Shown here: positions 1 to 45,181 of the stretch, one piece after another
How the letters are laid out: the number at the start of each line of letters is the position of its first letter
Numbering within the stretch: the first letter of the stretch is position 1
DNA from: an uncultured Bacteroidales bacterium
GTDB taxonomy: Bacteria; Bacteroidota; Bacteroidia; Bacteroidales; Paludibacteraceae
DNA: 45,181 nucleotides
Direction of reading: 5' to 3'
NCBI GenBank assembly: GCA_902774185.1
Contig: CACYHE010000013.1
Coordinates: 1-45,181 of the forward strand
Notes under the pieces: model-generated
What the model was told of the DNA's origin: nothing
Database searches by the model: none
The model's input: the letters and a program-made list of their open reading frames with translations, nothing else
Position numbers and translations under genes: made by a program

Positions 1-1
1 C

Positions 2-130
2 CTCGCTACCTTGGCGCAAGACCAAGCTGCGTTCCGCGCGCAGAAAGACGAAGCCGGAGGTATCAAGACCTTCAAGGCTTGGCTCTGGAAGCAGGAAGGC
101 GACGCGTACGACGAAGCCCTCAACGGCTAA
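2..130 (+). CDS. C-terminal end of an unrecognised protein (partial)
   Basis: The reading frame is open from the left edge to a TAA at 128-130, giving the last 42 residues of a protein. The tail is charged and helical in character and ends in EGDAYDEALNG. I do not recognise the family from this fragment. Codon use is like the neighbouring genes, and the stop is followed at once by a repeat tract and then a hairpin terminator, which supports this as a true gene end. Confidence 0.6.
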   Translation, partial: LATLAQDQAAFRAQKDEAGGIKTFKAWLWKQEGDAYDEALNG

Positions 131-167
131 TGATGCAAATGATGCAAATGATGCAAATGATGAAATG
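131..167. repeat. Tandem repeat tract, unit GATGCAAAT
   Basis: Three perfect 9-nt units (GATGCAAAT) and a decayed fourth begin one base after the stop codon of the partial gene. This is one of the few tracts in the window whose period is not 7. Confidence 0.85.
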
Positions 168-186
168 GTGAATGTTTAACGAAGGA

Positions 187-214
187 AAAATCGTCCAATT
201 CGGGCGATTTTTCT
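187..214 (+). terminator. Intrinsic terminator after the partial gene
   Basis: A 10-bp stem, AAAATCGTCC (187-196) with GGGCGATTTT (202-211), has a 5-nt loop and a T-rich tail. It ends the gene at the left edge. Nearly the same hairpin recurs at 1082-1102, on the other side of the next gene. Confidence 0.8.
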
Positions 215-230
215 GTCTTTATGCTTTTTT

Positions 231-253
231 CTTTCGACTTTTTTCTTTCGACT
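231..253. repeat. Repeat tract CTTTCGACT, two copies
   Basis: Two copies of CTTTCGACT lie six bases apart, just upstream of the promoter at 254-285. Related CTTTCGACTTTT motifs occur at 15246-15298 and inside the HD gene at 32312-32373. Confidence 0.6.
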
Positions 254-285
254 CTTGCATATATGCAAAAAAAATTGTACCTTTG
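254..285 (+). promoter_or_regulatory. Bacteroidota-type promoter for the 321-1070 gene
   Basis: A CTTG -33 element (254-257) is separated by 20 bp from TACCTTTG (278-285). The perfect palindrome TTGCATATATGCAA (255-268) overlaps the -33 element. The expected transcription start lies a few bases beyond 285, which rules out the longer reading frame opening at 255. Confidence 0.75.
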
Positions 286-320
286 CACTCCGAAATGCTA
301 ACGAAATTTATCGAATGATT

Positions 321-1070
321 ATGGCAAAGAAATTACAATGGATGCTGCTTTTGCTGATGGTGTCAGCAAGCATGATGAACGCCAAAAATGTCAATCCTCC
401 CACGGTACATATCCAAGGAGACTTAAGCAAGTATAAGTACGTCTATGTCATCCCTGTCAGCGGAGACAAACCCGCTCCGGGCGTACCGGTCAACCCCGGT
501 TACATCATATACAGCCGGGATTTCTATCCGTCCGACATCATCAGCGGCTACCTGATGAAATTTAACTATACCATCTTACCCGAATGCAGTCTCGAGCATG
601 CAGACTCCACACTCATTGTCTCCTACGGTTTCACGGGGCGACGCCTCCTCTCGATGGTCAAGAGTGCCTGCACGGTCTTTATCCAGATGAGTGACGCACA
701 GACACGTGAGATAGTGGCCTCTTTTGAAGCGGAAGGAGCAGGATACGATGAGTCCTTCGCCATGGTCGAAGCGATCTACACCGACTTGGAACTGTTCCAA
801 TACGGTGCTACGCCAAGCGTGAAGGCTTCCGTCGCTAAATGCAAGAAGAAAAAAGTCAAGATCGAACTGACCAATAAGACCGCAACGACCTTGCATGCCG
901 TTCATGTCAAACTTATCTACCGAACCAACGGTGCGGTCGTGCATGAACAATCGGCTACCATCGGTCGCTCTCTCCAACCCCGTCAAACCGGTACATCCAC
1001 CGTGCTACGCGACGCTTCCGTTGTCGGCAAAGGATACGATATCGAAGTGCAGGTTGTCGGATACGAATGA
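321..1070 (+). CDS. Secreted protein of unknown function
   Basis: This encodes 249 residues starting MAKKLQWM; an ATG two codons earlier (315) is equally possible. A start further upstream would lie in the promoter. The N-terminus is a signal peptide (Lys-rich start, LLLLMVSAS core, cleavage near MMNA), so the product is exported. The mature part is rich in beta-strand patterns. One stretch, about residues 25-150, resembles periplasmic or outer-membrane accessory proteins in composition, and the C-terminal 70 residues look like a separate beta-sandwich with a Lys-rich hinge (KCKKKKVKIELTN). No catalytic motif is visible and I do not recognise the family. It stands alone with its own promoter and is flanked by near-identical terminators. 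Confidence 0.75.
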   Translation: MAKKLQWMLLLLMVSASMMNAKNVNPPTVHIQGDLSKYKYVYVIPVSGDKPAPGVPVNPGYIIYSRDFYPSDIISGYLMKFNYTILPECSLEHADSTLIVSYGFTGRRLLSMVKSACTVFIQMSDAQTREIVASFEAEGAGYDESFAMVEAIYTDLELFQYGATPSVKASVAKCKKKKVKIELTNKTATTLHAVHVKLIYRTNGAVVHEQSATIGRSLQPRQTGTSTVLRDASVVGKGYDIEVQVVGYE

Positions 1071-1080
1071 ACAAAATGAA

Positions 1081-1103
1081 AAATCGTCCTTATCGGGCGA
1101 TTC
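1081..1103. terminator. Bidirectional terminator between convergent genes
   Basis: AATCGTCC (1082-1089) pairs with GGGCGATT (1095-1102) around a TTATC loop. It follows the plus-strand gene ending at 1070 and overlaps the last codons and stop (1090-1092) of the minus-strand NlpC/P60 gene. The stem is the same as that of the terminator at 187-211. Confidence 0.7.
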
Positions 1104-1932
1104 TTCTTATTTGTACCAGATGATGGGAGTAATCTCCTTTCTCGATGTTAAAAATGCCGGTTTCATCGAGCTTTTCCACTTTCACCCGACCCGAACAATG
1201 AACGATTCGCGTGGGGTCAATGACGATGCCGACGTGGGTGATGGGGATTGGTGATTGGTCATTGGTGATAGGTGATTTAGAGAAGAACGCCAAGTCACCT
1301 GCCTGCGCTTCGCTTAAGGACACTACCGGCGTACCTTGGGTCGCTTGTTCGGACGCGTTACGAAACAGTTGCCTGCCGAAGAGACTGAGGATGACTTGCG
1401 TGAAACCGGAACAGTCCATACCGAGGGCATTCTTACCGCCCCATAGATAAGGGGTGTTCAGGAAGAAACGAACCGTCTGTAGCAGATTTTGCTCGTTCAA
1501 ATCGAGCGTTTTGGTGATCACCATGCCCGGATCAATGCGAAAGCCGACGCCTAACACTTCGAATCGAGCAGTGCTCGCTTCATTGGTGATGGGTGATTGG
1601 TAATTGGTGATTTTTGTTCCTGCTGTCAAGGGTATCGTCTGTCCGTTATTCTCACTCACGGCATAGGCAACCGGAAAAGCAACCATAGCGGCGGTCTTCA
1701 ATGCGTCCTTATAAGCCTCATATTCCTCCGTTTTCATCGGACAAATCATCTTCGTATCCACCCATCCTTCTTGACCGTCATTCTCCAATCGGACATGCGT
1801 CCAATTGGTGATTGGTGATTGGTGATTGGTGATTTGACACAACTCCCCGAAGAGCATCTGCGTGTTTTGCTCTGCTCCTTCCCTTGCTTCCGCCCTCACC
1901 GGCACGATACTATGTAATGAAATACCTTTCAC
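1090..1932 (-). CDS. SH3 / NlpC-P60 family cell-wall peptidase with three repeat inserts
   Basis: A 280-residue cysteine peptidase of the NlpC/P60 (C40) family, which cleaves gamma-D-Glu-diamino-acid bonds in peptidoglycan peptides. An SH3-like part (about 8-60) precedes the catalytic domain. Catalytic candidates are Cys174 in GMDCSGF, His233 in THVGIV and His245. No signal peptide is seen, as in cytoplasmic murein-peptide recycling enzymes of this group. The start is GTG at 1930-1932 and lies inside a repeat tract. Three tracts of the ACCAATC unit interrupt the protein in frame at residues 33-43, 107-117 and 218-231 (peptide ITNHQSPITN and variants). The last lies just before His233. It is the final gene of a comF-nadB operon. 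Whether the enzyme is still active with these inserts cannot be judged here. Confidence 0.85.
   Translation of the reverse strand: MKGISLHSIVPVRAEAREGAEQNTQMLFGELCQITNHQSPITNWTHVRLENDGQEGWVDTKMICPMKTEEYEAYKDALKTAAMVAFPVAYAVSENNGQTIPLTAGTKITNYQSPITNEASTARFEVLGVGFRIDPGMVITKTLDLNEQNLLQTVRFFLNTPYLWGGKNALGMDCSGFTQVILSLFGRQLFRNASEQATQGTPVVSLSEAQAGDLAFFSKSPITNDQSPIPITHVGIVIDPTRIVHCSGRVKVEKLDETGIFNIEKGDYSHHLVQIRRIAR
1240..1279. repeat. Heptanucleotide tract in the NlpC/P60 gene, unit GATTGGT
   Basis: Degenerate GATTGGT units (ACCAATC on the coding strand) encode residues 218-231 of the peptidase (SPITNDQSPIPIT). The tract keeps the reading frame. Confidence 0.85.
1582..1613. repeat. Heptanucleotide tract in the NlpC/P60 gene, unit GATTGGT
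   Basis: Four to five degenerate GATTGGT units encode residues 107-117 (KITNYQSPITN). They sit between the SH3-like part and the catalytic domain. Confidence 0.85.
1803..1835. repeat. Heptanucleotide tract in the NlpC/P60 gene, unit GATTGGT
   Basis: The least decayed copy in this gene, with four perfect GATTGGT units. It encodes residues 33-43 (QITNHQSPITN) inside the SH3-like region, where family members have a short loop. Confidence 0.9.
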
Positions 1933-1963
1933 CTTTCAACTTTCACCTTTCAACTTTCACCTT
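1926..1963. repeat. Heptanucleotide tract at the nadB / NlpC-P60 junction
   Basis: On the transcribed strand the tract alternates AGGTGAA and AGTTGAA, making a 14-nt higher-order unit. It fills the 29-bp gap between the two genes and contains the GTG start codon of the NlpC/P60 gene. A tract with almost the same alternation lies at 9420-9449. Confidence 0.9.
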
Positions 1964-3563
1964 ACCACACTTCCTGCGGATGATTATTGTCCGTACGGGG
2001 ATAATCGATCGTATAATGCAGACCCCGACTCTCTTTGCGCTCCAACGCCTGACGGGTGATGAGGTAACCCACATTGATCATGTTACGCAGCTCGCATATT
2101 TCCCTGTCTGCTTTGACGCGTTTGAAGAGGTCTTCTGTCTCTTCATAGAGCAGGTCGAGTCGTTCCCAAGCCCGACGCAGACGCAGATCCGAACGGACGA
2201 TTCCGACATAAGTGGACATGATCTGTCCTACTTCTTTGACATCTTGTGCGATAAGCACGCGTTCTTCATTGGTCAAGGTGCCTTCATCGTTCCATGCCGG
2301 AATTTTCTCGTTGAAATCGTAGTTTTCTATCACACTGAGACTATGTTTGGCAGCTGCATCGGCATAGACAACCGCTTCGATAAGCGAGTTAGACGCCAGA
2401 CGGTTACCGCCGTGCAGACCCGTACATGAACACTCGCCTACGGCATATAACCGTTTGATCGTCGATTGGCCGTCCAGATCCACCTTAATACCTCCGCACA
2501 TGTAATGCGCGCAAGGAGCCACCGGGATATACTGCTTAGTGATGTCGATACCGATAGAAAGGCACTTGGCGTAGATATTGGGGAAATGATGTTTGGTCTC
2601 CTCCGGATCTTTGTGCGTCACATCCAGACACACATGATCGATGGCATGGATCTTCATCTCATTATCGATGGCACGTGCCACGATATCACGCGGTGCCAGA
2701 CTCAGACGCGGGTCGTATTTCTGCATAAACTCTTCGCCGTTAGGCAATCTCAGAATACCTCCGTACCCGCGCATGGCTTCGGTGATGAGGTATGCAGGAT
2801 GCGTCTCTTTGGGATTGAACAGACTCGTCGGGTGAAACTGCACGAACTCCATATCTTTGACCAGTCCTTTGGCACGATAGACCATCGCGATACCGTCTCC
2901 GGTAGCTATCTCGGGGTTGGTGGTGGTGGCATAGACCGCTCCCGTTCCTCCGGTGGCCATCAAGGTGATACGGCTCAGATAGGTGTCGATCTTCTGGGTC
3001 TTGGGATTGAGGATATACGCTCCGTAGCATTCGATATCCGGCGTGCGTCTGGTAACGCGAACGCCCAGATGGTGCTGCGTGATGATCTCCACGGCAAAAT
3101 GATTCTCCAGTACGTCGATATACGGATTATGGCGCACCGCTTCCATCAGACCCCGTTGGATCTCCGCGCCCGTGTCATCGGCATGGTGGAGGATACGGAA
3201 CTCGGAGTGTCCGCCTTCGCGGTGCAGGTCAAAATTACCGTCTTCTTTCTTATCGAAGTTAACGCCCCAGTTGACCAGTTCCTGAATCCCTCTCGGTGCA
3301 TTACGTACCACCTGTTCCACCGCCCCGGGGTCGCTTAACCAGTCTCCGGCTACCATGGTGTCGTGGATGTGTTTGTCAAAATCATCCACTAACAGGTTCG
3401 TCACGGAAGCGATTCCGCCTTGTGCTTTAGCTGTATTAGCTTCCTCCAGCGTTGTCTTGCAACACAACGCAATGCGGTACTTCTCGGTTCGCGCCACTTT
3501 GAGCGCAAAACTCATTCCGGCTACACCGCCGCCGATGATTAAAAAATCATACTTTCTAGTCAT
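1962..3563 (-). CDS. nadB: L-aspartate oxidase
   Basis: A 533-residue FAD-dependent oxidase of the succinate dehydrogenase/fumarate reductase flavoprotein family. It converts L-aspartate to iminoaspartate, the first step of de novo NAD synthesis. Visible motifs are the N-terminal dinucleotide fold IIGGGVAGMS, the AKAQGGIA segment, HADDTGAEIQRG, the FHPTS active-site segment, and the FAD-binding end GGNRLASNSLIEA. The C-terminal helical domain holds RSDLRLRRAWERL. These features and the length are typical of NadB rather than SdhA. Start ATG at 3561-3563 is preceded by AAAGGAAAACT. nadA and nadC are not in the window. It is the middle gene of comF-nadB-NlpC/P60. Confidence 0.93.
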   Translation of the reverse strand: MTRKYDFLIIGGGVAGMSFALKVARTEKYRIALCCKTTLEEANTAKAQGGIASVTNLLVDDFDKHIHDTMVAGDWLSDPGAVEQVVRNAPRGIQELVNWGVNFDKKEDGNFDLHREGGHSEFRILHHADDTGAEIQRGLMEAVRHNPYIDVLENHFAVEIITQHHLGVRVTRRTPDIECYGAYILNPKTQKIDTYLSRITLMATGGTGAVYATTTNPEIATGDGIAMVYRAKGLVKDMEFVQFHPTSLFNPKETHPAYLITEAMRGYGGILRLPNGEEFMQKYDPRLSLAPRDIVARAIDNEMKIHAIDHVCLDVTHKDPEETKHHFPNIYAKCLSIGIDITKQYIPVAPCAHYMCGGIKVDLDGQSTIKRLYAVGECSCTGLHGGNRLASNSLIEAVVYADAAAKHSLSVIENYDFNEKIPAWNDEGTLTNEERVLIAQDVKEVGQIMSTYVGIVRSDLRLRRAWERLDLLYEETEDLFKRVKADREICELRNMINVGYLITRQALERKESRGLHYTIDYPRTDNNHPQEVW

Positions 3564-3578
3564 AGTTTTCCTTTTGCC

Positions 3579-3602
3579 TATAACCGCTAACCTTTAACCT
3601 TT
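3579..3602. repeat. Heptanucleotide tract at the comF / nadB junction
   Basis: Degenerate CTTTAAC/CGCTAAC units fill the gap between the comF stop (3601-3603) and the nadB start. On the transcribed strand it reads as purine-rich GTTAAAG-type units ahead of nadB. Confidence 0.7.
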
Positions 3603-4302
3603 ATTTCGCCTTACATAAGGCAAAAACCGTATAATGTGCGCCTCGGATGCACCGCATGGCGCGTAAACAACTTCGCATCGTCTCTCCTGTTGTGATCAGA
3701 TCATCTACCACCATAATCTGTTTGTTGTACAACTGTTCCGGGTGGTTCACCGCAAACGCATCTGCTACATTCTGTTTTCGTCCCTCTCCGGTCTGCAATG
3801 CCTGTTTGGGTGTGTTTTTGATTCGTGTCACATGCGTCGTATCCACCGGAATGCCGGTGATGTCACTGATCCCCCGGGCGATGTATTCCGACTGATTGTA
3901 CCCTCGTTCGCGTAAGCGCTTCGGATGCAACGGAAGTGGGATGATTACGTCGATTTCATCGAAGAAATCCGTGTATTGCATCTCGATCGCCGCCATCCGT
4001 CCCATGTGGAAACCGATATCCGGTTCATCCGCATATTTCATCCGGTGGATGAGATGTTGGATGGCGTGGTCTTTTGCGTAGAAGAGAAAAGCAGCCGCTT
4101 GTCTCAACCGCATCTGATTCATCGCCCGAACGATATCCGGTTTGTTTTCCGTCAGCACCATCTCCGTCTCGTTCTGCCGAATCTGTGCCTGTTCCGTACG
4201 CGGTAAGGAACGGAAACACGCATCGCAAAGCCCCTTACTGTACACGCCGCACATCGGACAGACGGAAGGGTAAAAAATGCTCAACAAAGAGGATAATCTC
4301 AT
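3601..4302 (-). CDS. ComF family phosphoribosyltransferase-like protein
   Basis: A 233-residue protein with an N-terminal zinc-finger-like part (CPMCGVYSKGLCDACF) and a C-terminal type I phosphoribosyltransferase fold with the PRPP loop VVDDLITTGET. ComF proteins are needed for DNA uptake in competent bacteria and act in the cytoplasm; whether this organism is competent is unknown. I place the start at ATG 4300-4302. The longer frame would begin at a TTG that is part of the -7 promoter element. It is the first gene of the operon with nadB and the NlpC/P60 peptidase. Confidence 0.88.
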   Translation of the reverse strand: MRLSSLLSIFYPSVCPMCGVYSKGLCDACFRSLPRTEQAQIRQNETEMVLTENKPDIVRAMNQMRLRQAAAFLFYAKDHAIQHLIHRMKYADEPDIGFHMGRMAAIEMQYTDFFDEIDVIIPLPLHPKRLRERGYNQSEYIARGISDITGIPVDTTHVTRIKNTPKQALQTGEGRKQNVADAFAVNHPEQLYNKQIMVVDDLITTGETMRSCLRAMRCIRGAHYTVFALCKAK

Positions 4303-4323
4303 CCGTTTATCGTTTTGCGGCTG

Positions 4324-4355
4324 CAAAATTAGTAAAATTTTTCTATTTACGCAAG
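4324..4355 (-). promoter_or_regulatory. Promoter for comF-nadB-NlpC/P60
   Basis: On the minus strand CTTG (4352-4355) is separated by 20 bp from TAATTTTG (4324-4331). It is divergent from the promoter at 4382-4412. Confidence 0.65.
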
Positions 4356-4381
4356 GAATCGCAATTAAATTTTAGATTTTT

Positions 4382-4412
4382 TTTGATATATGCAATTTTT
4401 TTTGTATCTTTG
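4382..4412 (+). promoter_or_regulatory. Promoter for the 4421 lipoprotein gene
   Basis: TTTG (4382-4385), a 19-bp spacer and TATCTTTG (4405-4412), followed only eight bases later by the start codon. The mRNA leader must be very short or absent. Confidence 0.75.
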
Positions 4413-4420
4413 CAGCCGAT

Positions 4421-4927
4421 ATGAGAAAAAGTAGCTGTTTAATCGCCCTGATGGCGTTTGTGTGTATCGGTTGGACGGGGTGTAACCGTCCGTCGAAAGT
4501 GGATCAGTATCATGCGCAGAAACATGTGCAGGACTCGTTGTCGTTGGTGGAACAAGAGCGTACCCTGACGTATTATCAGTCGCAGTTGGATGCGATGATG
4601 CCGGTGGCGGATTCGTTACTGACGCTGTTCAAGTATGAGAAGAACGACAAATACCAGGACCATGGGTTCTATGTGGTACGCAATGAGAAATTGAAGATCT
4701 ATCAGGACCTTCGGGTGATGGTTCGCGATGACGGGCAGGAGTTGCTGGTCTATCGGAACGGGAAACGGATGACGGTAGGGGACGAACGTTTTTCCGATAA
4801 GGAACAGGAAGCGCTTGATAGGGCGAAGCATCTGCAAGTGACCTTTCAGGATATACGCGAATTGGAAAAACGGATTCAGCGAACGAACTTAGAGGTGCAG
4901 AAATACCAAAAAAGATTGCAAAAATAA
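4421..4927 (+). CDS. Putative lipoprotein with coiled-coil character
   Basis: A 168-residue protein with a lipoprotein-type signal (MRKSSCLIALMAFVCIGW, then TGC with Cys21 as lipidation candidate; the -3 Trp is unusual for a lipobox). The rest is highly charged and helical, with heptad-like runs near residues 35-65 and 125-165, suggesting a periplasmic coiled coil. No enzyme motif is visible. Similar small lipoproteins of unknown function are common in Bacteroidota. It is transcribed alone from the promoter just upstream. Confidence 0.8.
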   Translation: MRKSSCLIALMAFVCIGWTGCNRPSKVDQYHAQKHVQDSLSLVEQERTLTYYQSQLDAMMPVADSLLTLFKYEKNDKYQDHGFYVVRNEKLKIYQDLRVMVRDDGQELLVYRNGKRMTVGDERFSDKEQEALDRAKHLQVTFQDIRELEKRIQRTNLEVQKYQKRLQK

Positions 4928-4954
4928 TTTATATTGCATAATTACTTCGTAAAA

Positions 4955-4986
4955 TTTGCATATATGCAATATTTTTTGTACCTTTG
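4955..4986 (+). promoter_or_regulatory. Promoter for the seven-gene operon 5010-12645
   Basis: TTTG (4955-4958), a 20-bp spacer and TACCTTTG (4979-4986). The palindrome TTGCATATATGCAA (4956-4969) overlaps the -33 element exactly as in the promoter at 254-285. Confidence 0.8.
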
Positions 4987-5009
4987 TGCCCGCAAATGAA
5001 AAACGGCTT

Positions 5010-5441
5010 ATGTCAGAGACCAAATACGAGAGTAAAATCAGTTCGGCGCCCTGTTCGGCGCAGCAGATCTACCGCGTGCTGAGTAACATGCAGAACCTGG
5101 AGCGCGTGAAAGATCAGATTCCGAAAGACAAGGTGCAGGAGATGTATATCGAGCCGGACCGTGTACGGTTGAAAGTGGACGGTTTGGCGCAATTGATCAC
5201 CATCGCCATCGTGGATCGTATCGAGAATGATACGGTCAAGTTCGGCTTGGAAGGTATCCCGATGGACGGTAACTTCTGGATTCAGCTCAAAGAGGTAGCG
5301 CCGAACGATACACGTATCAAGTTGACGGTGAAAGCGGACATCCCGATGATGTTCCGTTTGATGATCGGTAAGAAGTTGCAGGACGGATTGGACCAGGCAG
5401 CAGATATGCTCGCGCAATTCCCGTACGCACAATGGGCGTAG
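5010..5441 (+). CDS. SRPBCC (START/Bet v1-like) family protein
   Basis: A 143-residue protein starting MSETKYESKI; the longer frame would begin within the promoter. It has the SRPBCC pattern: an early beta-strand, the helix pair (SAQQIYRVLSNMQNLERVK), a run of antiparallel strands, and a long C-terminal helix (KKLQDGLDQAADMLAQFP). Such proteins form a hydrophobic pocket for lipids or other small hydrophobic ligands. The ligand is unknown. The next gene makes phosphatidylethanolamine, which would fit a lipid ligand, but that is only inference from position. First gene of the operon. Confidence 0.8.
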   Translation: MSETKYESKISSAPCSAQQIYRVLSNMQNLERVKDQIPKDKVQEMYIEPDRVRLKVDGLAQLITIAIVDRIENDTVKFGLEGIPMDGNFWIQLKEVAPNDTRIKLTVKADIPMMFRLMIGKKLQDGLDQAADMLAQFPYAQWA

Positions 5442-5446
5442 TTTTA

Positions 5447-5483
5447 GATGGTTTGAGATGGTTTGACGGTTTGAAAGTTTGAT
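5447..5483. repeat. Tandem tract before psd, unit GATGGTTTGA
   Basis: Two perfect 10-nt units (GATGGTTTGA) and two decayed GGTTTGA units fill the 43-bp gap between the SRPBCC gene and psd, ending at the psd start region. The reverse complement family recurs in the nfnAB coding region at 8408-8460. Confidence 0.85.
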
Positions 5484-5484
5484 T

Positions 5485-6165
5485 ATGAAAAGACCAAGAA
5501 TACACAGAGAAGGACGGCACATGATCATAGGAATCGTGTTGCTGTTGTTTATTATCAATGTGCCGGTATATCTGTATGTACAGACGCATTGGATTTTTGC
5601 AGTATCGCTGATGTTAACGGCTTTGCTGTTAGTGTTTGTCACTTATTTCTTCCGTAACCCTATCCGGGTGTTGGAGATCGATGATCCGAATTTCATCATC
5701 GCGCCAGCAGACGGACGTGTGGTGGTGATTGAACCGACGGAAGAGAATGAGTATTTCCATGAGAAGAAACTGCAGGTGTCCATCTTCATGTCGCCGTTCA
5801 ACGTGCATGCCAACTGGTACCCGATCGAGGGAACGGTGTTGGTGAGCGAGCATCAGAAGGGTAGCCATAAAGGAGCGTGGCTTCCTAAGTCCAGTACGGA
5901 GAACGAGCGTTCGTTAGTGGTGATAGAGACACCGTCGAAAGTGCGCATAGCCGTTCGTCAGATCGCTGGAGCCATGGCTCGTCGTATCGTGACCTACGCC
6001 AAACCCGGTCATTTTGCGCACCGTAATACCCACCTTGGTTTCATCAAGTTGGGCTCGCGTGTGGATATGTACCTGCCGTTGGATACGGAGATGTTCGTAG
6101 AGGTAGGCGAACATGTGCGTGGCAATGAGACGATCATTGCACGGCTGACAGATAAAGAGAATTGA
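5485..6165 (+). CDS. psd: Phosphatidylserine decarboxylase proenzyme
   Basis: A 226-residue short-type phosphatidylserine decarboxylase, the membrane enzyme that makes phosphatidylethanolamine. Two hydrophobic N-terminal segments (about 12-55) anchor it. The motif GRVVVIEPTEE and the FMSPFNVHANWYPIEG segment are typical. The self-cleavage site is the Gly-Ser of LGFIKLGSRVD (around residue 190), where Ser becomes the pyruvoyl group of the alpha chain. The start is ATG 5485; the frame could also open at TTG 5479 inside the repeat. The stop codon lies inside the following repeat tract. A phosphatidylserine synthase gene is not seen nearby. Confidence 0.93.
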   Translation: MKRPRIHREGRHMIIGIVLLLFIINVPVYLYVQTHWIFAVSLMLTALLLVFVTYFFRNPIRVLEIDDPNFIIAPADGRVVVIEPTEENEYFHEKKLQVSIFMSPFNVHANWYPIEGTVLVSEHQKGSHKGAWLPKSSTENERSLVVIETPSKVRIAVRQIAGAMARRIVTYAKPGHFAHRNTHLGFIKLGSRVDMYLPLDTEMFVEVGEHVRGNETIIARLTDKEN

Positions 6166-6187
6166 AAATTGAAAATTGAAAATTGAT
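6160..6187. repeat. Heptanucleotide tract at the psd / deoC junction, unit AATTGAA
   Basis: Four near-perfect AATTGAA units. The psd stop codon (6163-6165) is part of the first unit and the tract ends six bases before the deoC ATG. Confidence 0.9.
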
Positions 6188-6193
6188 AATACT

Positions 6194-7072
6194 ATGAATT
6201 TTGAAGAATTATTCGCGCAGTATCCCTGCCCGTTCACCGATGAGCAAGTAGCCGCTCAAGTAGCTGACATCGAAGCAAAGCATTTTGCGGAGAATAACAA
6301 TGTGGAGGTTTGGAAAGAGTGTCTCCACCAGATCGATTACACAACCTTGAGTGCCGATGATACCATCGCCAAAGTGGAGAAGATGGCGAATGCCGTTAAT
6401 AACTTCGAGAAGGACTTCCCGGGTATTCCTAATGTAGCCGCTATCTGTGTCTATCCCGCCATGGCGGAGTATGTACGCAAAGCGCTGAAGGATCCGACGT
6501 TCAATATCGCATGTTGCTGTGCCGGTTTCCCCGCTGCGCAGACTTTCCCGGAGATCAAAGTGGCAGAGACAGCATTGGCTATCAAATCCGGAGCTACCGA
6601 AGTGGATATCGTGCTTTCTGTAGGTAAGTTCCTCGAAGGACGTTATCAGGAGTGCTTCGACGAGATCGCAGAGATTAAAGCCGTTTGCGGTGAACACCAC
6701 TTGAAAGTGATCCTGGAGACCGGTTTGTTGAAGACCGCAGAGAATATCTGGAAAGCATCGATCCTGAGTATGGCAGCAGGTTGCGATTTCATCAAGACTT
6801 CTACTGGTAAGATCAGCGTGAACGCTACGCCCGAAGCTACCTTCATCATGTGTAATGCCATCAAGGTTTGGCGTGAGAAGACGGGTGTCAAGATGGGTTA
6901 TAAACCGGCAGGTGGTGTATCGACCACCGAGGAGGCTGTGCAGCATTTCACCCTCGTCAAAGAGGTTCTCGGCGAAGAGTGGCTCAATAACGAATCTTTC
7001 CGTTTCGGTGCTTCCCGTCTGGCAAATAACCTGCTGAGCTCGATCGTAGGACAAGAAACCAAATATTTTTAA
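6194..7072 (+). CDS. deoC: Deoxyribose-phosphate aldolase
   Basis: A 292-residue class I aldolase that interconverts 2-deoxyribose-5-phosphate with glyceraldehyde-3-phosphate and acetaldehyde in nucleoside breakdown. Family signatures are AICVYPAM, the CCCAGFPAA segment, GATEVDIVLSVGKFLEG, the Schiff-base lysine in DFIKTSTGK, and the second active lysine in GYKPAGGVST. The start is ATG 6194; an earlier TTG lies within the repeat. No other deo genes are nearby. Confidence 0.95.
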   Translation: MNFEELFAQYPCPFTDEQVAAQVADIEAKHFAENNNVEVWKECLHQIDYTTLSADDTIAKVEKMANAVNNFEKDFPGIPNVAAICVYPAMAEYVRKALKDPTFNIACCCAGFPAAQTFPEIKVAETALAIKSGATEVDIVLSVGKFLEGRYQECFDEIAEIKAVCGEHHLKVILETGLLKTAENIWKASILSMAAGCDFIKTSTGKISVNATPEATFIMCNAIKVWREKTGVKMGYKPAGGVSTTEEAVQHFTLVKEVLGEEWLNNESFRFGASRLANNLLSSIVGQETKYF

Positions 7073-7125
7073 ATGGCTAAATGGTCAAATAAATGACCAA
7101 ATGGTAAATGAATAAATGGTAAATG
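7071..7125. repeat. Heptanucleotide tract at the deoC / nfnAB junction, unit AAATGGT
   Basis: Degenerate AAATGGT/AAATGAAT units fill the whole 50-bp gap and run through the ATG of nfnAB: the segment GGTAAATGAATAA is present twice, so the start-codon context is itself a repeat copy. A related AAATGGT tract occurs inside aroB at 23374-23408. Confidence 0.9.
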
Positions 7126-9420
7126 AATAAGATTTTATCCAAAAGATTTTTCTCGGATAATGTAGCGGAGCTTGTAGTAGAAGCTCCGCTTATTGCCCGT
7201 AGTCGTCGTGCCGGTCATTTTGTGATTATCCGTGTGGACGCTGTGTCCGAACGTGTGCCGTTGACTATCGCCGGAGCGGATATCGAAAAAGGCACCATCA
7301 CCTTGGTCGTGCAACAGATAGGCGCATCGACGCATAAACTGTTGGCGATGGAACCGGGTGAATGTCTGCATGATATCGTTGGTCCGTTGGGGCGTGCTAC
7401 GCGCATCGAGAACTACGGAACGGTCGTTTGTGCCTGCGGTGGTGTCGGTGCTGCACCCATGCTCCCGATCGCTGAGGCCCTTAAGAAAGCCGGAAACAAA
7501 GTGATCACCGTACTCGCTGCCCGTAACAAAGACCTGCTTATCCTGCAAGATGAGTTGGCACAATGGTCGGACGAGGTCATCATCATGACCGATGACGGTT
7601 CGGCGGGACAGCAAGGCGTGGTTACCGTAGGAGTCGAACAAGTCATCCAACGTGAGATCGTCAACAAATGTATCACCATCGGTCCGGCGATTATGATGAA
7701 GTTCGTCGCTTTGACAACCGCTAAGTATAACATCCCGACCGAAGCATCGCTTAACACCATCATGGTCGATGGAACCGGTATGTGCGGTGCGTGCCGTGTG
7801 ACAGTGCATGGGAAGACGAAGTTCGTCTGCGTCGATGGTCCTGAGTTCGATGCCCATGGCGTTGATTGGAACGAGATGCTCAGCCGAATGAAAGCCTTCA
7901 AGGCGGAAGAAACCGAAGCGCTGGAGAAATATAAGAATGGTGCTAGTTCGTCTAGTATGACTAGTCCGACTAGTTCGACTAGTTCGGTCTCCATCAGCGC
8001 CGTAGAACCCTATGAGGGCAAACCGAAGGATAGAGTGGCCATCCCCCGTGTGCAGATGCCGGAACTGCGTCCCGAAGTGCGTGTGAAGAGTCTGCACGAA
8101 GAGGTGAACCAAGGTCTGACGTTCGAACAGGCTATCACCGAATCCCATCGTTGTCTCAACTGTAAGAACCCCACCTGCGTGCAGGGTTGTCCGGTGAATA
8201 TCAACATCCCGGGTTTCATCAAGACCCTGGAGACGGGCGACGTGCTCGGAGCAGCATCTGTCATCAAAGAGAGTTCATCGTTACCTGCTGTGTGCGGTCG
8301 TGTCTGCCCGCAAGAGAAACAATGCGAGAGCCAATGTATCCATCTCAAGATGGGTCATCCGGCCGTCGCTATCGGTTACCTCGAGCGTTTCTGCGCCGAT
8401 TATGCGAACAATCTCAAACAACCTCAAACGATTTCAAACAACCTCAAACAACCTCAAACCAAAATAGCCGTGGTCGGTTCCGGTCCTGCAGGTTTGACAT
8501 TTGCCGGAGATGCCGCCAAATACGGTTACGAAGTGCATGTGTTCGAAGCGCTGCATGAGATAGGCGGTGTGCTCAAATACGGCATCCCGGAGTTCCGTCT
8601 GCCGAATGCGATTGTAGATATCGAGATAGACGGTCTGCGTGACCTCGGCGTACAATTCCATACGGACACCATCATTGGTAAGACAATCTCGATTCAAGAA
8701 CTCGAAGAACAAGGTTTCAAAGGAATATTTGTGGGTTCGGGAGCCGGTCTACCGCGTTTCATGAACATCCCGGGCGAGAACCTCAATGGTGTCATGTCGT
8801 GCAACGAGTACCTGACGCGTGTGAACCTGATGGACGCTTCCAACCCGGCTACTGATACACCGATTCTCTATGGTAAGAACGTAGCGGTCATCGGTGGTGG
8901 AAACACAGCGATGGACGCTGTACGTACCGCCAAACGTCTTGGTGCTGAGCATGCGATGATCATCTATCGCCGTTCGGAAGACGAGATGCCGGCACGTGTG
9001 GAAGAGGTGCATCATGCCAAACAGGAAGGTATCGAGTTCATGACGCTGCATAACCCCATCGAGTATCATGCCGATGAGAGCGGACGTGTCTGCGAAGCCG
9101 TCCTCCAAGTCATGGAACTGGGCGAACCCGATGAGTCGGGTCGTCGTAGTCCGGTGCCTGTAGAAGGCAAGACCGTCACGATACCCGTTGACCTCGTCAT
9201 CGTAGCGGTAGGTGTTAGTCCGAATCCCTTGATCCCTTCGACCGTTGAAGGTCTCGAGATCAGTCGCAAAGGAACTATCGTAGTGAACGAAGGTATGCAG
9301 TCTGCCCTCCCGATGATCTTCGCCGGTGGCGATATCGTTCGTGGCGGTGCAACGGTTATCCTCGCTATGTCTGACGGCCGTAAGGCCGCCAAAGCAATGC
9401 ACGAGTATCTGTCCAAGTGA
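7123..9420 (+). CDS. Fused NADH-dependent ferredoxin:NADP+ oxidoreductase (NfnA-NfnB type)
   Basis: A 765-residue fusion. Residues 1-270 match the FAD/NAD-binding subunit of the dihydroorotate dehydrogenase electron-transfer and NfnA group, with CACGGVGAAPM and a [2Fe-2S] cysteine set around MCGACRVTVHGKTKFVC. Residues 300-765 match the NADPH-dependent glutamate synthase small subunit and NfnB, with iron-sulfur cysteines (CLNCKNPTCVQGCPV, CGRVCPQEKQCESQC) and two dinucleotide folds (GSGPAGLTFAG, VIGGGNTAMDA). Such proteins exchange electrons between NADH, NADPH and ferredoxin; the fused form is known in Bacteroidales. Bifurcation is inferred from the family. Two repeat tracts form the linkers at residues 274-289 (Ser/Thr-rich) and 429-446 (NNLKQPQT repeats). 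No glutamate synthase large subunit is adjacent. Confidence 0.9.
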   Translation: MNKILSKRFFSDNVAELVVEAPLIARSRRAGHFVIIRVDAVSERVPLTIAGADIEKGTITLVVQQIGASTHKLLAMEPGECLHDIVGPLGRATRIENYGTVVCACGGVGAAPMLPIAEALKKAGNKVITVLAARNKDLLILQDELAQWSDEVIIMTDDGSAGQQGVVTVGVEQVIQREIVNKCITIGPAIMMKFVALTTAKYNIPTEASLNTIMVDGTGMCGACRVTVHGKTKFVCVDGPEFDAHGVDWNEMLSRMKAFKAEETEALEKYKNGASSSSMTSPTSSTSSVSISAVEPYEGKPKDRVAIPRVQMPELRPEVRVKSLHEEVNQGLTFEQAITESHRCLNCKNPTCVQGCPVNINIPGFIKTLETGDVLGAASVIKESSSLPAVCGRVCPQEKQCESQCIHLKMGHPAVAIGYLERFCADYANNLKQPQTISNNLKQPQTKIAVVGSGPAGLTFAGDAAKYGYEVHVFEALHEIGGVLKYGIPEFRLPNAIVDIEIDGLRDLGVQFHTDTIIGKTISIQELEEQGFKGIFVGSGAGLPRFMNIPGENLNGVMSCNEYLTRVNLMDASNPATDTPILYGKNVAVIGGGNTAMDAVRTAKRLGAEHAMIIYRRSEDEMPARVEEVHHAKQEGIEFMTLHNPIEYHADESGRVCEAVLQVMELGEPDESGRRSPVPVEGKTVTIPVDLVIVAVGVSPNPLIPSTVEGLEISRKGTIVVNEGMQSALPMIFAGGDIVRGGATVILAMSDGRKAAKAMHEYLSK
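7942..7987. repeat. Tandem tract in nfnAB, unit GACTAGTTC
   Basis: Five degenerate 9-nt units (GACTAGTTC) encode a Ser/Thr-rich linker (residues 274-289) between the NfnA-like and NfnB-like halves of the fusion. Confidence 0.9.
8408..8460. repeat. Tandem tract in nfnAB, unit AACCTCAAAC
   Basis: Five 10-nt units encode NNLKQPQT-type repeats (residues 429-446), directly before the first FAD fold (KIAVVGSGPAG) of the NfnB half. On the other strand the unit is GTTTGAGGTT, related to the tract at 5447-5483. Confidence 0.9.
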
Positions 9421-9449
9421 AAATTGAAAGGTGAAAATTGAAAGGTGAA
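9420..9449. repeat. Heptanucleotide tract at the nfnAB / dacB junction
   Basis: Perfect alternation AATTGAA/AGGTGAA, twice. It fills the 24-bp gap and contains the GTG start codon of dacB. The AGGTGAA unit offers an AAAGG stretch and a GTG in one. Confidence 0.92.
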
Positions 9450-10827
9450 GATTTTCGCAGCGATATTACTGAGTGTTAATTTCCTGACGTCCCATCCGAT
9501 CACCGGACAGGCGAATATGTCCGTCTATATACAGGACTTGAAGACGGGTGAAGTGATTGACAGTTATCGGGAAGAGCATGTGGTTCCTCCGGCATCGGTG
9601 ATGAAGTTATTGACGACCGGTGCGGCTTTGGAGATGTTAGGAGCCGACTATCGTTTTCCTACCGTGCTGGAGTATTCGGGTTCCATTCAGGATGGTGTCT
9701 TGCATGGTAACCTGTATATACGCGGTGGTTGTGACCCTTCTTTGGGTTGGCAAGGTAAGACTGCTTTCCTTACCCAATGGGTCAAAGAAGTGAAGAAAGC
9801 CGGTATCCGTCGCATCGATGGTGCAGTCGTAGCAGACATGACAATGTTGGACGGCGAAGCGCAGAACCCTAACTGGTTATGCGAAGACGCAGGTAACTAC
9901 TACGCACCGGGTATCTTTTCGCTCAACTACTACGGTAACACGATGAATATCGTGCTCAAGAGCGGCGAACCCGGTTCGGTAGCGACGGTAGTGAAGACCG
10001 AACCCAATGTGGAGGATATCCGGTTCATCAACCGTATCCGTTGTGACCGGATCCAGTATGACGGGGCTTTTGTGAGCGGTTTACCGTATAGCAATGAGCG
10101 TTATCTGACCGGGGCAGTGCCCTCTAACTTAGGTACGTTCGGTGTCAAAGGCGACTTACCGAATCCGGGTTTGTTGCTGGCACGTCATTTCACCAATCGC
10201 TTACGTGAGGCGGGTGTGCCGGTAGCGAAAGAAGCAACGTACGAACCCGATTACTTTCCATTGACCCTGCATCGCACGGAACTGTATGTCCATCACTCAG
10301 CGCCCTTATCGGAACTTATCCAAGAGACTAACGTGAATAGTAATAACCTGTACGCCGAGTCGATGTTCCGTTACATCGGAACGCGGTATTCGTTACCGGG
10401 CACTATTCATAACAGTCAGGAGATATTACGGGACTACTGGCGTCGCAGAGGGGTGCAGGTACAGAATGCCATCATCAAAGACGGTTGCGGTCTGGCTCCG
10501 CAAGATGCCATAAGTGCTAAAGCTTTGGTACAACTGTTGACCATTATGGCGCAGAGTAAGTACGCAGACGCTTGGATGGCTTCCTTACCGGTAAGTGGAA
10601 AGACAGGCACCTTGACAACGCTCTGTCCCGGTACAGCCTTGGAAGGACGGATTCATGCCAAGAGCGGTACGATCGCCGGAACGAAGAACTTCGCCGGATA
10701 CATCGACCTGCCCAACGGAGACACGTGGGTGTTCGCTATCCTGATTAACTCCGCACCGGGCAAAGCGAAGAATATTCAATCGGTCATTCAAAAATACCTG
10801 TTGGATGTATATAGCACGCACCCATAG
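9445..10827 (+). CDS. dacB: D-alanyl-D-alanine carboxypeptidase / endopeptidase (PBP4 type)
   Basis: A 460-residue penicillin-binding protein of the S13 family that trims or cuts peptidoglycan peptides in the periplasm. A signal peptide (KIFAAILLSVNFLTS) precedes the catalytic SxxK motif SVMK (residues 51-54). The SxN motif is SNN (about 297-299) and the KTG motif lies in SGKTGTLT (about 385). Length and motif spacing fit PBP4, with the family's large insert between the first two motifs. The start codon is GTG at 9445 and lies inside the repeat tract; there is no better ATG. It overlaps birA by 23 bp. Confidence 0.92.
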   Translation: MKIFAAILLSVNFLTSHPITGQANMSVYIQDLKTGEVIDSYREEHVVPPASVMKLLTTGAALEMLGADYRFPTVLEYSGSIQDGVLHGNLYIRGGCDPSLGWQGKTAFLTQWVKEVKKAGIRRIDGAVVADMTMLDGEAQNPNWLCEDAGNYYAPGIFSLNYYGNTMNIVLKSGEPGSVATVVKTEPNVEDIRFINRIRCDRIQYDGAFVSGLPYSNERYLTGAVPSNLGTFGVKGDLPNPGLLLARHFTNRLREAGVPVAKEATYEPDYFPLTLHRTELYVHHSAPLSELIQETNVNSNNLYAESMFRYIGTRYSLPGTIHNSQEILRDYWRRRGVQVQNAIIKDGCGLAPQDAISAKALVQLLTIMAQSKYADAWMASLPVSGKTGTLTTLCPGTALEGRIHAKSGTIAGTKNFAGYIDLPNGDTWVFAILINSAPGKAKNIQSVIQKYLLDVYSTHP

Positions 10828-11515
10828 TACCAACTCCTTGATGAAGGAGCTAATAGCTAAGGGCCAAGAGCCAAGGTTCATCTACGCCGGTTACCAATCG
10901 GCCGGTCGGGGACAAACCGGTAACAGTTGGGAGAGTGAGGAGGGTAAGAACCTATTGTGTACCATCTTGTTACCACCGGACAAGAACCTGTATTTCCTGA
11001 ATATCGCCGTTAGCGTAGCTGTGTACAGAGTAATTCAGTCTTTTGTCTTTGAGCGAAGTGGTCTTTGTTCTTTGAGCGAAGCGGTCTCAATCAAATGGCC
11101 AAATGATATCTATTACGGAGATAAAAAAGTAGCAGGTATATTGGTGGAAAATGCGATTATAGGCTCAGAGGTGAAGTACTCAATTGCGGGTGTAGGCTTG
11201 AACGTGAACCAGACGGAGTTTCGCTCCGATGCACCGAATCCGATATCGCTCAAACAGATCACGGGAAGAGACTATAACATAGACGAATTGATGGAGCGCT
11301 TGTACGAAGAAGTGCAGCGTGTGCTTAAGGAAGACGTGTGGTCGGAATATAAAGCACATCTATACAGAAAAGAGGGATTTTGGTCGTTCGAAGATAAAAA
11401 CGGATGCTTCGAAGCGCGTATCGAAGATGTCCTGCCTATGGGCGAAATCGTGTTATGCGACAAAGACGGTCAAAGCCGTACATATGGATTTAAACAAATA
11501 AGATATATTTTATGA
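10805..11515 (+). CDS. birA: Biotin--[acetyl-CoA-carboxylase] ligase
   Basis: A 236-residue biotin protein ligase that activates biotin to biotinyl-AMP and attaches it to carboxyl-carrier proteins. Motifs are HSTNS at the start, SAGRGQTGNSW (biotin/ATP loop), SIKWPNDIYYGDKKVAGILVE and GVGLNVNQ. It lacks the N-terminal DNA-binding domain of E. coli BirA, so it should not regulate transcription. Two repeat tracts are built in, at residues 15-24 (LIAKGQEP) and 80-95 (between two strands before the IKWPND motif). The start at 10805 overlaps dacB by 23 bp and the end overlaps rfbB by ATGA, which suggests translational coupling. Confidence 0.92.
   Translation: MYIARTHSTNSLMKELIAKGQEPRFIYAGYQSAGRGQTGNSWESEEGKNLLCTILLPPDKNLYFLNIAVSVAVYRVIQSFVFERSGLCSLSEAVSIKWPNDIYYGDKKVAGILVENAIIGSEVKYSIAGVGLNVNQTEFRSDAPNPISLKQITGRDYNIDELMERLYEEVQRVLKEDVWSEYKAHLYRKEGFWSFEDKNGCFEARIEDVLPMGEIVLCDKDGQSRTYGFKQIRYIL
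10849..10876. repeat. Heptanucleotide tract in birA, unit AGCCAAG/AGCTAAT
   Basis: Four degenerate 7-nt units (AGCTAAT, AGCTAAG, GGCCAAG, AGCCAAG) encode residues 15-24. Same family as the tracts in AsmA, ileS and after DUF5606. Confidence 0.85.
11043..11088. repeat. Direct repeat in birA, about 22 nt
   Basis: Two copies of CTTTGAGCGAAG-YGGTCT separated by a few bases encode residues 80-95. This is one of the few tracts with a long unit. Confidence 0.8.
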
Positions 11516-12645
11516 AGAGTATTATCATCACCGGTGGAGCCGGATTTATCGGAAGTCACGTAGTGCGTTTGTTTGTGAACAAATACCCGGATTACCGAAT
11601 CATCAATGTGGATAAACTGACCTATGCCGGTAACTTGGCGAACCTCAAAGATATCGAAGACAAACCGAACTACCGCTTTGTGCGTGCCGATATCTGTGAC
11701 TTCGATACGATCTTTGCGTTAATGCAAGAGGAACAAGTGACAGGTGTCATTCACTTGGCAGCTGAGAGTCATGTGGACCGTTCCATCAAAGATCCCTTCA
11801 CCTTTGCCCGCACGAACGTGATGGGTACGCTTTCCATGTTGCAGGCTGCCAAACTGTATTGGGAGAGCCTGCCGGAGAAATACGAAGGCAAACGTTTCTA
11901 TCATATCTCTACCGATGAGGTCTATGGCGCCTTGCAGTTGACCCATCCCGAAGGTATCGAACCGCCGTTCACGACCACTGCTTCTTCTGCGGAACATCAC
12001 TTGGCATACGGTGAGGATTTCTTCTATGAGACCACGAAGTATAATCCGCATTCTCCGTATTCGGCATCCAAAGCATCCAGCGATCATTTCGTGCGTGCGT
12101 TCCATGATACCTACGGCATGCCGACGATCGTGACGAACTGCTCCAATAACTACGGTCCCTATCAGTTCCCGGAGAAACTGATTCCGCTGTTTATCAATAA
12201 TATCCGTCATCGCAAACCCTTGCCTGTTTACGGGAAAGGGGAGAATGTGCGTGACTGGTTATACGTGGTAGATCATGCGCGCGCTATCGATCTTATTTTC
12301 CATAAGGGTACTATTGCCGAGACTTATAACATCGGTGGTTTCAACGAGTGGAAGAATATTGATATCATCAAGACCATCATCAAGACCGTCGATAAACTGT
12401 TGGGGCGCCCGGAAGGAGCGGACCTTGACCTTATTACCTACGTCACCGACCGTGCCGGACACGACATGCGTTATGCGATTGACTCTACGAAGTTACAACG
12501 CGAATTGGGTTGGGAACCAAGTCTGCAGTTCGAAGAGGGTATCGAGAAAACCGTTCGCTGGTATCTGGATAATCAGGAATGGCTCGATAACATCACCTCC
12601 GGTGATTACGAGAAATACTACGAAGAAATGTATAAAGGACGCTAA
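11512..12645 (+). CDS. rfbB: dTDP-glucose 4,6-dehydratase
   Basis: A 377-residue extended short-chain dehydrogenase that converts dTDP-glucose to dTDP-4-keto-6-deoxyglucose, early in the dTDP-rhamnose route for surface polysaccharides. Motifs: NAD fold GGAGFIGSH, DKLTYAGNLANL, the STDEVYG active-site Asp-Glu, the YSASKASSD Tyr-Lys pair, and NCSNNYGPYQFPEKLIPL. The other rfb genes (A, C, D) are not in the window. It overlaps birA by 4 bp (ATGA) and ends the operon directly before a strong terminator. Confidence 0.95.
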   Translation: MKSIIITGGAGFIGSHVVRLFVNKYPDYRIINVDKLTYAGNLANLKDIEDKPNYRFVRADICDFDTIFALMQEEQVTGVIHLAAESHVDRSIKDPFTFARTNVMGTLSMLQAAKLYWESLPEKYEGKRFYHISTDEVYGALQLTHPEGIEPPFTTTASSAEHHLAYGEDFFYETTKYNPHSPYSASKASSDHFVRAFHDTYGMPTIVTNCSNNYGPYQFPEKLIPLFINNIRHRKPLPVYGKGENVRDWLYVVDHARAIDLIFHKGTIAETYNIGGFNEWKNIDIIKTIIKTVDKLLGRPEGADLDLITYVTDRAGHDMRYAIDSTKLQRELGWEPSLQFEEGIEKTVRWYLDNQEWLDNITSGDYEKYYEEMYKGR

Positions 12646-12676
12646 AAATAAGGACACCGGGCGGTGTCCTTATTTT
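12645..12676. terminator. Strong bidirectional terminator
   Basis: A 14-bp perfect stem, AAAATAAGGACACC (12645-12658) with GGTGTCCTTATTTT (12663-12676), and a GGGC loop. A-rich and T-rich flanks serve both the rfbB operon and the convergent AraC gene. Confidence 0.93.
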
Positions 12677-12680
12677 ATTT

Positions 12681-12709
12681 GTGATTGGTTATTTGAGATT
12701 TGTTATTTA
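12681..12709. repeat. Heptanucleotide tract after the AraC gene
   Basis: Degenerate units (GATTGGT, TATTTGA, GATTTGT, TATTTAT) lie between the terminator and the AraC stop codon. Confidence 0.65.
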
Positions 12710-13552
12710 TGCGTTGCGATAGGCTTTAGGCGTGACGCCTACATGCGATTTGAAGAAACGGTTGAAGAAAGCCACATTGTCAAATCCCAGATTCAAAGCG
12801 ATCTCTTTGATCTGCAGGTTGGTGATCTTGAGTTGACTCTTGGCATCGGTGATGATGGCTTCGATGATGATATCACCGGCGGTGCGGTCTCCTACCGCTT
12901 TGATCGTCGAGCATAAGTGCGGTAAGGTCAGACGCATTGCGTCGGCATACTGACTCACATGATGCCACTTGTTATAATGCTTCAATACCAACTGACAGTA
13001 ATCCTGATAGATCTCCGTCTTACGGTCCAGCGGTTTTACCAGATACTCGTCCTGCTCATGGGCATACTTGGCATAGCTGACCTGCAGCAGGTTGAAGATA
13101 TGTACCATCTTCTCGCTATCCAGCATCGTCGGGGTAGCGTTCAATGCCTTCACAATCGTGTCGTACATCGAGCAGAGTACCTGCGCATGGTTCTCACTAA
13201 CACTCAGTTTGGGAGAATGTAACTGCAAAGCCGATAATGACATCTTGTTATTCACCGTATGTTTCTCCAGGAAGGAACTGCCAAACACAACCCAATAAAC
13301 GAGTGCGTCGTCAGAACACTCACGAATAAAAAGAAAACTACCGGGTTCCAAGAGCAAGATATCATTCTGCTTAAACTCATAATCCGTTACATTGATCGTC
13401 GCACGTGCCGTACCTCTTACTAAAAAGGCATATACACCGCATTTGATCTTACACGGATAACGACCGTACTCATTCATCAGTTTACCACTCGCATCACCGA
13501 TCATGTAATCGCCGTACGGACAGTCAACAATAGGGATATTATTCTCGTTCAT
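12707..13552 (-). CDS. AraC family transcriptional regulator
   Basis: A 281-residue regulator starting MNENNIPIVDC. The N-terminal half looks like a cupin sensor (CKIKCGVYAFLVRGTARATINV, then LLLEPGSFLFI). The C-terminal 100 residues are the two-helix-turn-helix AraC domain (LQIKEIALNLGFDNVAFFNRFFKSHVGVTPKAYR). The ligand and targets are unknown. The frame opens further upstream at 13630, but the -7 element at 13579-13586 shows that this extension is not transcribed. It is monocistronic, and no adjacent metabolic gene suggests a regulon. Confidence 0.9.
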   Translation of the reverse strand: MNENNIPIVDCPYGDYMIGDASGKLMNEYGRYPCKIKCGVYAFLVRGTARATINVTDYEFKQNDILLLEPGSFLFIRECSDDALVYWVVFGSSFLEKHTVNNKMSLSALQLHSPKLSVSENHAQVLCSMYDTIVKALNATPTMLDSEKMVHIFNLLQVSYAKYAHEQDEYLVKPLDRKTEIYQDYCQLVLKHYNKWHHVSQYADAMRLTLPHLCSTIKAVGDRTAGDIIIEAIITDAKSQLKITNLQIKEIALNLGFDNVAFFNRFFKSHVGVTPKAYRNA

Positions 13553-13578
13553 CTTAATAAATGTATCAAAATTCGCTG

Positions 13579-13610
13579 CAAAGGTACTACTTTTTTTTGA
13601 ATTATGCAAA
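13579..13610 (-). promoter_or_regulatory. Promoter for the AraC gene
   Basis: On the minus strand TTTG (13607-13610), a 20-bp spacer and TACCTTTG (13579-13586). It sits right behind the rpsT terminator. Confidence 0.8.
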
Positions 13611-13633
13611 TAATCGTGTATTTTTTGCATAAA

Positions 13634-13665
13634 AAAAGAAGAATCTCTTGTGAGATTCCTCTTTT
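13634..13665 (-). terminator. rpsT terminator
   Basis: A 14-bp stem with one mismatch, 13634-13647 against 13652-13665, with a 4-nt loop. On the minus strand it is followed by a T run (TTTTTTT). Confidence 0.88.
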
Positions 13666-13684
13666 GACCTAAACTTGCGTATTA

Positions 13685-13939
13685 TTAAGCGAGTTTGTTT
13701 ACGAAACGAGCAAGTTTCGATTTGAGGTTGCTTGCTTTGTTTACGTGAATGATATGACGCTTAGCCAGTTTGTCGAGCATAGAGCTTACTTTCGGCAGAG
13801 CAGCCGTAGCTGCAGCTTTGTCAGTAGTCTTGCGCAAGTCACGCACAGCATTACGTGCGGTTTTTGCATAATAATGATTGTGTGCTTTGCGCGCAGCCGT
13901 TTGGCGAATACGCTTCAAAGAGCTTTTATGATTTGCCAT
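13685..13939 (-). CDS. rpsT: 30S ribosomal protein S20
   Basis: An 84-residue, very basic helical protein ([21 protein letters not shown]) that binds 16S rRNA early in 30S assembly. Length and sequence match S20. It lies about 100 bp downstream of tRNA-Glu on the same strand with no clear terminator or promoter between, so it is probably cotranscribed with the tRNA. A GTCCG/CGGAC hairpin (about 13957-13972) lies in its leader and could serve processing or autoregulation, though this is speculative. Confidence 0.96.
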
Positions 13940-14038
13940 CTTTGTGTTTGTTTTTTGTCCGACTCGCGGACGGTTTTGTTACTATCCTTTGGCTTTGAGA
14001 GGATCAGCCTCAGGAATTGACTTTAGGGAAGGTCTTTG

Positions 14039-14110
14039 TAGTGCCAAGGGGAATCGAACCCCTATTGCAAGAATGAAAATCTTGAGTACTAACCGTTATA
14101 CGATGGCACC
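14039..14110 (-). tRNA. tRNA-Glu (anticodon TTC)
   Basis: On the minus strand the sequence folds as a cloverleaf. The acceptor stem is GGTGCCA with TGGCACT (first pair G-U). The anticodon arm is CAAGA-TTTTCAT-TCTTG, giving anticodon TTC. The T arm is AGGGG-TTCGATT-CCCCT, and the discriminator base is A. CCA is not encoded. Confidence 0.95.
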
Positions 14111-14186
14111 CGGAGGTGTCCCCGTTAATCGGGGAAACCGGCTTCCGCCGGAAGGGGTATCACTATATCCCAAGCGAAAAAGCGTG

Positions 14187-14218
14187 CAAAAGTACTGCTT
14201 TTTTTTGATATACGCAAA
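14187..14218 (-). promoter_or_regulatory. Promoter for tRNA-Glu and rpsT
   Basis: Minus strand TTTG (14215-14218), a 20-bp spacer and TACTTTTG (14187-14194). Between it and the tRNA lie two small hairpins (TCCCC/GGGGA at 14119-14135, CCGG/CCGG at 14138-14151), likely parts of the processed 5' leader. Confidence 0.8.
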
Positions 14219-14242
14219 TATTTTTGCATTTTTCTTTCTTTT

Positions 14243-15244
14243 TTAGTGCATTTTGTTAAATAAAGTCGCCAAATACTCCTGTTCCGGTTGTCCTGGGGTG
14301 GGAATTAATTCCGCTTTATCCAATATTCCTAACGCGTTCAGATCCATTATTGTGGAATACCCGGAACGGGCGATGATGTGCCTTGCGCCCGATAAGGCTC
14401 CCGCCAATTCCTTATCGCTCATATAGGGTACGATGGTTATGTTTCCCCGTTTGATACGCGTGTTCGGTCGGTGCATGAGACCTTGAACGATAAGAACGGA
14501 AGGGATTAGTGGGTTAGTGGTTAGTGGATTAGTGGAATATCGTGCGATGATCTCTTGTTCCAGTAGAGTACGATGGGGTTCGAGACCGCTTAATACCGCT
14601 ACGATGGAATAATTCTGATTATTCGGAGTAAGCGGAATATTCTGAAAACGACTCAAAGGACCAATATATTCGATTAAAGTTGAATGTTTAATGTTGAATG
14701 TTGAATGGGATAGCTCACCGGCAAGGCTCTGTTCGATATCCGCATAGTCCGGAACCCATACCTTATTATATCGCGTATATATACGTGCGTGTATACGTGA
14801 GGCGATGGGTTCTGCCCATTTCCAACCATGAGGAAGCATGATATGGAGTTGATGGGTCATATATATGCATTCGCATTGGTGATTGGTGATTGGTGATTGG
14901 TGATTTAGATACAACCCGAATCGGTTATCGGAGATGACTTGGTCGATAGGTTCTTCGTTCAGCAGGGCTTTGAGCATCAGATGATCTTTGATGGACCATT
15001 TGATCAATTTCGGTAATGCGCGGAGGACAGCCCATACTTGTCGTTTCCCTTTGCCGTACTTAAGATTCAGCGGAGCAAGGTAGGTATATCTCAGTTTTGG
15101 AAAATGCTTGCGAAGTAATGTCAGACTCTCACCATCCCCTCCTAAGATGACCTCATGTCCCTCGTTCAACAGTCGCTGAACGAGCGGTACACAACGACTC
15201 GCATGACCGAGTCCCCAATTCAAAGGTGCCACAAGAATCTTCAT
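14243..15244 (-). CDS. Glycosyltransferase (GT28/MurG-like) with three repeat inserts
   Basis: A 333-residue protein with the GT-B start MKILVAPLNWGLGHASR and the C-terminal donor-site pattern (ARSGYSTIMDLNALG, then PTPGQPEQEYLA) of nucleotide-sugar glycosyltransferases related to MurG and the family-28 C-terminal domain. Donor and acceptor are unknown; a cell-envelope glycan or lipid is likely from the operon. Three unrelated repeat tracts sit in frame at residues 113-123 (HQSPITNHQ), 179-190 (HSTFNIKHSTL) and 237-247 (STNPLTTNPLI), all near predicted loops between strands. It is the last gene of the 22588-14243 operon. It could also be a sugar transferase for a capsule or a small glycolipid. 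Confidence 0.8.
   Translation of the reverse strand: MKILVAPLNWGLGHASRCVPLVQRLLNEGHEVILGGDGESLTLLRKHFPKLRYTYLAPLNLKYGKGKRQVWAVLRALPKLIKWSIKDHLMLKALLNEEPIDQVISDNRFGLYLNHQSPITNHQCECIYMTHQLHIMLPHGWKWAEPIASRIHARIYTRYNKVWVPDYADIEQSLAGELSHSTFNIKHSTLIEYIGPLSRFQNIPLTPNNQNYSIVAVLSGLEPHRTLLEQEIIARYSTNPLTTNPLIPSVLIVQGLMHRPNTRIKRGNITIVPYMSDKELAGALSGARHIIARSGYSTIMDLNALGILDKAELIPTPGQPEQEYLATLFNKMH
14503..14535. repeat. Tandem tract in the glycosyltransferase gene, unit GTTAGTG
   Basis: Degenerate 7-8-nt units (GGATTAGT, GGGTTAGT, GGTTAGT) encode residues 237-247. Confidence 0.88.
14674..14708. repeat. Heptanucleotide tract in the glycosyltransferase gene, unit TTGAATG
   Basis: Four 7-nt units (TTGAATG, TTTAATG, TTGAATG, TTGAATG) encode residues 179-190. 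Confidence 0.88.
14875..14906. repeat. Heptanucleotide tract in the glycosyltransferase gene, unit GATTGGT
   Basis: Four GATTGGT units encode residues 113-123 (NHQSPITNHQ), the same peptide as in the NlpC/P60 gene 13 kb away. Confidence 0.9.
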
Positions 15245-15245
15245 A

Positions 15246-15298
15246 TTAGTCGAAAGTCAAAAGGTGCTAACGAGCACTCCGATAAAAGTCGAAAGCTG
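15246..15298. repeat. Repeat-like intergenic segment, motif AGTCGAAAG
   Basis: Two AGTCGAAAG motifs and one AGTCAAAAG lie between the radical SAM and glycosyltransferase genes, with a small GTGCT/AGCAC hairpin between them. It is more decayed than other tracts. Confidence 0.55.
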
Positions 15299-16054
15299 TT
15301 AAGTGCTGATGATGACATCGTATCTTTTGGCGATGAGAGGTGCAGCAATTTGCTCCATCTTATCACGAGGAATCTTGGATAGGTTTTCTTCCGGTGTCTT
15401 GCGGTCGATGACATAGATCATGATCTGTTTGGGATGAAGTACGTCCACTGCTTTATACCATGCTTCCAATTCTTCGGGAGTTGTGTTGTCAATGACTTGT
15501 CCGTCATGCTCACCACGCAGGAAACAGGTCTGTAAGGTGAAGTCCCCATCGAACTGCGATAACCATCCGATGATCGTTTCTACCGTCAACTGTTCATTCA
15601 CCGGCAGGTCAATGCGTCGCATCATCGTGTCGGTTCCGGCATCAAGCTTGAGGATTCGGTTATCGCAAAGGCGCAAGGCTTTAACCACATCGGGGCGACC
15701 CAATTGGGTAGAATTGGATAGCACACTCACTTTCGCGTTCGGGCAGTACTGATCCCGCAAGGCACAGGTGTCCTCAATGATTCCTAAGAAATCCGGGTGC
15801 AGGGTGGGTTCGCCGTTTCCCGAGAAGGTTATTACGTCTAATGCCAAATCCTCTTTAAGCTTTGCTTCCAAGGCTGCGCGTACCTCTTTACGGGAGGGTA
15901 ACTTCGGATGACTAACCGGTGTGTTCCACCCGCATTCGCAATAAACGCAGTTGAAAGTACATAGTTTATGATCCAACGGCATAAGTTCGATGCCGAGACT
16001 CGTTCCTAACCGCCGACTATGTATGGGGCCATATACGATGCTTTGAAAAAGCAT
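15299..16054 (-). CDS. Radical SAM protein
   Basis: A 251-residue radical S-adenosylmethionine enzyme. The [4Fe-4S] cysteines are in CTFNCVYCE (Cys32, Cys36, Cys39), and TFSGNGEPTLHPDF is the usual glycine-rich SAM-binding strand. The family opening GPIHSRRLGTSLGIELMP marks the start at ATG 16054, although the frame stays open to 16177 within dnaG. The substrate is unknown. Proteins of this type occur widely in Bacteroidota and anaerobes. It follows dnaG by 22 bp in the operon. Confidence 0.85.
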   Translation of the reverse strand: MLFQSIVYGPIHSRRLGTSLGIELMPLDHKLCTFNCVYCECGWNTPVSHPKLPSRKEVRAALEAKLKEDLALDVITFSGNGEPTLHPDFLGIIEDTCALRDQYCPNAKVSVLSNSTQLGRPDVVKALRLCDNRILKLDAGTDTMMRRIDLPVNEQLTVETIIGWLSQFDGDFTLQTCFLRGEHDGQVIDNTTPEELEAWYKAVDVLHPKQIMIYVIDRKTPEENLSKIPRDKMEQIAAPLIAKRYDVIIST

Positions 16055-16076
16055 TTTAGATTGCAAGTTTATGATT

Positions 16077-18020
16077 TCAAATATTGATGACTCGATTCCC
16101 AAGCACTTTGCACAACTCATTGCGCATATTAAGCAGTTCCGGTTGGTGTTTGAGCAGCGCAAATTGTTGTGCGACATCCCCTGCTTCCTGTGCCGCTTTC
16201 AGGTTCTGCTCCAATTCATTAATCTGCATGTTCACCACGGTCAACTTAATCTCATAAAGCAGTCGTGTCACCAATTCGCCTATGCGTTCTTCACCTTTGG
16301 ATGGCGCAAAGCGGTATTTGTCGGCGATCATATCAACTGCCAAGGCACTTAGTTTTCTATCGGGATGAAACTTAAAGAAGGTCTCCGCCTTAAACCCGTC
16401 GTCTTGATAATGTTGCCGGAACTCGTCTATCAGTGTCTGATAAATCGGTTGTGGTGCTTCAATGCCGTCTTGTGTGAGCGTGGCGATGATCACTTCACCG
16501 ATGGTATAGACGGTTCCGTCCACTTCGATGGGGCGTTCACCATACTGCACGATGAGCTGCATGAGGTTATAGTAGTTGGCGTCAAGACCACTTCGTTGTT
16601 GGACCACTGCGTTGTCTGGCCGTTTGACCGGCAGACCGTCCTGCGGACTGGCAGACTGTTCTGCTGTTTTTTCTCCTTTTGTGTTCTCCACCACTTTCTC
16701 TTTGCGCAGTTTCATCACTTCAACGGTCAGCACTTTTTCGGACATATGCAGCCGTTCTGCCGTATCTTTGATATACACTTGCCGAGTGATCATATCCGGG
16801 ATGATGGCGATGGAGGCCGTGATATCTTTGATCAGTTCGGCACGTTTGAACGGATCGTCTCCGGCATCTTTGCTTAGCAAAGCAGACTTGAAACGGATGA
16901 AGTCAGTCTGGTGTTCTTCGATATAGCGAATAAACTCGGTAGAGTCATGATGTTGCGCATAACTATCCGGATCTTCTCCGTCCGGCAGCAGTACCACTTT
17001 GACGTTAAACCCGGCTTCCAAGAACATATCTATACCTCGCAAAGCGGCATGGATACCGGCAGCATCTCCGTCATAAAGGACGGTGATGTTGGATGTGAAA
17101 CGTTTGATTAACCAGATTTGCGGTTTGGTCAACGCCGTACCACCGCTTGCCACCACATTCTCAATACCCGACTGATGCATGGAGATGACATCCATCTGTC
17201 CTTCCACCAGGTAACACATGTCGGTGCGTGCGATAGTTTGCTTGGCTTGGAAAAGACCGTATAACTCATTCGTCTTCGAATAGATGATGGAATCGGGTGA
17301 GTTGACGTACTTGCCGACGTTGTCTTTCTTTTTGAGAATACGTCCCGCAAAAGCCACCGGTTTACCGCTTACTGTGAAGATAGGAAACATCACGCGGTCA
17401 CGGAAACGGTCATATAAGCGTCCGTCTTCGCTCTTGCCGACAATACCTACACCGATCTTCGTATCCACATCGTTGACGATAAACTTCTCTTGAAAACCTT
17501 TCTTCTTCAAGGCCAGAGCCAATGGATTGCCTTTCTCCGGAGAGTAACCGAGTTGGTATTTCTTGATGATATCATCCCTCAGACCCCGTTCCCGAAAATA
17601 ACTGAGTCCTATTGCTTGTCCTTCCGGCGTGTTCCATAACTGGTCCTGGAACCATTTATTGGCGAAGTCATTGATGACGAACATCGATTCGCGGTCATCT
17701 TGACGTTGCTGTTCCTCGGCGGTCATCTCCCGTTCCGGCACGTCGATGTGGTATTTCTTACCCAACTGTTTGAGTGCTTCTACGTAGCTGCATTGCTCCA
17801 TCTCCATGATAAAACCGACGGCATTACCGCTGACACCACAACCGAAACACTTGTATATTCCTTTGGATGGACTGACAGTGAAGGAACCGGTCTTCTCGTT
17901 ATGGAAAGGACAGAGACCGATCAAGTTCGCACCGCGTTTACGGAGCGTCACATAATCTGCAACCACTTCTTCTATCTTCGCTGCAGAATGGATCTTATCG
18001 ATGACTTCGCGTGGTATCAA
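16077..18020 (-). CDS. dnaG: DNA primase
   Basis: A 647-residue primase that makes RNA primers at the replication fork. The CHC2 zinc finger uses Cys37, His40, Cys58 and Cys61 (CPFH...CFGC). The TOPRIM core shows YLVEGQMDVISMHQ and LYDGDAAGIHAAL, and the C-terminal region would bind the DnaB helicase. The family start MIPREVIDKI is read from a TTG at 18018-18020 that lies inside a repeat tract; no ATG is available. It lies between an outer-membrane protein gene and a radical SAM gene in an envelope operon. Confidence 0.94.
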   Translation of the reverse strand: MIPREVIDKIHSAAKIEEVVADYVTLRKRGANLIGLCPFHNEKTGSFTVSPSKGIYKCFGCGVSGNAVGFIMEMEQCSYVEALKQLGKKYHIDVPEREMTAEEQQRQDDRESMFVINDFANKWFQDQLWNTPEGQAIGLSYFRERGLRDDIIKKYQLGYSPEKGNPLALALKKKGFQEKFIVNDVDTKIGVGIVGKSEDGRLYDRFRDRVMFPIFTVSGKPVAFAGRILKKKDNVGKYVNSPDSIIYSKTNELYGLFQAKQTIARTDMCYLVEGQMDVISMHQSGIENVVASGGTALTKPQIWLIKRFTSNITVLYDGDAAGIHAALRGIDMFLEAGFNVKVVLLPDGEDPDSYAQHHDSTEFIRYIEEHQTDFIRFKSALLSKDAGDDPFKRAELIKDITASIAIIPDMITRQVYIKDTAERLHMSEKVLTVEVMKLRKEKVVENTKGEKTAEQSASPQDGLPVKRPDNAVVQQRSGLDANYYNLMQLIVQYGERPIEVDGTVYTIGEVIIATLTQDGIEAPQPIYQTLIDEFRQHYQDDGFKAETFFKFHPDRKLSALAVDMIADKYRFAPSKGEERIGELVTRLLYEIKLTVVNMQINELEQNLKAAQEAGDVAQQFALLKHQPELLNMRNELCKVLGNRVINI

Positions 18021-18047
18021 TTGTCAATTATCAATTTTATCAATTAC
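18016..18047. repeat. Heptanucleotide tract at the outer-membrane protein / dnaG junction
   Basis: Units AATTGTC, AATTATC and AATTTTATC (plus-strand reading). The tract holds both the TAA stop of the upstream gene (18044-18046) and the TTG start of dnaG (18018-18020). Confidence 0.88.
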
Positions 18048-18793
18048 TCCTCGTACCAGAGATACATACCTATCTTAATGGACCATTGGTCCAAACGTCC
18101 ACGGGTATAGCGGTCCAGACTGTTACCTACAGCATCTACGAACTCTTTATTCGCGTATGGGTTGATCAATCCGAAATCATAACTGCCACGCAGGAAATAG
18201 CGTTTGTATTGGAATCCGGCGCCGACGCCCCAAGTGATATTGAGCCGGTTGAAGTGTTCGTTCTCGTTATACCCTTCTTCCATATGGTATCCGCTGTACC
18301 GTTTGACATCCACTTCGCTATCAAAATCTTTCTGTGAATCCGAACGCATATCGAATGCCAAACCGCATTGGATCATCGGTCCGGAATAAACAATCAGATA
18401 GGTCTCTTTGGCCACTTCGAACTTATATTGCCAATCGACAAAGAGTTCCAACTCATGGTAGGTAAGCATCTGACGTTGGCGAGGATATTGCATTCCGTAT
18501 GCATTATCGGCTTTCCATCTGCTGTTATACGCTGCGAAGGTGTAGTTTACACCAATAGAGGTACCGAAACCGGCAATGATACTACCGTCATAGACGGCGC
18601 CTATCTTCACACCTTTCATGGCGATGGTGGTACTTAAGGAGTCCTTGGCGTTGGACGGATTCTTAGGACTATTCAAACGTAAGATCGGTTGTGCCCATCC
18701 CACTTGAAAACCCAAACCTTGTTTGGGAAGATCCACAGCGAACGTACTAATCGCCAAACAAGCCAATACGACTGTTACAAAAATCTTTTTCAT
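18044..18793 (-). CDS. Outer-membrane beta-barrel protein
   Basis: A 249-residue protein with a signal peptide (KKIFVTVVLACLAISTFA) and a mature part of alternating strands rich in aromatic residues (GFGTSIGVNYTFAAY, FVDWQYKFEV, YFLRGSYDFGLINPY, KIGMYLWYEE at the end), typical of small 8-10-stranded porin-like barrels of Bacteroidota. The last residue is Glu rather than the common aromatic residue. The exact role is unknown. It lies 4 bp after the OstA-like gene, which suggests work in outer-membrane biogenesis. Confidence 0.82.
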   Translation of the reverse strand: MKKIFVTVVLACLAISTFAVDLPKQGLGFQVGWAQPILRLNSPKNPSNAKDSLSTTIAMKGVKIGAVYDGSIIAGFGTSIGVNYTFAAYNSRWKADNAYGMQYPRQRQMLTYHELELFVDWQYKFEVAKETYLIVYSGPMIQCGLAFDMRSDSQKDFDSEVDVKRYSGYHMEEGYNENEHFNRLNITWGVGAGFQYKRYFLRGSYDFGLINPYANKEFVDAVGNSLDRYTRGRLDQWSIKIGMYLWYEE

Positions 18794-18797
18794 ATTG

Positions 18798-18820
18798 TTA
18801 ATCTTTAATCTCTAATTCTT
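18798..18820. repeat. Heptanucleotide tract at the OstA-like / outer-membrane protein junction
   Basis: Units TTAATCT, TTAATCT and CTAATTC. On the coding strand it encodes the last residues (LEIKD) and stop of the OstA-like protein. Confidence 0.7.
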
Positions 18821-20387
18821 CTTTCTTGATTCCGGAATTTTTTACTTTTCGGAACACATCTTCCGGTCCGGTAGGCCGCACTTCTTCTGCCCAGAAGAAT
18901 AACGCCAAGCGGTTCGAACCATCTGGAATCTGGTCCATCGGGTAGAGGACACCAGTGGTCTCTTTGGTGAACCGCATATGATGGATCTTCTGATTCTCTA
19001 CATACATACGGATAAAACTGCTGGCGGTAGTGTTCATTCCTACGTACCCGCCTCCGTCTTCTCGGGGATAAAAGACCGTTAGGGCATTACCGTCTGTATC
19101 TACTATCTTCACTTCTCCGTTCACCAGATATGCCGTCACTTCTTTACCGCTCATCTGGTTGAAGAACTCCGTACTGTCTTGCATCACGCATAGGGCGTTT
19201 CCGGAACCCACCGCATGTTCAACCGTTCCGTTTACGATGTAGGCGATGATGCTATCGGCCGCTATCTGTTGGTTTTCACTCCAACAGATGGGGTCAGTAT
19301 AGAGGTGCATGGTAGAATCGGAATCCAGGTACACCATCGAGTCACAACTCATCTGCATGTCATCCCGATAGACACGAACGCCGTAATGTGCGCGCACACG
19401 GCGATAGGTACTATCCATTCGGGCACTGTCGGTATAGTACAGCTCTTCGGTAAACAAGGTGTCTGCATGGATATAAGCATAATGAGCAGGGTCACTCCAA
19501 TCAACCATCAGCGCACTGTCTGTAGCATAACCACGACTGTTCTCTTCCCACATCTGACCGTATTCACCGTATAAAGTGGCTTTTTGCGTACTATCCGTCA
19601 TCGCCATGCTTCCGATTACTTGACCGAAACCCACCAGTTTATCGTAATATATCGTATCTCCGGTCATGGTTCTACCATTCATATGATGTACAACGGAGCG
19701 GTCCAGTAACATGGATTGCTCGTTATTCGTGTTATACCATCCACGTGAGGTGCGGATATCCGTCTCCTCTTCATAGACGATGAGCGTCGGGCTGACGATA
19801 TCCGCTATCTTTGTGTCCGTATTATACAGGAGGGTATCGCTCGTCAGAATGAACTTCGGGTTAACCAGTTCCACTTCTTTACTGAAAACGGCTTGTTTGG
19901 TGTCCGGCCAGTATCTGCCGCGTATGGAAGTAAGGGTATTGAGCGTGTCGGTTACTTGTCCGCCTGAGAAATAGTATGCCACTCCTGCTGCCCGATCATA
20001 GTTCAGACTATCCGTCGTCAAAATGGTCGGATTCTCGTTCTCTTTACCATGAATGAGCCTTACATGTCTGCGCATGCGAGCCAGTTTGGTGTTTCCGTTG
20101 TAGAATAACTTGTCTCCGAAACCCTGTAAGGTGTCTCCTTGCACAAAGCGCACATGACCGAAGGCGTCCAGGGAATTCGATTCCTCATAGAAATAGGCAC
20201 TGTCGCAATACATCAAGGCTTCTTCATGTCGGAAGATCACATTGCCCCGCACGATCTGGGCATCCGCAATGCGTTCCTCGTCAAAACTCAACCCGTCCGC
20301 TTGCTCCAGATAGACCAGAGTCTGACTAATTGACAATTGGAAATTGACAATTAACAAGATTAATCCTATGAACCTTTTGCCTTTCAC
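18798..20387 (-). CDS. OstA-like (LptA/LptD N-domain family) envelope protein
   Basis: A 529-residue protein of the OstA-like family, the beta-jellyroll fold of the LptA/LptC/LptD lipopolysaccharide bridge. The body is a run of repeated strands (VRGNVIFRHEEALMYCDSAYFY, GDTLQGFGDKLFYNGNTKLA, LTSDTLLYNTDTKIADI and similar), each about 20-25 residues. It should act in the periplasm in LPS transport. The N-terminal signal (KRFIGLILLIVNFQLSISQ) is partly made by a repeat tract (residues 12-20). The start is GTG at 20385-20387, itself in a second tract. It follows surA by 16 bp. Confidence 0.85.
   Translation of the reverse strand: MKGKRFIGLILLIVNFQLSISQTLVYLEQADGLSFDEERIADAQIVRGNVIFRHEEALMYCDSAYFYEESNSLDAFGHVRFVQGDTLQGFGDKLFYNGNTKLARMRRHVRLIHGKENENPTILTTDSLNYDRAAGVAYYFSGGQVTDTLNTLTSIRGRYWPDTKQAVFSKEVELVNPKFILTSDTLLYNTDTKIADIVSPTLIVYEEETDIRTSRGWYNTNNEQSMLLDRSVVHHMNGRTMTGDTIYYDKLVGFGQVIGSMAMTDSTQKATLYGEYGQMWEENSRGYATDSALMVDWSDPAHYAYIHADTLFTEELYYTDSARMDSTYRRVRAHYGVRVYRDDMQMSCDSMVYLDSDSTMHLYTDPICWSENQQIAADSIIAYIVNGTVEHAVGSGNALCVMQDSTEFFNQMSGKEVTAYLVNGEVKIVDTDGNALTVFYPREDGGGYVGMNTTASSFIRMYVENQKIHHMRFTKETTGVLYPMDQIPDGSNRLALFFWAEEVRPTGPEDVFRKVKNSGIKKEELEIKD
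20327..20353. repeat. Heptanucleotide tract encoding part of the OstA-like signal peptide
   Basis: Plus-strand units AATTGAC, AATTGGA, AATTGAC. On the coding strand it gives the hydrophobic stretch LIVNFQLSIS. Confidence 0.88.
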
Positions 20388-20406
20388 CTATCACCTTTCG
20401 CCTTTA
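20372..20406. repeat. Heptanucleotide tract at the surA / OstA-like junction
   Basis: Plus-strand units CTTTTGC, CTTTCAC, CTATCAC, CTTTCGC, CTTTAAT. It contains the surA stop (20404-20406) and the GTG start of the OstA-like gene. Confidence 0.9.
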
Positions 20407-21750
20407 ATGAATCCATCCCGGGTACTGAAAATCACATCCTTGCCAAGCCGGATCAATTTGTATGTAGGTAGTCTTCTGCTTCTTGAGGATCCATTTATGA
20501 ATGAACTCCTCGCTCATCTTCGCTTCCAGCATTGCCTTGATGGCCTGAAAATCATCATTCAGATTGGCACGGTGGATATCTGTTTTCTTTTTCAGTTTGA
20601 CAATCGCACACACTTCCCGGTTCTTGGTCTGATCCATCATCACAAAAGGTTGGGATACTTCCCCTTCTTTCATAGTATAGATCTGTTTGGCGATTTCAGG
20701 CGCCAAGTCCTGGTACTCAAACCGACTGCTACCCGTATTAGGATTAATCATCAATCCGGCGTTCATGACTGTGTTCTTATCTGCCGAATAACGGATGACC
20801 GCTTGTTCAAACTGGATACTGTCTTTCTCGATCCATTGCCGGATACTGTCCAGACGCGTGATAGCGTTCACTTTGTCCGTCGCACTGATACGGGGACGAA
20901 GTAAGATATGCCGGCAGTTGATACGTTCGCCTTTCTTCTCAATCAACTGGATAATATGGAATCCGTATTCCGTCTGCACGATACGGCTGACGCGTTTGGG
21001 GTCATTCAGGTTAAAAGCCACATCAGCGAACTCTGGCACCAACTGTCCCCGACCTACAAATCCCAACTCACCGCCACGCTTGGCACTCTCTGTATCTTCG
21101 GAGTAGAGACGGGCTAGCATACTGAAATCGGCAGTACCGTTCTGCACACGTTCGGTGAATTCGCGCAGACGTTGTTTGACGCGTTCGGTTTCTTCTACCG
21201 GTACGGGAGGCTCGAAACTTAAGATCTGTACTTCCACCTGTGCCGGCATCATCGGTATCGAGTCGGCAGGTAAGGAATTATAATACCGCCGTATATCTGC
21301 CGGAGTGGGTTTGATATCCGATGTTAACTTCTGCTGCATCTGTTGGATGATCATCTGGTTGCGAACCGATGTCATCAACTCTTCCCGTATCTCACTACTT
21401 GGTTTGCGGAAATACTCCTCCATCTTCTCTTTCGAACCGATCTGGTTGATGTAGTAGTTGAGGCGCATATCCACCTGATGGCTTACGGTCGATTCGTTCA
21501 CCTCCACCGAGTCTAACACCGCTTGGTGTAAGAATAGTTTCTGAATAGCTATCTGCTCCGGAATAAAGCAGTACGGATCACCCGGAATAGGTGTTCCTTC
21601 ATACTGGGCACGCAAACGCTCTTCTTCCACCTCACTACGTAAGATGGCTTCGTCGCCTACCACCCAAATCACTTCGTCAATGACACCCTGCGCATGAACC
21701 AAAGGCCAGCAGCTAATAGCCAAAAGCAAAAAAAGTATTTTAGTTCTCAT
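20404..21750 (-). CDS. surA: SurA-type peptidylprolyl isomerase / chaperone
   Basis: A 448-residue periplasmic chaperone that escorts outer-membrane proteins. It has a signal peptide (residues 1-20, cleaved near VHAQG), an N-terminal SurA domain, a complete parvulin domain (about 175-275: EVQILSFEPP, ARLYSEDTESAKRGGELGFVGRGQLVPEFADVAF, TEYGFHIIQL) and a second, weaker parvulin-like domain (about 280-385, CRHILLRP, YSADKNTVMNAGLM). The hydrophobic core of the signal peptide (LLLAISCW, residues 7-16) is repeat-derived. It overlaps the preceding lipoprotein gene by 11 bp. Confidence 0.9.
   Translation of the reverse strand: MRTKILFLLLAISCWPLVHAQGVIDEVIWVVGDEAILRSEVEEERLRAQYEGTPIPGDPYCFIPEQIAIQKLFLHQAVLDSVEVNESTVSHQVDMRLNYYINQIGSKEKMEEYFRKPSSEIREELMTSVRNQMIIQQMQQKLTSDIKPTPADIRRYYNSLPADSIPMMPAQVEVQILSFEPPVPVEETERVKQRLREFTERVQNGTADFSMLARLYSEDTESAKRGGELGFVGRGQLVPEFADVAFNLNDPKRVSRIVQTEYGFHIIQLIEKKGERINCRHILLRPRISATDKVNAITRLDSIRQWIEKDSIQFEQAVIRYSADKNTVMNAGLMINPNTGSSRFEYQDLAPEIAKQIYTMKEGEVSQPFVMMDQTKNREVCAIVKLKKKTDIHRANLNDDFQAIKAMLEAKMSEEFIHKWILKKQKTTYIQIDPAWQGCDFQYPGWIH
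21702..21731. repeat. Heptanucleotide tract encoding the surA signal peptide core
   Basis: Plus-strand units GGCCAGC, AGCTAAT, AGCCAAA, AGCAAAA, the same family as in AsmA and ileS but read from the other strand. There it gives LLLAISCWPL. Confidence 0.82.
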
Positions 21751-22588
21751 AGAATCGTATTTTCTGTTCTTGTATCGCTTCGTTGTATAGTTTCTCCCGT
21801 TCTTTAAGCAAGAAATCCACTTGCCGTTCGCTTAAGATGATCTTCTCTATCTCCGGTCGGGCATATTCAAGCGGCATTGGGTTGCCTAACAAGTATTTGT
21901 CCGTCACTTGTAATAGATAGGTCTTGAGCGAATCGCTAACTTCTATCTGATTCTTCGTCTTTAACTTATTTTCCAATTCCTTGCGCTCCACCGGTATCTG
22001 CGCCAACATGTCGGTCGTTGTCACCCATCGGTCGGCAAACAGCTCATAACCGCTGGCATTCTGATACACATATTTCTCAATATCATCCAGCGACTCGTTC
22101 GTCATCCACTTACGCAGTTTGCCGATGTTCGGTGCGTCATTGGGTACAATGACCAATATTCCTTTCATGATACTCTCGTCCAATCGGAAACGATCGGATA
22201 ACTGTGCGTACATCTGCTCTACGGTACTGTCCGGAACCGCTTTGGACATGAATCGCTCCACCAGATAGGACTCATAAGCATGGACATACAACGAATGGCG
22301 ATAATCCGCCACCATCTGCTCGATAGCATCAATCTCCACATTCAACTGTCCGTTTTTGACGGCATCGTACATCAGGATGTCTTTCGCCCAAGCACTGATA
22401 TACTGTTGCGCCACACGCAGACTATCGTCGCTACTAAGACCCACCGTCAATGAATCCAAGGTAGAGCGAAACAGGAAATGACCGTTCACTTCCACTGCTG
22501 CTCCGTACTGTTGCTGCTTCTCCAGCGCCTGACATCCGCTGAACAACAGAAGAACCGAAACAAGATATAGAATTGTCGTTTTTCTCAT
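21740..22588 (-). CDS. Lipoprotein with SurA-like N-domain (chaperone-like)
   Basis: A 282-residue lipoprotein with lipobox FSGC (Cys19). The rest is helical and resembles the N- and C-terminal SurA helices without a parvulin domain (NGHFLFRSTLDSLT, then LILSERQVDFLLKERE at the end). It probably helps SurA in the periplasm, inferred from sequence style and position as first gene before surA. The start is ATG 22588; the frame could open at TTG 22600, but that lies in the promoter. Confidence 0.78.
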   Translation of the reverse strand: MRKTTILYLVSVLLLFSGCQALEKQQQYGAAVEVNGHFLFRSTLDSLTVGLSSDDSLRVAQQYISAWAKDILMYDAVKNGQLNVEIDAIEQMVADYRHSLYVHAYESYLVERFMSKAVPDSTVEQMYAQLSDRFRLDESIMKGILVIVPNDAPNIGKLRKWMTNESLDDIEKYVYQNASGYELFADRWVTTTDMLAQIPVERKELENKLKTKNQIEVSDSLKTYLLQVTDKYLLGNPMPLEYARPEIEKIILSERQVDFLLKEREKLYNEAIQEQKIRFYEN

Positions 22589-22597
22589 AATCGGCTG

Positions 22598-22629
22598 CAA
22601 AGGTACTAAAAAATTTGCAGATATGCAAA
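22598..22629 (-). promoter_or_regulatory. Promoter for the seven-gene operon 22588-14243
   Basis: Minus strand TTTG (22626-22629), a 20-bp spacer and TACCTTTG (22598-22605). It starts the transcript ten bases or fewer before the first ATG. Confidence 0.82.
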
Positions 22630-22654
22630 AAAATGTAAAAATTAATCGTTTTTA

Positions 22655-22686
22655 TTTGTGAAATAGGAGAATTTTTACTAATTTTG
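22655..22686 (+). promoter_or_regulatory. Promoter for aroB
   Basis: TTTG (22655-22658), a 20-bp spacer and TAATTTTG (22679-22686), nine bases before the aroB ATG. This promoter lacks the CATATATG spacer motif shared by the others. Confidence 0.75.
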
Positions 22687-22694
22687 CAGGCAAA

Positions 22695-23711
22695 ATGAGT
22701 TTGGAAGTCTTACATCAGTACGAAAAATCGCAAATTTGCGTGCTTGCGGATAAGTCTCTTATCCGCCATCCGCAGTGGTTGGCATTGGAAGCCTTGCACG
22801 AACAACCCGTATTGTGGTTGGATGTGAACGAACAGACCAAGTCGCTCGAGACAGTGACGCAGATATGGGATTTTCTCTTCGCGAACGGAATCACCCGTCG
22901 CGGTTTACTCATTTGTATCGGTGGTGGTGTACTAACCGACATAGGCGGTTTTGCGGCGGCTACCTACAAACGTGGAATAGACTATATCAATATTCCCACT
23001 ACTTTATTGGCGATGATAGATGCTTCGTCCGGTGGGAAGACGGGAATCAACTATCATGGTCTAAAGAATAGTATCGGTGTTTTTGCCGATCCGGTTCAGA
23101 CCATCCTCTGCCCCGAATGGTTAACCACTCTTCCTGTGCAACAGATACTCAGCGGTTTCGGCGAGATGCTCAAGACAGGGTTATTGGACGAGACGCTTTT
23201 CCCGGAATTGATGCAATATGACCTTGATCATATGGACATCAATGCGATGACAACGCTCATTCATCAATGTCTTGATAAGAAACGTACCATCGTTGCTGCT
23301 GATCCAAGAGAAGAAGGACTGCGCAAAGCGCTCAACCTGGGACATACCTTCGGACATGCATTGGAAGAAATCCAAATGGTAAATGGTCAATCGTCCAATG
23401 GTAAATGGCTTCATGGCTACGCGGTTGTGTACGGGTTAATAGCTGAGTTGTATTTAAGTGTCACAAAGCTGGGGTGTCCACGTGAACCGCTGCAACAGTT
23501 GACGCAGATGATGTTGCATTACTACGGCAAACCCCAATGCAAGTGTTCGGATAGAGAACAACTCATCGCACTCATGCAGCAAGATAAAAAGAATGAGCGC
23601 ACAGCTCAGATCAACTGTACGCTCATCCGTGCGGTCGGTTCGCCTGTTATCAACCAAGTGATCACGATGGACGAAGCGAACGAAGCCTTCGATTATCTAT
23701 TCTCCCTCTAA
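22695..23711 (+). CDS. aroB: 3-dehydroquinate synthase
   Basis: A 338-residue NAD-dependent enzyme that closes the ring of DAHP to 3-dehydroquinate, second step of the shikimate pathway. Motifs are CIGGGVLTDIGGFAAATYKRGI, NIPTTLLAMIDASSGGKTGIN, SGFGEMLKTGL and the zinc-binding NLGHTFGHALE and WLHGYAVVYGL. A repeat tract adds residues 227-238 (VNGQSSNGK) between the two zinc-binding histidine segments, a place where family members have a short loop. It is the only shikimate gene in the window. The end overlaps the convergent secreted-protein gene by 15 bp. Confidence 0.94.
   Translation: MSLEVLHQYEKSQICVLADKSLIRHPQWLALEALHEQPVLWLDVNEQTKSLETVTQIWDFLFANGITRRGLLICIGGGVLTDIGGFAAATYKRGIDYINIPTTLLAMIDASSGGKTGINYHGLKNSIGVFADPVQTILCPEWLTTLPVQQILSGFGEMLKTGLLDETLFPELMQYDLDHMDINAMTTLIHQCLDKKRTIVAADPREEGLRKALNLGHTFGHALEEIQMVNGQSSNGKWLHGYAVVYGLIAELYLSVTKLGCPREPLQQLTQMMLHYYGKPQCKCSDREQLIALMQQDKKNERTAQINCTLIRAVGSPVINQVITMDEANEAFDYLFSL
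23374..23408. repeat. Heptanucleotide tract in aroB, unit AAATGGT
   Basis: Units AAATGGT, AAATGGT, CAATCGT, CCAATGGT, AAATGG encode residues 227-238 of AroB, in frame. Confidence 0.88.
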
Positions 23712-25700
23712 GCGTTCTCCGGTCAAGGTATATAAGCCGTTTTCGGTCTTCACATACAGAAGACCGTTATGCAGAATGACGCGGTTCTGCTGAGCTTGTT
23801 TGATGCAAATATCCTCGATTTCATCGGGAATTGGTTGCGTCTCTTGGGCTACTATATACAATGTCACTACGTCGTAGTCATAACTGACGATAACAGTAGT
23901 ACGGGTGGGGACGTTTTTGATATACGAAGACAAATTGAATTTGTTCGACAGGGCGTACGTCCGTCCGTTATACGTCAGATCTGACCATCCGTTGACAACC
24001 GTATTATCCAACACTAGATAGCGACAAACATCGGTGGAATCGATGATTTGTGGCGCTTGTTCCGGTTCAATCTCGGTATTAGTACCTATCGTAAATTGTT
24101 CGGACGGAGAGATCTCAGGAACGCCGTAGTAGTTAATATATCGACCTGTAACACCCGACAACGGATCGCCGGATTTAAGTCCTTGTCCGTATCGTTTACC
24201 GGTGATACCATCGCCACGGTCGAAGAGTAACATCGAACCCGTCTCATCGCGTACATAGATATAGTTGTCGTATTTCTTCGTCACCACCACATCGTTCAGA
24301 TAGATGATGGTATGGTCTTCGGAAGTGACGGCTTGCGCAATGCTTACCACTTGCTGCACATTCAGCAATACAGCCACTTGCGTACGTACTTCTCCGCTGA
24401 CAAAAGTGATCGTATCTACATAATGTCCCGGTTCCACGTCAGTGTACGAGACAGTAAGATTATCACCGTCTCTATCCAATGTGTTCGCTGATAAGCTGAA
24501 AACCTCACCGTGTGTCAACGATACGGATATATCTGCGGATAAGCGGTTGGCATTGATGGCAATAGTACGCGTTCCGGAACGCTCTATCGTGGTACCGAAA
24601 TTGATGAAAGGTGCGATGATAGCCGGAATATCTCCCGTCGCTTCTACACGTCGGTAGAGACAAACCGGTGTTTGCGAACGGTCGGCATAGCAGGCAAAGA
24701 GAGTAGGGCTATTTGAAGCGTTATATTGGATGATCTTTGCCAGACTGTTTCCTAAATTGGTGATAACCGCCTCGCCTCCGTTCTCAATACGGATATCCCA
24801 AAAACCGTAGTTGCCGTAACTCTTTTCACTTACCACATCGTTCCACACCGCCAAGCGGTTTTTGGTTTGTCCTCCCGATGCTACCAGATAGGCTTCTTCG
24901 TATCGTAACTCGTCTTGGAAAATATAACAAGAATGTCCGTTCAAATCGGCCATTCTGAGCGTATAGATGGCACTCTCATCGGGCTCTACCATCGATCGGT
25001 CTGCCGAATAACGTCCCTTGATGGCGTGGATATTATTGACGCTCTCCCACTCGTCGTAATATCCCATGATATAATTCACCCCTTCTTTATATACACCAAA
25101 AATGACTTGGTCCGAGTCTTGTAATTGTTCCACATCTGTCACCAACTGATAGGTGTCCGTCGTGAAAGGCGAACTCCCGCCGGAGGAAGAACGAATAGAG
25201 ATCGTATTGATATAAATACCATTCTCCGTACAATTCACCCAAAACTTGATTTTTCCGCTTTGCGGAGTATCAAAAAGTACGATGGAATCGCGATTATAAA
25301 CACCTTCGCCGCTCTTTGCGGGTTTATTCACCACAATACTTTGCGGTTCGTTGTCTCCTATTTGGAAGAAGATAGTTCCTTTACCTTTGCCACTATTTTG
25401 ACAGAAGTTAACGGTGATACGACGGACGTCTTCAAACGCCACTACGGAAGTAGCACCCGCTCCGGTTTTTCCGGTTTTTACGCCTACGCCGCACGAATAT
25501 AAGCGTTTTTCTGCATCTAAGCGACCCGCACTATATTCCGAAGCTTCTTTATCGCATTTCCAACCATCCGTAACACCGTCACAGACCGTGGCGTCCACTT
25601 TACTTGCCCACTTTACGGAAGTGAAGGTATAAGTGGTTACACCTGCCCACAGCGGTGCACTCAAACAAGCCAATATGATGGCAAAAAAGATTTTTCTCAT
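23697..25700 (-). CDS. Large secreted multi-domain protein, possible type IX secretion cargo
   Basis: A 667-residue exported protein with signal peptide KIFFAIILACLSAPLWAG. Domains, inferred from pattern only: a beta-sandwich (about 25-170), a middle region with a repeated YxLxxD pattern (about 180-350), an Ig-like strand set (about 360-450), an OB-fold-like domain (about 455-545, ITSEDHTIIYLNDVVVTKKYDNYIYVRD-type), and an ending (NRVILHNGLLYVKTENGLYTLTGERLEGE-type) resembling the short C-terminal sorting domain of type IX secretion cargo. No catalytic residues are evident. It may be an adhesin or polysaccharide-binding protein. It is the last gene of the lpx operon and overlaps phoH by 4 bp. 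Confidence 0.75.
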   Translation of the reverse strand: MRKIFFAIILACLSAPLWAGVTTYTFTSVKWASKVDATVCDGVTDGWKCDKEASEYSAGRLDAEKRLYSCGVGVKTGKTGAGATSVVAFEDVRRITVNFCQNSGKGKGTIFFQIGDNEPQSIVVNKPAKSGEGVYNRDSIVLFDTPQSGKIKFWVNCTENGIYINTISIRSSSGGSSPFTTDTYQLVTDVEQLQDSDQVIFGVYKEGVNYIMGYYDEWESVNNIHAIKGRYSADRSMVEPDESAIYTLRMADLNGHSCYIFQDELRYEEAYLVASGGQTKNRLAVWNDVVSEKSYGNYGFWDIRIENGGEAVITNLGNSLAKIIQYNASNSPTLFACYADRSQTPVCLYRRVEATGDIPAIIAPFINFGTTIERSGTRTIAINANRLSADISVSLTHGEVFSLSANTLDRDGDNLTVSYTDVEPGHYVDTITFVSGEVRTQVAVLLNVQQVVSIAQAVTSEDHTIIYLNDVVVTKKYDNYIYVRDETGSMLLFDRGDGITGKRYGQGLKSGDPLSGVTGRYINYYGVPEISPSEQFTIGTNTEIEPEQAPQIIDSTDVCRYLVLDNTVVNGWSDLTYNGRTYALSNKFNLSSYIKNVPTRTTVIVSYDYDVVTLYIVAQETQPIPDEIEDICIKQAQQNRVILHNGLLYVKTENGLYTLTGERLEGE

Positions 25701-26620
25701 TGATATGCTGCTACAATTTTCTTTACTAACGGGTGACGAACGATATCTTTCTCGTTGAATTCGATGATTTTGATACCTTTAATATCTTTGAAACGCTCCA
25801 TGGCATCGCGCAAACCCGACTTCTGCGTAGGCGGCAAATCGATCTGCGTCATATCGCCTGTCACGATCATCTTTCCTCCCAAACCTAAACGGGTCAAAAA
25901 CATCTTCAACTGCAAAGCGGTTGTGTTCTGCGCCTCATCCAATATCACTACAGCATCTGCTAATGTACGACCGCGCATGAAGGCAAGCGGTGCTATCTGA
26001 ATGGTTCCTTTTTCCATGTATTCGGTTAATTTGGTCGCCGGAATCATGTCTTGCAAAGCGTCGTATAAAGGTTGCAGATACGGATCGATCTTCTCTTTCA
26101 TATCTCCCGGTAAGAATCCTAATTTCTCACCGGCCTCTACAGCCGGGCGGGATAAGATGATACGTTTCACTTCCCGGTTCTTTAGGGCACGAACCGCTAA
26201 GGCGATAGCCGTATAGGTCTTACCGCTTCCCGCAGGTCCGACAGCAAAGAGTAAGTCATTCTCTTCGTACGCCTTTACCAAAGCTTGTTGGTTGATTGAA
26301 CGGGCGTAGATAGACTTACCGTTCACCCCATGCAGAATCAGGTTATCCGTCACTTGCTCGTGCGGTTTGTCTCCGTGCAGTAATAGCAAGATGTCTTGTT
26401 CCGTCAAACGGTTATTACGGATACAGAAGTTTTCGCACAAGCGTAACGACTTCTCAAAATGAGTAATAGCCGTTTCAGCGCCGGTGACCTTCACCTGATA
26501 ACCACGTGCCACCACCCTTACATCCGGATGTTGGTTCTTGAGGCAAAGTATGTTTTGATTATTCACGCCGTAAAAGGTCGGCGTATCGAGGGATTCCTGT
26601 AATGAGATGATTGTTTCCAT
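25697..26620 (-). CDS. PhoH family ATPase
   Basis: A 307-residue ATPase of the PhoH/PhoL group, linked to RNA processing and ribosome quality. After an N-terminal KH-like part comes the P-loop GPAGSGKT, the RPAVEAGEKLGFLPGDMKEKIDPYL segment, the Walker B VVILDEAQN, and GDMTQIDLP. I start it at ATG 26620; a GTG two codons upstream is possible. It overlaps the upstream nuclease-fold gene by about 60 bp and the downstream gene by ATGA. Confidence 0.92.
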   Translation of the reverse strand: METIISLQESLDTPTFYGVNNQNILCLKNQHPDVRVVARGYQVKVTGAETAITHFEKSLRLCENFCIRNNRLTEQDILLLLHGDKPHEQVTDNLILHGVNGKSIYARSINQQALVKAYEENDLLFAVGPAGSGKTYTAIALAVRALKNREVKRIILSRPAVEAGEKLGFLPGDMKEKIDPYLQPLYDALQDMIPATKLTEYMEKGTIQIAPLAFMRGRTLADAVVILDEAQNTTALQLKMFLTRLGLGGKMIVTGDMTQIDLPPTQKSGLRDAMERFKDIKGIKIIEFNEKDIVRHPLVKKIVAAYQ

Positions 26621-27017
26621 GTACACAAATCGTTTGTGGACCGTTATGTAAAATTAAATAAGGTACGTTCAGCTGGCGGTTATATGTGATTGCCTGATCC
26701 AAGGTCTTTTGGGTGAGAGGAACAGTTTCCGCTTTGCATTCGATCAATACAAGCGGACACATGGTCTGGTCATAGACAACAGCATCGCAGCGCTTATGGG
26801 CAGCCCCTACGGTGATCGCTTGTTCAACGGCGATGCGGGAACTCGGATAGCCAAGTTGCTCCACCAGATGGTGAAGCAACTGTTGACGAACCCACTCTTC
26901 GGGCGTTAACCGCACCCAACGGTGTCGCCACTCGCAGAAGATCTGCTCCTTATTATTATACACGCGCGTGCGCAAAATACCTTCTGTTATTTGAGGTAGT
27001 TGTCTTTGAGCGAACAA
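26559..27017 (-). CDS. HsdR N-terminal-like (PD-(D/E)xK nuclease fold) protein
   Basis: A 152-residue protein with the small domain known as the type I restriction enzyme R N-terminus. LTPEEWVRQQLLHHLVEQLGYP is family-typical, and the nuclease core shows an Asp (RCDAVV) and the ECK of VLIECKAE. In Bacteroidota such stand-alone proteins are common in housekeeping operons and are not part of restriction systems; the function is unknown. The start is probably TTG 27017, inside the end of glnS (31-bp overlap). No ATG lies before residue 80. Confidence 0.78.
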   Translation of the reverse strand: MFAQRQLPQITEGILRTRVYNNKEQIFCEWRHRWVRLTPEEWVRQQLLHHLVEQLGYPSSRIAVEQAITVGAAHKRCDAVVYDQTMCPLVLIECKAETVPLTQKTLDQAITYNRQLNVPYLILHNGPQTICVHGNNHLITGIPRYADLLRRE

Positions 27018-28708
27018 GTACGGTTAAGTACCAGTTTCTCTGCCGTCGTGTCCGGATCGACTACGAAGTAACCTTGTTTCAGCAGTTGATAGTGGTTCTC
27101 TTGCTCGATGCCATCTACCATTATCGGAGCGTGTAACTCCTTACGCAAAGCACCTTCCACTTTCGCTGTTACCACTTTCAAACTCTCCGGATTAAGCAGA
27201 TCACGGAAGTCTCCTTCTTCTGCGGACGGGTTCTCACAAGCGAACAGACGGTCATACAGACGAACCTCTGCGTCCAATGCACTATTGCATTCTACCCAGT
27301 TGATTGTTGCCTTCGTCTTTCGGTTACCGCCTTCGGTTCCTGACTTGCTATCCGGATCATAAGTCGCATAAACGGTCGTGATCGTACCGTTGGCATCTTT
27401 CTCACAACCCGTTGCCTGAATAATATAACTGTTCTTAAGACGTACTTCACGACCACCGGGACTCAGACGATAGAACTTATTGTCCGCCTCTTCGAGGAAG
27501 TCACCACGCTCGATCCATAATTCACGACCGAAACGAATCTCACGCGTACCTAACTCTTCATGACCGTCAATATTCTCGGCAACCAGCGTCTCTCCTTCGC
27601 CTTCGTAGTTGGTAATAACCAACTTAACGGGATCGAAGATAGCACAAACACGTGGAGCGGTCTCTTTGAGGTCTTCTCGAATCGTGTGTTCCAACAGACC
27701 TTGGTCAATCATTCCTTCTACCTTTGTGTAACCGATACGATCCATGAATGCACGGATGGATTGCGGGGTGTAACCGCGACGACGCAAACCGCAAACGGTT
27801 GGCATGCGAGGATCATCCCAACCGGCTACCAATCCTTCTTTGACGAGTTGTAACATCTTACGCTTCGACATGACGGTATAGGTGATATTGAGACGATTGA
27901 ACTCACGCTGCTTTGGTCGATAGTCCGGTCCGTATGGAGAGAGACCGATGAAATTAGGTCCGCTGAACTGGTCGATGAAATAATCGTATAATGGACGGTG
28001 AACCTCAAACTCTAACGTACAGATCGAGTGGGTTACACCTTCGAAATAGTCGCTCTGACCGTGTGCGAAGTCATACATAGGATATACGTTCCAACGACGA
28101 CCTGTACGGTGGTGAGGGTGGCTGGTGATGATACGATACATGATCGGATCACGGAAATGCATGTTCGGATTAGCCATGTCTATCTTCGCACGCAGAACCA
28201 TTTTGCCTTCTTCTATCTCACCGCGTTGCATGGCTTCAAAAAGACGCAGGTTCTCTTCGAGCGGTCGGTCACGATAGGGCGAAGCCACTCCGGGTTCGGT
28301 AGGCGTACCTTTCTGTTCCGCGATCTGTTCGGCTGTCTGTTCATCCACATAGGCCTTACCCGCTTTGATGAAACGGATGGCCAGATCATAGAGCTGCTCG
28401 AAATAGTCGGAGGCATAGTAGATCTGTCCCCATTTGAAACCCAACCAACGGATATCACGTTCGATGGTCTCTACATATTCGGTGTCCTCTTTAGCAGGAT
28501 TAGTATCGTCAAAACGCAGGTTACAAACGCCGTTGTATTTCTCCGCAATACCGAAATCCAGACATATCGCTTTCACGTGACCGATATGCAGGTATCCGTT
28601 CGGCTCCGGCGGGAAACGGGTTTGAATACGTCCGTCATTCACTCCTTCTGCCAAGTCTTTTTCTACGATCTGCTCAATAAAATTGAGACTCCTTTCTTGC
28701 TCTTCCAT
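26987..28708 (-). CDS. glnS: Glutaminyl-tRNA synthetase
   Basis: A 573-residue class I synthetase that charges tRNA-Gln directly. Motifs are the ATP-binding PPEPNGYLHIGHVKA, the DDTNPAKE segment, the QSDYFEGVTHSICTLEFEVHRPLYDYF anticodon/acceptor segment, and VMSKRKML (KMSKS). The C-terminal anticodon-binding beta-barrels are complete. Its presence implies that Gln-tRNA is not made only by the GatCAB route. It follows lpxA after a repeat tract. Confidence 0.96.
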   Translation of the reverse strand: MEEQERSLNFIEQIVEKDLAEGVNDGRIQTRFPPEPNGYLHIGHVKAICLDFGIAEKYNGVCNLRFDDTNPAKEDTEYVETIERDIRWLGFKWGQIYYASDYFEQLYDLAIRFIKAGKAYVDEQTAEQIAEQKGTPTEPGVASPYRDRPLEENLRLFEAMQRGEIEEGKMVLRAKIDMANPNMHFRDPIMYRIITSHPHHRTGRRWNVYPMYDFAHGQSDYFEGVTHSICTLEFEVHRPLYDYFIDQFSGPNFIGLSPYGPDYRPKQREFNRLNITYTVMSKRKMLQLVKEGLVAGWDDPRMPTVCGLRRRGYTPQSIRAFMDRIGYTKVEGMIDQGLLEHTIREDLKETAPRVCAIFDPVKLVITNYEGEGETLVAENIDGHEELGTREIRFGRELWIERGDFLEEADNKFYRLSPGGREVRLKNSYIIQATGCEKDANGTITTVYATYDPDSKSGTEGGNRKTKATINWVECNSALDAEVRLYDRLFACENPSAEEGDFRDLLNPESLKVVTAKVEGALRKELHAPIMVDGIEQENHYQLLKQGYFVVDPDTTAEKLVLNRTCSLKDNYLK

Positions 28709-28714
28709 TTCTCT

Positions 28715-28749
28715 ATTAACTCTTAACTTTTAACTCTTAACTCTTAACT
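28715..28749. repeat. Heptanucleotide tract at the lpxA / glnS junction, unit TTAACTC
   Basis: Five units (TTAACTC, TTAACTT, TTAACTC, TTAACTC, TTAACTG). On the transcribed strand it reads GAGTTAA, a purine-rich leader ending just before the glnS ATG. It makes up nearly all of the 44-bp gap. Confidence 0.9.
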
Positions 28750-28752
28750 GAT

Positions 28753-29523
28753 CTACGCCCTCACAATGCCTCGTTCCGAAGCCTTCACGAAATTGATGAT
28801 CAAGTCCCGCTCTGCGGACGCCGGCATGGTCGCTTCGATATGCTCGATGGCTTTGCTGATAATCATACCGCCTTGATAGATGAGGCGATAAACCTCCTGT
28901 ATCGTGTGGATCTGTTCTGGTGTAAAACCGCGTCGGTTCAAACCCACCGAGTTGATGCCGCTGTAAGCGATCGGTTCGCGTGCAGCGATGATATACGGCG
29001 GGATGTCCTTATTGATCTTCGAACCGCCCTGAATCATCACATGACTGCCGATATGACTGAACTGGTGAACCAGCGTTCCGCCTCCGATGATCGCAAAATC
29101 ATCCACTTCCACTTCGCCCGCCAATTGGGTAGTGTTGGACATGATGATGTTGTTATGCAAGATACAGTCGTGCGCCACGTGGCAGTATGCCATGATCAGG
29201 TTGTTGTTACCGATAACGGTCTTACCCTTACTGAACGTACCACGGTGAACGGTCACGAACTCACGCAACACGCAGTTATCGCCAATGATGGTCCAGGTCT
29301 CTTCGCCGTGGAACTTCAGGTCCTGCGGAATAGCTCCGATGACAGCGGAAGGGAATACATGGCAGTTCTTACCTAACTTCGTGTACTGACAGATAGTAGC
29401 GTTGGCATCAATGATGCAACCGTCACCTATCTCTACATCGCGGTCAATGAAAACGAACGGAGCTATCTCCACGTTCGCACCTATCTTGGTCTCCGGATGA
29501 ATACTTGCTAATGGGCTTATCAT
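28753..29523 (-). CDS. lpxA: UDP-N-acetylglucosamine O-acyltransferase
   Basis: A 256-residue left-handed beta-helix acyltransferase, the first step of lipid A synthesis. Hexapeptide repeats run from residue 5 to about 185 (IHPETKIGANVEIAPFVFI and following). The catalytic His lies in AYCHVAHDC, and the helical C-terminus (AIEHIEATMPA) completes the family length. It is 12 bp after lpxC. Confidence 0.95.
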   Translation of the reverse strand: MISPLASIHPETKIGANVEIAPFVFIDRDVEIGDGCIIDANATICQYTKLGKNCHVFPSAVIGAIPQDLKFHGEETWTIIGDNCVLREFVTVHRGTFSKGKTVIGNNNLIMAYCHVAHDCILHNNIIMSNTTQLAGEVEVDDFAIIGGGTLVHQFSHIGSHVMIQGGSKINKDIPPYIIAAREPIAYSGINSVGLNRRGFTPEQIHTIQEVYRLIYQGGMIISKAIEHIEATMPASAERDLIINFVKASERGIVRA

Positions 29524-29535
29524 ATGATTAATAAT

Positions 29536-30441
29536 TTATTCCTCGTTGATGATCTGGTTGCGCAGACGGCGTACGCATTGGGTATTGAAGGTGTGTCCCG
29601 GTTTGTACGACACTACCCGACCTTGGATATGCATTCCTAATAGCGACAGGTCACCGATCACGTCCAGTAACTTATGCCGAGCGGGTTCGTTCTGGTAGTT
29701 CAACGGACTCAGATAACCTAATTTCTTGGCGTCCAAGTGCGGTTGTCCCATCTTATCGCAGAAATAATCCATACCTTCTTGCGACATCTCCGTTTCATAG
29801 ATTACCAAGGCATTCTTGAGGTCTCCGCCTTTGATCAGTCCGACCCGTAACAGGGGTTCTATCTCACGAACGAAACAGAACGTACGAGCGGCTGCTATCT
29901 CACGTGGGTAGTCTGCTAAGTTTTTCAGCGTAGCGTGTTGCTCGCGCAATAAGTTCGAGTTGAAGGCGATGGTCACATCCACTTCGTAATGATCACAGGG
30001 CTCAATGCGCATAATGTGACCGTGCTCGGAGATATACTCAATTGGTTCGGTGACTACATACACCTGCCGTTCTGCGTCCTGTTCTTCTATTCCCACACGT
30101 TGGATCTCCTTGACGAACATACGGGCACTACCGTCCAAGATAGGCATCTCCGGAGCATCAACATCAATAATACAATTGTCCACGCCCAAGGCGTACAATG
30201 CACTCAAGGCATGTTCGACGGTGGAGATCTTCCATTTACCGCGCTCTAACACCGTACCACGCTCCGTACCCGATACATAATCAGCCAAAGCTTGATGGCA
30301 TGGTTGTTTGGGTAAATCGATTCGACGAAGACATATACCGGTGTTCTCCGGCGCCGGATGGAACGTAGCGGTGATCTGCAAACCTGTGTGAAGACCTACC
30401 GAACTAAGGGAAAAACTCTCTTTGATTGTGTGTTGTTTCAT
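29536..30441 (-). CDS. lpxC: UDP-3-O-acyl-N-acetylglucosamine deacetylase, without FabZ fusion
   Basis: A 301-residue zinc deacetylase, the committed step of lipid A synthesis. Zinc ligands are His77 (STVEHALSALY), His256 and Asp260 (RHKLLD); His283 (PGHTFN) is the catalytic base candidate. The start is ATG 30441; a longer open frame extends into lpxD but lacks sense. In most Bacteroidota LpxC is fused to a C-terminal FabZ dehydratase (about 460 residues). Here it ends right after the LpxC domain with NQIINEE and a stop, and no fabZ reading frame follows. It lies 10 bp after lpxD. Confidence 0.94.
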   Translation of the reverse strand: MKQHTIKESFSLSSVGLHTGLQITATFHPAPENTGICLRRIDLPKQPCHQALADYVSGTERGTVLERGKWKISTVEHALSALYALGVDNCIIDVDAPEMPILDGSARMFVKEIQRVGIEEQDAERQVYVVTEPIEYISEHGHIMRIEPCDHYEVDVTIAFNSNLLREQHATLKNLADYPREIAAARTFCFVREIEPLLRVGLIKGGDLKNALVIYETEMSQEGMDYFCDKMGQPHLDAKKLGYLSPLNYQNEPARHKLLDVIGDLSLLGMHIQGRVVSYKPGHTFNTQCVRRLRNQIINEE

Positions 30442-30451
30442 ATGTATAGAT

Positions 30452-31447
30452 TTATCTCTGTCCTGATTGTTTGAATTTAACGACTGCTCTGCGCCAAACC
30501 CCGGCATCAATAGCCGGACTTCCACTATACATGCCCTGTTTGCGGATGTTCCCGGCGATACCTGTCTGGGCACCGAAGATACAATTATCGACCACTTCGA
30601 TATGTCCGGCAACGCCTACCTGACCCGCCAGAATACAATGCTTACCGATCTTTGTACTACCGGCTATACCTACCTGCGCGCAACAGAATGTCGATTCACC
30701 TATCTCCACATTATGCGCGATCTGTACCAAATTGTCTATCTTCGCATTCTTGCGAACGATAGTCGAACCCATCATTGCCCGGTCGATGGTCGTGTTAGCT
30801 CCTATCTCCACATCGTCCTCAATGATCACATTACCGATTTGCGGGATCTTCTGATTAACTCCTTGTGTGTCGGGTTCAAAACCAAAGCCGTCACTACCGA
30901 CCACCGCGCCTGCGTGCAGAATACAGTCCGATCCTATCTTACAATGGGAATAAACCTTCACCCCTGCATATAAAATCGTGTGGTCTCCGATGGTCACATT
31001 ATCGCCGATATACACGTTCGGATAAATTTGTACACCTGCACCTAACCGCACATTCTTTCCGATATACGCAAACGCACCTACATAGGCATCCTCCGGCACA
31101 ACTACCCCTTCGCTTACGAATGACGGTTGCTCTATGCCGCGTTTGGCAGGATTCATCGCCTTCGAAACCATCGTCAGCAGTTGACCCATTGCACCCCGTG
31201 CGTTCTCCACCAGAATAATCGCCTGATCATCCGCTAACCGATAATCGCTAATCGATAATCTTTTAGAAACCAGTACGACACCGGCTTTCGTCTTCTCTAA
31301 AAACGGCAGGTATTTCTCATCGGTGATAAACGCCAGATGTTGGGCCTGAGCTTGCTCAATCGGCGCTACGTCACTTACCTTGGCATTTGGGTTGCCAACC
31401 AATGTTCCGCCCAATACGGCTGCTATTTGTTGTGCACTAAATTCCAT
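30452..31447 (-). CDS. lpxD: UDP-3-O-acylglucosamine N-acyltransferase
   Basis: A 331-residue acyltransferase that adds the second acyl chain in lipid A synthesis. An N-terminal uridine-binding domain (EFSAQQIAAVLGG) is followed by many hexapeptide repeats (GAFAYIGKNVRLGAGVQIYPNVYIG and on) and the catalytic His in LVQIAHNVEIG. The C-terminus matches LpxD. A repeat tract encodes residues 63-72 (LSISDYRLAD), inside the N-terminal domain. It follows the HD gene with overlapping repeat DNA. Confidence 0.95.
   Translation of the reverse strand: MEFSAQQIAAVLGGTLVGNPNAKVSDVAPIEQAQAQHLAFITDEKYLPFLEKTKAGVVLVSKRLSISDYRLADDQAIILVENARGAMGQLLTMVSKAMNPAKRGIEQPSFVSEGVVVPEDAYVGAFAYIGKNVRLGAGVQIYPNVYIGDNVTIGDHTILYAGVKVYSHCKIGSDCILHAGAVVGSDGFGFEPDTQGVNQKIPQIGNVIIEDDVEIGANTTIDRAMMGSTIVRKNAKIDNLVQIAHNVEIGESTFCCAQVGIAGSTKIGKHCILAGQVGVAGHIEVVDNCIFGAQTGIAGNIRKQGMYSGSPAIDAGVWRRAVVKFKQSGQR
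31232..31260. repeat. Heptanucleotide tract in lpxD, unit ATAATCG/CTAATCG
   Basis: Units CTAACCG, ATAATCG, CTAATCG, ATAATC encode residues 63-72 of LpxD (SISDYRLAD). Confidence 0.85.
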
Positions 31448-31449
31448 AT

Positions 31450-31476
31450 CTCTAATTCCCTAATTTTCTAATCGGT
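31450..31476. repeat. Tandem tract at the HD / lpxD junction, unit CTAATTC
   Basis: Units TCTAATT, CCCTAATT, TTCTAATC. It includes the HD stop (31460-31462) and its last residues (RLEN), and lies just before the lpxD start. Confidence 0.75.
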
Positions 31477-32770
31477 ACTTAAATAAATATCGCTTTATCG
31501 GTTTTCGTGTCAGCGCCTTCAGATCCAATATCTCACTGGCCTCGGCAATATCACGCACCGTTCCGTCATTGTATAAGATTCCGATGGAATCGGCTTTTTC
31601 GCTATAGGTGTTACTCGTCGATATATGTTCGCTCCATAGATACTGCGCCTCCTCCGGACGAATGCCCAGCGCTTTTGCGAATTCTTCGTTCAAAACGGCT
31701 TTCTGCTCTTCCGTTAATGGATTATCCAGTAACTCACCCCGGAACAACTGACGGTTGATAAAACTCTCGCTTAACTTACTGAGCACGATATCGTCGCTTG
31801 CGATCCATGCCTTGATGGCACACAACACATCGTTATCGTCCAATAATGCATATTGCTCCAGCGCCTCGCTATACACCCCAAAATCCGCAAACGTCACCGG
31901 TTGATATAAGAAATACCGCAATGCCGGTGAACAGAATAGATCTGTGCTCTGTGTTCTGTGTTCTGTGATCTGCCGAGCCAATTCCTTTGCTCGACTTAAA
32001 ATCTTAATCAGATGTTGCTCGGCGGCTACGGACGTTTTATGCAGATAGACCTGCCAATACATCAAACGACGTGCGACCAGGAATTTCTCCACGCTGTAGA
32101 TGCCTTTGATCTGAACCACCAACTTATCGTCCCGCACATCTAACATCTTCAGCAAACGCTCGCTCGCCACACGACCTTCTTGCACACCCGTAAAGAAACT
32201 GTCCCGACACAGATAATCCATTCGATCTACATCCAACTGGCTTGAGATCAATTGATGTAGAAAATGCTTCGGATACTCATTCTTGAAGATCGCTATAGCG
32301 GTGTCTAAAGGCTTTTTGCTTTCGACTTTTGACTCTTCAACTTCTCTCAACTCTAAACTCTCCACTCTCCACTTATAGAGATCCTCATTGATCCGCTGCA
32401 TCATAAGAAGCGATATGTCCTCGTGTGTCACGCCATCTACCAGCGTGTGCTCTAACACATGCGAGAAGGGACCGTGACCGATATCATGCAGCAAGATGGC
32501 TATCATCGCACTCGTCTCTTCCTCCGCCGTTATAGCTACACCCTTTAACCGCAACGATTGGATGGCCTCTTGCATCAGATGCATCGCTCCAAGCGAGTGA
32601 CCGAACCGACTATGCATCGCACCCGGGTACACCAGATACGACAGTCCTAACTGCCGAATACGGTTCAAACGCTGCACATAAGGATGTTGCAACACGTCAT
32701 ATATCAAATCGTTTGGTATAGACAGAAACCCGAACACAGGGTCGTTGATAATCTTTCGTTTATTGACCAT
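31460..32770 (-). CDS. HD domain phosphohydrolase with two repeat inserts
   Basis: A 436-residue HD-superfamily protein related to dNTP triphosphohydrolases. Metal ligands are visible in HSRFGHSLGAMHL, LLHDIGHGPFSH and the Asp of QLDVDRMDYLCRD. Family members hydrolyse dNTPs or related nucleotides; the substrate is unknown. The start is ATG 32770 (MVNKRKI), since the longer frame begins in the promoter. Two repeat tracts are in frame at residues 133-153 (charged, ESLELREVEESKVESKK) and 266-277 (ITEHRTQSTD). It is the first gene of the lpx-glnS-phoH operon. Confidence 0.88.
   Translation of the reverse strand: MVNKRKIINDPVFGFLSIPNDLIYDVLQHPYVQRLNRIRQLGLSYLVYPGAMHSRFGHSLGAMHLMQEAIQSLRLKGVAITAEEETSAMIAILLHDIGHGPFSHVLEHTLVDGVTHEDISLLMMQRINEDLYKWRVESLELREVEESKVESKKPLDTAIAIFKNEYPKHFLHQLISSQLDVDRMDYLCRDSFFTGVQEGRVASERLLKMLDVRDDKLVVQIKGIYSVEKFLVARRLMYWQVYLHKTSVAAEQHLIKILSRAKELARQITEHRTQSTDLFCSPALRYFLYQPVTFADFGVYSEALEQYALLDDNDVLCAIKAWIASDDIVLSKLSESFINRQLFRGELLDNPLTEEQKAVLNEEFAKALGIRPEEAQYLWSEHISTSNTYSEKADSIGILYNDGTVRDIAEASEILDLKALTRKPIKRYLFKYRLEN
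31939..31973. repeat. Heptanucleotide tract in the HD gene, unit TTCTGTG
   Basis: Units CTCTGTG, TTCTGTG, TTCTGTG, ATCTG encode residues 266-277 in frame. Confidence 0.88.
32312..32373. repeat. Heptanucleotide tract in the HD gene, unit CTCCACT and variants
   Basis: A long, degenerate tract of about eight 7-nt units (TTCGACT, TTTGACT, CTCAACT, CTAAACT, CTCCACT, CTCCACT). It encodes a charged stretch, residues 133-153. Confidence 0.8.
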
Positions 32771-32785
32771 ATACAAAAAAGTGCG

Positions 32786-32817
32786 CAAAGGTACAAAAAA
32801 AAAATGAATTGTGCAAA
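32786..32817 (-). promoter_or_regulatory. Promoter for the eight-gene lpx-glnS-phoH operon
   Basis: Minus strand TTTG (32814-32817), a 20-bp spacer and TACCTTTG (32786-32793). Confidence 0.8.
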
Positions 32818-32862
32818 TTTATTTGCAAAAATAATCGTTTGAAGTATAAAATAAGAAATTTA

Positions 32863-32894
32863 TTTGCATATATCAAAAAAAAGCAGTACCTTTG
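32863..32894 (+). promoter_or_regulatory. Promoter for DUF5606-nif3-zinc ribbon
   Basis: TTTG (32863-32866), a 20-bp spacer beginning CATATAT, and TACCTTTG (32887-32894). Confidence 0.82.
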
Positions 32895-32921
32895 CAGCCG
32901 ATTTTGGAAAATAAATACATT

Positions 32922-33338
32922 ATGTTACGAGAAATTCTTGCAATCACCGGTAAGCCCGGTCTGTATAAGTTGGTTAGTCGCGGCAATAACATGCTGATAG
33001 TGGAGAGTCTGGTGGACGGTAAACGTATGCCTACTTATGCACGTGATAAGATCGTTGCTTTGAGCGATGTATCGATGTTCACCGATGCCGATGATATCGC
33101 ATTGAGCGAAGTGTTGACGAATGCAGGGAGGAAAGAAGGACTCAAGCCGGTAGCGTTCGACCCGAAGAAAGCCTCTAATGCAGAACTGCAAGCATGGTTC
33201 GACGAGGTACTCCCCAACTGGGATCGTGATCGCGTATATCCCTCCGACATCCGCAAACTCATCCAATGGTACAACATCCTCATTAATGCAGGAATAACCG
33301 ACTTTACCGTTAAGGAAGACGAAGAAGCCAACAGCTAA
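32922..33338 (+). CDS. DUF5606 family protein
   Basis: A 138-residue protein of the DUF5606 family, found in Bacteroidota. The family opening MLREILAITGKPGLYKLVSRG places the start at ATG 32922; the frame otherwise opens in the promoter. It has a small SH3-like beta-barrel followed by an alpha-helical part (ELQAWFDEVLPNWDRDRVYPSDIRKLIQWYNIL). The function is unknown. The last residues (ANS) and the TAA are made by a repeat tract. Confidence 0.88.
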   Translation: MLREILAITGKPGLYKLVSRGNNMLIVESLVDGKRMPTYARDKIVALSDVSMFTDADDIALSEVLTNAGRKEGLKPVAFDPKKASNAELQAWFDEVLPNWDRDRVYPSDIRKLIQWYNILINAGITDFTVKEDEEANS

Positions 33339-33359
33339 AAGCTAACGGCTAACAGCCGA
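33330..33359. repeat. Heptanucleotide tract at the DUF5606 / nif3 junction, unit AGCTAAC
   Basis: Units AGCTAAA, AGCTAAC, GGCTAAC, AGCC. It contains the DUF5606 stop codon and ends four bases before the GTG start of the next gene. Confidence 0.88.
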
Positions 33360-33363
33360 ATAC

Positions 33364-34137
33364 GTGCTCCTCAGGGAGATAATCAATAGCATAGAATCTG
33401 TAGCGCCACGGAGTGCCCAAGAGCAATGGGATAACTCGGGAATGCAGGTAGGTGACACAGGACGTGAGATCCACTCCGTTCTCTTGACCACTGATGTAAC
33501 AACAGATGTGGTCAATGAAGCTATTATACTCGGATGTGACCTTATCATCTCGCATCATCCTTTACTTTTTCACGGACTCAAACAGGTATGCGGTCAGACT
33601 CCGCAAGCCCGTGTTGTGGAGATGGCTATCAAGCATGATATCGCCATCTATTCTGCGCATACCAACTTGGATAGCGTCGTAGGCGGAATTAATACGCGCT
33701 TGGCAGAGATAATTGGGCTGGATGATGTCCGTTTATTGACGGAGAGCGGTTTAGGAGCAATTGGTCGCTTGCCGAAACCGATGAATTATCTCGATTTCAT
33801 CGGAACTATTCGTACGAAATTAAATAGTACCTACGTGCGTTATACACGCCCTGCGAAAGAGAAGGTACAGACCGTGGCCTTATGCGGAGGGGCCGGAGCA
33901 GAGTTCATCGACGAAGCTATCGATCAAGGAGCCGATGTCTATCTGACGGCAGACTGCAAGTATCATGAGTTTCAAGATGTAGAAGGTCGAATCGGATTGA
34001 TCGACATCGATCATTGGTACTCCGAACGACACGCGCGGGAGATCTTCCGAGACATCCTCGCTCCTCTCTGCATCCCATGTATCATCAGTAAACAAGATAA
34101 AACACCAATACAACTATGGCAAGAACAAAAGAATTAA
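33364..34137 (+). CDS. Nif3-like dinuclear metal centre protein
   Basis: A 257-residue member of the Nif3/YbgI family, hexameric proteins with two metal ions; the reaction is uncertain. Motifs are WDNSGMQVGD, the metal-binding SHHPLLFHGLK, YSAHTNLDSVVGGIN, and at the end LIDIDHWYSER. The start is GTG 33364 (no ATG available). It overlaps the next gene by 22 bp; the pair Nif3 and zinc-ribbon protein is conserved in many bacteria. Confidence 0.9.
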   Translation: MLLREIINSIESVAPRSAQEQWDNSGMQVGDTGREIHSVLLTTDVTTDVVNEAIILGCDLIISHHPLLFHGLKQVCGQTPQARVVEMAIKHDIAIYSAHTNLDSVVGGINTRLAEIIGLDDVRLLTESGLGAIGRLPKPMNYLDFIGTIRTKLNSTYVRYTRPAKEKVQTVALCGGAGAEFIDEAIDQGADVYLTADCKYHEFQDVEGRIGLIDIDHWYSERHAREIFRDILAPLCIPCIISKQDKTPIQLWQEQKN

Positions 34138-34850
34138 CGGTAGAGGATAAACTGAAATACCTCTACGAGTTGCAACAGGTTGATTCAAAAATCGACAGTT
34201 TGCGTACCTTGGCAGGTGAACTGCCGCAGGAAGTGAAAGATATGGCAGACGAAGTGGAAGGTCTCAAGACGCGTCTGACCAATATCGAGAATGAGATTAA
34301 AGAATGCGAGACGCAAATCTCCGACCACCGTGTGCGTACGGAGAATGCTAACGCATCTATCTCCCGTTACAAAGAGCAACAGAACACCGTTCGTAACAAT
34401 CGTGAGTTCGATAACCTCAATAAGGAAATCGAATATCAGGAGTTGGAGATTGAAGCTTCCCAGAAGAAGATCAAACACTTCACTACCGAATTGGAGGCTC
34501 GTTTGGCGGAAAAGGCCAAGACTACCAAAGATATTGAGGAGCGTACTGTGGATCTGAACCAAAAACGTTCGGAACTCGATCAGATCCTCTCCGAGACCAA
34601 AGCTGAAACCGAAGCATTGGTTCTGCGTGCCGGTGAACTGGAGAAGAAAATCGACGAGCGTCTGTTATCAGCATTCAAACGTATCCGCAAGAATGCTCGT
34701 AATGGTTTGGCTGTCGTAAAAGTGGAACGTGACTCTTGTGGTGGCTGCCACGCCAAGATTCCTGCACAGCGTCAACTCGATATCCGTACCCGTAAGAAAA
34801 TCATTGTTTGTGAGTTCTGCGGTAGAATATTAGTAGACCCAGACATGTAA
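34116..34850 (+). CDS. Coiled-coil C4-type zinc-ribbon protein
   Basis: A 244-residue protein with a long antiparallel coiled coil (about 15-195) and a C-terminal C4 zinc ribbon (CGGCHAKIP and CEFCGRIL). Such proteins pair with Nif3 and are thought to bind nucleic acids; in chlamydiae the homologue CdsZ is linked to type III secretion, but that is not expected here. The final 50 bp overlap the convergent CPBP protease gene, including the codons of the second zinc knuckle. Confidence 0.9.
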   Translation: MARTKELTVEDKLKYLYELQQVDSKIDSLRTLAGELPQEVKDMADEVEGLKTRLTNIENEIKECETQISDHRVRTENANASISRYKEQQNTVRNNREFDNLNKEIEYQELEIEASQKKIKHFTTELEARLAEKAKTTKDIEERTVDLNQKRSELDQILSETKAETEALVLRAGELEKKIDERLLSAFKRIRKNARNGLAVVKVERDSCGGCHAKIPAQRQLDIRTRKKIIVCEFCGRILVDPDM

Positions 34851-35625
34851 TCAACAGACTAAGAACTCCTATGTACCATGTAGTGCCGGCACCGAACGTG
34901 TCGGCATTACTGTTATTTCCCATGATATAAAAAGCAATCACAGCAATGCTGTTATTCACAAAATGCATTAGGATAGGAATCCACAAACTGCCAGTCCAAA
35001 CAAACATATATCCGAACATTGCTCCCATCAGCATACGCGGAATAAAACCGTAAAACTGCATATGGATTGCAGAGAAGATGAATGCCGTTACCCATATCGC
35101 TACATGTCTGTTTCCCAATATCTGCTGCAACGTACCCCGGAAAGAGAGTTCTTCCGCCAATGCTGGAAGGATGGCCATCAGACAGAGGTTAATAAGTAAC
35201 ATACCGATATTATCTGCCTGCAAAAATCGTTCGGTTAAAGCAGATGCCGTATCTTCCTGTTGACGCATAAAATCTTCGATGAAATCGAGACTTTTGGGCA
35301 ATTGGATCTGTCCGTTCAGGTCTGCTAAAAGGTTGATGACCGGTATGGCACAAACCATGATGCCGAGAGCGAGTAACACATGCGTCCAATCTACCTTCCG
35401 GTCCATCTTCAACCATGCAAACGCTTGATGCCGTTCTCCCCAGATCCATGCGCATAACACCGGTGGCACCAAGAATGTGCCGGCAGTTTGCATGAACTGC
35501 AACCATTTGAGCGATTCGGTACTCTGACTACCCTTAAAAACGACTATCCAAACGATCATGGCTAACACCGTTAGCCCGAACATGATTCCTAACCAAATAA
35601 GAATGCGAATAATGCCTTTTTTCAT
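34801..35625 (-). CDS. CPBP family intramembrane metalloprotease
   Basis: A 274-residue membrane protein of the CPBP (Rce1-like, Abi) family. About eight hydrophobic segments are visible. The catalytic motifs are EELSFRGTLQQIL, FIFSAIHMQF and the Asn/His of ILMHFVNNS. Bacterial members process or handle peptides and are at times tied to bacteriocin immunity; nothing nearby shows such a role. The 3' end overlaps the convergent zinc-ribbon gene by 50 bp. Confidence 0.9.
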   Translation of the reverse strand: MKKGIIRILIWLGIMFGLTVLAMIVWIVVFKGSQSTESLKWLQFMQTAGTFLVPPVLCAWIWGERHQAFAWLKMDRKVDWTHVLLALGIMVCAIPVINLLADLNGQIQLPKSLDFIEDFMRQQEDTASALTERFLQADNIGMLLINLCLMAILPALAEELSFRGTLQQILGNRHVAIWVTAFIFSAIHMQFYGFIPRMLMGAMFGYMFVWTGSLWIPILMHFVNNSIAVIAFYIMGNNSNADTFGAGTTWYIGVLSLLITCLGLLIFYRRTHKQ

Positions 35626-35647
35626 ACTTTATCTGCTTTTATGACCG

Positions 35648-35679
35648 CAAAAGTACTGCTTTTTTTTGAGATATGCAAA
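35648..35679 (-). promoter_or_regulatory. Promoter for the CPBP protease gene
   Basis: Minus strand TTTG (35676-35679), a 20-bp spacer beginning CATATCT, and TACTTTTG (35648-35655). It is divergent from the ileS promoter. Confidence 0.8.
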
Positions 35680-35684
35680 TTTTT

Positions 35685-35716
35685 TTTGCGCATATCATTT
35701 TTTTTTTGTACCTTTG
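35685..35716 (+). promoter_or_regulatory. Promoter for ileS and the four genes behind it
   Basis: TTTG (35685-35688), a 20-bp spacer and TACCTTTG (35709-35716). The leader to the ATG at 35756 is about 30 nt. I saw no T-box-like element. Confidence 0.82.
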
Positions 35717-35755
35717 CAGCCGTTTTTACGGCTTGCAAACGATTAATCACAAAAT

Positions 35756-38700
35756 ATGAAGAAGTTTAACGAGTACAAAAGATTAGATCTGGCGGCGCTG
35801 AGCAAAGAAGTGCTAGCGCAGTGGGAAGCAGAACATTTGTTTGAGAAGAGTGTCTCCACACGGGAGGGACATCCGCAGTTTTTATTCTTTGAAGGACCCC
35901 CTTCGGCGAACGGAATGCCGGGTATCCACCACGTCATGGCACGAACGATCAAAGATACTTTCTGTCGCTTCAAAACCATGCAGGGTTACCAGGTGCGTCG
36001 TAAAGCCGGTTGGGATACCCATGGTCTGCCGGTGGAGTTAGGTGTGGAGAAAATGCTCGGTATCACCAAAGAGGATATCGGTAAAAAGATCTCTGTAGAT
36101 GAATACAACGCGGCTTGTCGTCGGGAGGTAATGAAATATACCAAGGAGTGGACTAACCTCACCAAGCAGATGGGATACTGGGTCGATCTTGATAACCCTT
36201 ATATCACCTATGATAATAAGTATATCGAGACCTTGTGGTACCTGCTCAAAGAGTTATACAAGAAAGGATACCTCTACAAAGGTTATACCATCCAACCCTA
36301 TTCTCCGGCTGCCGGAACGGGTCTGAGTAGTCATGAGTTGAACCAGCCGGGTTGTTACCGCGACGTGAAGGATCTTACCTGTACGGCAAAATTCCATCTC
36401 AAAGATGGTCGCTATATTATCGCTTGGACAACCACACCGTGGACCTTACCATCCAATACGGCTCTTTGTGTTGGACCGAAGATCGACTACGTCGAGATTG
36501 CACTTGAGTCAGGCGAACATATCATTTTGGCTGAGGCTCGTTTGAGTGCATACTTCGAGAACGCAGAAATCGTTGCCCGTTACAAAGGCTCCGACCTTGT
36601 TGGTCTTGAATACGACCCGCTTTTCCCGTGGGTAAACCCCGGACCGGGCGCCTATCGCGTTATCCCCGGTGACTATGTCACCACCGAAGATGGTACCGGT
36701 ATCGTGCATATCGCGCCTACTTTCGGTGCGGATGATAAAAAGGTCGGCGACGCAGCCGGTGTCCCCGGATTGTACATGCAGACCAAGAACTACGGGCCGA
36801 GACCCATGGTGGACTTTACCGGTAAATATTGGAAAATTGAAGACCTCGACCCCGAATGGGTTAAAACAAACGTCAATACCGAACTATACGGCAAGTACGC
36901 AGGACGATTCGTTAAGAATGCTTATGACCCGAACCTCACCGAGAAAGATGAGACGCTTGACTTGCACCTTTGCCTGGAGATGAAAGCAGACGGTCGGTTG
37001 CTCAGAACAGAGAAACACGTCCACTCGTACCCGCATTGCTGGCGTACCGACAAACCGGTTATCTATTATCCGCTCGACTCATGGTTCATCAAATCGACCA
37101 TGGCGCGCGACGAGATGATTGCCCTCAACCAGACCATCAACTGGCAACCCGAATCAACCGGTACAGGCCGTTTCGGACAGTGGCTCAATAACCTCAATGA
37201 CTGGAACCTCTCCCGTTCCCGTTACTGGGGAACACCGTTACCTATCTGGCGTACCGAAGACGGATCGGAAGAGATTTGTGTTGGTTCCATCGCCGAATTA
37301 TTCGATGAAATCGAGAAATCCGTTAAGGCTGGTTTCATGAAAGCCAACCCTTGGCCGAACCATAAAGTAGGGGACTATTCCAAAGCGAACTACGATCCTT
37401 CCGTCATCGATCTGCATCGTCCGTACGTCGATTCCATCGTCCTTGTTTCGCCTTCCGGCAAACCGATGAAGCGTGAATTGGACCTTATCGATGTATGGTT
37501 CGATTCCGGAGCTATGCCTTATGCCCAGAACCACTATCCCTTCGAGAACGCAGACGCACCCCGTACGGCTGACTTCATCTCCGAAGGAGTGGACCAGACA
37601 CGCGGTTGGTTCTTTACCCTGCACGCCATCCACACGATGATCGAAGGTACGGTGGCTTATAAAAACGTCATCTCCAATGGTCTCGTGCTCGATAAAAACG
37701 GCAATAAGATGTCCAAACGTCTGGGTAACGCAGTCGATCCCTTCGGTGCACTCGACACCTATGGCGCAGACCCCGTTCGTTGGTACATGTTGACCAACTC
37801 CTCCCCATGGGAGAATCTTAAGTTCGATCCCGAAGGCGTGGATGAAGTACGCCGTAAATTCTTCGGAACCCTCTACAATACCTACGGATTCTTTGCTCTC
37901 TACGCAAACGTGGATGGTTGGTATAGTACGGCAAATCAGACTAACGAGACAGAATCGAGACAGAATCGAAACGGGTGTAATAGCAGGGTAACAGCAGCTT
38001 ATTCCGAGATTGATAAGTGGATCCTCTCTAAACTCAACTCCCTCGTCAAAGAAGTCACCGAGTCCTACGAAGCCTACGAACCCACTAAAGCAGGTCGTGC
38101 AATAAGTGACTTCGTACAAGACGACCTCTCCAACTGGTATGTCCGTCTCAACCGCAAACGTTTCTGGGGCGGTAGCATGGACGCAGACAAACAAGCGGCG
38201 TACGAGACGCTTTACGCCTGCCTCAAAACCGTCGCACAACTCATGGCGCCCAACGCTCCGTTCTATGCAGATCGTCTCTACCGTGACCTTACCGGCGAGA
38301 CCGTTCATTTGAGCAACTGGCCCAAAGCCGACGAAGCACTCATAGATTCCAAACTCGAGCGGCAGATGTATCTCGCGCAACAAGCGACATCCATGATTCT
38401 CTCGCTCCGTAAGCGAGCAGAGAAAAACGTGCGCCAACCGCTGCAGAAAGCCGTTATTCCGACGCCGGATAAAGAAACAACGGATGCGTTGCTTCATGTA
38501 GCCGATCTCATCAAATCGGAAGTGAACGTCAAAGAACTGGTCATTGTGCCGGCAGAACAAAGCGAAATCCGTTTGGTAAAGAAAATCAAACCGCAGTTCA
38601 AAGTGCTGGGTAAGAAAGTAGGTGCGAATATGAAAGAGTTGGCTGCGGCTATCAATGCGATGTCGCAAGAAGATATAGCCAAAATGGAAACTGAAGGTTC

Positions 38701-39097
38701 TTTCAACTTTCAACTTTCAACTTTCAACTGCACGATAGTGCCCGAAGATGTTGAGATTGTCACCGAAGATATGCCGGGATGGCTTGTGGCCAATAACGGT
38801 ATCCTCACCATCGCTTTGGATATCGAACTGACGGACGAACTGATTGAAGAAGGTATCGCACGTGAATTGATCAACCGTATCCAGAACCTCCGTAAGTCTT
38901 CCGGCTTCGAGATCACCGACCGTATCAAGATCGAGATAGAAGACCGTCCGGAGATCCATAATGCAGTGCTCCATTGCGGCGACTATATCGCTTCGCAAGT
39001 ATTGGCTACGAGCCTTGAGCTAACAGCTAACAGCCAACTGCCAACAGCTATAGAAATGGACGGTTATAATGTGAATATTAATATCCAAAAAGCATGA
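35756..39097 (+). CDS. ileS: Isoleucyl-tRNA synthetase, type 2, with GxHH signature
   Basis: An 1113-residue class I synthetase of the long, eukaryote-like type 2. The ATP-binding signature that should read HxGH is GIHH at residues 56-59 (ANGMPGIHHVMART). The KMSKS loop is KMSKRLGNAVDP. The CP1 editing domain (GWDTHGLPVE, WTTTPWTLPSNTAL, DGTGIVHIAPTFG) and the WFDSG and NRIQNLRKSSGFEITD segments are present. Three repeat tracts are in frame: residues 730-740, 981-992 (SFNFQLSTFNC) and 1088-1099 (ELTANSQLPTA), all outside the catalytic core. It overlaps the following lipoprotein gene by 4 bp. Confidence 0.96.
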   Translation: MKKFNEYKRLDLAALSKEVLAQWEAEHLFEKSVSTREGHPQFLFFEGPPSANGMPGIHHVMARTIKDTFCRFKTMQGYQVRRKAGWDTHGLPVELGVEKMLGITKEDIGKKISVDEYNAACRREVMKYTKEWTNLTKQMGYWVDLDNPYITYDNKYIETLWYLLKELYKKGYLYKGYTIQPYSPAAGTGLSSHELNQPGCYRDVKDLTCTAKFHLKDGRYIIAWTTTPWTLPSNTALCVGPKIDYVEIALESGEHIILAEARLSAYFENAEIVARYKGSDLVGLEYDPLFPWVNPGPGAYRVIPGDYVTTEDGTGIVHIAPTFGADDKKVGDAAGVPGLYMQTKNYGPRPMVDFTGKYWKIEDLDPEWVKTNVNTELYGKYAGRFVKNAYDPNLTEKDETLDLHLCLEMKADGRLLRTEKHVHSYPHCWRTDKPVIYYPLDSWFIKSTMARDEMIALNQTINWQPESTGTGRFGQWLNNLNDWNLSRSRYWGTPLPIWRTEDGSEEICVGSIAELFDEIEKSVKAGFMKANPWPNHKVGDYSKANYDPSVIDLHRPYVDSIVLVSPSGKPMKRELDLIDVWFDSGAMPYAQNHYPFENADAPRTADFISEGVDQTRGWFFTLHAIHTMIEGTVAYKNVISNGLVLDKNGNKMSKRLGNAVDPFGALDTYGADPVRWYMLTNSSPWENLKFDPEGVDEVRRKFFGTLYNTYGFFALYANVDGWYSTANQTNETESRQNRNGCNSRVTAAYSEIDKWILSKLNSLVKEVTESYEAYEPTKAGRAISDFVQDDLSNWYVRLNRKRFWGGSMDADKQAAYETLYACLKTVAQLMAPNAPFYADRLYRDLTGETVHLSNWPKADEALIDSKLERQMYLAQQATSMILSLRKRAEKNVRQPLQKAVIPTPDKETTDALLHVADLIKSEVNVKELVIVPAEQSEIRLVKKIKPQFKVLGKKVGANMKELAAAINAMSQEDIAKMETEGSFNFQLSTFNCTIVPEDVEIVTEDMPGWLVANNGILTIALDIELTDELIEEGIARELINRIQNLRKSSGFEITDRIKIEIEDRPEIHNAVLHCGDYIASQVLATSLELTANSQLPTAIEMDGYNVNINIQKA
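37945..37973. repeat. Tandem tract in ileS, unit GAGACAGAATC
   Basis: Two 11-nt units and a partial third encode residues 730-740 (ETESRQNRNG), before the tRNA anticodon-binding domain. Confidence 0.75.
38698..38729. repeat. Heptanucleotide tract in ileS, unit TTTCAAC
   Basis: Four near-perfect TTTCAAC units encode residues 981-992. The unit is the reverse complement of the AGTTGAA family seen at 1926-1963. Confidence 0.92.
39018..39051. repeat. Heptanucleotide tract in ileS, unit AGCTAAC/AGCCAAC
   Basis: Units AGCTAAC, AGCTAAC, AGCCAAC, TGCCAAC, AGCTA encode residues 1088-1099 (ELTANSQLPTA). Confidence 0.9.
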
Positions 39098-39576
39098 GAA
39101 AAATAGTTTATCTGGCGCTTGTGGCCTTCGTGGCTATCGCTTTCAGCAGTTGTCAGAAGAATAACACCAATGAACCGGAGTTATTCAAACTGACTGACCT
39201 GCAAGGATTATGGCAAGAAAATAACACGGAGCATTATGTGCGTTTCACCGAGGAGAAGGCGGACGAAGCGGGGTACTTGCTGGGTCGCGAGTGGGACGAT
39301 TCGGATTGGGAAGATCCGGACATGACCTTTGAGGAATTTCTCATTTGGAACCGCGAGCAATTGGGACATCTGGTGAACGGATGGTTTCAGTATAAGATGG
39401 AAGGATCCGGTAACTTAACGGAGATCCATTTCATGGATAATGGCGGAGCAGAAATCCCTAAGATCTATGTGATATCCAAACTGACGGATACCGACCTTGA
39501 GTATTACGAAAAGGAATATAAGAACATCAAATATCGTTTCTCCAAAGTACTCCCGTTGGATACGTACGCAGAATGA
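39094..39576 (+). CDS. Small lipoprotein
   Basis: A 160-residue lipoprotein with lipobox FSSC (Cys20). The mature part begins with a short linker (QKNNTNEPE) and then LTDLQGLWQENNTEHYVRFTEE, a pattern like lipocalin-like domains of Bacteroidota, followed by strands and an acidic middle segment (DDSDWEDPDMTFEEF). The function is unknown. It overlaps both ileS and the AsmA gene by 4 bp (ATGA), so all three are likely translated together. Confidence 0.82.
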   Translation: MRKIVYLALVAFVAIAFSSCQKNNTNEPELFKLTDLQGLWQENNTEHYVRFTEEKADEAGYLLGREWDDSDWEDPDMTFEEFLIWNREQLGHLVNGWFQYKMEGSGNLTEIHFMDNGGAEIPKIYVISKLTDTDLEYYEKEYKNIKYRFSKVLPLDTYAE

Positions 39577-42443
39577 AAAAAATCTTTAAGATATTCGGTT
39601 GGACCATCTTTAGTTTATTGTTGGTTCTGATTTTGGCAGTCGGCATCGCCTGCTATCTTATCTTCACGCCTGCCCGCTTAACTTCCATCACCCATAAACT
39701 GGCGGATAGTTACATCACGTGTGATTATAAGATAGGTGAAGTAGAGTTGACCTTCTTCTCTACTTTCCCCTATTTCGGTGCGTCCGTCAAGGATGTAGTG
39801 ATCATAAATCCCGTCACCGGTGCGCAGTCAGACACGGTGCTGGCTGTACCGGAGTTGGTAGTGGCTCTCGACCTAATGAACGCTATCAAGGGCGATATTT
39901 ACATCAAGCAATGTCGTCTCAAGGACGCGCAGGCGAATATCTACATCGCTGCCGACGGGTTGACGAACTATAACGTACTGGCCTTGCCGGAGAGCGAAGA
40001 GACACCGGAAGAAGATACACTCTCTAACGAAGGATGGCGACTGAACAGTTTCGGTTGGGACGAGGACCTGATCTTCTCTGCCCGCACCCTAACGTTCGTT
40101 GATGAGAAAGATACGATCAGCGCTTCGCTGCAAAACGCCTCTATCTCTGTCGCGGGACTGGAAAAAGACACCTTAATCGGAGCGTTGTTGGACGTAAAGG
40201 CCGAGCATATATACGCTTCGCTTAAGGGCGAAACCTATGCCAACGATATGCGCATTAAGTTACATATGCCCGCCCTCTTGGCGAACGGCTCGGAACGCGT
40301 TATTATTGATGGCACAGAACTGCAGATCAATGAGTTCGGTCTGACGTTGGACGGCGAAGCAGGTACTCCTTGTTTCCAGTCGGGCGAGTATAACATGGAC
40401 CTCACGCTTCGTACCGGCAAATGGGATATCGAGTCTCTGCTGGCACTCGTACCGGCGCAGTTCACTTCTTCCATCGCAGAATATAACCTGCATGGCGATA
40501 TTGCCTTGGATGTAACCGCCAAAGGAACCTATAGCGACACGCAGATGCCCGATATCACGCTGCATCAAGTCAAAGCGAAGCTCTGGCATTCGCAGGTGGA
40601 GGCACAAGGTACCGTATCAGACCTTGCCTCCGACATGTTGCTCGATATGCAAGTCAAACTGAATGCCGACATCCCGGATTTCAAGCAGTTTATTCCTCAA
40701 GGAATGAAAGTGGAAGGGCGAACTGACGGAACGGCTAATGTGCGCATGCGTATGTCTGACCTTAGTGAGAAACGTCTGCATAAAGGGCTGATTGATGCCA
40801 ACCTGACCCTGACGGATCTATCCTACAAAACCGATAGCATGGTGGCGGACTTACCGAAGACCACTTTGCAGGTGCAGATACCTAACAAACAACCGTCCAA
40901 ACCGGCTGTCAAATGGGCACGTGTGGATATAACCACCGCCTCGCTCTATACCGCTATGGATACGACGATGAAAGCCACGTTAGGAGGAACCTATCTTCGT
41001 GTAGAGACCGGTGATATCTTGCATGATCAGCAGGATTACTTCGTCCACTTGGGTTCCGAATCGCTGAATGGTTTTTATGAAGATATGAAGGCCAGTATGA
41101 CCAATGCGTGGTTCGAAGCATACCTCGTAGGCGGTAAGAAAGTGAGCGCCAAACTGCTCACCGATGCCATGCATGCTTCCATCGGAACGGAGTTAGGTGC
41201 ACAGACCGATGCCTTGGCTATCGAAGCCGCTTCACGCTATAACAGCGAAGGAGAGAATTTCTTCTTACAGTGGAACCCGCGATTGAAGATCAACCTGATG
41301 AACGGAAGGCTCATCATGCCGGAGCGCTTACCGGAGATAGTGAAGATACCTGTCATCGATTTCGTTTACTCCAATCGTGAGATGAATATCGAGAATGCAC
41401 GTGTAGAGTTAGGTCATTCCGATCTGAACCTCAGCGGAAATGTACGCAATATAGGTAAATGGTTCCGTCATGAAGCGATATTGGAAGGCGAACTGAATGT
41501 CGTTTCTGACCACTGCGATGCCAACCAGTTGATGGACTGGTTCAGTGCAGATAAGGGTAGTGAAGAGGAACAAACGGAAACAGCTAACAGCCAAGAGCCA
41601 ACAGCTAATAGCCAACAGCCTACAGGCGAAGCCGATCCCTTCCTCGTACCTACCGATGTCAACTTGGCGCTTAATACCCACATGCGCGAAGTGGAGGTTT
41701 TCAACCAGGTAGCCAAAGACCTGAAGGGAGGATTCTATATCAATAATGGTACACTGATCTTGGATGAAGTCGGTTTTGTATGCAAGGCAGCTAAACTGCA
41801 GTTAACGGCGATGTATCGCACGCCACGTCGTAACCACCTCTATGTGGGCTTGGACTATCATATGGTCGATGTCGATATCGATGAACTGCTGTCCATGATT
41901 CCAAACCTGGAAGAGATGGTTCCGATGCTTAGTTCGTTCAAAGGCGCAGCGGAGTTCCACTTGGCAGCTGAGACCTATCTTAAGAGTAACTACGAACCGA
42001 AGATGAGTACCTTGCGCGGTGCGGCTTCCTTAACCGGAAAAGACTTGGTTGTACTGGACGGAGAGACCTTCGATCAGATCAGCAAACTGCTGCTATTTAA
42101 GAAGAAGACAGAGAACAAGATCGACTCCATCAATGCCGAAATGACCATCTATAAGAATCAGATTGACCTCTACCCGCTTTGTGTGCAGATGGATAACTAC
42201 ATGGTGGCACTCGGCGGACGGCATAATACCAACATGACCTTCGATTATGATATCAACGTTCTCAGTCCGATCTATCTGGGTGTGAATGTCAGCGGTACCA
42301 TGGATGACCTGCAGATCAAACTCGCTAAGTGTAAGTTTGCGCAGGACTTCAAACCGCATTGGTATCAAAAAGCCGATACCCAGTCCCGTGAACTAAGAGA
42401 ACGGATCAAGCAATCGATGGAGAAAAATGTGCGAATCAAATAA
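39573..42443 (+). CDS. AsmA-like envelope protein
   Basis: A 956-residue protein with one N-terminal membrane helix (about 8-35) and a long periplasmic repeated beta-groove body, as in the AsmA/TamB group of lipid-transfer proteins between inner and outer membranes. It has the N-terminal AsmA pattern (YKIGEVELTFFSTFPYFGASVKDVVI, DLMNAIKGDIYIKQC) and an AsmA C-terminal segment (ELSGxx-like FNLSGNV, DLVVLDGETFDQISKLLLFKKK). A repeat tract gives residues 669-685 (NSQEPTANSQQPT), a hydrophilic linker. The role as a lipid carrier is by family inference. Confidence 0.85.
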   Translation: MKKIFKIFGWTIFSLLLVLILAVGIACYLIFTPARLTSITHKLADSYITCDYKIGEVELTFFSTFPYFGASVKDVVIINPVTGAQSDTVLAVPELVVALDLMNAIKGDIYIKQCRLKDAQANIYIAADGLTNYNVLALPESEETPEEDTLSNEGWRLNSFGWDEDLIFSARTLTFVDEKDTISASLQNASISVAGLEKDTLIGALLDVKAEHIYASLKGETYANDMRIKLHMPALLANGSERVIIDGTELQINEFGLTLDGEAGTPCFQSGEYNMDLTLRTGKWDIESLLALVPAQFTSSIAEYNLHGDIALDVTAKGTYSDTQMPDITLHQVKAKLWHSQVEAQGTVSDLASDMLLDMQVKLNADIPDFKQFIPQGMKVEGRTDGTANVRMRMSDLSEKRLHKGLIDANLTLTDLSYKTDSMVADLPKTTLQVQIPNKQPSKPAVKWARVDITTASLYTAMDTTMKATLGGTYLRVETGDILHDQQDYFVHLGSESLNGFYEDMKASMTNAWFEAYLVGGKKVSAKLLTDAMHASIGTELGAQTDALAIEAASRYNSEGENFFLQWNPRLKINLMNGRLIMPERLPEIVKIPVIDFVYSNREMNIENARVELGHSDLNLSGNVRNIGKWFRHEAILEGELNVVSDHCDANQLMDWFSADKGSEEEQTETANSQEPTANSQQPTGEADPFLVPTDVNLALNTHMREVEVFNQVAKDLKGGFYINNGTLILDEVGFVCKAAKLQLTAMYRTPRRNHLYVGLDYHMVDVDIDELLSMIPNLEEMVPMLSSFKGAAEFHLAAETYLKSNYEPKMSTLRGAASLTGKDLVVLDGETFDQISKLLLFKKKTENKIDSINAEMTIYKNQIDLYPLCVQMDNYMVALGGRHNTNMTFDYDINVLSPIYLGVNVSGTMDDLQIKLAKCKFAQDFKPHWYQKADTQSRELRERIKQSMEKNVRIK
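41579..41625. repeat. Heptanucleotide tract in the AsmA gene, unit AGCCAAC/AGCTAAT
   Basis: Six 7-nt units (AGCTAAC, AGCCAAG, AGCCAAC, AGCTAAT, AGCCAAC, AGCC) encode a Ser/Gln/Pro/Thr-rich linker. The opposite strand would encode LLAISCWLLAV-like hydrophobic peptide, as used in the surA signal. Confidence 0.93.
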
Positions 42444-42474
42444 ATCACAAATCATAAATCAAAAATCAAAAATG
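42441..42474. repeat. Heptanucleotide tract at the AsmA / M3 peptidase junction, unit AAATCAN
   Basis: Units AAATCAC, AAATCAT, AAATCAA, AAATCAA and AAATG, where the last unit holds the ATG start codon of the peptidase. Confidence 0.9.
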
Positions 42475-44571
42475 AAAAAATTATTTATTTTTTCGCTCAT
42501 GGCTATGAGTCTATTAGCATGTAACAAGACCAACCCTTTGTTGGAGCAACCGAACACACCGTACGGTGTACCGGCTTTTGATCAAGTGAAGAATGAGCAC
42601 TACTTACCGGCTTTCGAAGCAGCTATCGCGCAGAACAAAGCGGAAGTGGATGCCATCGTGAATAACCCCGAAGAACCGACCTTCGAGAATACAATCGTCG
42701 CTTTGGACCGTTCCGGTCTGTTGCTCGATCGCGTGGTAGGTGTGTTCTTCAATGTGCTGGAAGCAGACGGCAACGATGAGATGAACGCTATCGCTGAGCA
42801 AGTGAGCCCGATGTTGAGTGAACTGAGTGACGGTATCATCTTGAATGATGCTCTTTTCCAGCGCGTCAAAGCGGTTTATGACCAACGTGACCAATTGGAC
42901 CTGACGCCGGAAGAGCAACGCCTGTTGACGCAGACCTATAAGTCGTTTGCTGACAATGGCGCCAACTTACCGGAGGATAAGAAAGAGCGTCTCAAAGAGA
43001 TTAACCAGGAACTGGGTCTGCTCTCCCTTAAGTTCGGTAACAACGTCGTAGCGGAGACGAACAGCGATGACGTGAAACGTTTCATCACGGATGAGGCACA
43101 ATTGGCAGGTCTGCCGGAGAGTGCCAAAGCCGCAGCTGCCGAAGAAGCCGCCGCAGCCGGTCATCCGGGTGAGTGGCTCTTTACCCCCAAACGTACGTCC
43201 TTCACCCCGGTACTGCAGTACTGTGAGAACCGTGAACTGCGTAAGCAGTTACTGATGGACTATACCACCCGTGCGAACCATGACAACGAGAATGACAACA
43301 AAGCGGTCATCATTCGTGAGATGGAACTGCGTATCGAGAAAGCCAAACTGTTCGGTTACGATAATCCTGCCGATTATATCCTTGCCGACTGTATGGCGAA
43401 GAACCATCAGACCGTAGATGCTTTCCTGGCATCCGTTTGGGCACCGTCTCTTGCTGCGGCTAAACGCGAAGCAGCAGAGCTGCAGAAACTGCTGGAACAA
43501 GACTATCCGGGTGAGAAACTGCAACCTTGGGATTGGTGGTTCTATGCAGAGAAACTGCGTAAAGCCAAATATGCATTGGATGAAGAGGAACTTAAACCGT
43601 ACTTCGAACTGAGCAATGTGCGCAAAGGTGCGTTCGGTGTAGCCACCAAACTGTATGGCCTGCAATTCGAACAATTGACCGACATGCCGGTTTATAACCC
43701 GGAGGTGGAGGTCTTCAAAGTAACCGAAGCAGACGGTTCGCTCATCGGTATCCTTTATACCGACTATTTCCCCCGTGCCGGTAAACGTCCGGGTGCATGG
43801 ATGAACCAGATTCTGCCGCAGTATATCGATGATAACGGTGTGGATCATCGTCCCGTGATCATCAATGTAGGTAACTTCAATAAACCGACTGCAGGTAACC
43901 CGTCGCTTCTCTCCATGGACGACGTAGAGACCCTCTTCCATGAGTTCGGTCACGCTTTGCACGGTCTGTTGAGTGAGGCGCATTTCAAATCGCTCAGCGG
44001 AACCAACACGCCGCGTGACTTTGTTGAACTGCCGAGCCAGTTCATGGAGAACTATGCGTATGAACCCGAAGTGCTCAAGACCTATGCTTTTCATTATCAG
44101 ACAGGCGAAGTGATTCCCGATGAACTGATCGCTAAGATCAATGCAGCCGGTAAGTTCAACCAGGGTTTTGTGACGACCGAGTTACTGTCCGCTTCTATCC
44201 TCGATATGGATTTCCATGAGTTGACGACTGCGGAAGGACTGGATGTAGATGCCTTCGAAGCGCAGAGTCTGAAGAGGATGGGCATGATTGATGAGATCAT
44301 CGTTCGGTATCGTCCGACGTTCTACAATCATATCTTCACAACGGGCTACGAAGCCGGTTATTACAGTTATACCTGGGCAGCCGTGTTGGATGCCGATGCG
44401 TTCGCTGCTTTCAAAGAGACCGGCAATCTGTTTGAGCCGGAGACTGCAAAGCGCTTCCGTCATCTGTTGGAACAAGGCGGAACACGGGACGCTCAAGAAC
44501 TCTATATCGAGTTCCGCGGCAAAGAGGCAGATCCCAAGAACCTCCTTCGTCGTAAAGGTTTCATTAAATGA
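42472..44571 (+). CDS. M3 family metallopeptidase (peptidyl-dipeptidase Dcp type), lipoprotein
   Basis: A 699-residue zinc peptidase of the M3 family, which cuts short peptides. It carries a lipobox LLAC (Cys17), so it should be lipid-anchored in the periplasm or at the outer membrane. The zinc motif HEFGH is at residues 490-494 (LFHEFGHALHG), with the downstream Glu likely in the ELPSQFMENYAYEP segment. The Dcp-type C-terminal part (FYNHIFTTGYEAGYYSYTWA) is present. The start is ATG 42472; the frame opens earlier inside AsmA at 42427. It overlaps the last gene by 4 bp. Confidence 0.93.
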   Translation: MKKLFIFSLMAMSLLACNKTNPLLEQPNTPYGVPAFDQVKNEHYLPAFEAAIAQNKAEVDAIVNNPEEPTFENTIVALDRSGLLLDRVVGVFFNVLEADGNDEMNAIAEQVSPMLSELSDGIILNDALFQRVKAVYDQRDQLDLTPEEQRLLTQTYKSFADNGANLPEDKKERLKEINQELGLLSLKFGNNVVAETNSDDVKRFITDEAQLAGLPESAKAAAAEEAAAAGHPGEWLFTPKRTSFTPVLQYCENRELRKQLLMDYTTRANHDNENDNKAVIIREMELRIEKAKLFGYDNPADYILADCMAKNHQTVDAFLASVWAPSLAAAKREAAELQKLLEQDYPGEKLQPWDWWFYAEKLRKAKYALDEEELKPYFELSNVRKGAFGVATKLYGLQFEQLTDMPVYNPEVEVFKVTEADGSLIGILYTDYFPRAGKRPGAWMNQILPQYIDDNGVDHRPVIINVGNFNKPTAGNPSLLSMDDVETLFHEFGHALHGLLSEAHFKSLSGTNTPRDFVELPSQFMENYAYEPEVLKTYAFHYQTGEVIPDELIAKINAAGKFNQGFVTTELLSASILDMDFHELTTAEGLDVDAFEAQSLKRMGMIDEIIVRYRPTFYNHIFTTGYEAGYYSYTWAAVLDADAFAAFKETGNLFEPETAKRFRHLLEQGGTRDAQELYIEFRGKEADPKNLLRRKGFIK

Positions 44572-45077
44572 AACGTCAGACGCAAGTCATATTATACCAT
44601 CTGTTGCCGGTAGTCTTTTGGCTGCTGGCAATAGGCGGTACGCTTGCGCCTTATCTCTTTACTCCCTTACCTGAAAATTACTGGTGGGGCTATCTGGTGA
44701 CGGCCATCGTGCTAATAGTCATCGTTATTATCGGTCGTATCCAACGTCATACGACATCCGTAGAAGAATGTTTCCAAATGGCGCTACTATTGGGTGTCGC
44801 ATCCTATTGGCTGCCTACGGTGCTTTTTTTGACTCCCGTCTTTTGGATCTATCTTTACGTTCAGAATATCTTCTCTTTCCGCTCTTTCATGGCTACCCTT
44901 ATCGGTTTCTCCGTCGTAGCGATATGGGCAACTGCTTTTATCTACCTCGAGTGGATTGCTAATCCTTGGTCATCGTTCTTTGCAATAGAAAACGCCTGGG
45001 GGTGGATTCCCACAGGCGCTATCCTTCTGGCTTGGTTAGGCTCTACCATTGTACGACAAACCCTGCGTGTACGTTGA
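44568..45077 (+). CDS. Integral membrane protein of unknown function
   Basis: A 169-residue protein with about five hydrophobic segments (near 10-30, 42-56, 70-92, 105-127 and 142-160) and short loops. I do not recognise the family. It overlaps the M3 peptidase gene by ATGA and is the last gene of the ileS operon. Its last 35 bp overlap the convergent TonB-receptor gene. Confidence 0.75.
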   Translation: MKRQTQVILYHLLPVVFWLLAIGGTLAPYLFTPLPENYWWGYLVTAIVLIVIVIIGRIQRHTTSVEECFQMALLLGVASYWLPTVLFLTPVFWIYLYVQNIFSFRSFMATLIGFSVVAIWATAFIYLEWIANPWSSFFAIENAWGWIPTGAILLAWLGSTIVRQTLRVR

Positions 45078-45181
45078 TGCCCGCTTGCGGGAAATACCAC
45101 ACATAGACGCCATCTGTACCACCATTATTCACATATTTGGTGTTGAATAAGTTATTGCACTGGCATTTGAGTGTAATGTCA
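45043..45181 (-). CDS. TonB-dependent receptor, C-terminal end (partial)
   Basis: The minus strand is open from the right edge to a TAG at 45043-45045. The 46 residues contain NNLFNTKYVNNGG and YFPQAGINVHAGF and end in VVQW. The pattern of a Asn-Leu-Phe-Asn strand, then PQAG-I and a final aromatic residue, is that of the last two strands of TonB-dependent outer-membrane receptors. The substrate cannot be told. It overlaps the convergent membrane-protein gene by 35 bp. Confidence 0.82.
   Translation of the reverse strand, partial: DITLKCQCNNLFNTKYVNNGGTDGVYVWYFPQAGINVHAGFVVQW

What the first reader, a model, noticed from the sequence alone, without database searches (positions are those of the whole stretch)
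131..42474. About 37 degenerate heptanucleotide repeat tracts spread through gene junctions and open reading frames
Short tracts of 25-60 bp occur roughly every 1.2 kb. Most have a 7-nt period (ACCAATC, AATTGAA, AGGTGAA, AGCCAAC, TTAACTC, ACATTCA, ACAGAAC, AAATGGT, AAATCAN, ATAATCG); a few have 9-11 nt. They lie at gene junctions and inside ORFs. No ORF containing one is broken. The units differ between loci, so this is not one dispersed element but a process or a family of related sequences. In size they recall the cyanobacterial STRR heptanucleotides, but those are not known to me to sit in coding genes like this. The mechanism (slippage, template switching, or an active enzyme) is unknown.
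Basis: partly seen in the sequence, partly recalled or inferred. Interest (0 to 1): 0.87.

Follow-up and report, generated by a model that had tools for sequence, protein, structure and literature searches.

The report
Fast-changing seven-letter DNA repeat tracts
In a group of gut and rumen bacteria the genome is peppered with short runs of seven-letter DNA repeats, in the gaps between genes and inside working genes; the runs are real, differ quickly between sister species, and look like a strong mutational habit of these genomes rather than a mobile element.

Summary
In detail: a sharp 7-nt period (69 hits at lag 7 against 0.0 in shuffles) and 35 repeat loci at TRF score 40 or more against a shuffle mean of 1.1. 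A 445-kb sample of the genome has 125 period-7/14/21 tracts. 65 period-7 tracts lie wholly in called genes; codon permutations give 0, synonymous shuffles 0-3. Relatives are rumen/gut Paludibacteraceae records. Heptamer pattern hits range from 0 to 373 per genome within the genus and are patchy across the order. Orthologous sites carry different tracts or none: at 94-97% flank identity 10 of 15 site pairs do not share the tract. Copy number is humped at 4-5 (mode 30-33 nt). Dominant units recur at unlinked loci 5-12 times more often than letter-shuffled units, more within than between genomes. MutS is present; no RVT_1 or Y1 transposase was found in this 87%-complete assembly. Best reading: a mutational process (reiterative slippage or template switching, units partly shared genome-wide), filtered by selection, partly spread between species by recombination. 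Heptamer excess in bacteria is already known; this is an extreme, in-gene, fast-turnover variant. The birth step is inferred, not shown.

The parts
129..162 (.). period-9 tract (AATGATGCA)
224..253 (.). period-14 (2x7) tract CTTTTTTCTTTCGA, intergenic
1242..1276 (.). heptamer tract, unit GTGATTG, inside NlpC/P60 gene 1090-1857(-); encodes KSPITNDQSPIPI
1585..1612 (.). heptamer tract, unit GTGATTG, inside the same NlpC/P60 gene
1804..1834 (.). perfect heptamer tract (ATTGGTG)4ATT near the N-terminus of the NlpC/P60 gene; the same 31 nt recur at 14875-14905
1926..1963 (.). heptamer tract CTTTCAC/CTTTCAA alternating, at a gene junction
5441..5466 (.). period-10 tract at a junction; much shorter or absent in 6 of 7 relatives
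6160..6190 (.). heptamer tract (AATTGAA)4, overlaps the stop of a PS decarboxylase-like gene and precedes the next start; related AATTGAA-type runs in some relatives, other units or no tract in others
7090..7130 (.). period 15 (7+8) tract TAAATGACC/AAATGGT that carries the stop/start region of a gene junction; 5 of 7 relatives have an almost empty junction
7952..7986 (.). period-9 tract in a variable linker of the ferredoxin reductase/GltD-like protein; several relatives have other repeats there
8407..8459 (.). period-10 tract in a second variable site of that protein; all 7 relatives differ from the window, 3 of them with clear heptamer runs
9417..9453 (.). heptamer tract GTGAAAATTGAAAG at a gene junction
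11038..11087 (.). period-23 tract TCTTTGAGCGAAGCGG; shared with G032 only among 6 relatives compared
12675..12708 (.). heptamer tract TTATTTG at a junction
14506..14535 (.). period 15 (7+8) tract GGATTAGT in a gene-poor stretch
14679..14707 (.). heptamer tract GTTGAAT; also in G015 and G032, other unit in G030
14875..14905 (.). perfect heptamer tract (ATTGGTG)4ATT; no such tract in 4 relatives compared (G015 has another repeat)
23375..23408 (.). degenerate AAATGGT heptamer tract in the C-terminal part of a DHQ synthase-like gene
28716..28749 (.). heptamer tract (TTAACTC)4TTAACT, intergenic
31232..31260 (.). heptamer tract inside the LpxD-like gene 30452-31447(-), peptide RLSISDYRLA
31941..31972 (.). 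heptamer tract TCTGTGT inside the HD-domain gene 31460-32770(-)
32344..32373 (.). heptamer tract CTCTCAA inside the HD-domain gene; site shorter by 60 nt in the 2 relatives compared
37945..37969 (.). period-11 tract in a length-variable loop of IleRS (residues about 730-738); several relatives carry CCGACGGTCAA repeats near there
38700..38729 (.). perfect heptamer tract (CTTTCAA)4CT in IleRS, peptide FNFQLSTFN; absent in L009, L012, L013, L015 and others
39018..39045 (.). heptamer tract AGCTAAC/AGCCAAC near the C-terminus of IleRS, peptide LTANSQLPT; other sequence in the relatives aligned
41579..41625 (.). heptamer tract AACAGCC inside the AsmA-like gene 39573-42443(+), peptide ETANSQEPTANSQQPTG
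42442..42479 (.). heptamer tract AAATCAA between the AsmA-like gene and the peptidase M3 gene
35756..39097 (+). isoleucyl-tRNA synthetase gene, used to compare tracts across relatives

Best explanation
The tracts are the footprint of a strong, continuing mutational process in this lineage, not a mobile element and not conserved protein sequence. During DNA synthesis a nascent strand re-copies a stretch of about 7 nt several times (reiterative slippage or template switching) and leaves a run of about 4-5 units. The unit is often borrowed from, or shared with, other tracts in the same genome. Selection then filters: tracts are denser outside genes (8.6 against 1.8 per 10 kb); inside genes the sense unit is mostly stop-free, the sites compared are length-variable, and the length changes seen are multiples of 21 nt. 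Tracts decay by point mutation and some are swapped between related species by homologous recombination. Shown here: reality, turnover, filter, decay, a 21-nt contraction, one recombinant-looking swap, unit sharing. Inferred: the slippage/template-switch birth step and the copying of units between sites.
For: 7-nt excess survives codon and synonymous shuffles. Turnover: of site pairs with 94-97% flank identity 5 of 15 keep the tract and 10 do not share it; at 90-94%, 5 of 29 keep it, 8 have another repeat, 16 none (pairs share species and are not independent; the 21-nt contraction of G104 falls under 'no tract'). Unit sharing after removing tracts with similar flanks: coincidence 0.0244, 0.0755, 0.0351 in three genomes against letter-shuffle means 0.0021, 0.0111, 0.0070; within-genome above between-genome, 0 of 2000 permutations. 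Background seeds do not explain the main own unit: GTGATTG-type seeds 20.8, 16.0, 15.2 per Mb in G000, G015, G035, while that unit dominates 9 of 84 deduplicated tracts in G000 and is not among the eight commonest in the other two. Eight site pairs differing by a multiple of 7 all differ by 21, 42 or 63 nt. Clean 21-nt contraction in G104; point-mutated 30-nt relic in L028. Linker swap in G104 with flanks closer to L050/L039 alleles than to its sisters. Changed tract sites (60 pairs) have inner flanks 0.83/0.81 identical against 0.95/0.92 at kept sites (16 pairs). MutS_V in 99 of 101 genomes, two matches in G000.
Against: Copy number peaks at 4.0-4.99 (191 segments) with fewer at 2.6-3.49 (112); stepwise slippage should give more short arrays, as lag 8 does (paralogues not removed). 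Tract ends are partly phase-locked (held-out set 14 of 29 start at CTTTCAA), which slippage at random seeds does not predict. For another jackpot unit, AAAGGTG, background seeds do follow the tract numbers (12, 23, 5 seeds; 4, 15, 3 deduplicated tracts in G000, G015, G035), so a local seed bias can explain part of the unit sharing. No exact donor was found for the one swap searched: other matches at 3 mismatches only, and the reversed control also gave one. The recombination case means that part of the turnover is allele exchange and not new birth. Random changed control sites also have lower inner identity (0.85/0.88).
Confidence: 0.5

Rival explanations
1. Purely local stepwise slippage: each tract is born from its own sequence by the polymerase slipping one 7-nt unit at a time (polymerase-footprint idea cited in PMC4692102), with no exchange between sites; the recurring units only reflect sequence bias.
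For: 7 is the dominant period here and reported as over-represented in bacteria (PMC4692102, passages). Units are C-poor on one strand: 41 of 125 contain both G and C, 51% expected at the same G+C, which disfavours hairpins. Unique units show little shared motif beyond composition (4.09 bits against 3.82, max 4.01). The tract at 7090 can be read as a duplication of the native TAAATGAA stop/start sequence. n x 21-nt changes exist. AAAGGTG seeds follow tract numbers across three genomes.
Against: Humped copy number, phase preference of ends, within-genome unit sharing above between-genome. In several sister comparisons the tract-free site holds nothing like the unit.
Confidence: 0.25
2. Selected binding arrays: tracts are kept because a DNA- or RNA-binding protein or the ribosome uses them, as proposed for TAACTGA repeats upstream of start codons.
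For: At gene ends the purine-rich strand is the sense strand in 19 of 23 co-directional cases (p=0.003), and in 15 of 21 within 30 nt of the next start; many tracts are five cores at 7-nt spacing.
Against: 69 of 125 tracts are inside genes; 106 different dominant units in 292 tracts; further than 30 nt from the next start the orientation is even (14 C-sense, 12 purine-sense); orthologous genes lose or swap the tract.
Confidence: 0.12
3. A dedicated enzyme or minimal mobile element writes a size-limited run (4 units plus 2-6 nt) in one step with a genome-specific unit, for example by copying a 9-12-nt template over and over.
For: Lengths cluster at 30-33 nt (107 of 292 deduplicated); perfect tracts measured end at 36 nt (96 tracts) and 35 nt (29 held-out); ends are phase-preferring; genome-specific units; load 0 to 373 within one genus.
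Against: RVT_1 is absent in G000 and in 13 of 16 genomes, present in 2 of 8 high-load and 1 of 8 low-load; Y1_Tnp absent in G000, present in 2 of 8 high and 3 of 8 low. Other enzyme families were not searched. Lengths are spread from 19 to 68 nt and ends are not strictly fixed. Order relatives have long arrays such as GAATACA x16.
Confidence: 0.1
4. Assembly artefact of metagenome short reads.
For: The named relatives are nearly all metagenome assemblies; tracts near contig ends 7 of 98 termini against 3.6 expected.
Against: Identical tracts in pairs from separately named assembly projects, such as L010/L011 and L027/L030; reading frames stay open; tracts are shorter than usual reads (general knowledge).
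Confidence: 0.02

Closest known systems
Heptameric simple sequence repeats over-represented in bacteria (2007 survey cited as ref. 33 in PMC4692102, passages read; GGGAATC in Xanthomonas, GGGGA(C/T)T in Nostoc)
   Same: 7-nt units, many loci, degenerate arrays, length and sequence differences between close species, no known enzyme
   Different: Here 106 dominant units in 292 tracts, none GGGAATC- or GGGGATT-dominated; over half of tracts inside called genes; measured perfect arrays not above 36 nt
TAACTGA direct repeats of Beggiatoaceae, cyanobacteria and five Bacteroidetes including Paludibacter (MacGregor 2015, PMC4679880)
   Same: Heptamers, short arrays, at gene junctions, some in ORFs, differences in 7-nt steps between close strains
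   Different: There one unit, mostly just upstream of start codons; here TAACTGA dominates 1 of 292 tracts, 7 more are one change away
Cyanobacterial STRR heptanucleotides (recalled, not read)
   Same: Heptamer arrays dispersed through a genome
   Different: Few fixed units (recalled); CAACAGT dominates 0 of 292 here, 14 are one change away
Contingency-locus SSRs (for example Haemophilus; search listing and recall only)
   Same: Tandem repeats in and before genes
   Different: No plus or minus 7 variants at kept sites with flank identity 90% or more; tracts sit in housekeeping genes such as IleRS
Rickettsia palindromic elements (recalled; search listing only)
   Same: Short repeats tolerated inside protein-coding genes
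   Different: Here tandem heptamers of about 31 nt with many units, no single sequence family

Membership tests
Over-represented bacterial heptameric SSRs | Clear excess of period 7 over neighbouring periods | tested here: met
   98 period-7 tracts against 1 of period 6, 13 of 8, 12 of 9 in 445 kb
Over-represented bacterial heptameric SSRs | Mostly intergenic (as for the Xanthomonas and Nostoc cases) | tested here: not met
   69 of 125 internal to called genes; density still 8.6 against 1.8 per 10 kb outside versus inside
TAACTGA repeats (MacGregor) | Unit TAACTGA | tested here: not met
   Dominant in 1 of 292
TAACTGA repeats (MacGregor) | One orientation just upstream of start codons | tested here: inconclusive
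   Purine strand sense in 19 of 23 at gene ends, but 12 of 26 beyond 30 nt of the next start
Phase-variation (contingency) SSRs | Unit-number change that switches the reading frame between close strains | tested here: not met
   At flank identity 90% or more, 13 kept at the same length, 2 kept with another change, 0 classed as n x 7; the 21-nt contraction in G104 was scored there as 'no tract'. No same-species strains were available
Mobile element with a linked enzyme | Reverse transcriptase or Y1 transposase in the tract-bearing genome | tested here: not met
   0 RVT_1 and 0 Y1_Tnp in G000, 87% complete
Mobile element with a linked enzyme | Insertion with target-site duplication at empty sites | tested here: inconclusive
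   Few clean empty sites; G101:55429 gains 37 nt beside AAA, uninformative
Mismatch-repair-deficient repeat expansion | Loss of MutS | tested here: not met
   MutS_V in 99 of 101 genus genomes, two matches in G000; MutL not searched
Rickettsia palindromic elements | One palindromic sequence family | not tested
   Feature recalled; no palindrome test made

The most novel reading that the evidence does not exclude
These genomes carry an unrecognised DNA-writing activity that, in a single event, makes a size-limited run of about 31 nt (five short cores at 7-nt spacing) with preferred ends and a genome-specific unit, and places or exchanges such runs across the chromosome, including inside essential genes, so fast that most site pairs no longer share the tract at 3-6% flank divergence.
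Probability: 0.12. Interest if true: 0.9.

Novelty: new variant of a known kind. Interest (0 to 1): 0.56.

Why it matters
Why bacteria favour 7-nt repeats is an open question. A genus in which pattern hits run from 0 to hundreds per genome, with sister species 93-96% identical that differ in tracts at the same sites, is a natural experiment for it. It also means that parts of linkers, signal peptides and gene junctions here are recent mutational filler, so peptides such as QSPITNH, FNFQLST or KSEEVRV repeats in predicted proteins should not be read as domains.

Tried and rejected
Strict slippage-free model: dropped when site pairs such as L063, L065 and L070 against L081 showed differences of 21, 42 and 63 nt and G104 a clean 21-nt contraction. 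'Exact 30-33-nt quantum': softened, because the raw histogram is inflated by the same IleRS tract in many relatives; after flank deduplication the mode stays (107 of 292) but the edge at 30 is weak. One common motif (YAAYNNN, by eye): weak; unique units score 4.09 bits against 3.82 for letter shuffles. De novo birth of the G104 linker tract: re-read as allele import, since its flanks resemble L050 and L039. Exact donor for that tract: none at 0-2 mismatches in 4 genomes other than the tract itself. Mini-hairpin GCGAAGC: not special (GAA loop 80, AAA 100, AAT 91). Loss of MutS, RVT_1, Y1_Tnp as causes. Contig-end artefact. Literature searches; apart from MacGregor 2015 no paper on heptamers in Bacteroidales appeared, in an open-licence library only.

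Rows dropped before counts: tracts too close to a stretch end for flanks; 166 of 458 tracts by flank similarity; tracts under 21 nt in the phase test (278 of 292 used); 1 of 30 held-out loci as a duplicate. Two tracts with three successive hits (G064:C1, G006:C8) are at least 35 nt and were not measured.
Full report
What was checked. The window is contig 13 of a 2.19-Mb draft genome, G000, 87% complete. IleRS relatives at 72-92% protein identity are records named Paludibacteraceae or Bacteroidales, many from rumen and gut metagenomes (best 80 kept). TRF, an exact-match period spectrum and a scoring detector of mine all show the reported repeats. 49 TRF loci at score 30, 26 of them of period 7, 14 or 21, stand against 7.1 and 0.9 in shuffles; 35 loci at score 40 stand against 1.1. 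One of the 28 strict loci, 12364-12387, is ordinary conserved coding sequence.

It is genome-wide. In 400 kb of other stretches of G000 there are 107 tracts of period 7, 14 or 21 and none of any period in one dinucleotide shuffle. With the window that is 125 in 445 kb. Periods 8, 9, 11 and 15 are also present but far fewer. With a home-made codon-usage gene caller, 69 tracts are inside genes, 31 between genes and 25 overlap a gene end. Density is 8.6 per 10 kb outside (ends included) and 1.8 inside. The coding ones are not a codon effect: 65 wholly coding period-7 tracts, 0 in six codon permutations, 0-3 in six synonymous shuffles. They encode seven-residue repeats such as QSPITNH, FNFQLST and KSEEVRV in different proteins. 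Of 80 IleRS neighbourhoods in relatives, 68 hold at least one such tract and 12 none.

It turns over fast. In seven congeners at 78-81% DNA identity over a 4-kb stretch the orthologous junctions and linkers often hold other repeats or none. At window 8407 all seven differ from the window. The junction at 7090 is nearly empty in five of seven. Some tracts are shared: 6160 in part with G015, G030 and G080, 14679 with G015 and G032, 11038 with G032. Between sister species the picture is similar: in the G101-G104 clade (93-96% identical) the IleRS loop is CTTTCGA x4 in G101 and G102 and CAACTAT x4 in G103 and G104. What reads as a signal peptide in G103 holds CTTTCAA x4 where its sisters have other sequence. 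Counting site pairs: at 97% flank identity or more, 5 of 7 kept; at 94-97%, 5 of 15 kept and 10 not shared; at 90-94%, 5 of 29 kept, 8 with a different repeat and 16 with none (pairs share species, so these are not independent events).

How tracts change. Kept tracts mostly keep their length at 90% identity or more (13 of 15). Eight site pairs classed as differing by a multiple of 7 all differ by 21, 42 or 63 nt, and G104 shows a clean 21-nt contraction within the close clade. Frame selection hides 7-nt changes in genes, so the slippage rate there cannot be read off. L028 shows the IleRS tract decayed by point mutation at unchanged length. One swap, the G104 linker, carries flanks more like those of L050 and L039 than of its sisters, which points to homologous import. 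In line with this, changed tract sites (60 pairs, 34 sites) have inner flanks 0.83 and 0.81 identical against outer flanks of 93%, while kept sites (16 pairs) have 0.95 and 0.92. That comparison is ungapped, so small indels inflate the difference; random changed control sites give 0.85 and 0.88.

Three features that plain slippage does not predict. First, copy number is humped: segments at lag 7 number 58 at 2.6-2.99 copies, 54 at 3.0-3.49, 70 at 3.5-3.99, 107 at 4.0-4.49, 84 at 4.5-4.99 and 38 at 5.0-5.99, whereas lag 8 falls steadily, 36, 27, 22, 13, 6, 2. The modal tract is 30-33 nt (107 of 292 after flank deduplication, range 19-68), and no perfect period-7 tract measured exceeds 36 nt among 96. 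A ceiling could arise if longer perfect self-homology recombines away, and fast growth to that ceiling would give the hump; that is inference. Second, tract ends prefer certain phases: pooled start-anchored information is 0.39 bits against a rotation maximum of 0.12 (n=278); by set, the start exceeds its maximum in 3 of 4 (not G015) and the end in 4 of 4. In a fresh set from other genomes 14 of 29 CTTTCAA tracts start at CTTTCAA (p=1.4e-5 against 1/7). Third, units recur at unlinked loci and do so in a genome-specific way. The density of single seeds is similar between genomes for the main G000 unit, but for AAAGGTG it follows the tract numbers. These results favour exchange or copying of units between sites, or a genome-specific bias; they do not decide between the two.

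Cause. MutS is present. RVT_1 and Y1_Tnp are absent from G000 and do not follow the load in 8 high and 8 low genomes. A degenerate heptamer pattern counted together with its reversed form gives 373 hits in G000, 333 in G015 and 331 in G090, but 0 in G028 and 4 in G011, in one genus (101 genomes; overlapping hits, so hits are not tracts, and GAA-type units are favoured). Across 60 genomes of the order the sum runs from 1 to 728 (G154), and some genomes have long arrays. So the trait is widespread in the order and strongly variable.

Function. Near gene starts the purine-rich strand tends to be sense (19 of 23 at gene ends, 15 of 21 within 30 nt of the next start), as expected if a C-poor leader is tolerated or favoured. 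Inside genes the sense strand of the dominant unit is stop-free in 53 of 69. Both can be read as filters on a mutational supply. A regulatory role at some junctions is not excluded.

Known and new. Heptamer over-abundance in bacteria, and the idea that the polymerase contact length explains it, are in print (PMC4692102, passages read, citing a 2007 survey I did not read). TAACTGA heptamers in Beggiatoaceae, cyanobacteria and Bacteroidetes, some in ORFs, are in print (PMC4679880; abstract and two sections read). What I did not find in print (searches, open-licence library) is this combination: high load of many different units in a Bacteroidales genus, over half inside genes, a 30-33-nt mode, genome-specific units and fast turnover between sister species.

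Noticed in passing
L027 12232-12285 and IleRS equivalents in L010, L011, L030: A period-11 repeat CCGACGGTCAA with more than 50 listed similar places (about 35-70 nt, 80-98% identity) in 8 genomes searched; it differs by 11 nt between sisters.
   Followed up: partly
window 7090-7130; L034 16066; G101:55429; G101:63062: A recurring 15-nt unit AAATGACCAAATGGT at gene junctions that seems to supply stop and start codons and may separate overlapping genes.
   Followed up: partly
window 11038-11087; G091 at window 8407; G032 and G087 at window 9417; G101:63657: A 16- to 23-nt repeat family resembling GCGAAGCGGTCTGTCAGC, also seen in what reads as a signal peptide of G101.
   Followed up: no
window 13940-15298: A 1.36-kb stretch with tRNA-Glu (14038-14110) and several tracts but no called gene; ORF 14243-15244 has no Pfam match.
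   Followed up: no
window 12364-12387: A 12-nt repeat ATCATCAAGACC in an epimerase gene that is conserved in all 7 relatives compared; ordinary protein sequence.
   Followed up: yes
order-level genomes G154, G155, G147: Other Bacteroidales families carry heavy heptamer loads, some with long arrays (GAATACA about 16 copies in G155), unlike the short arrays of this genus.
   Followed up: no
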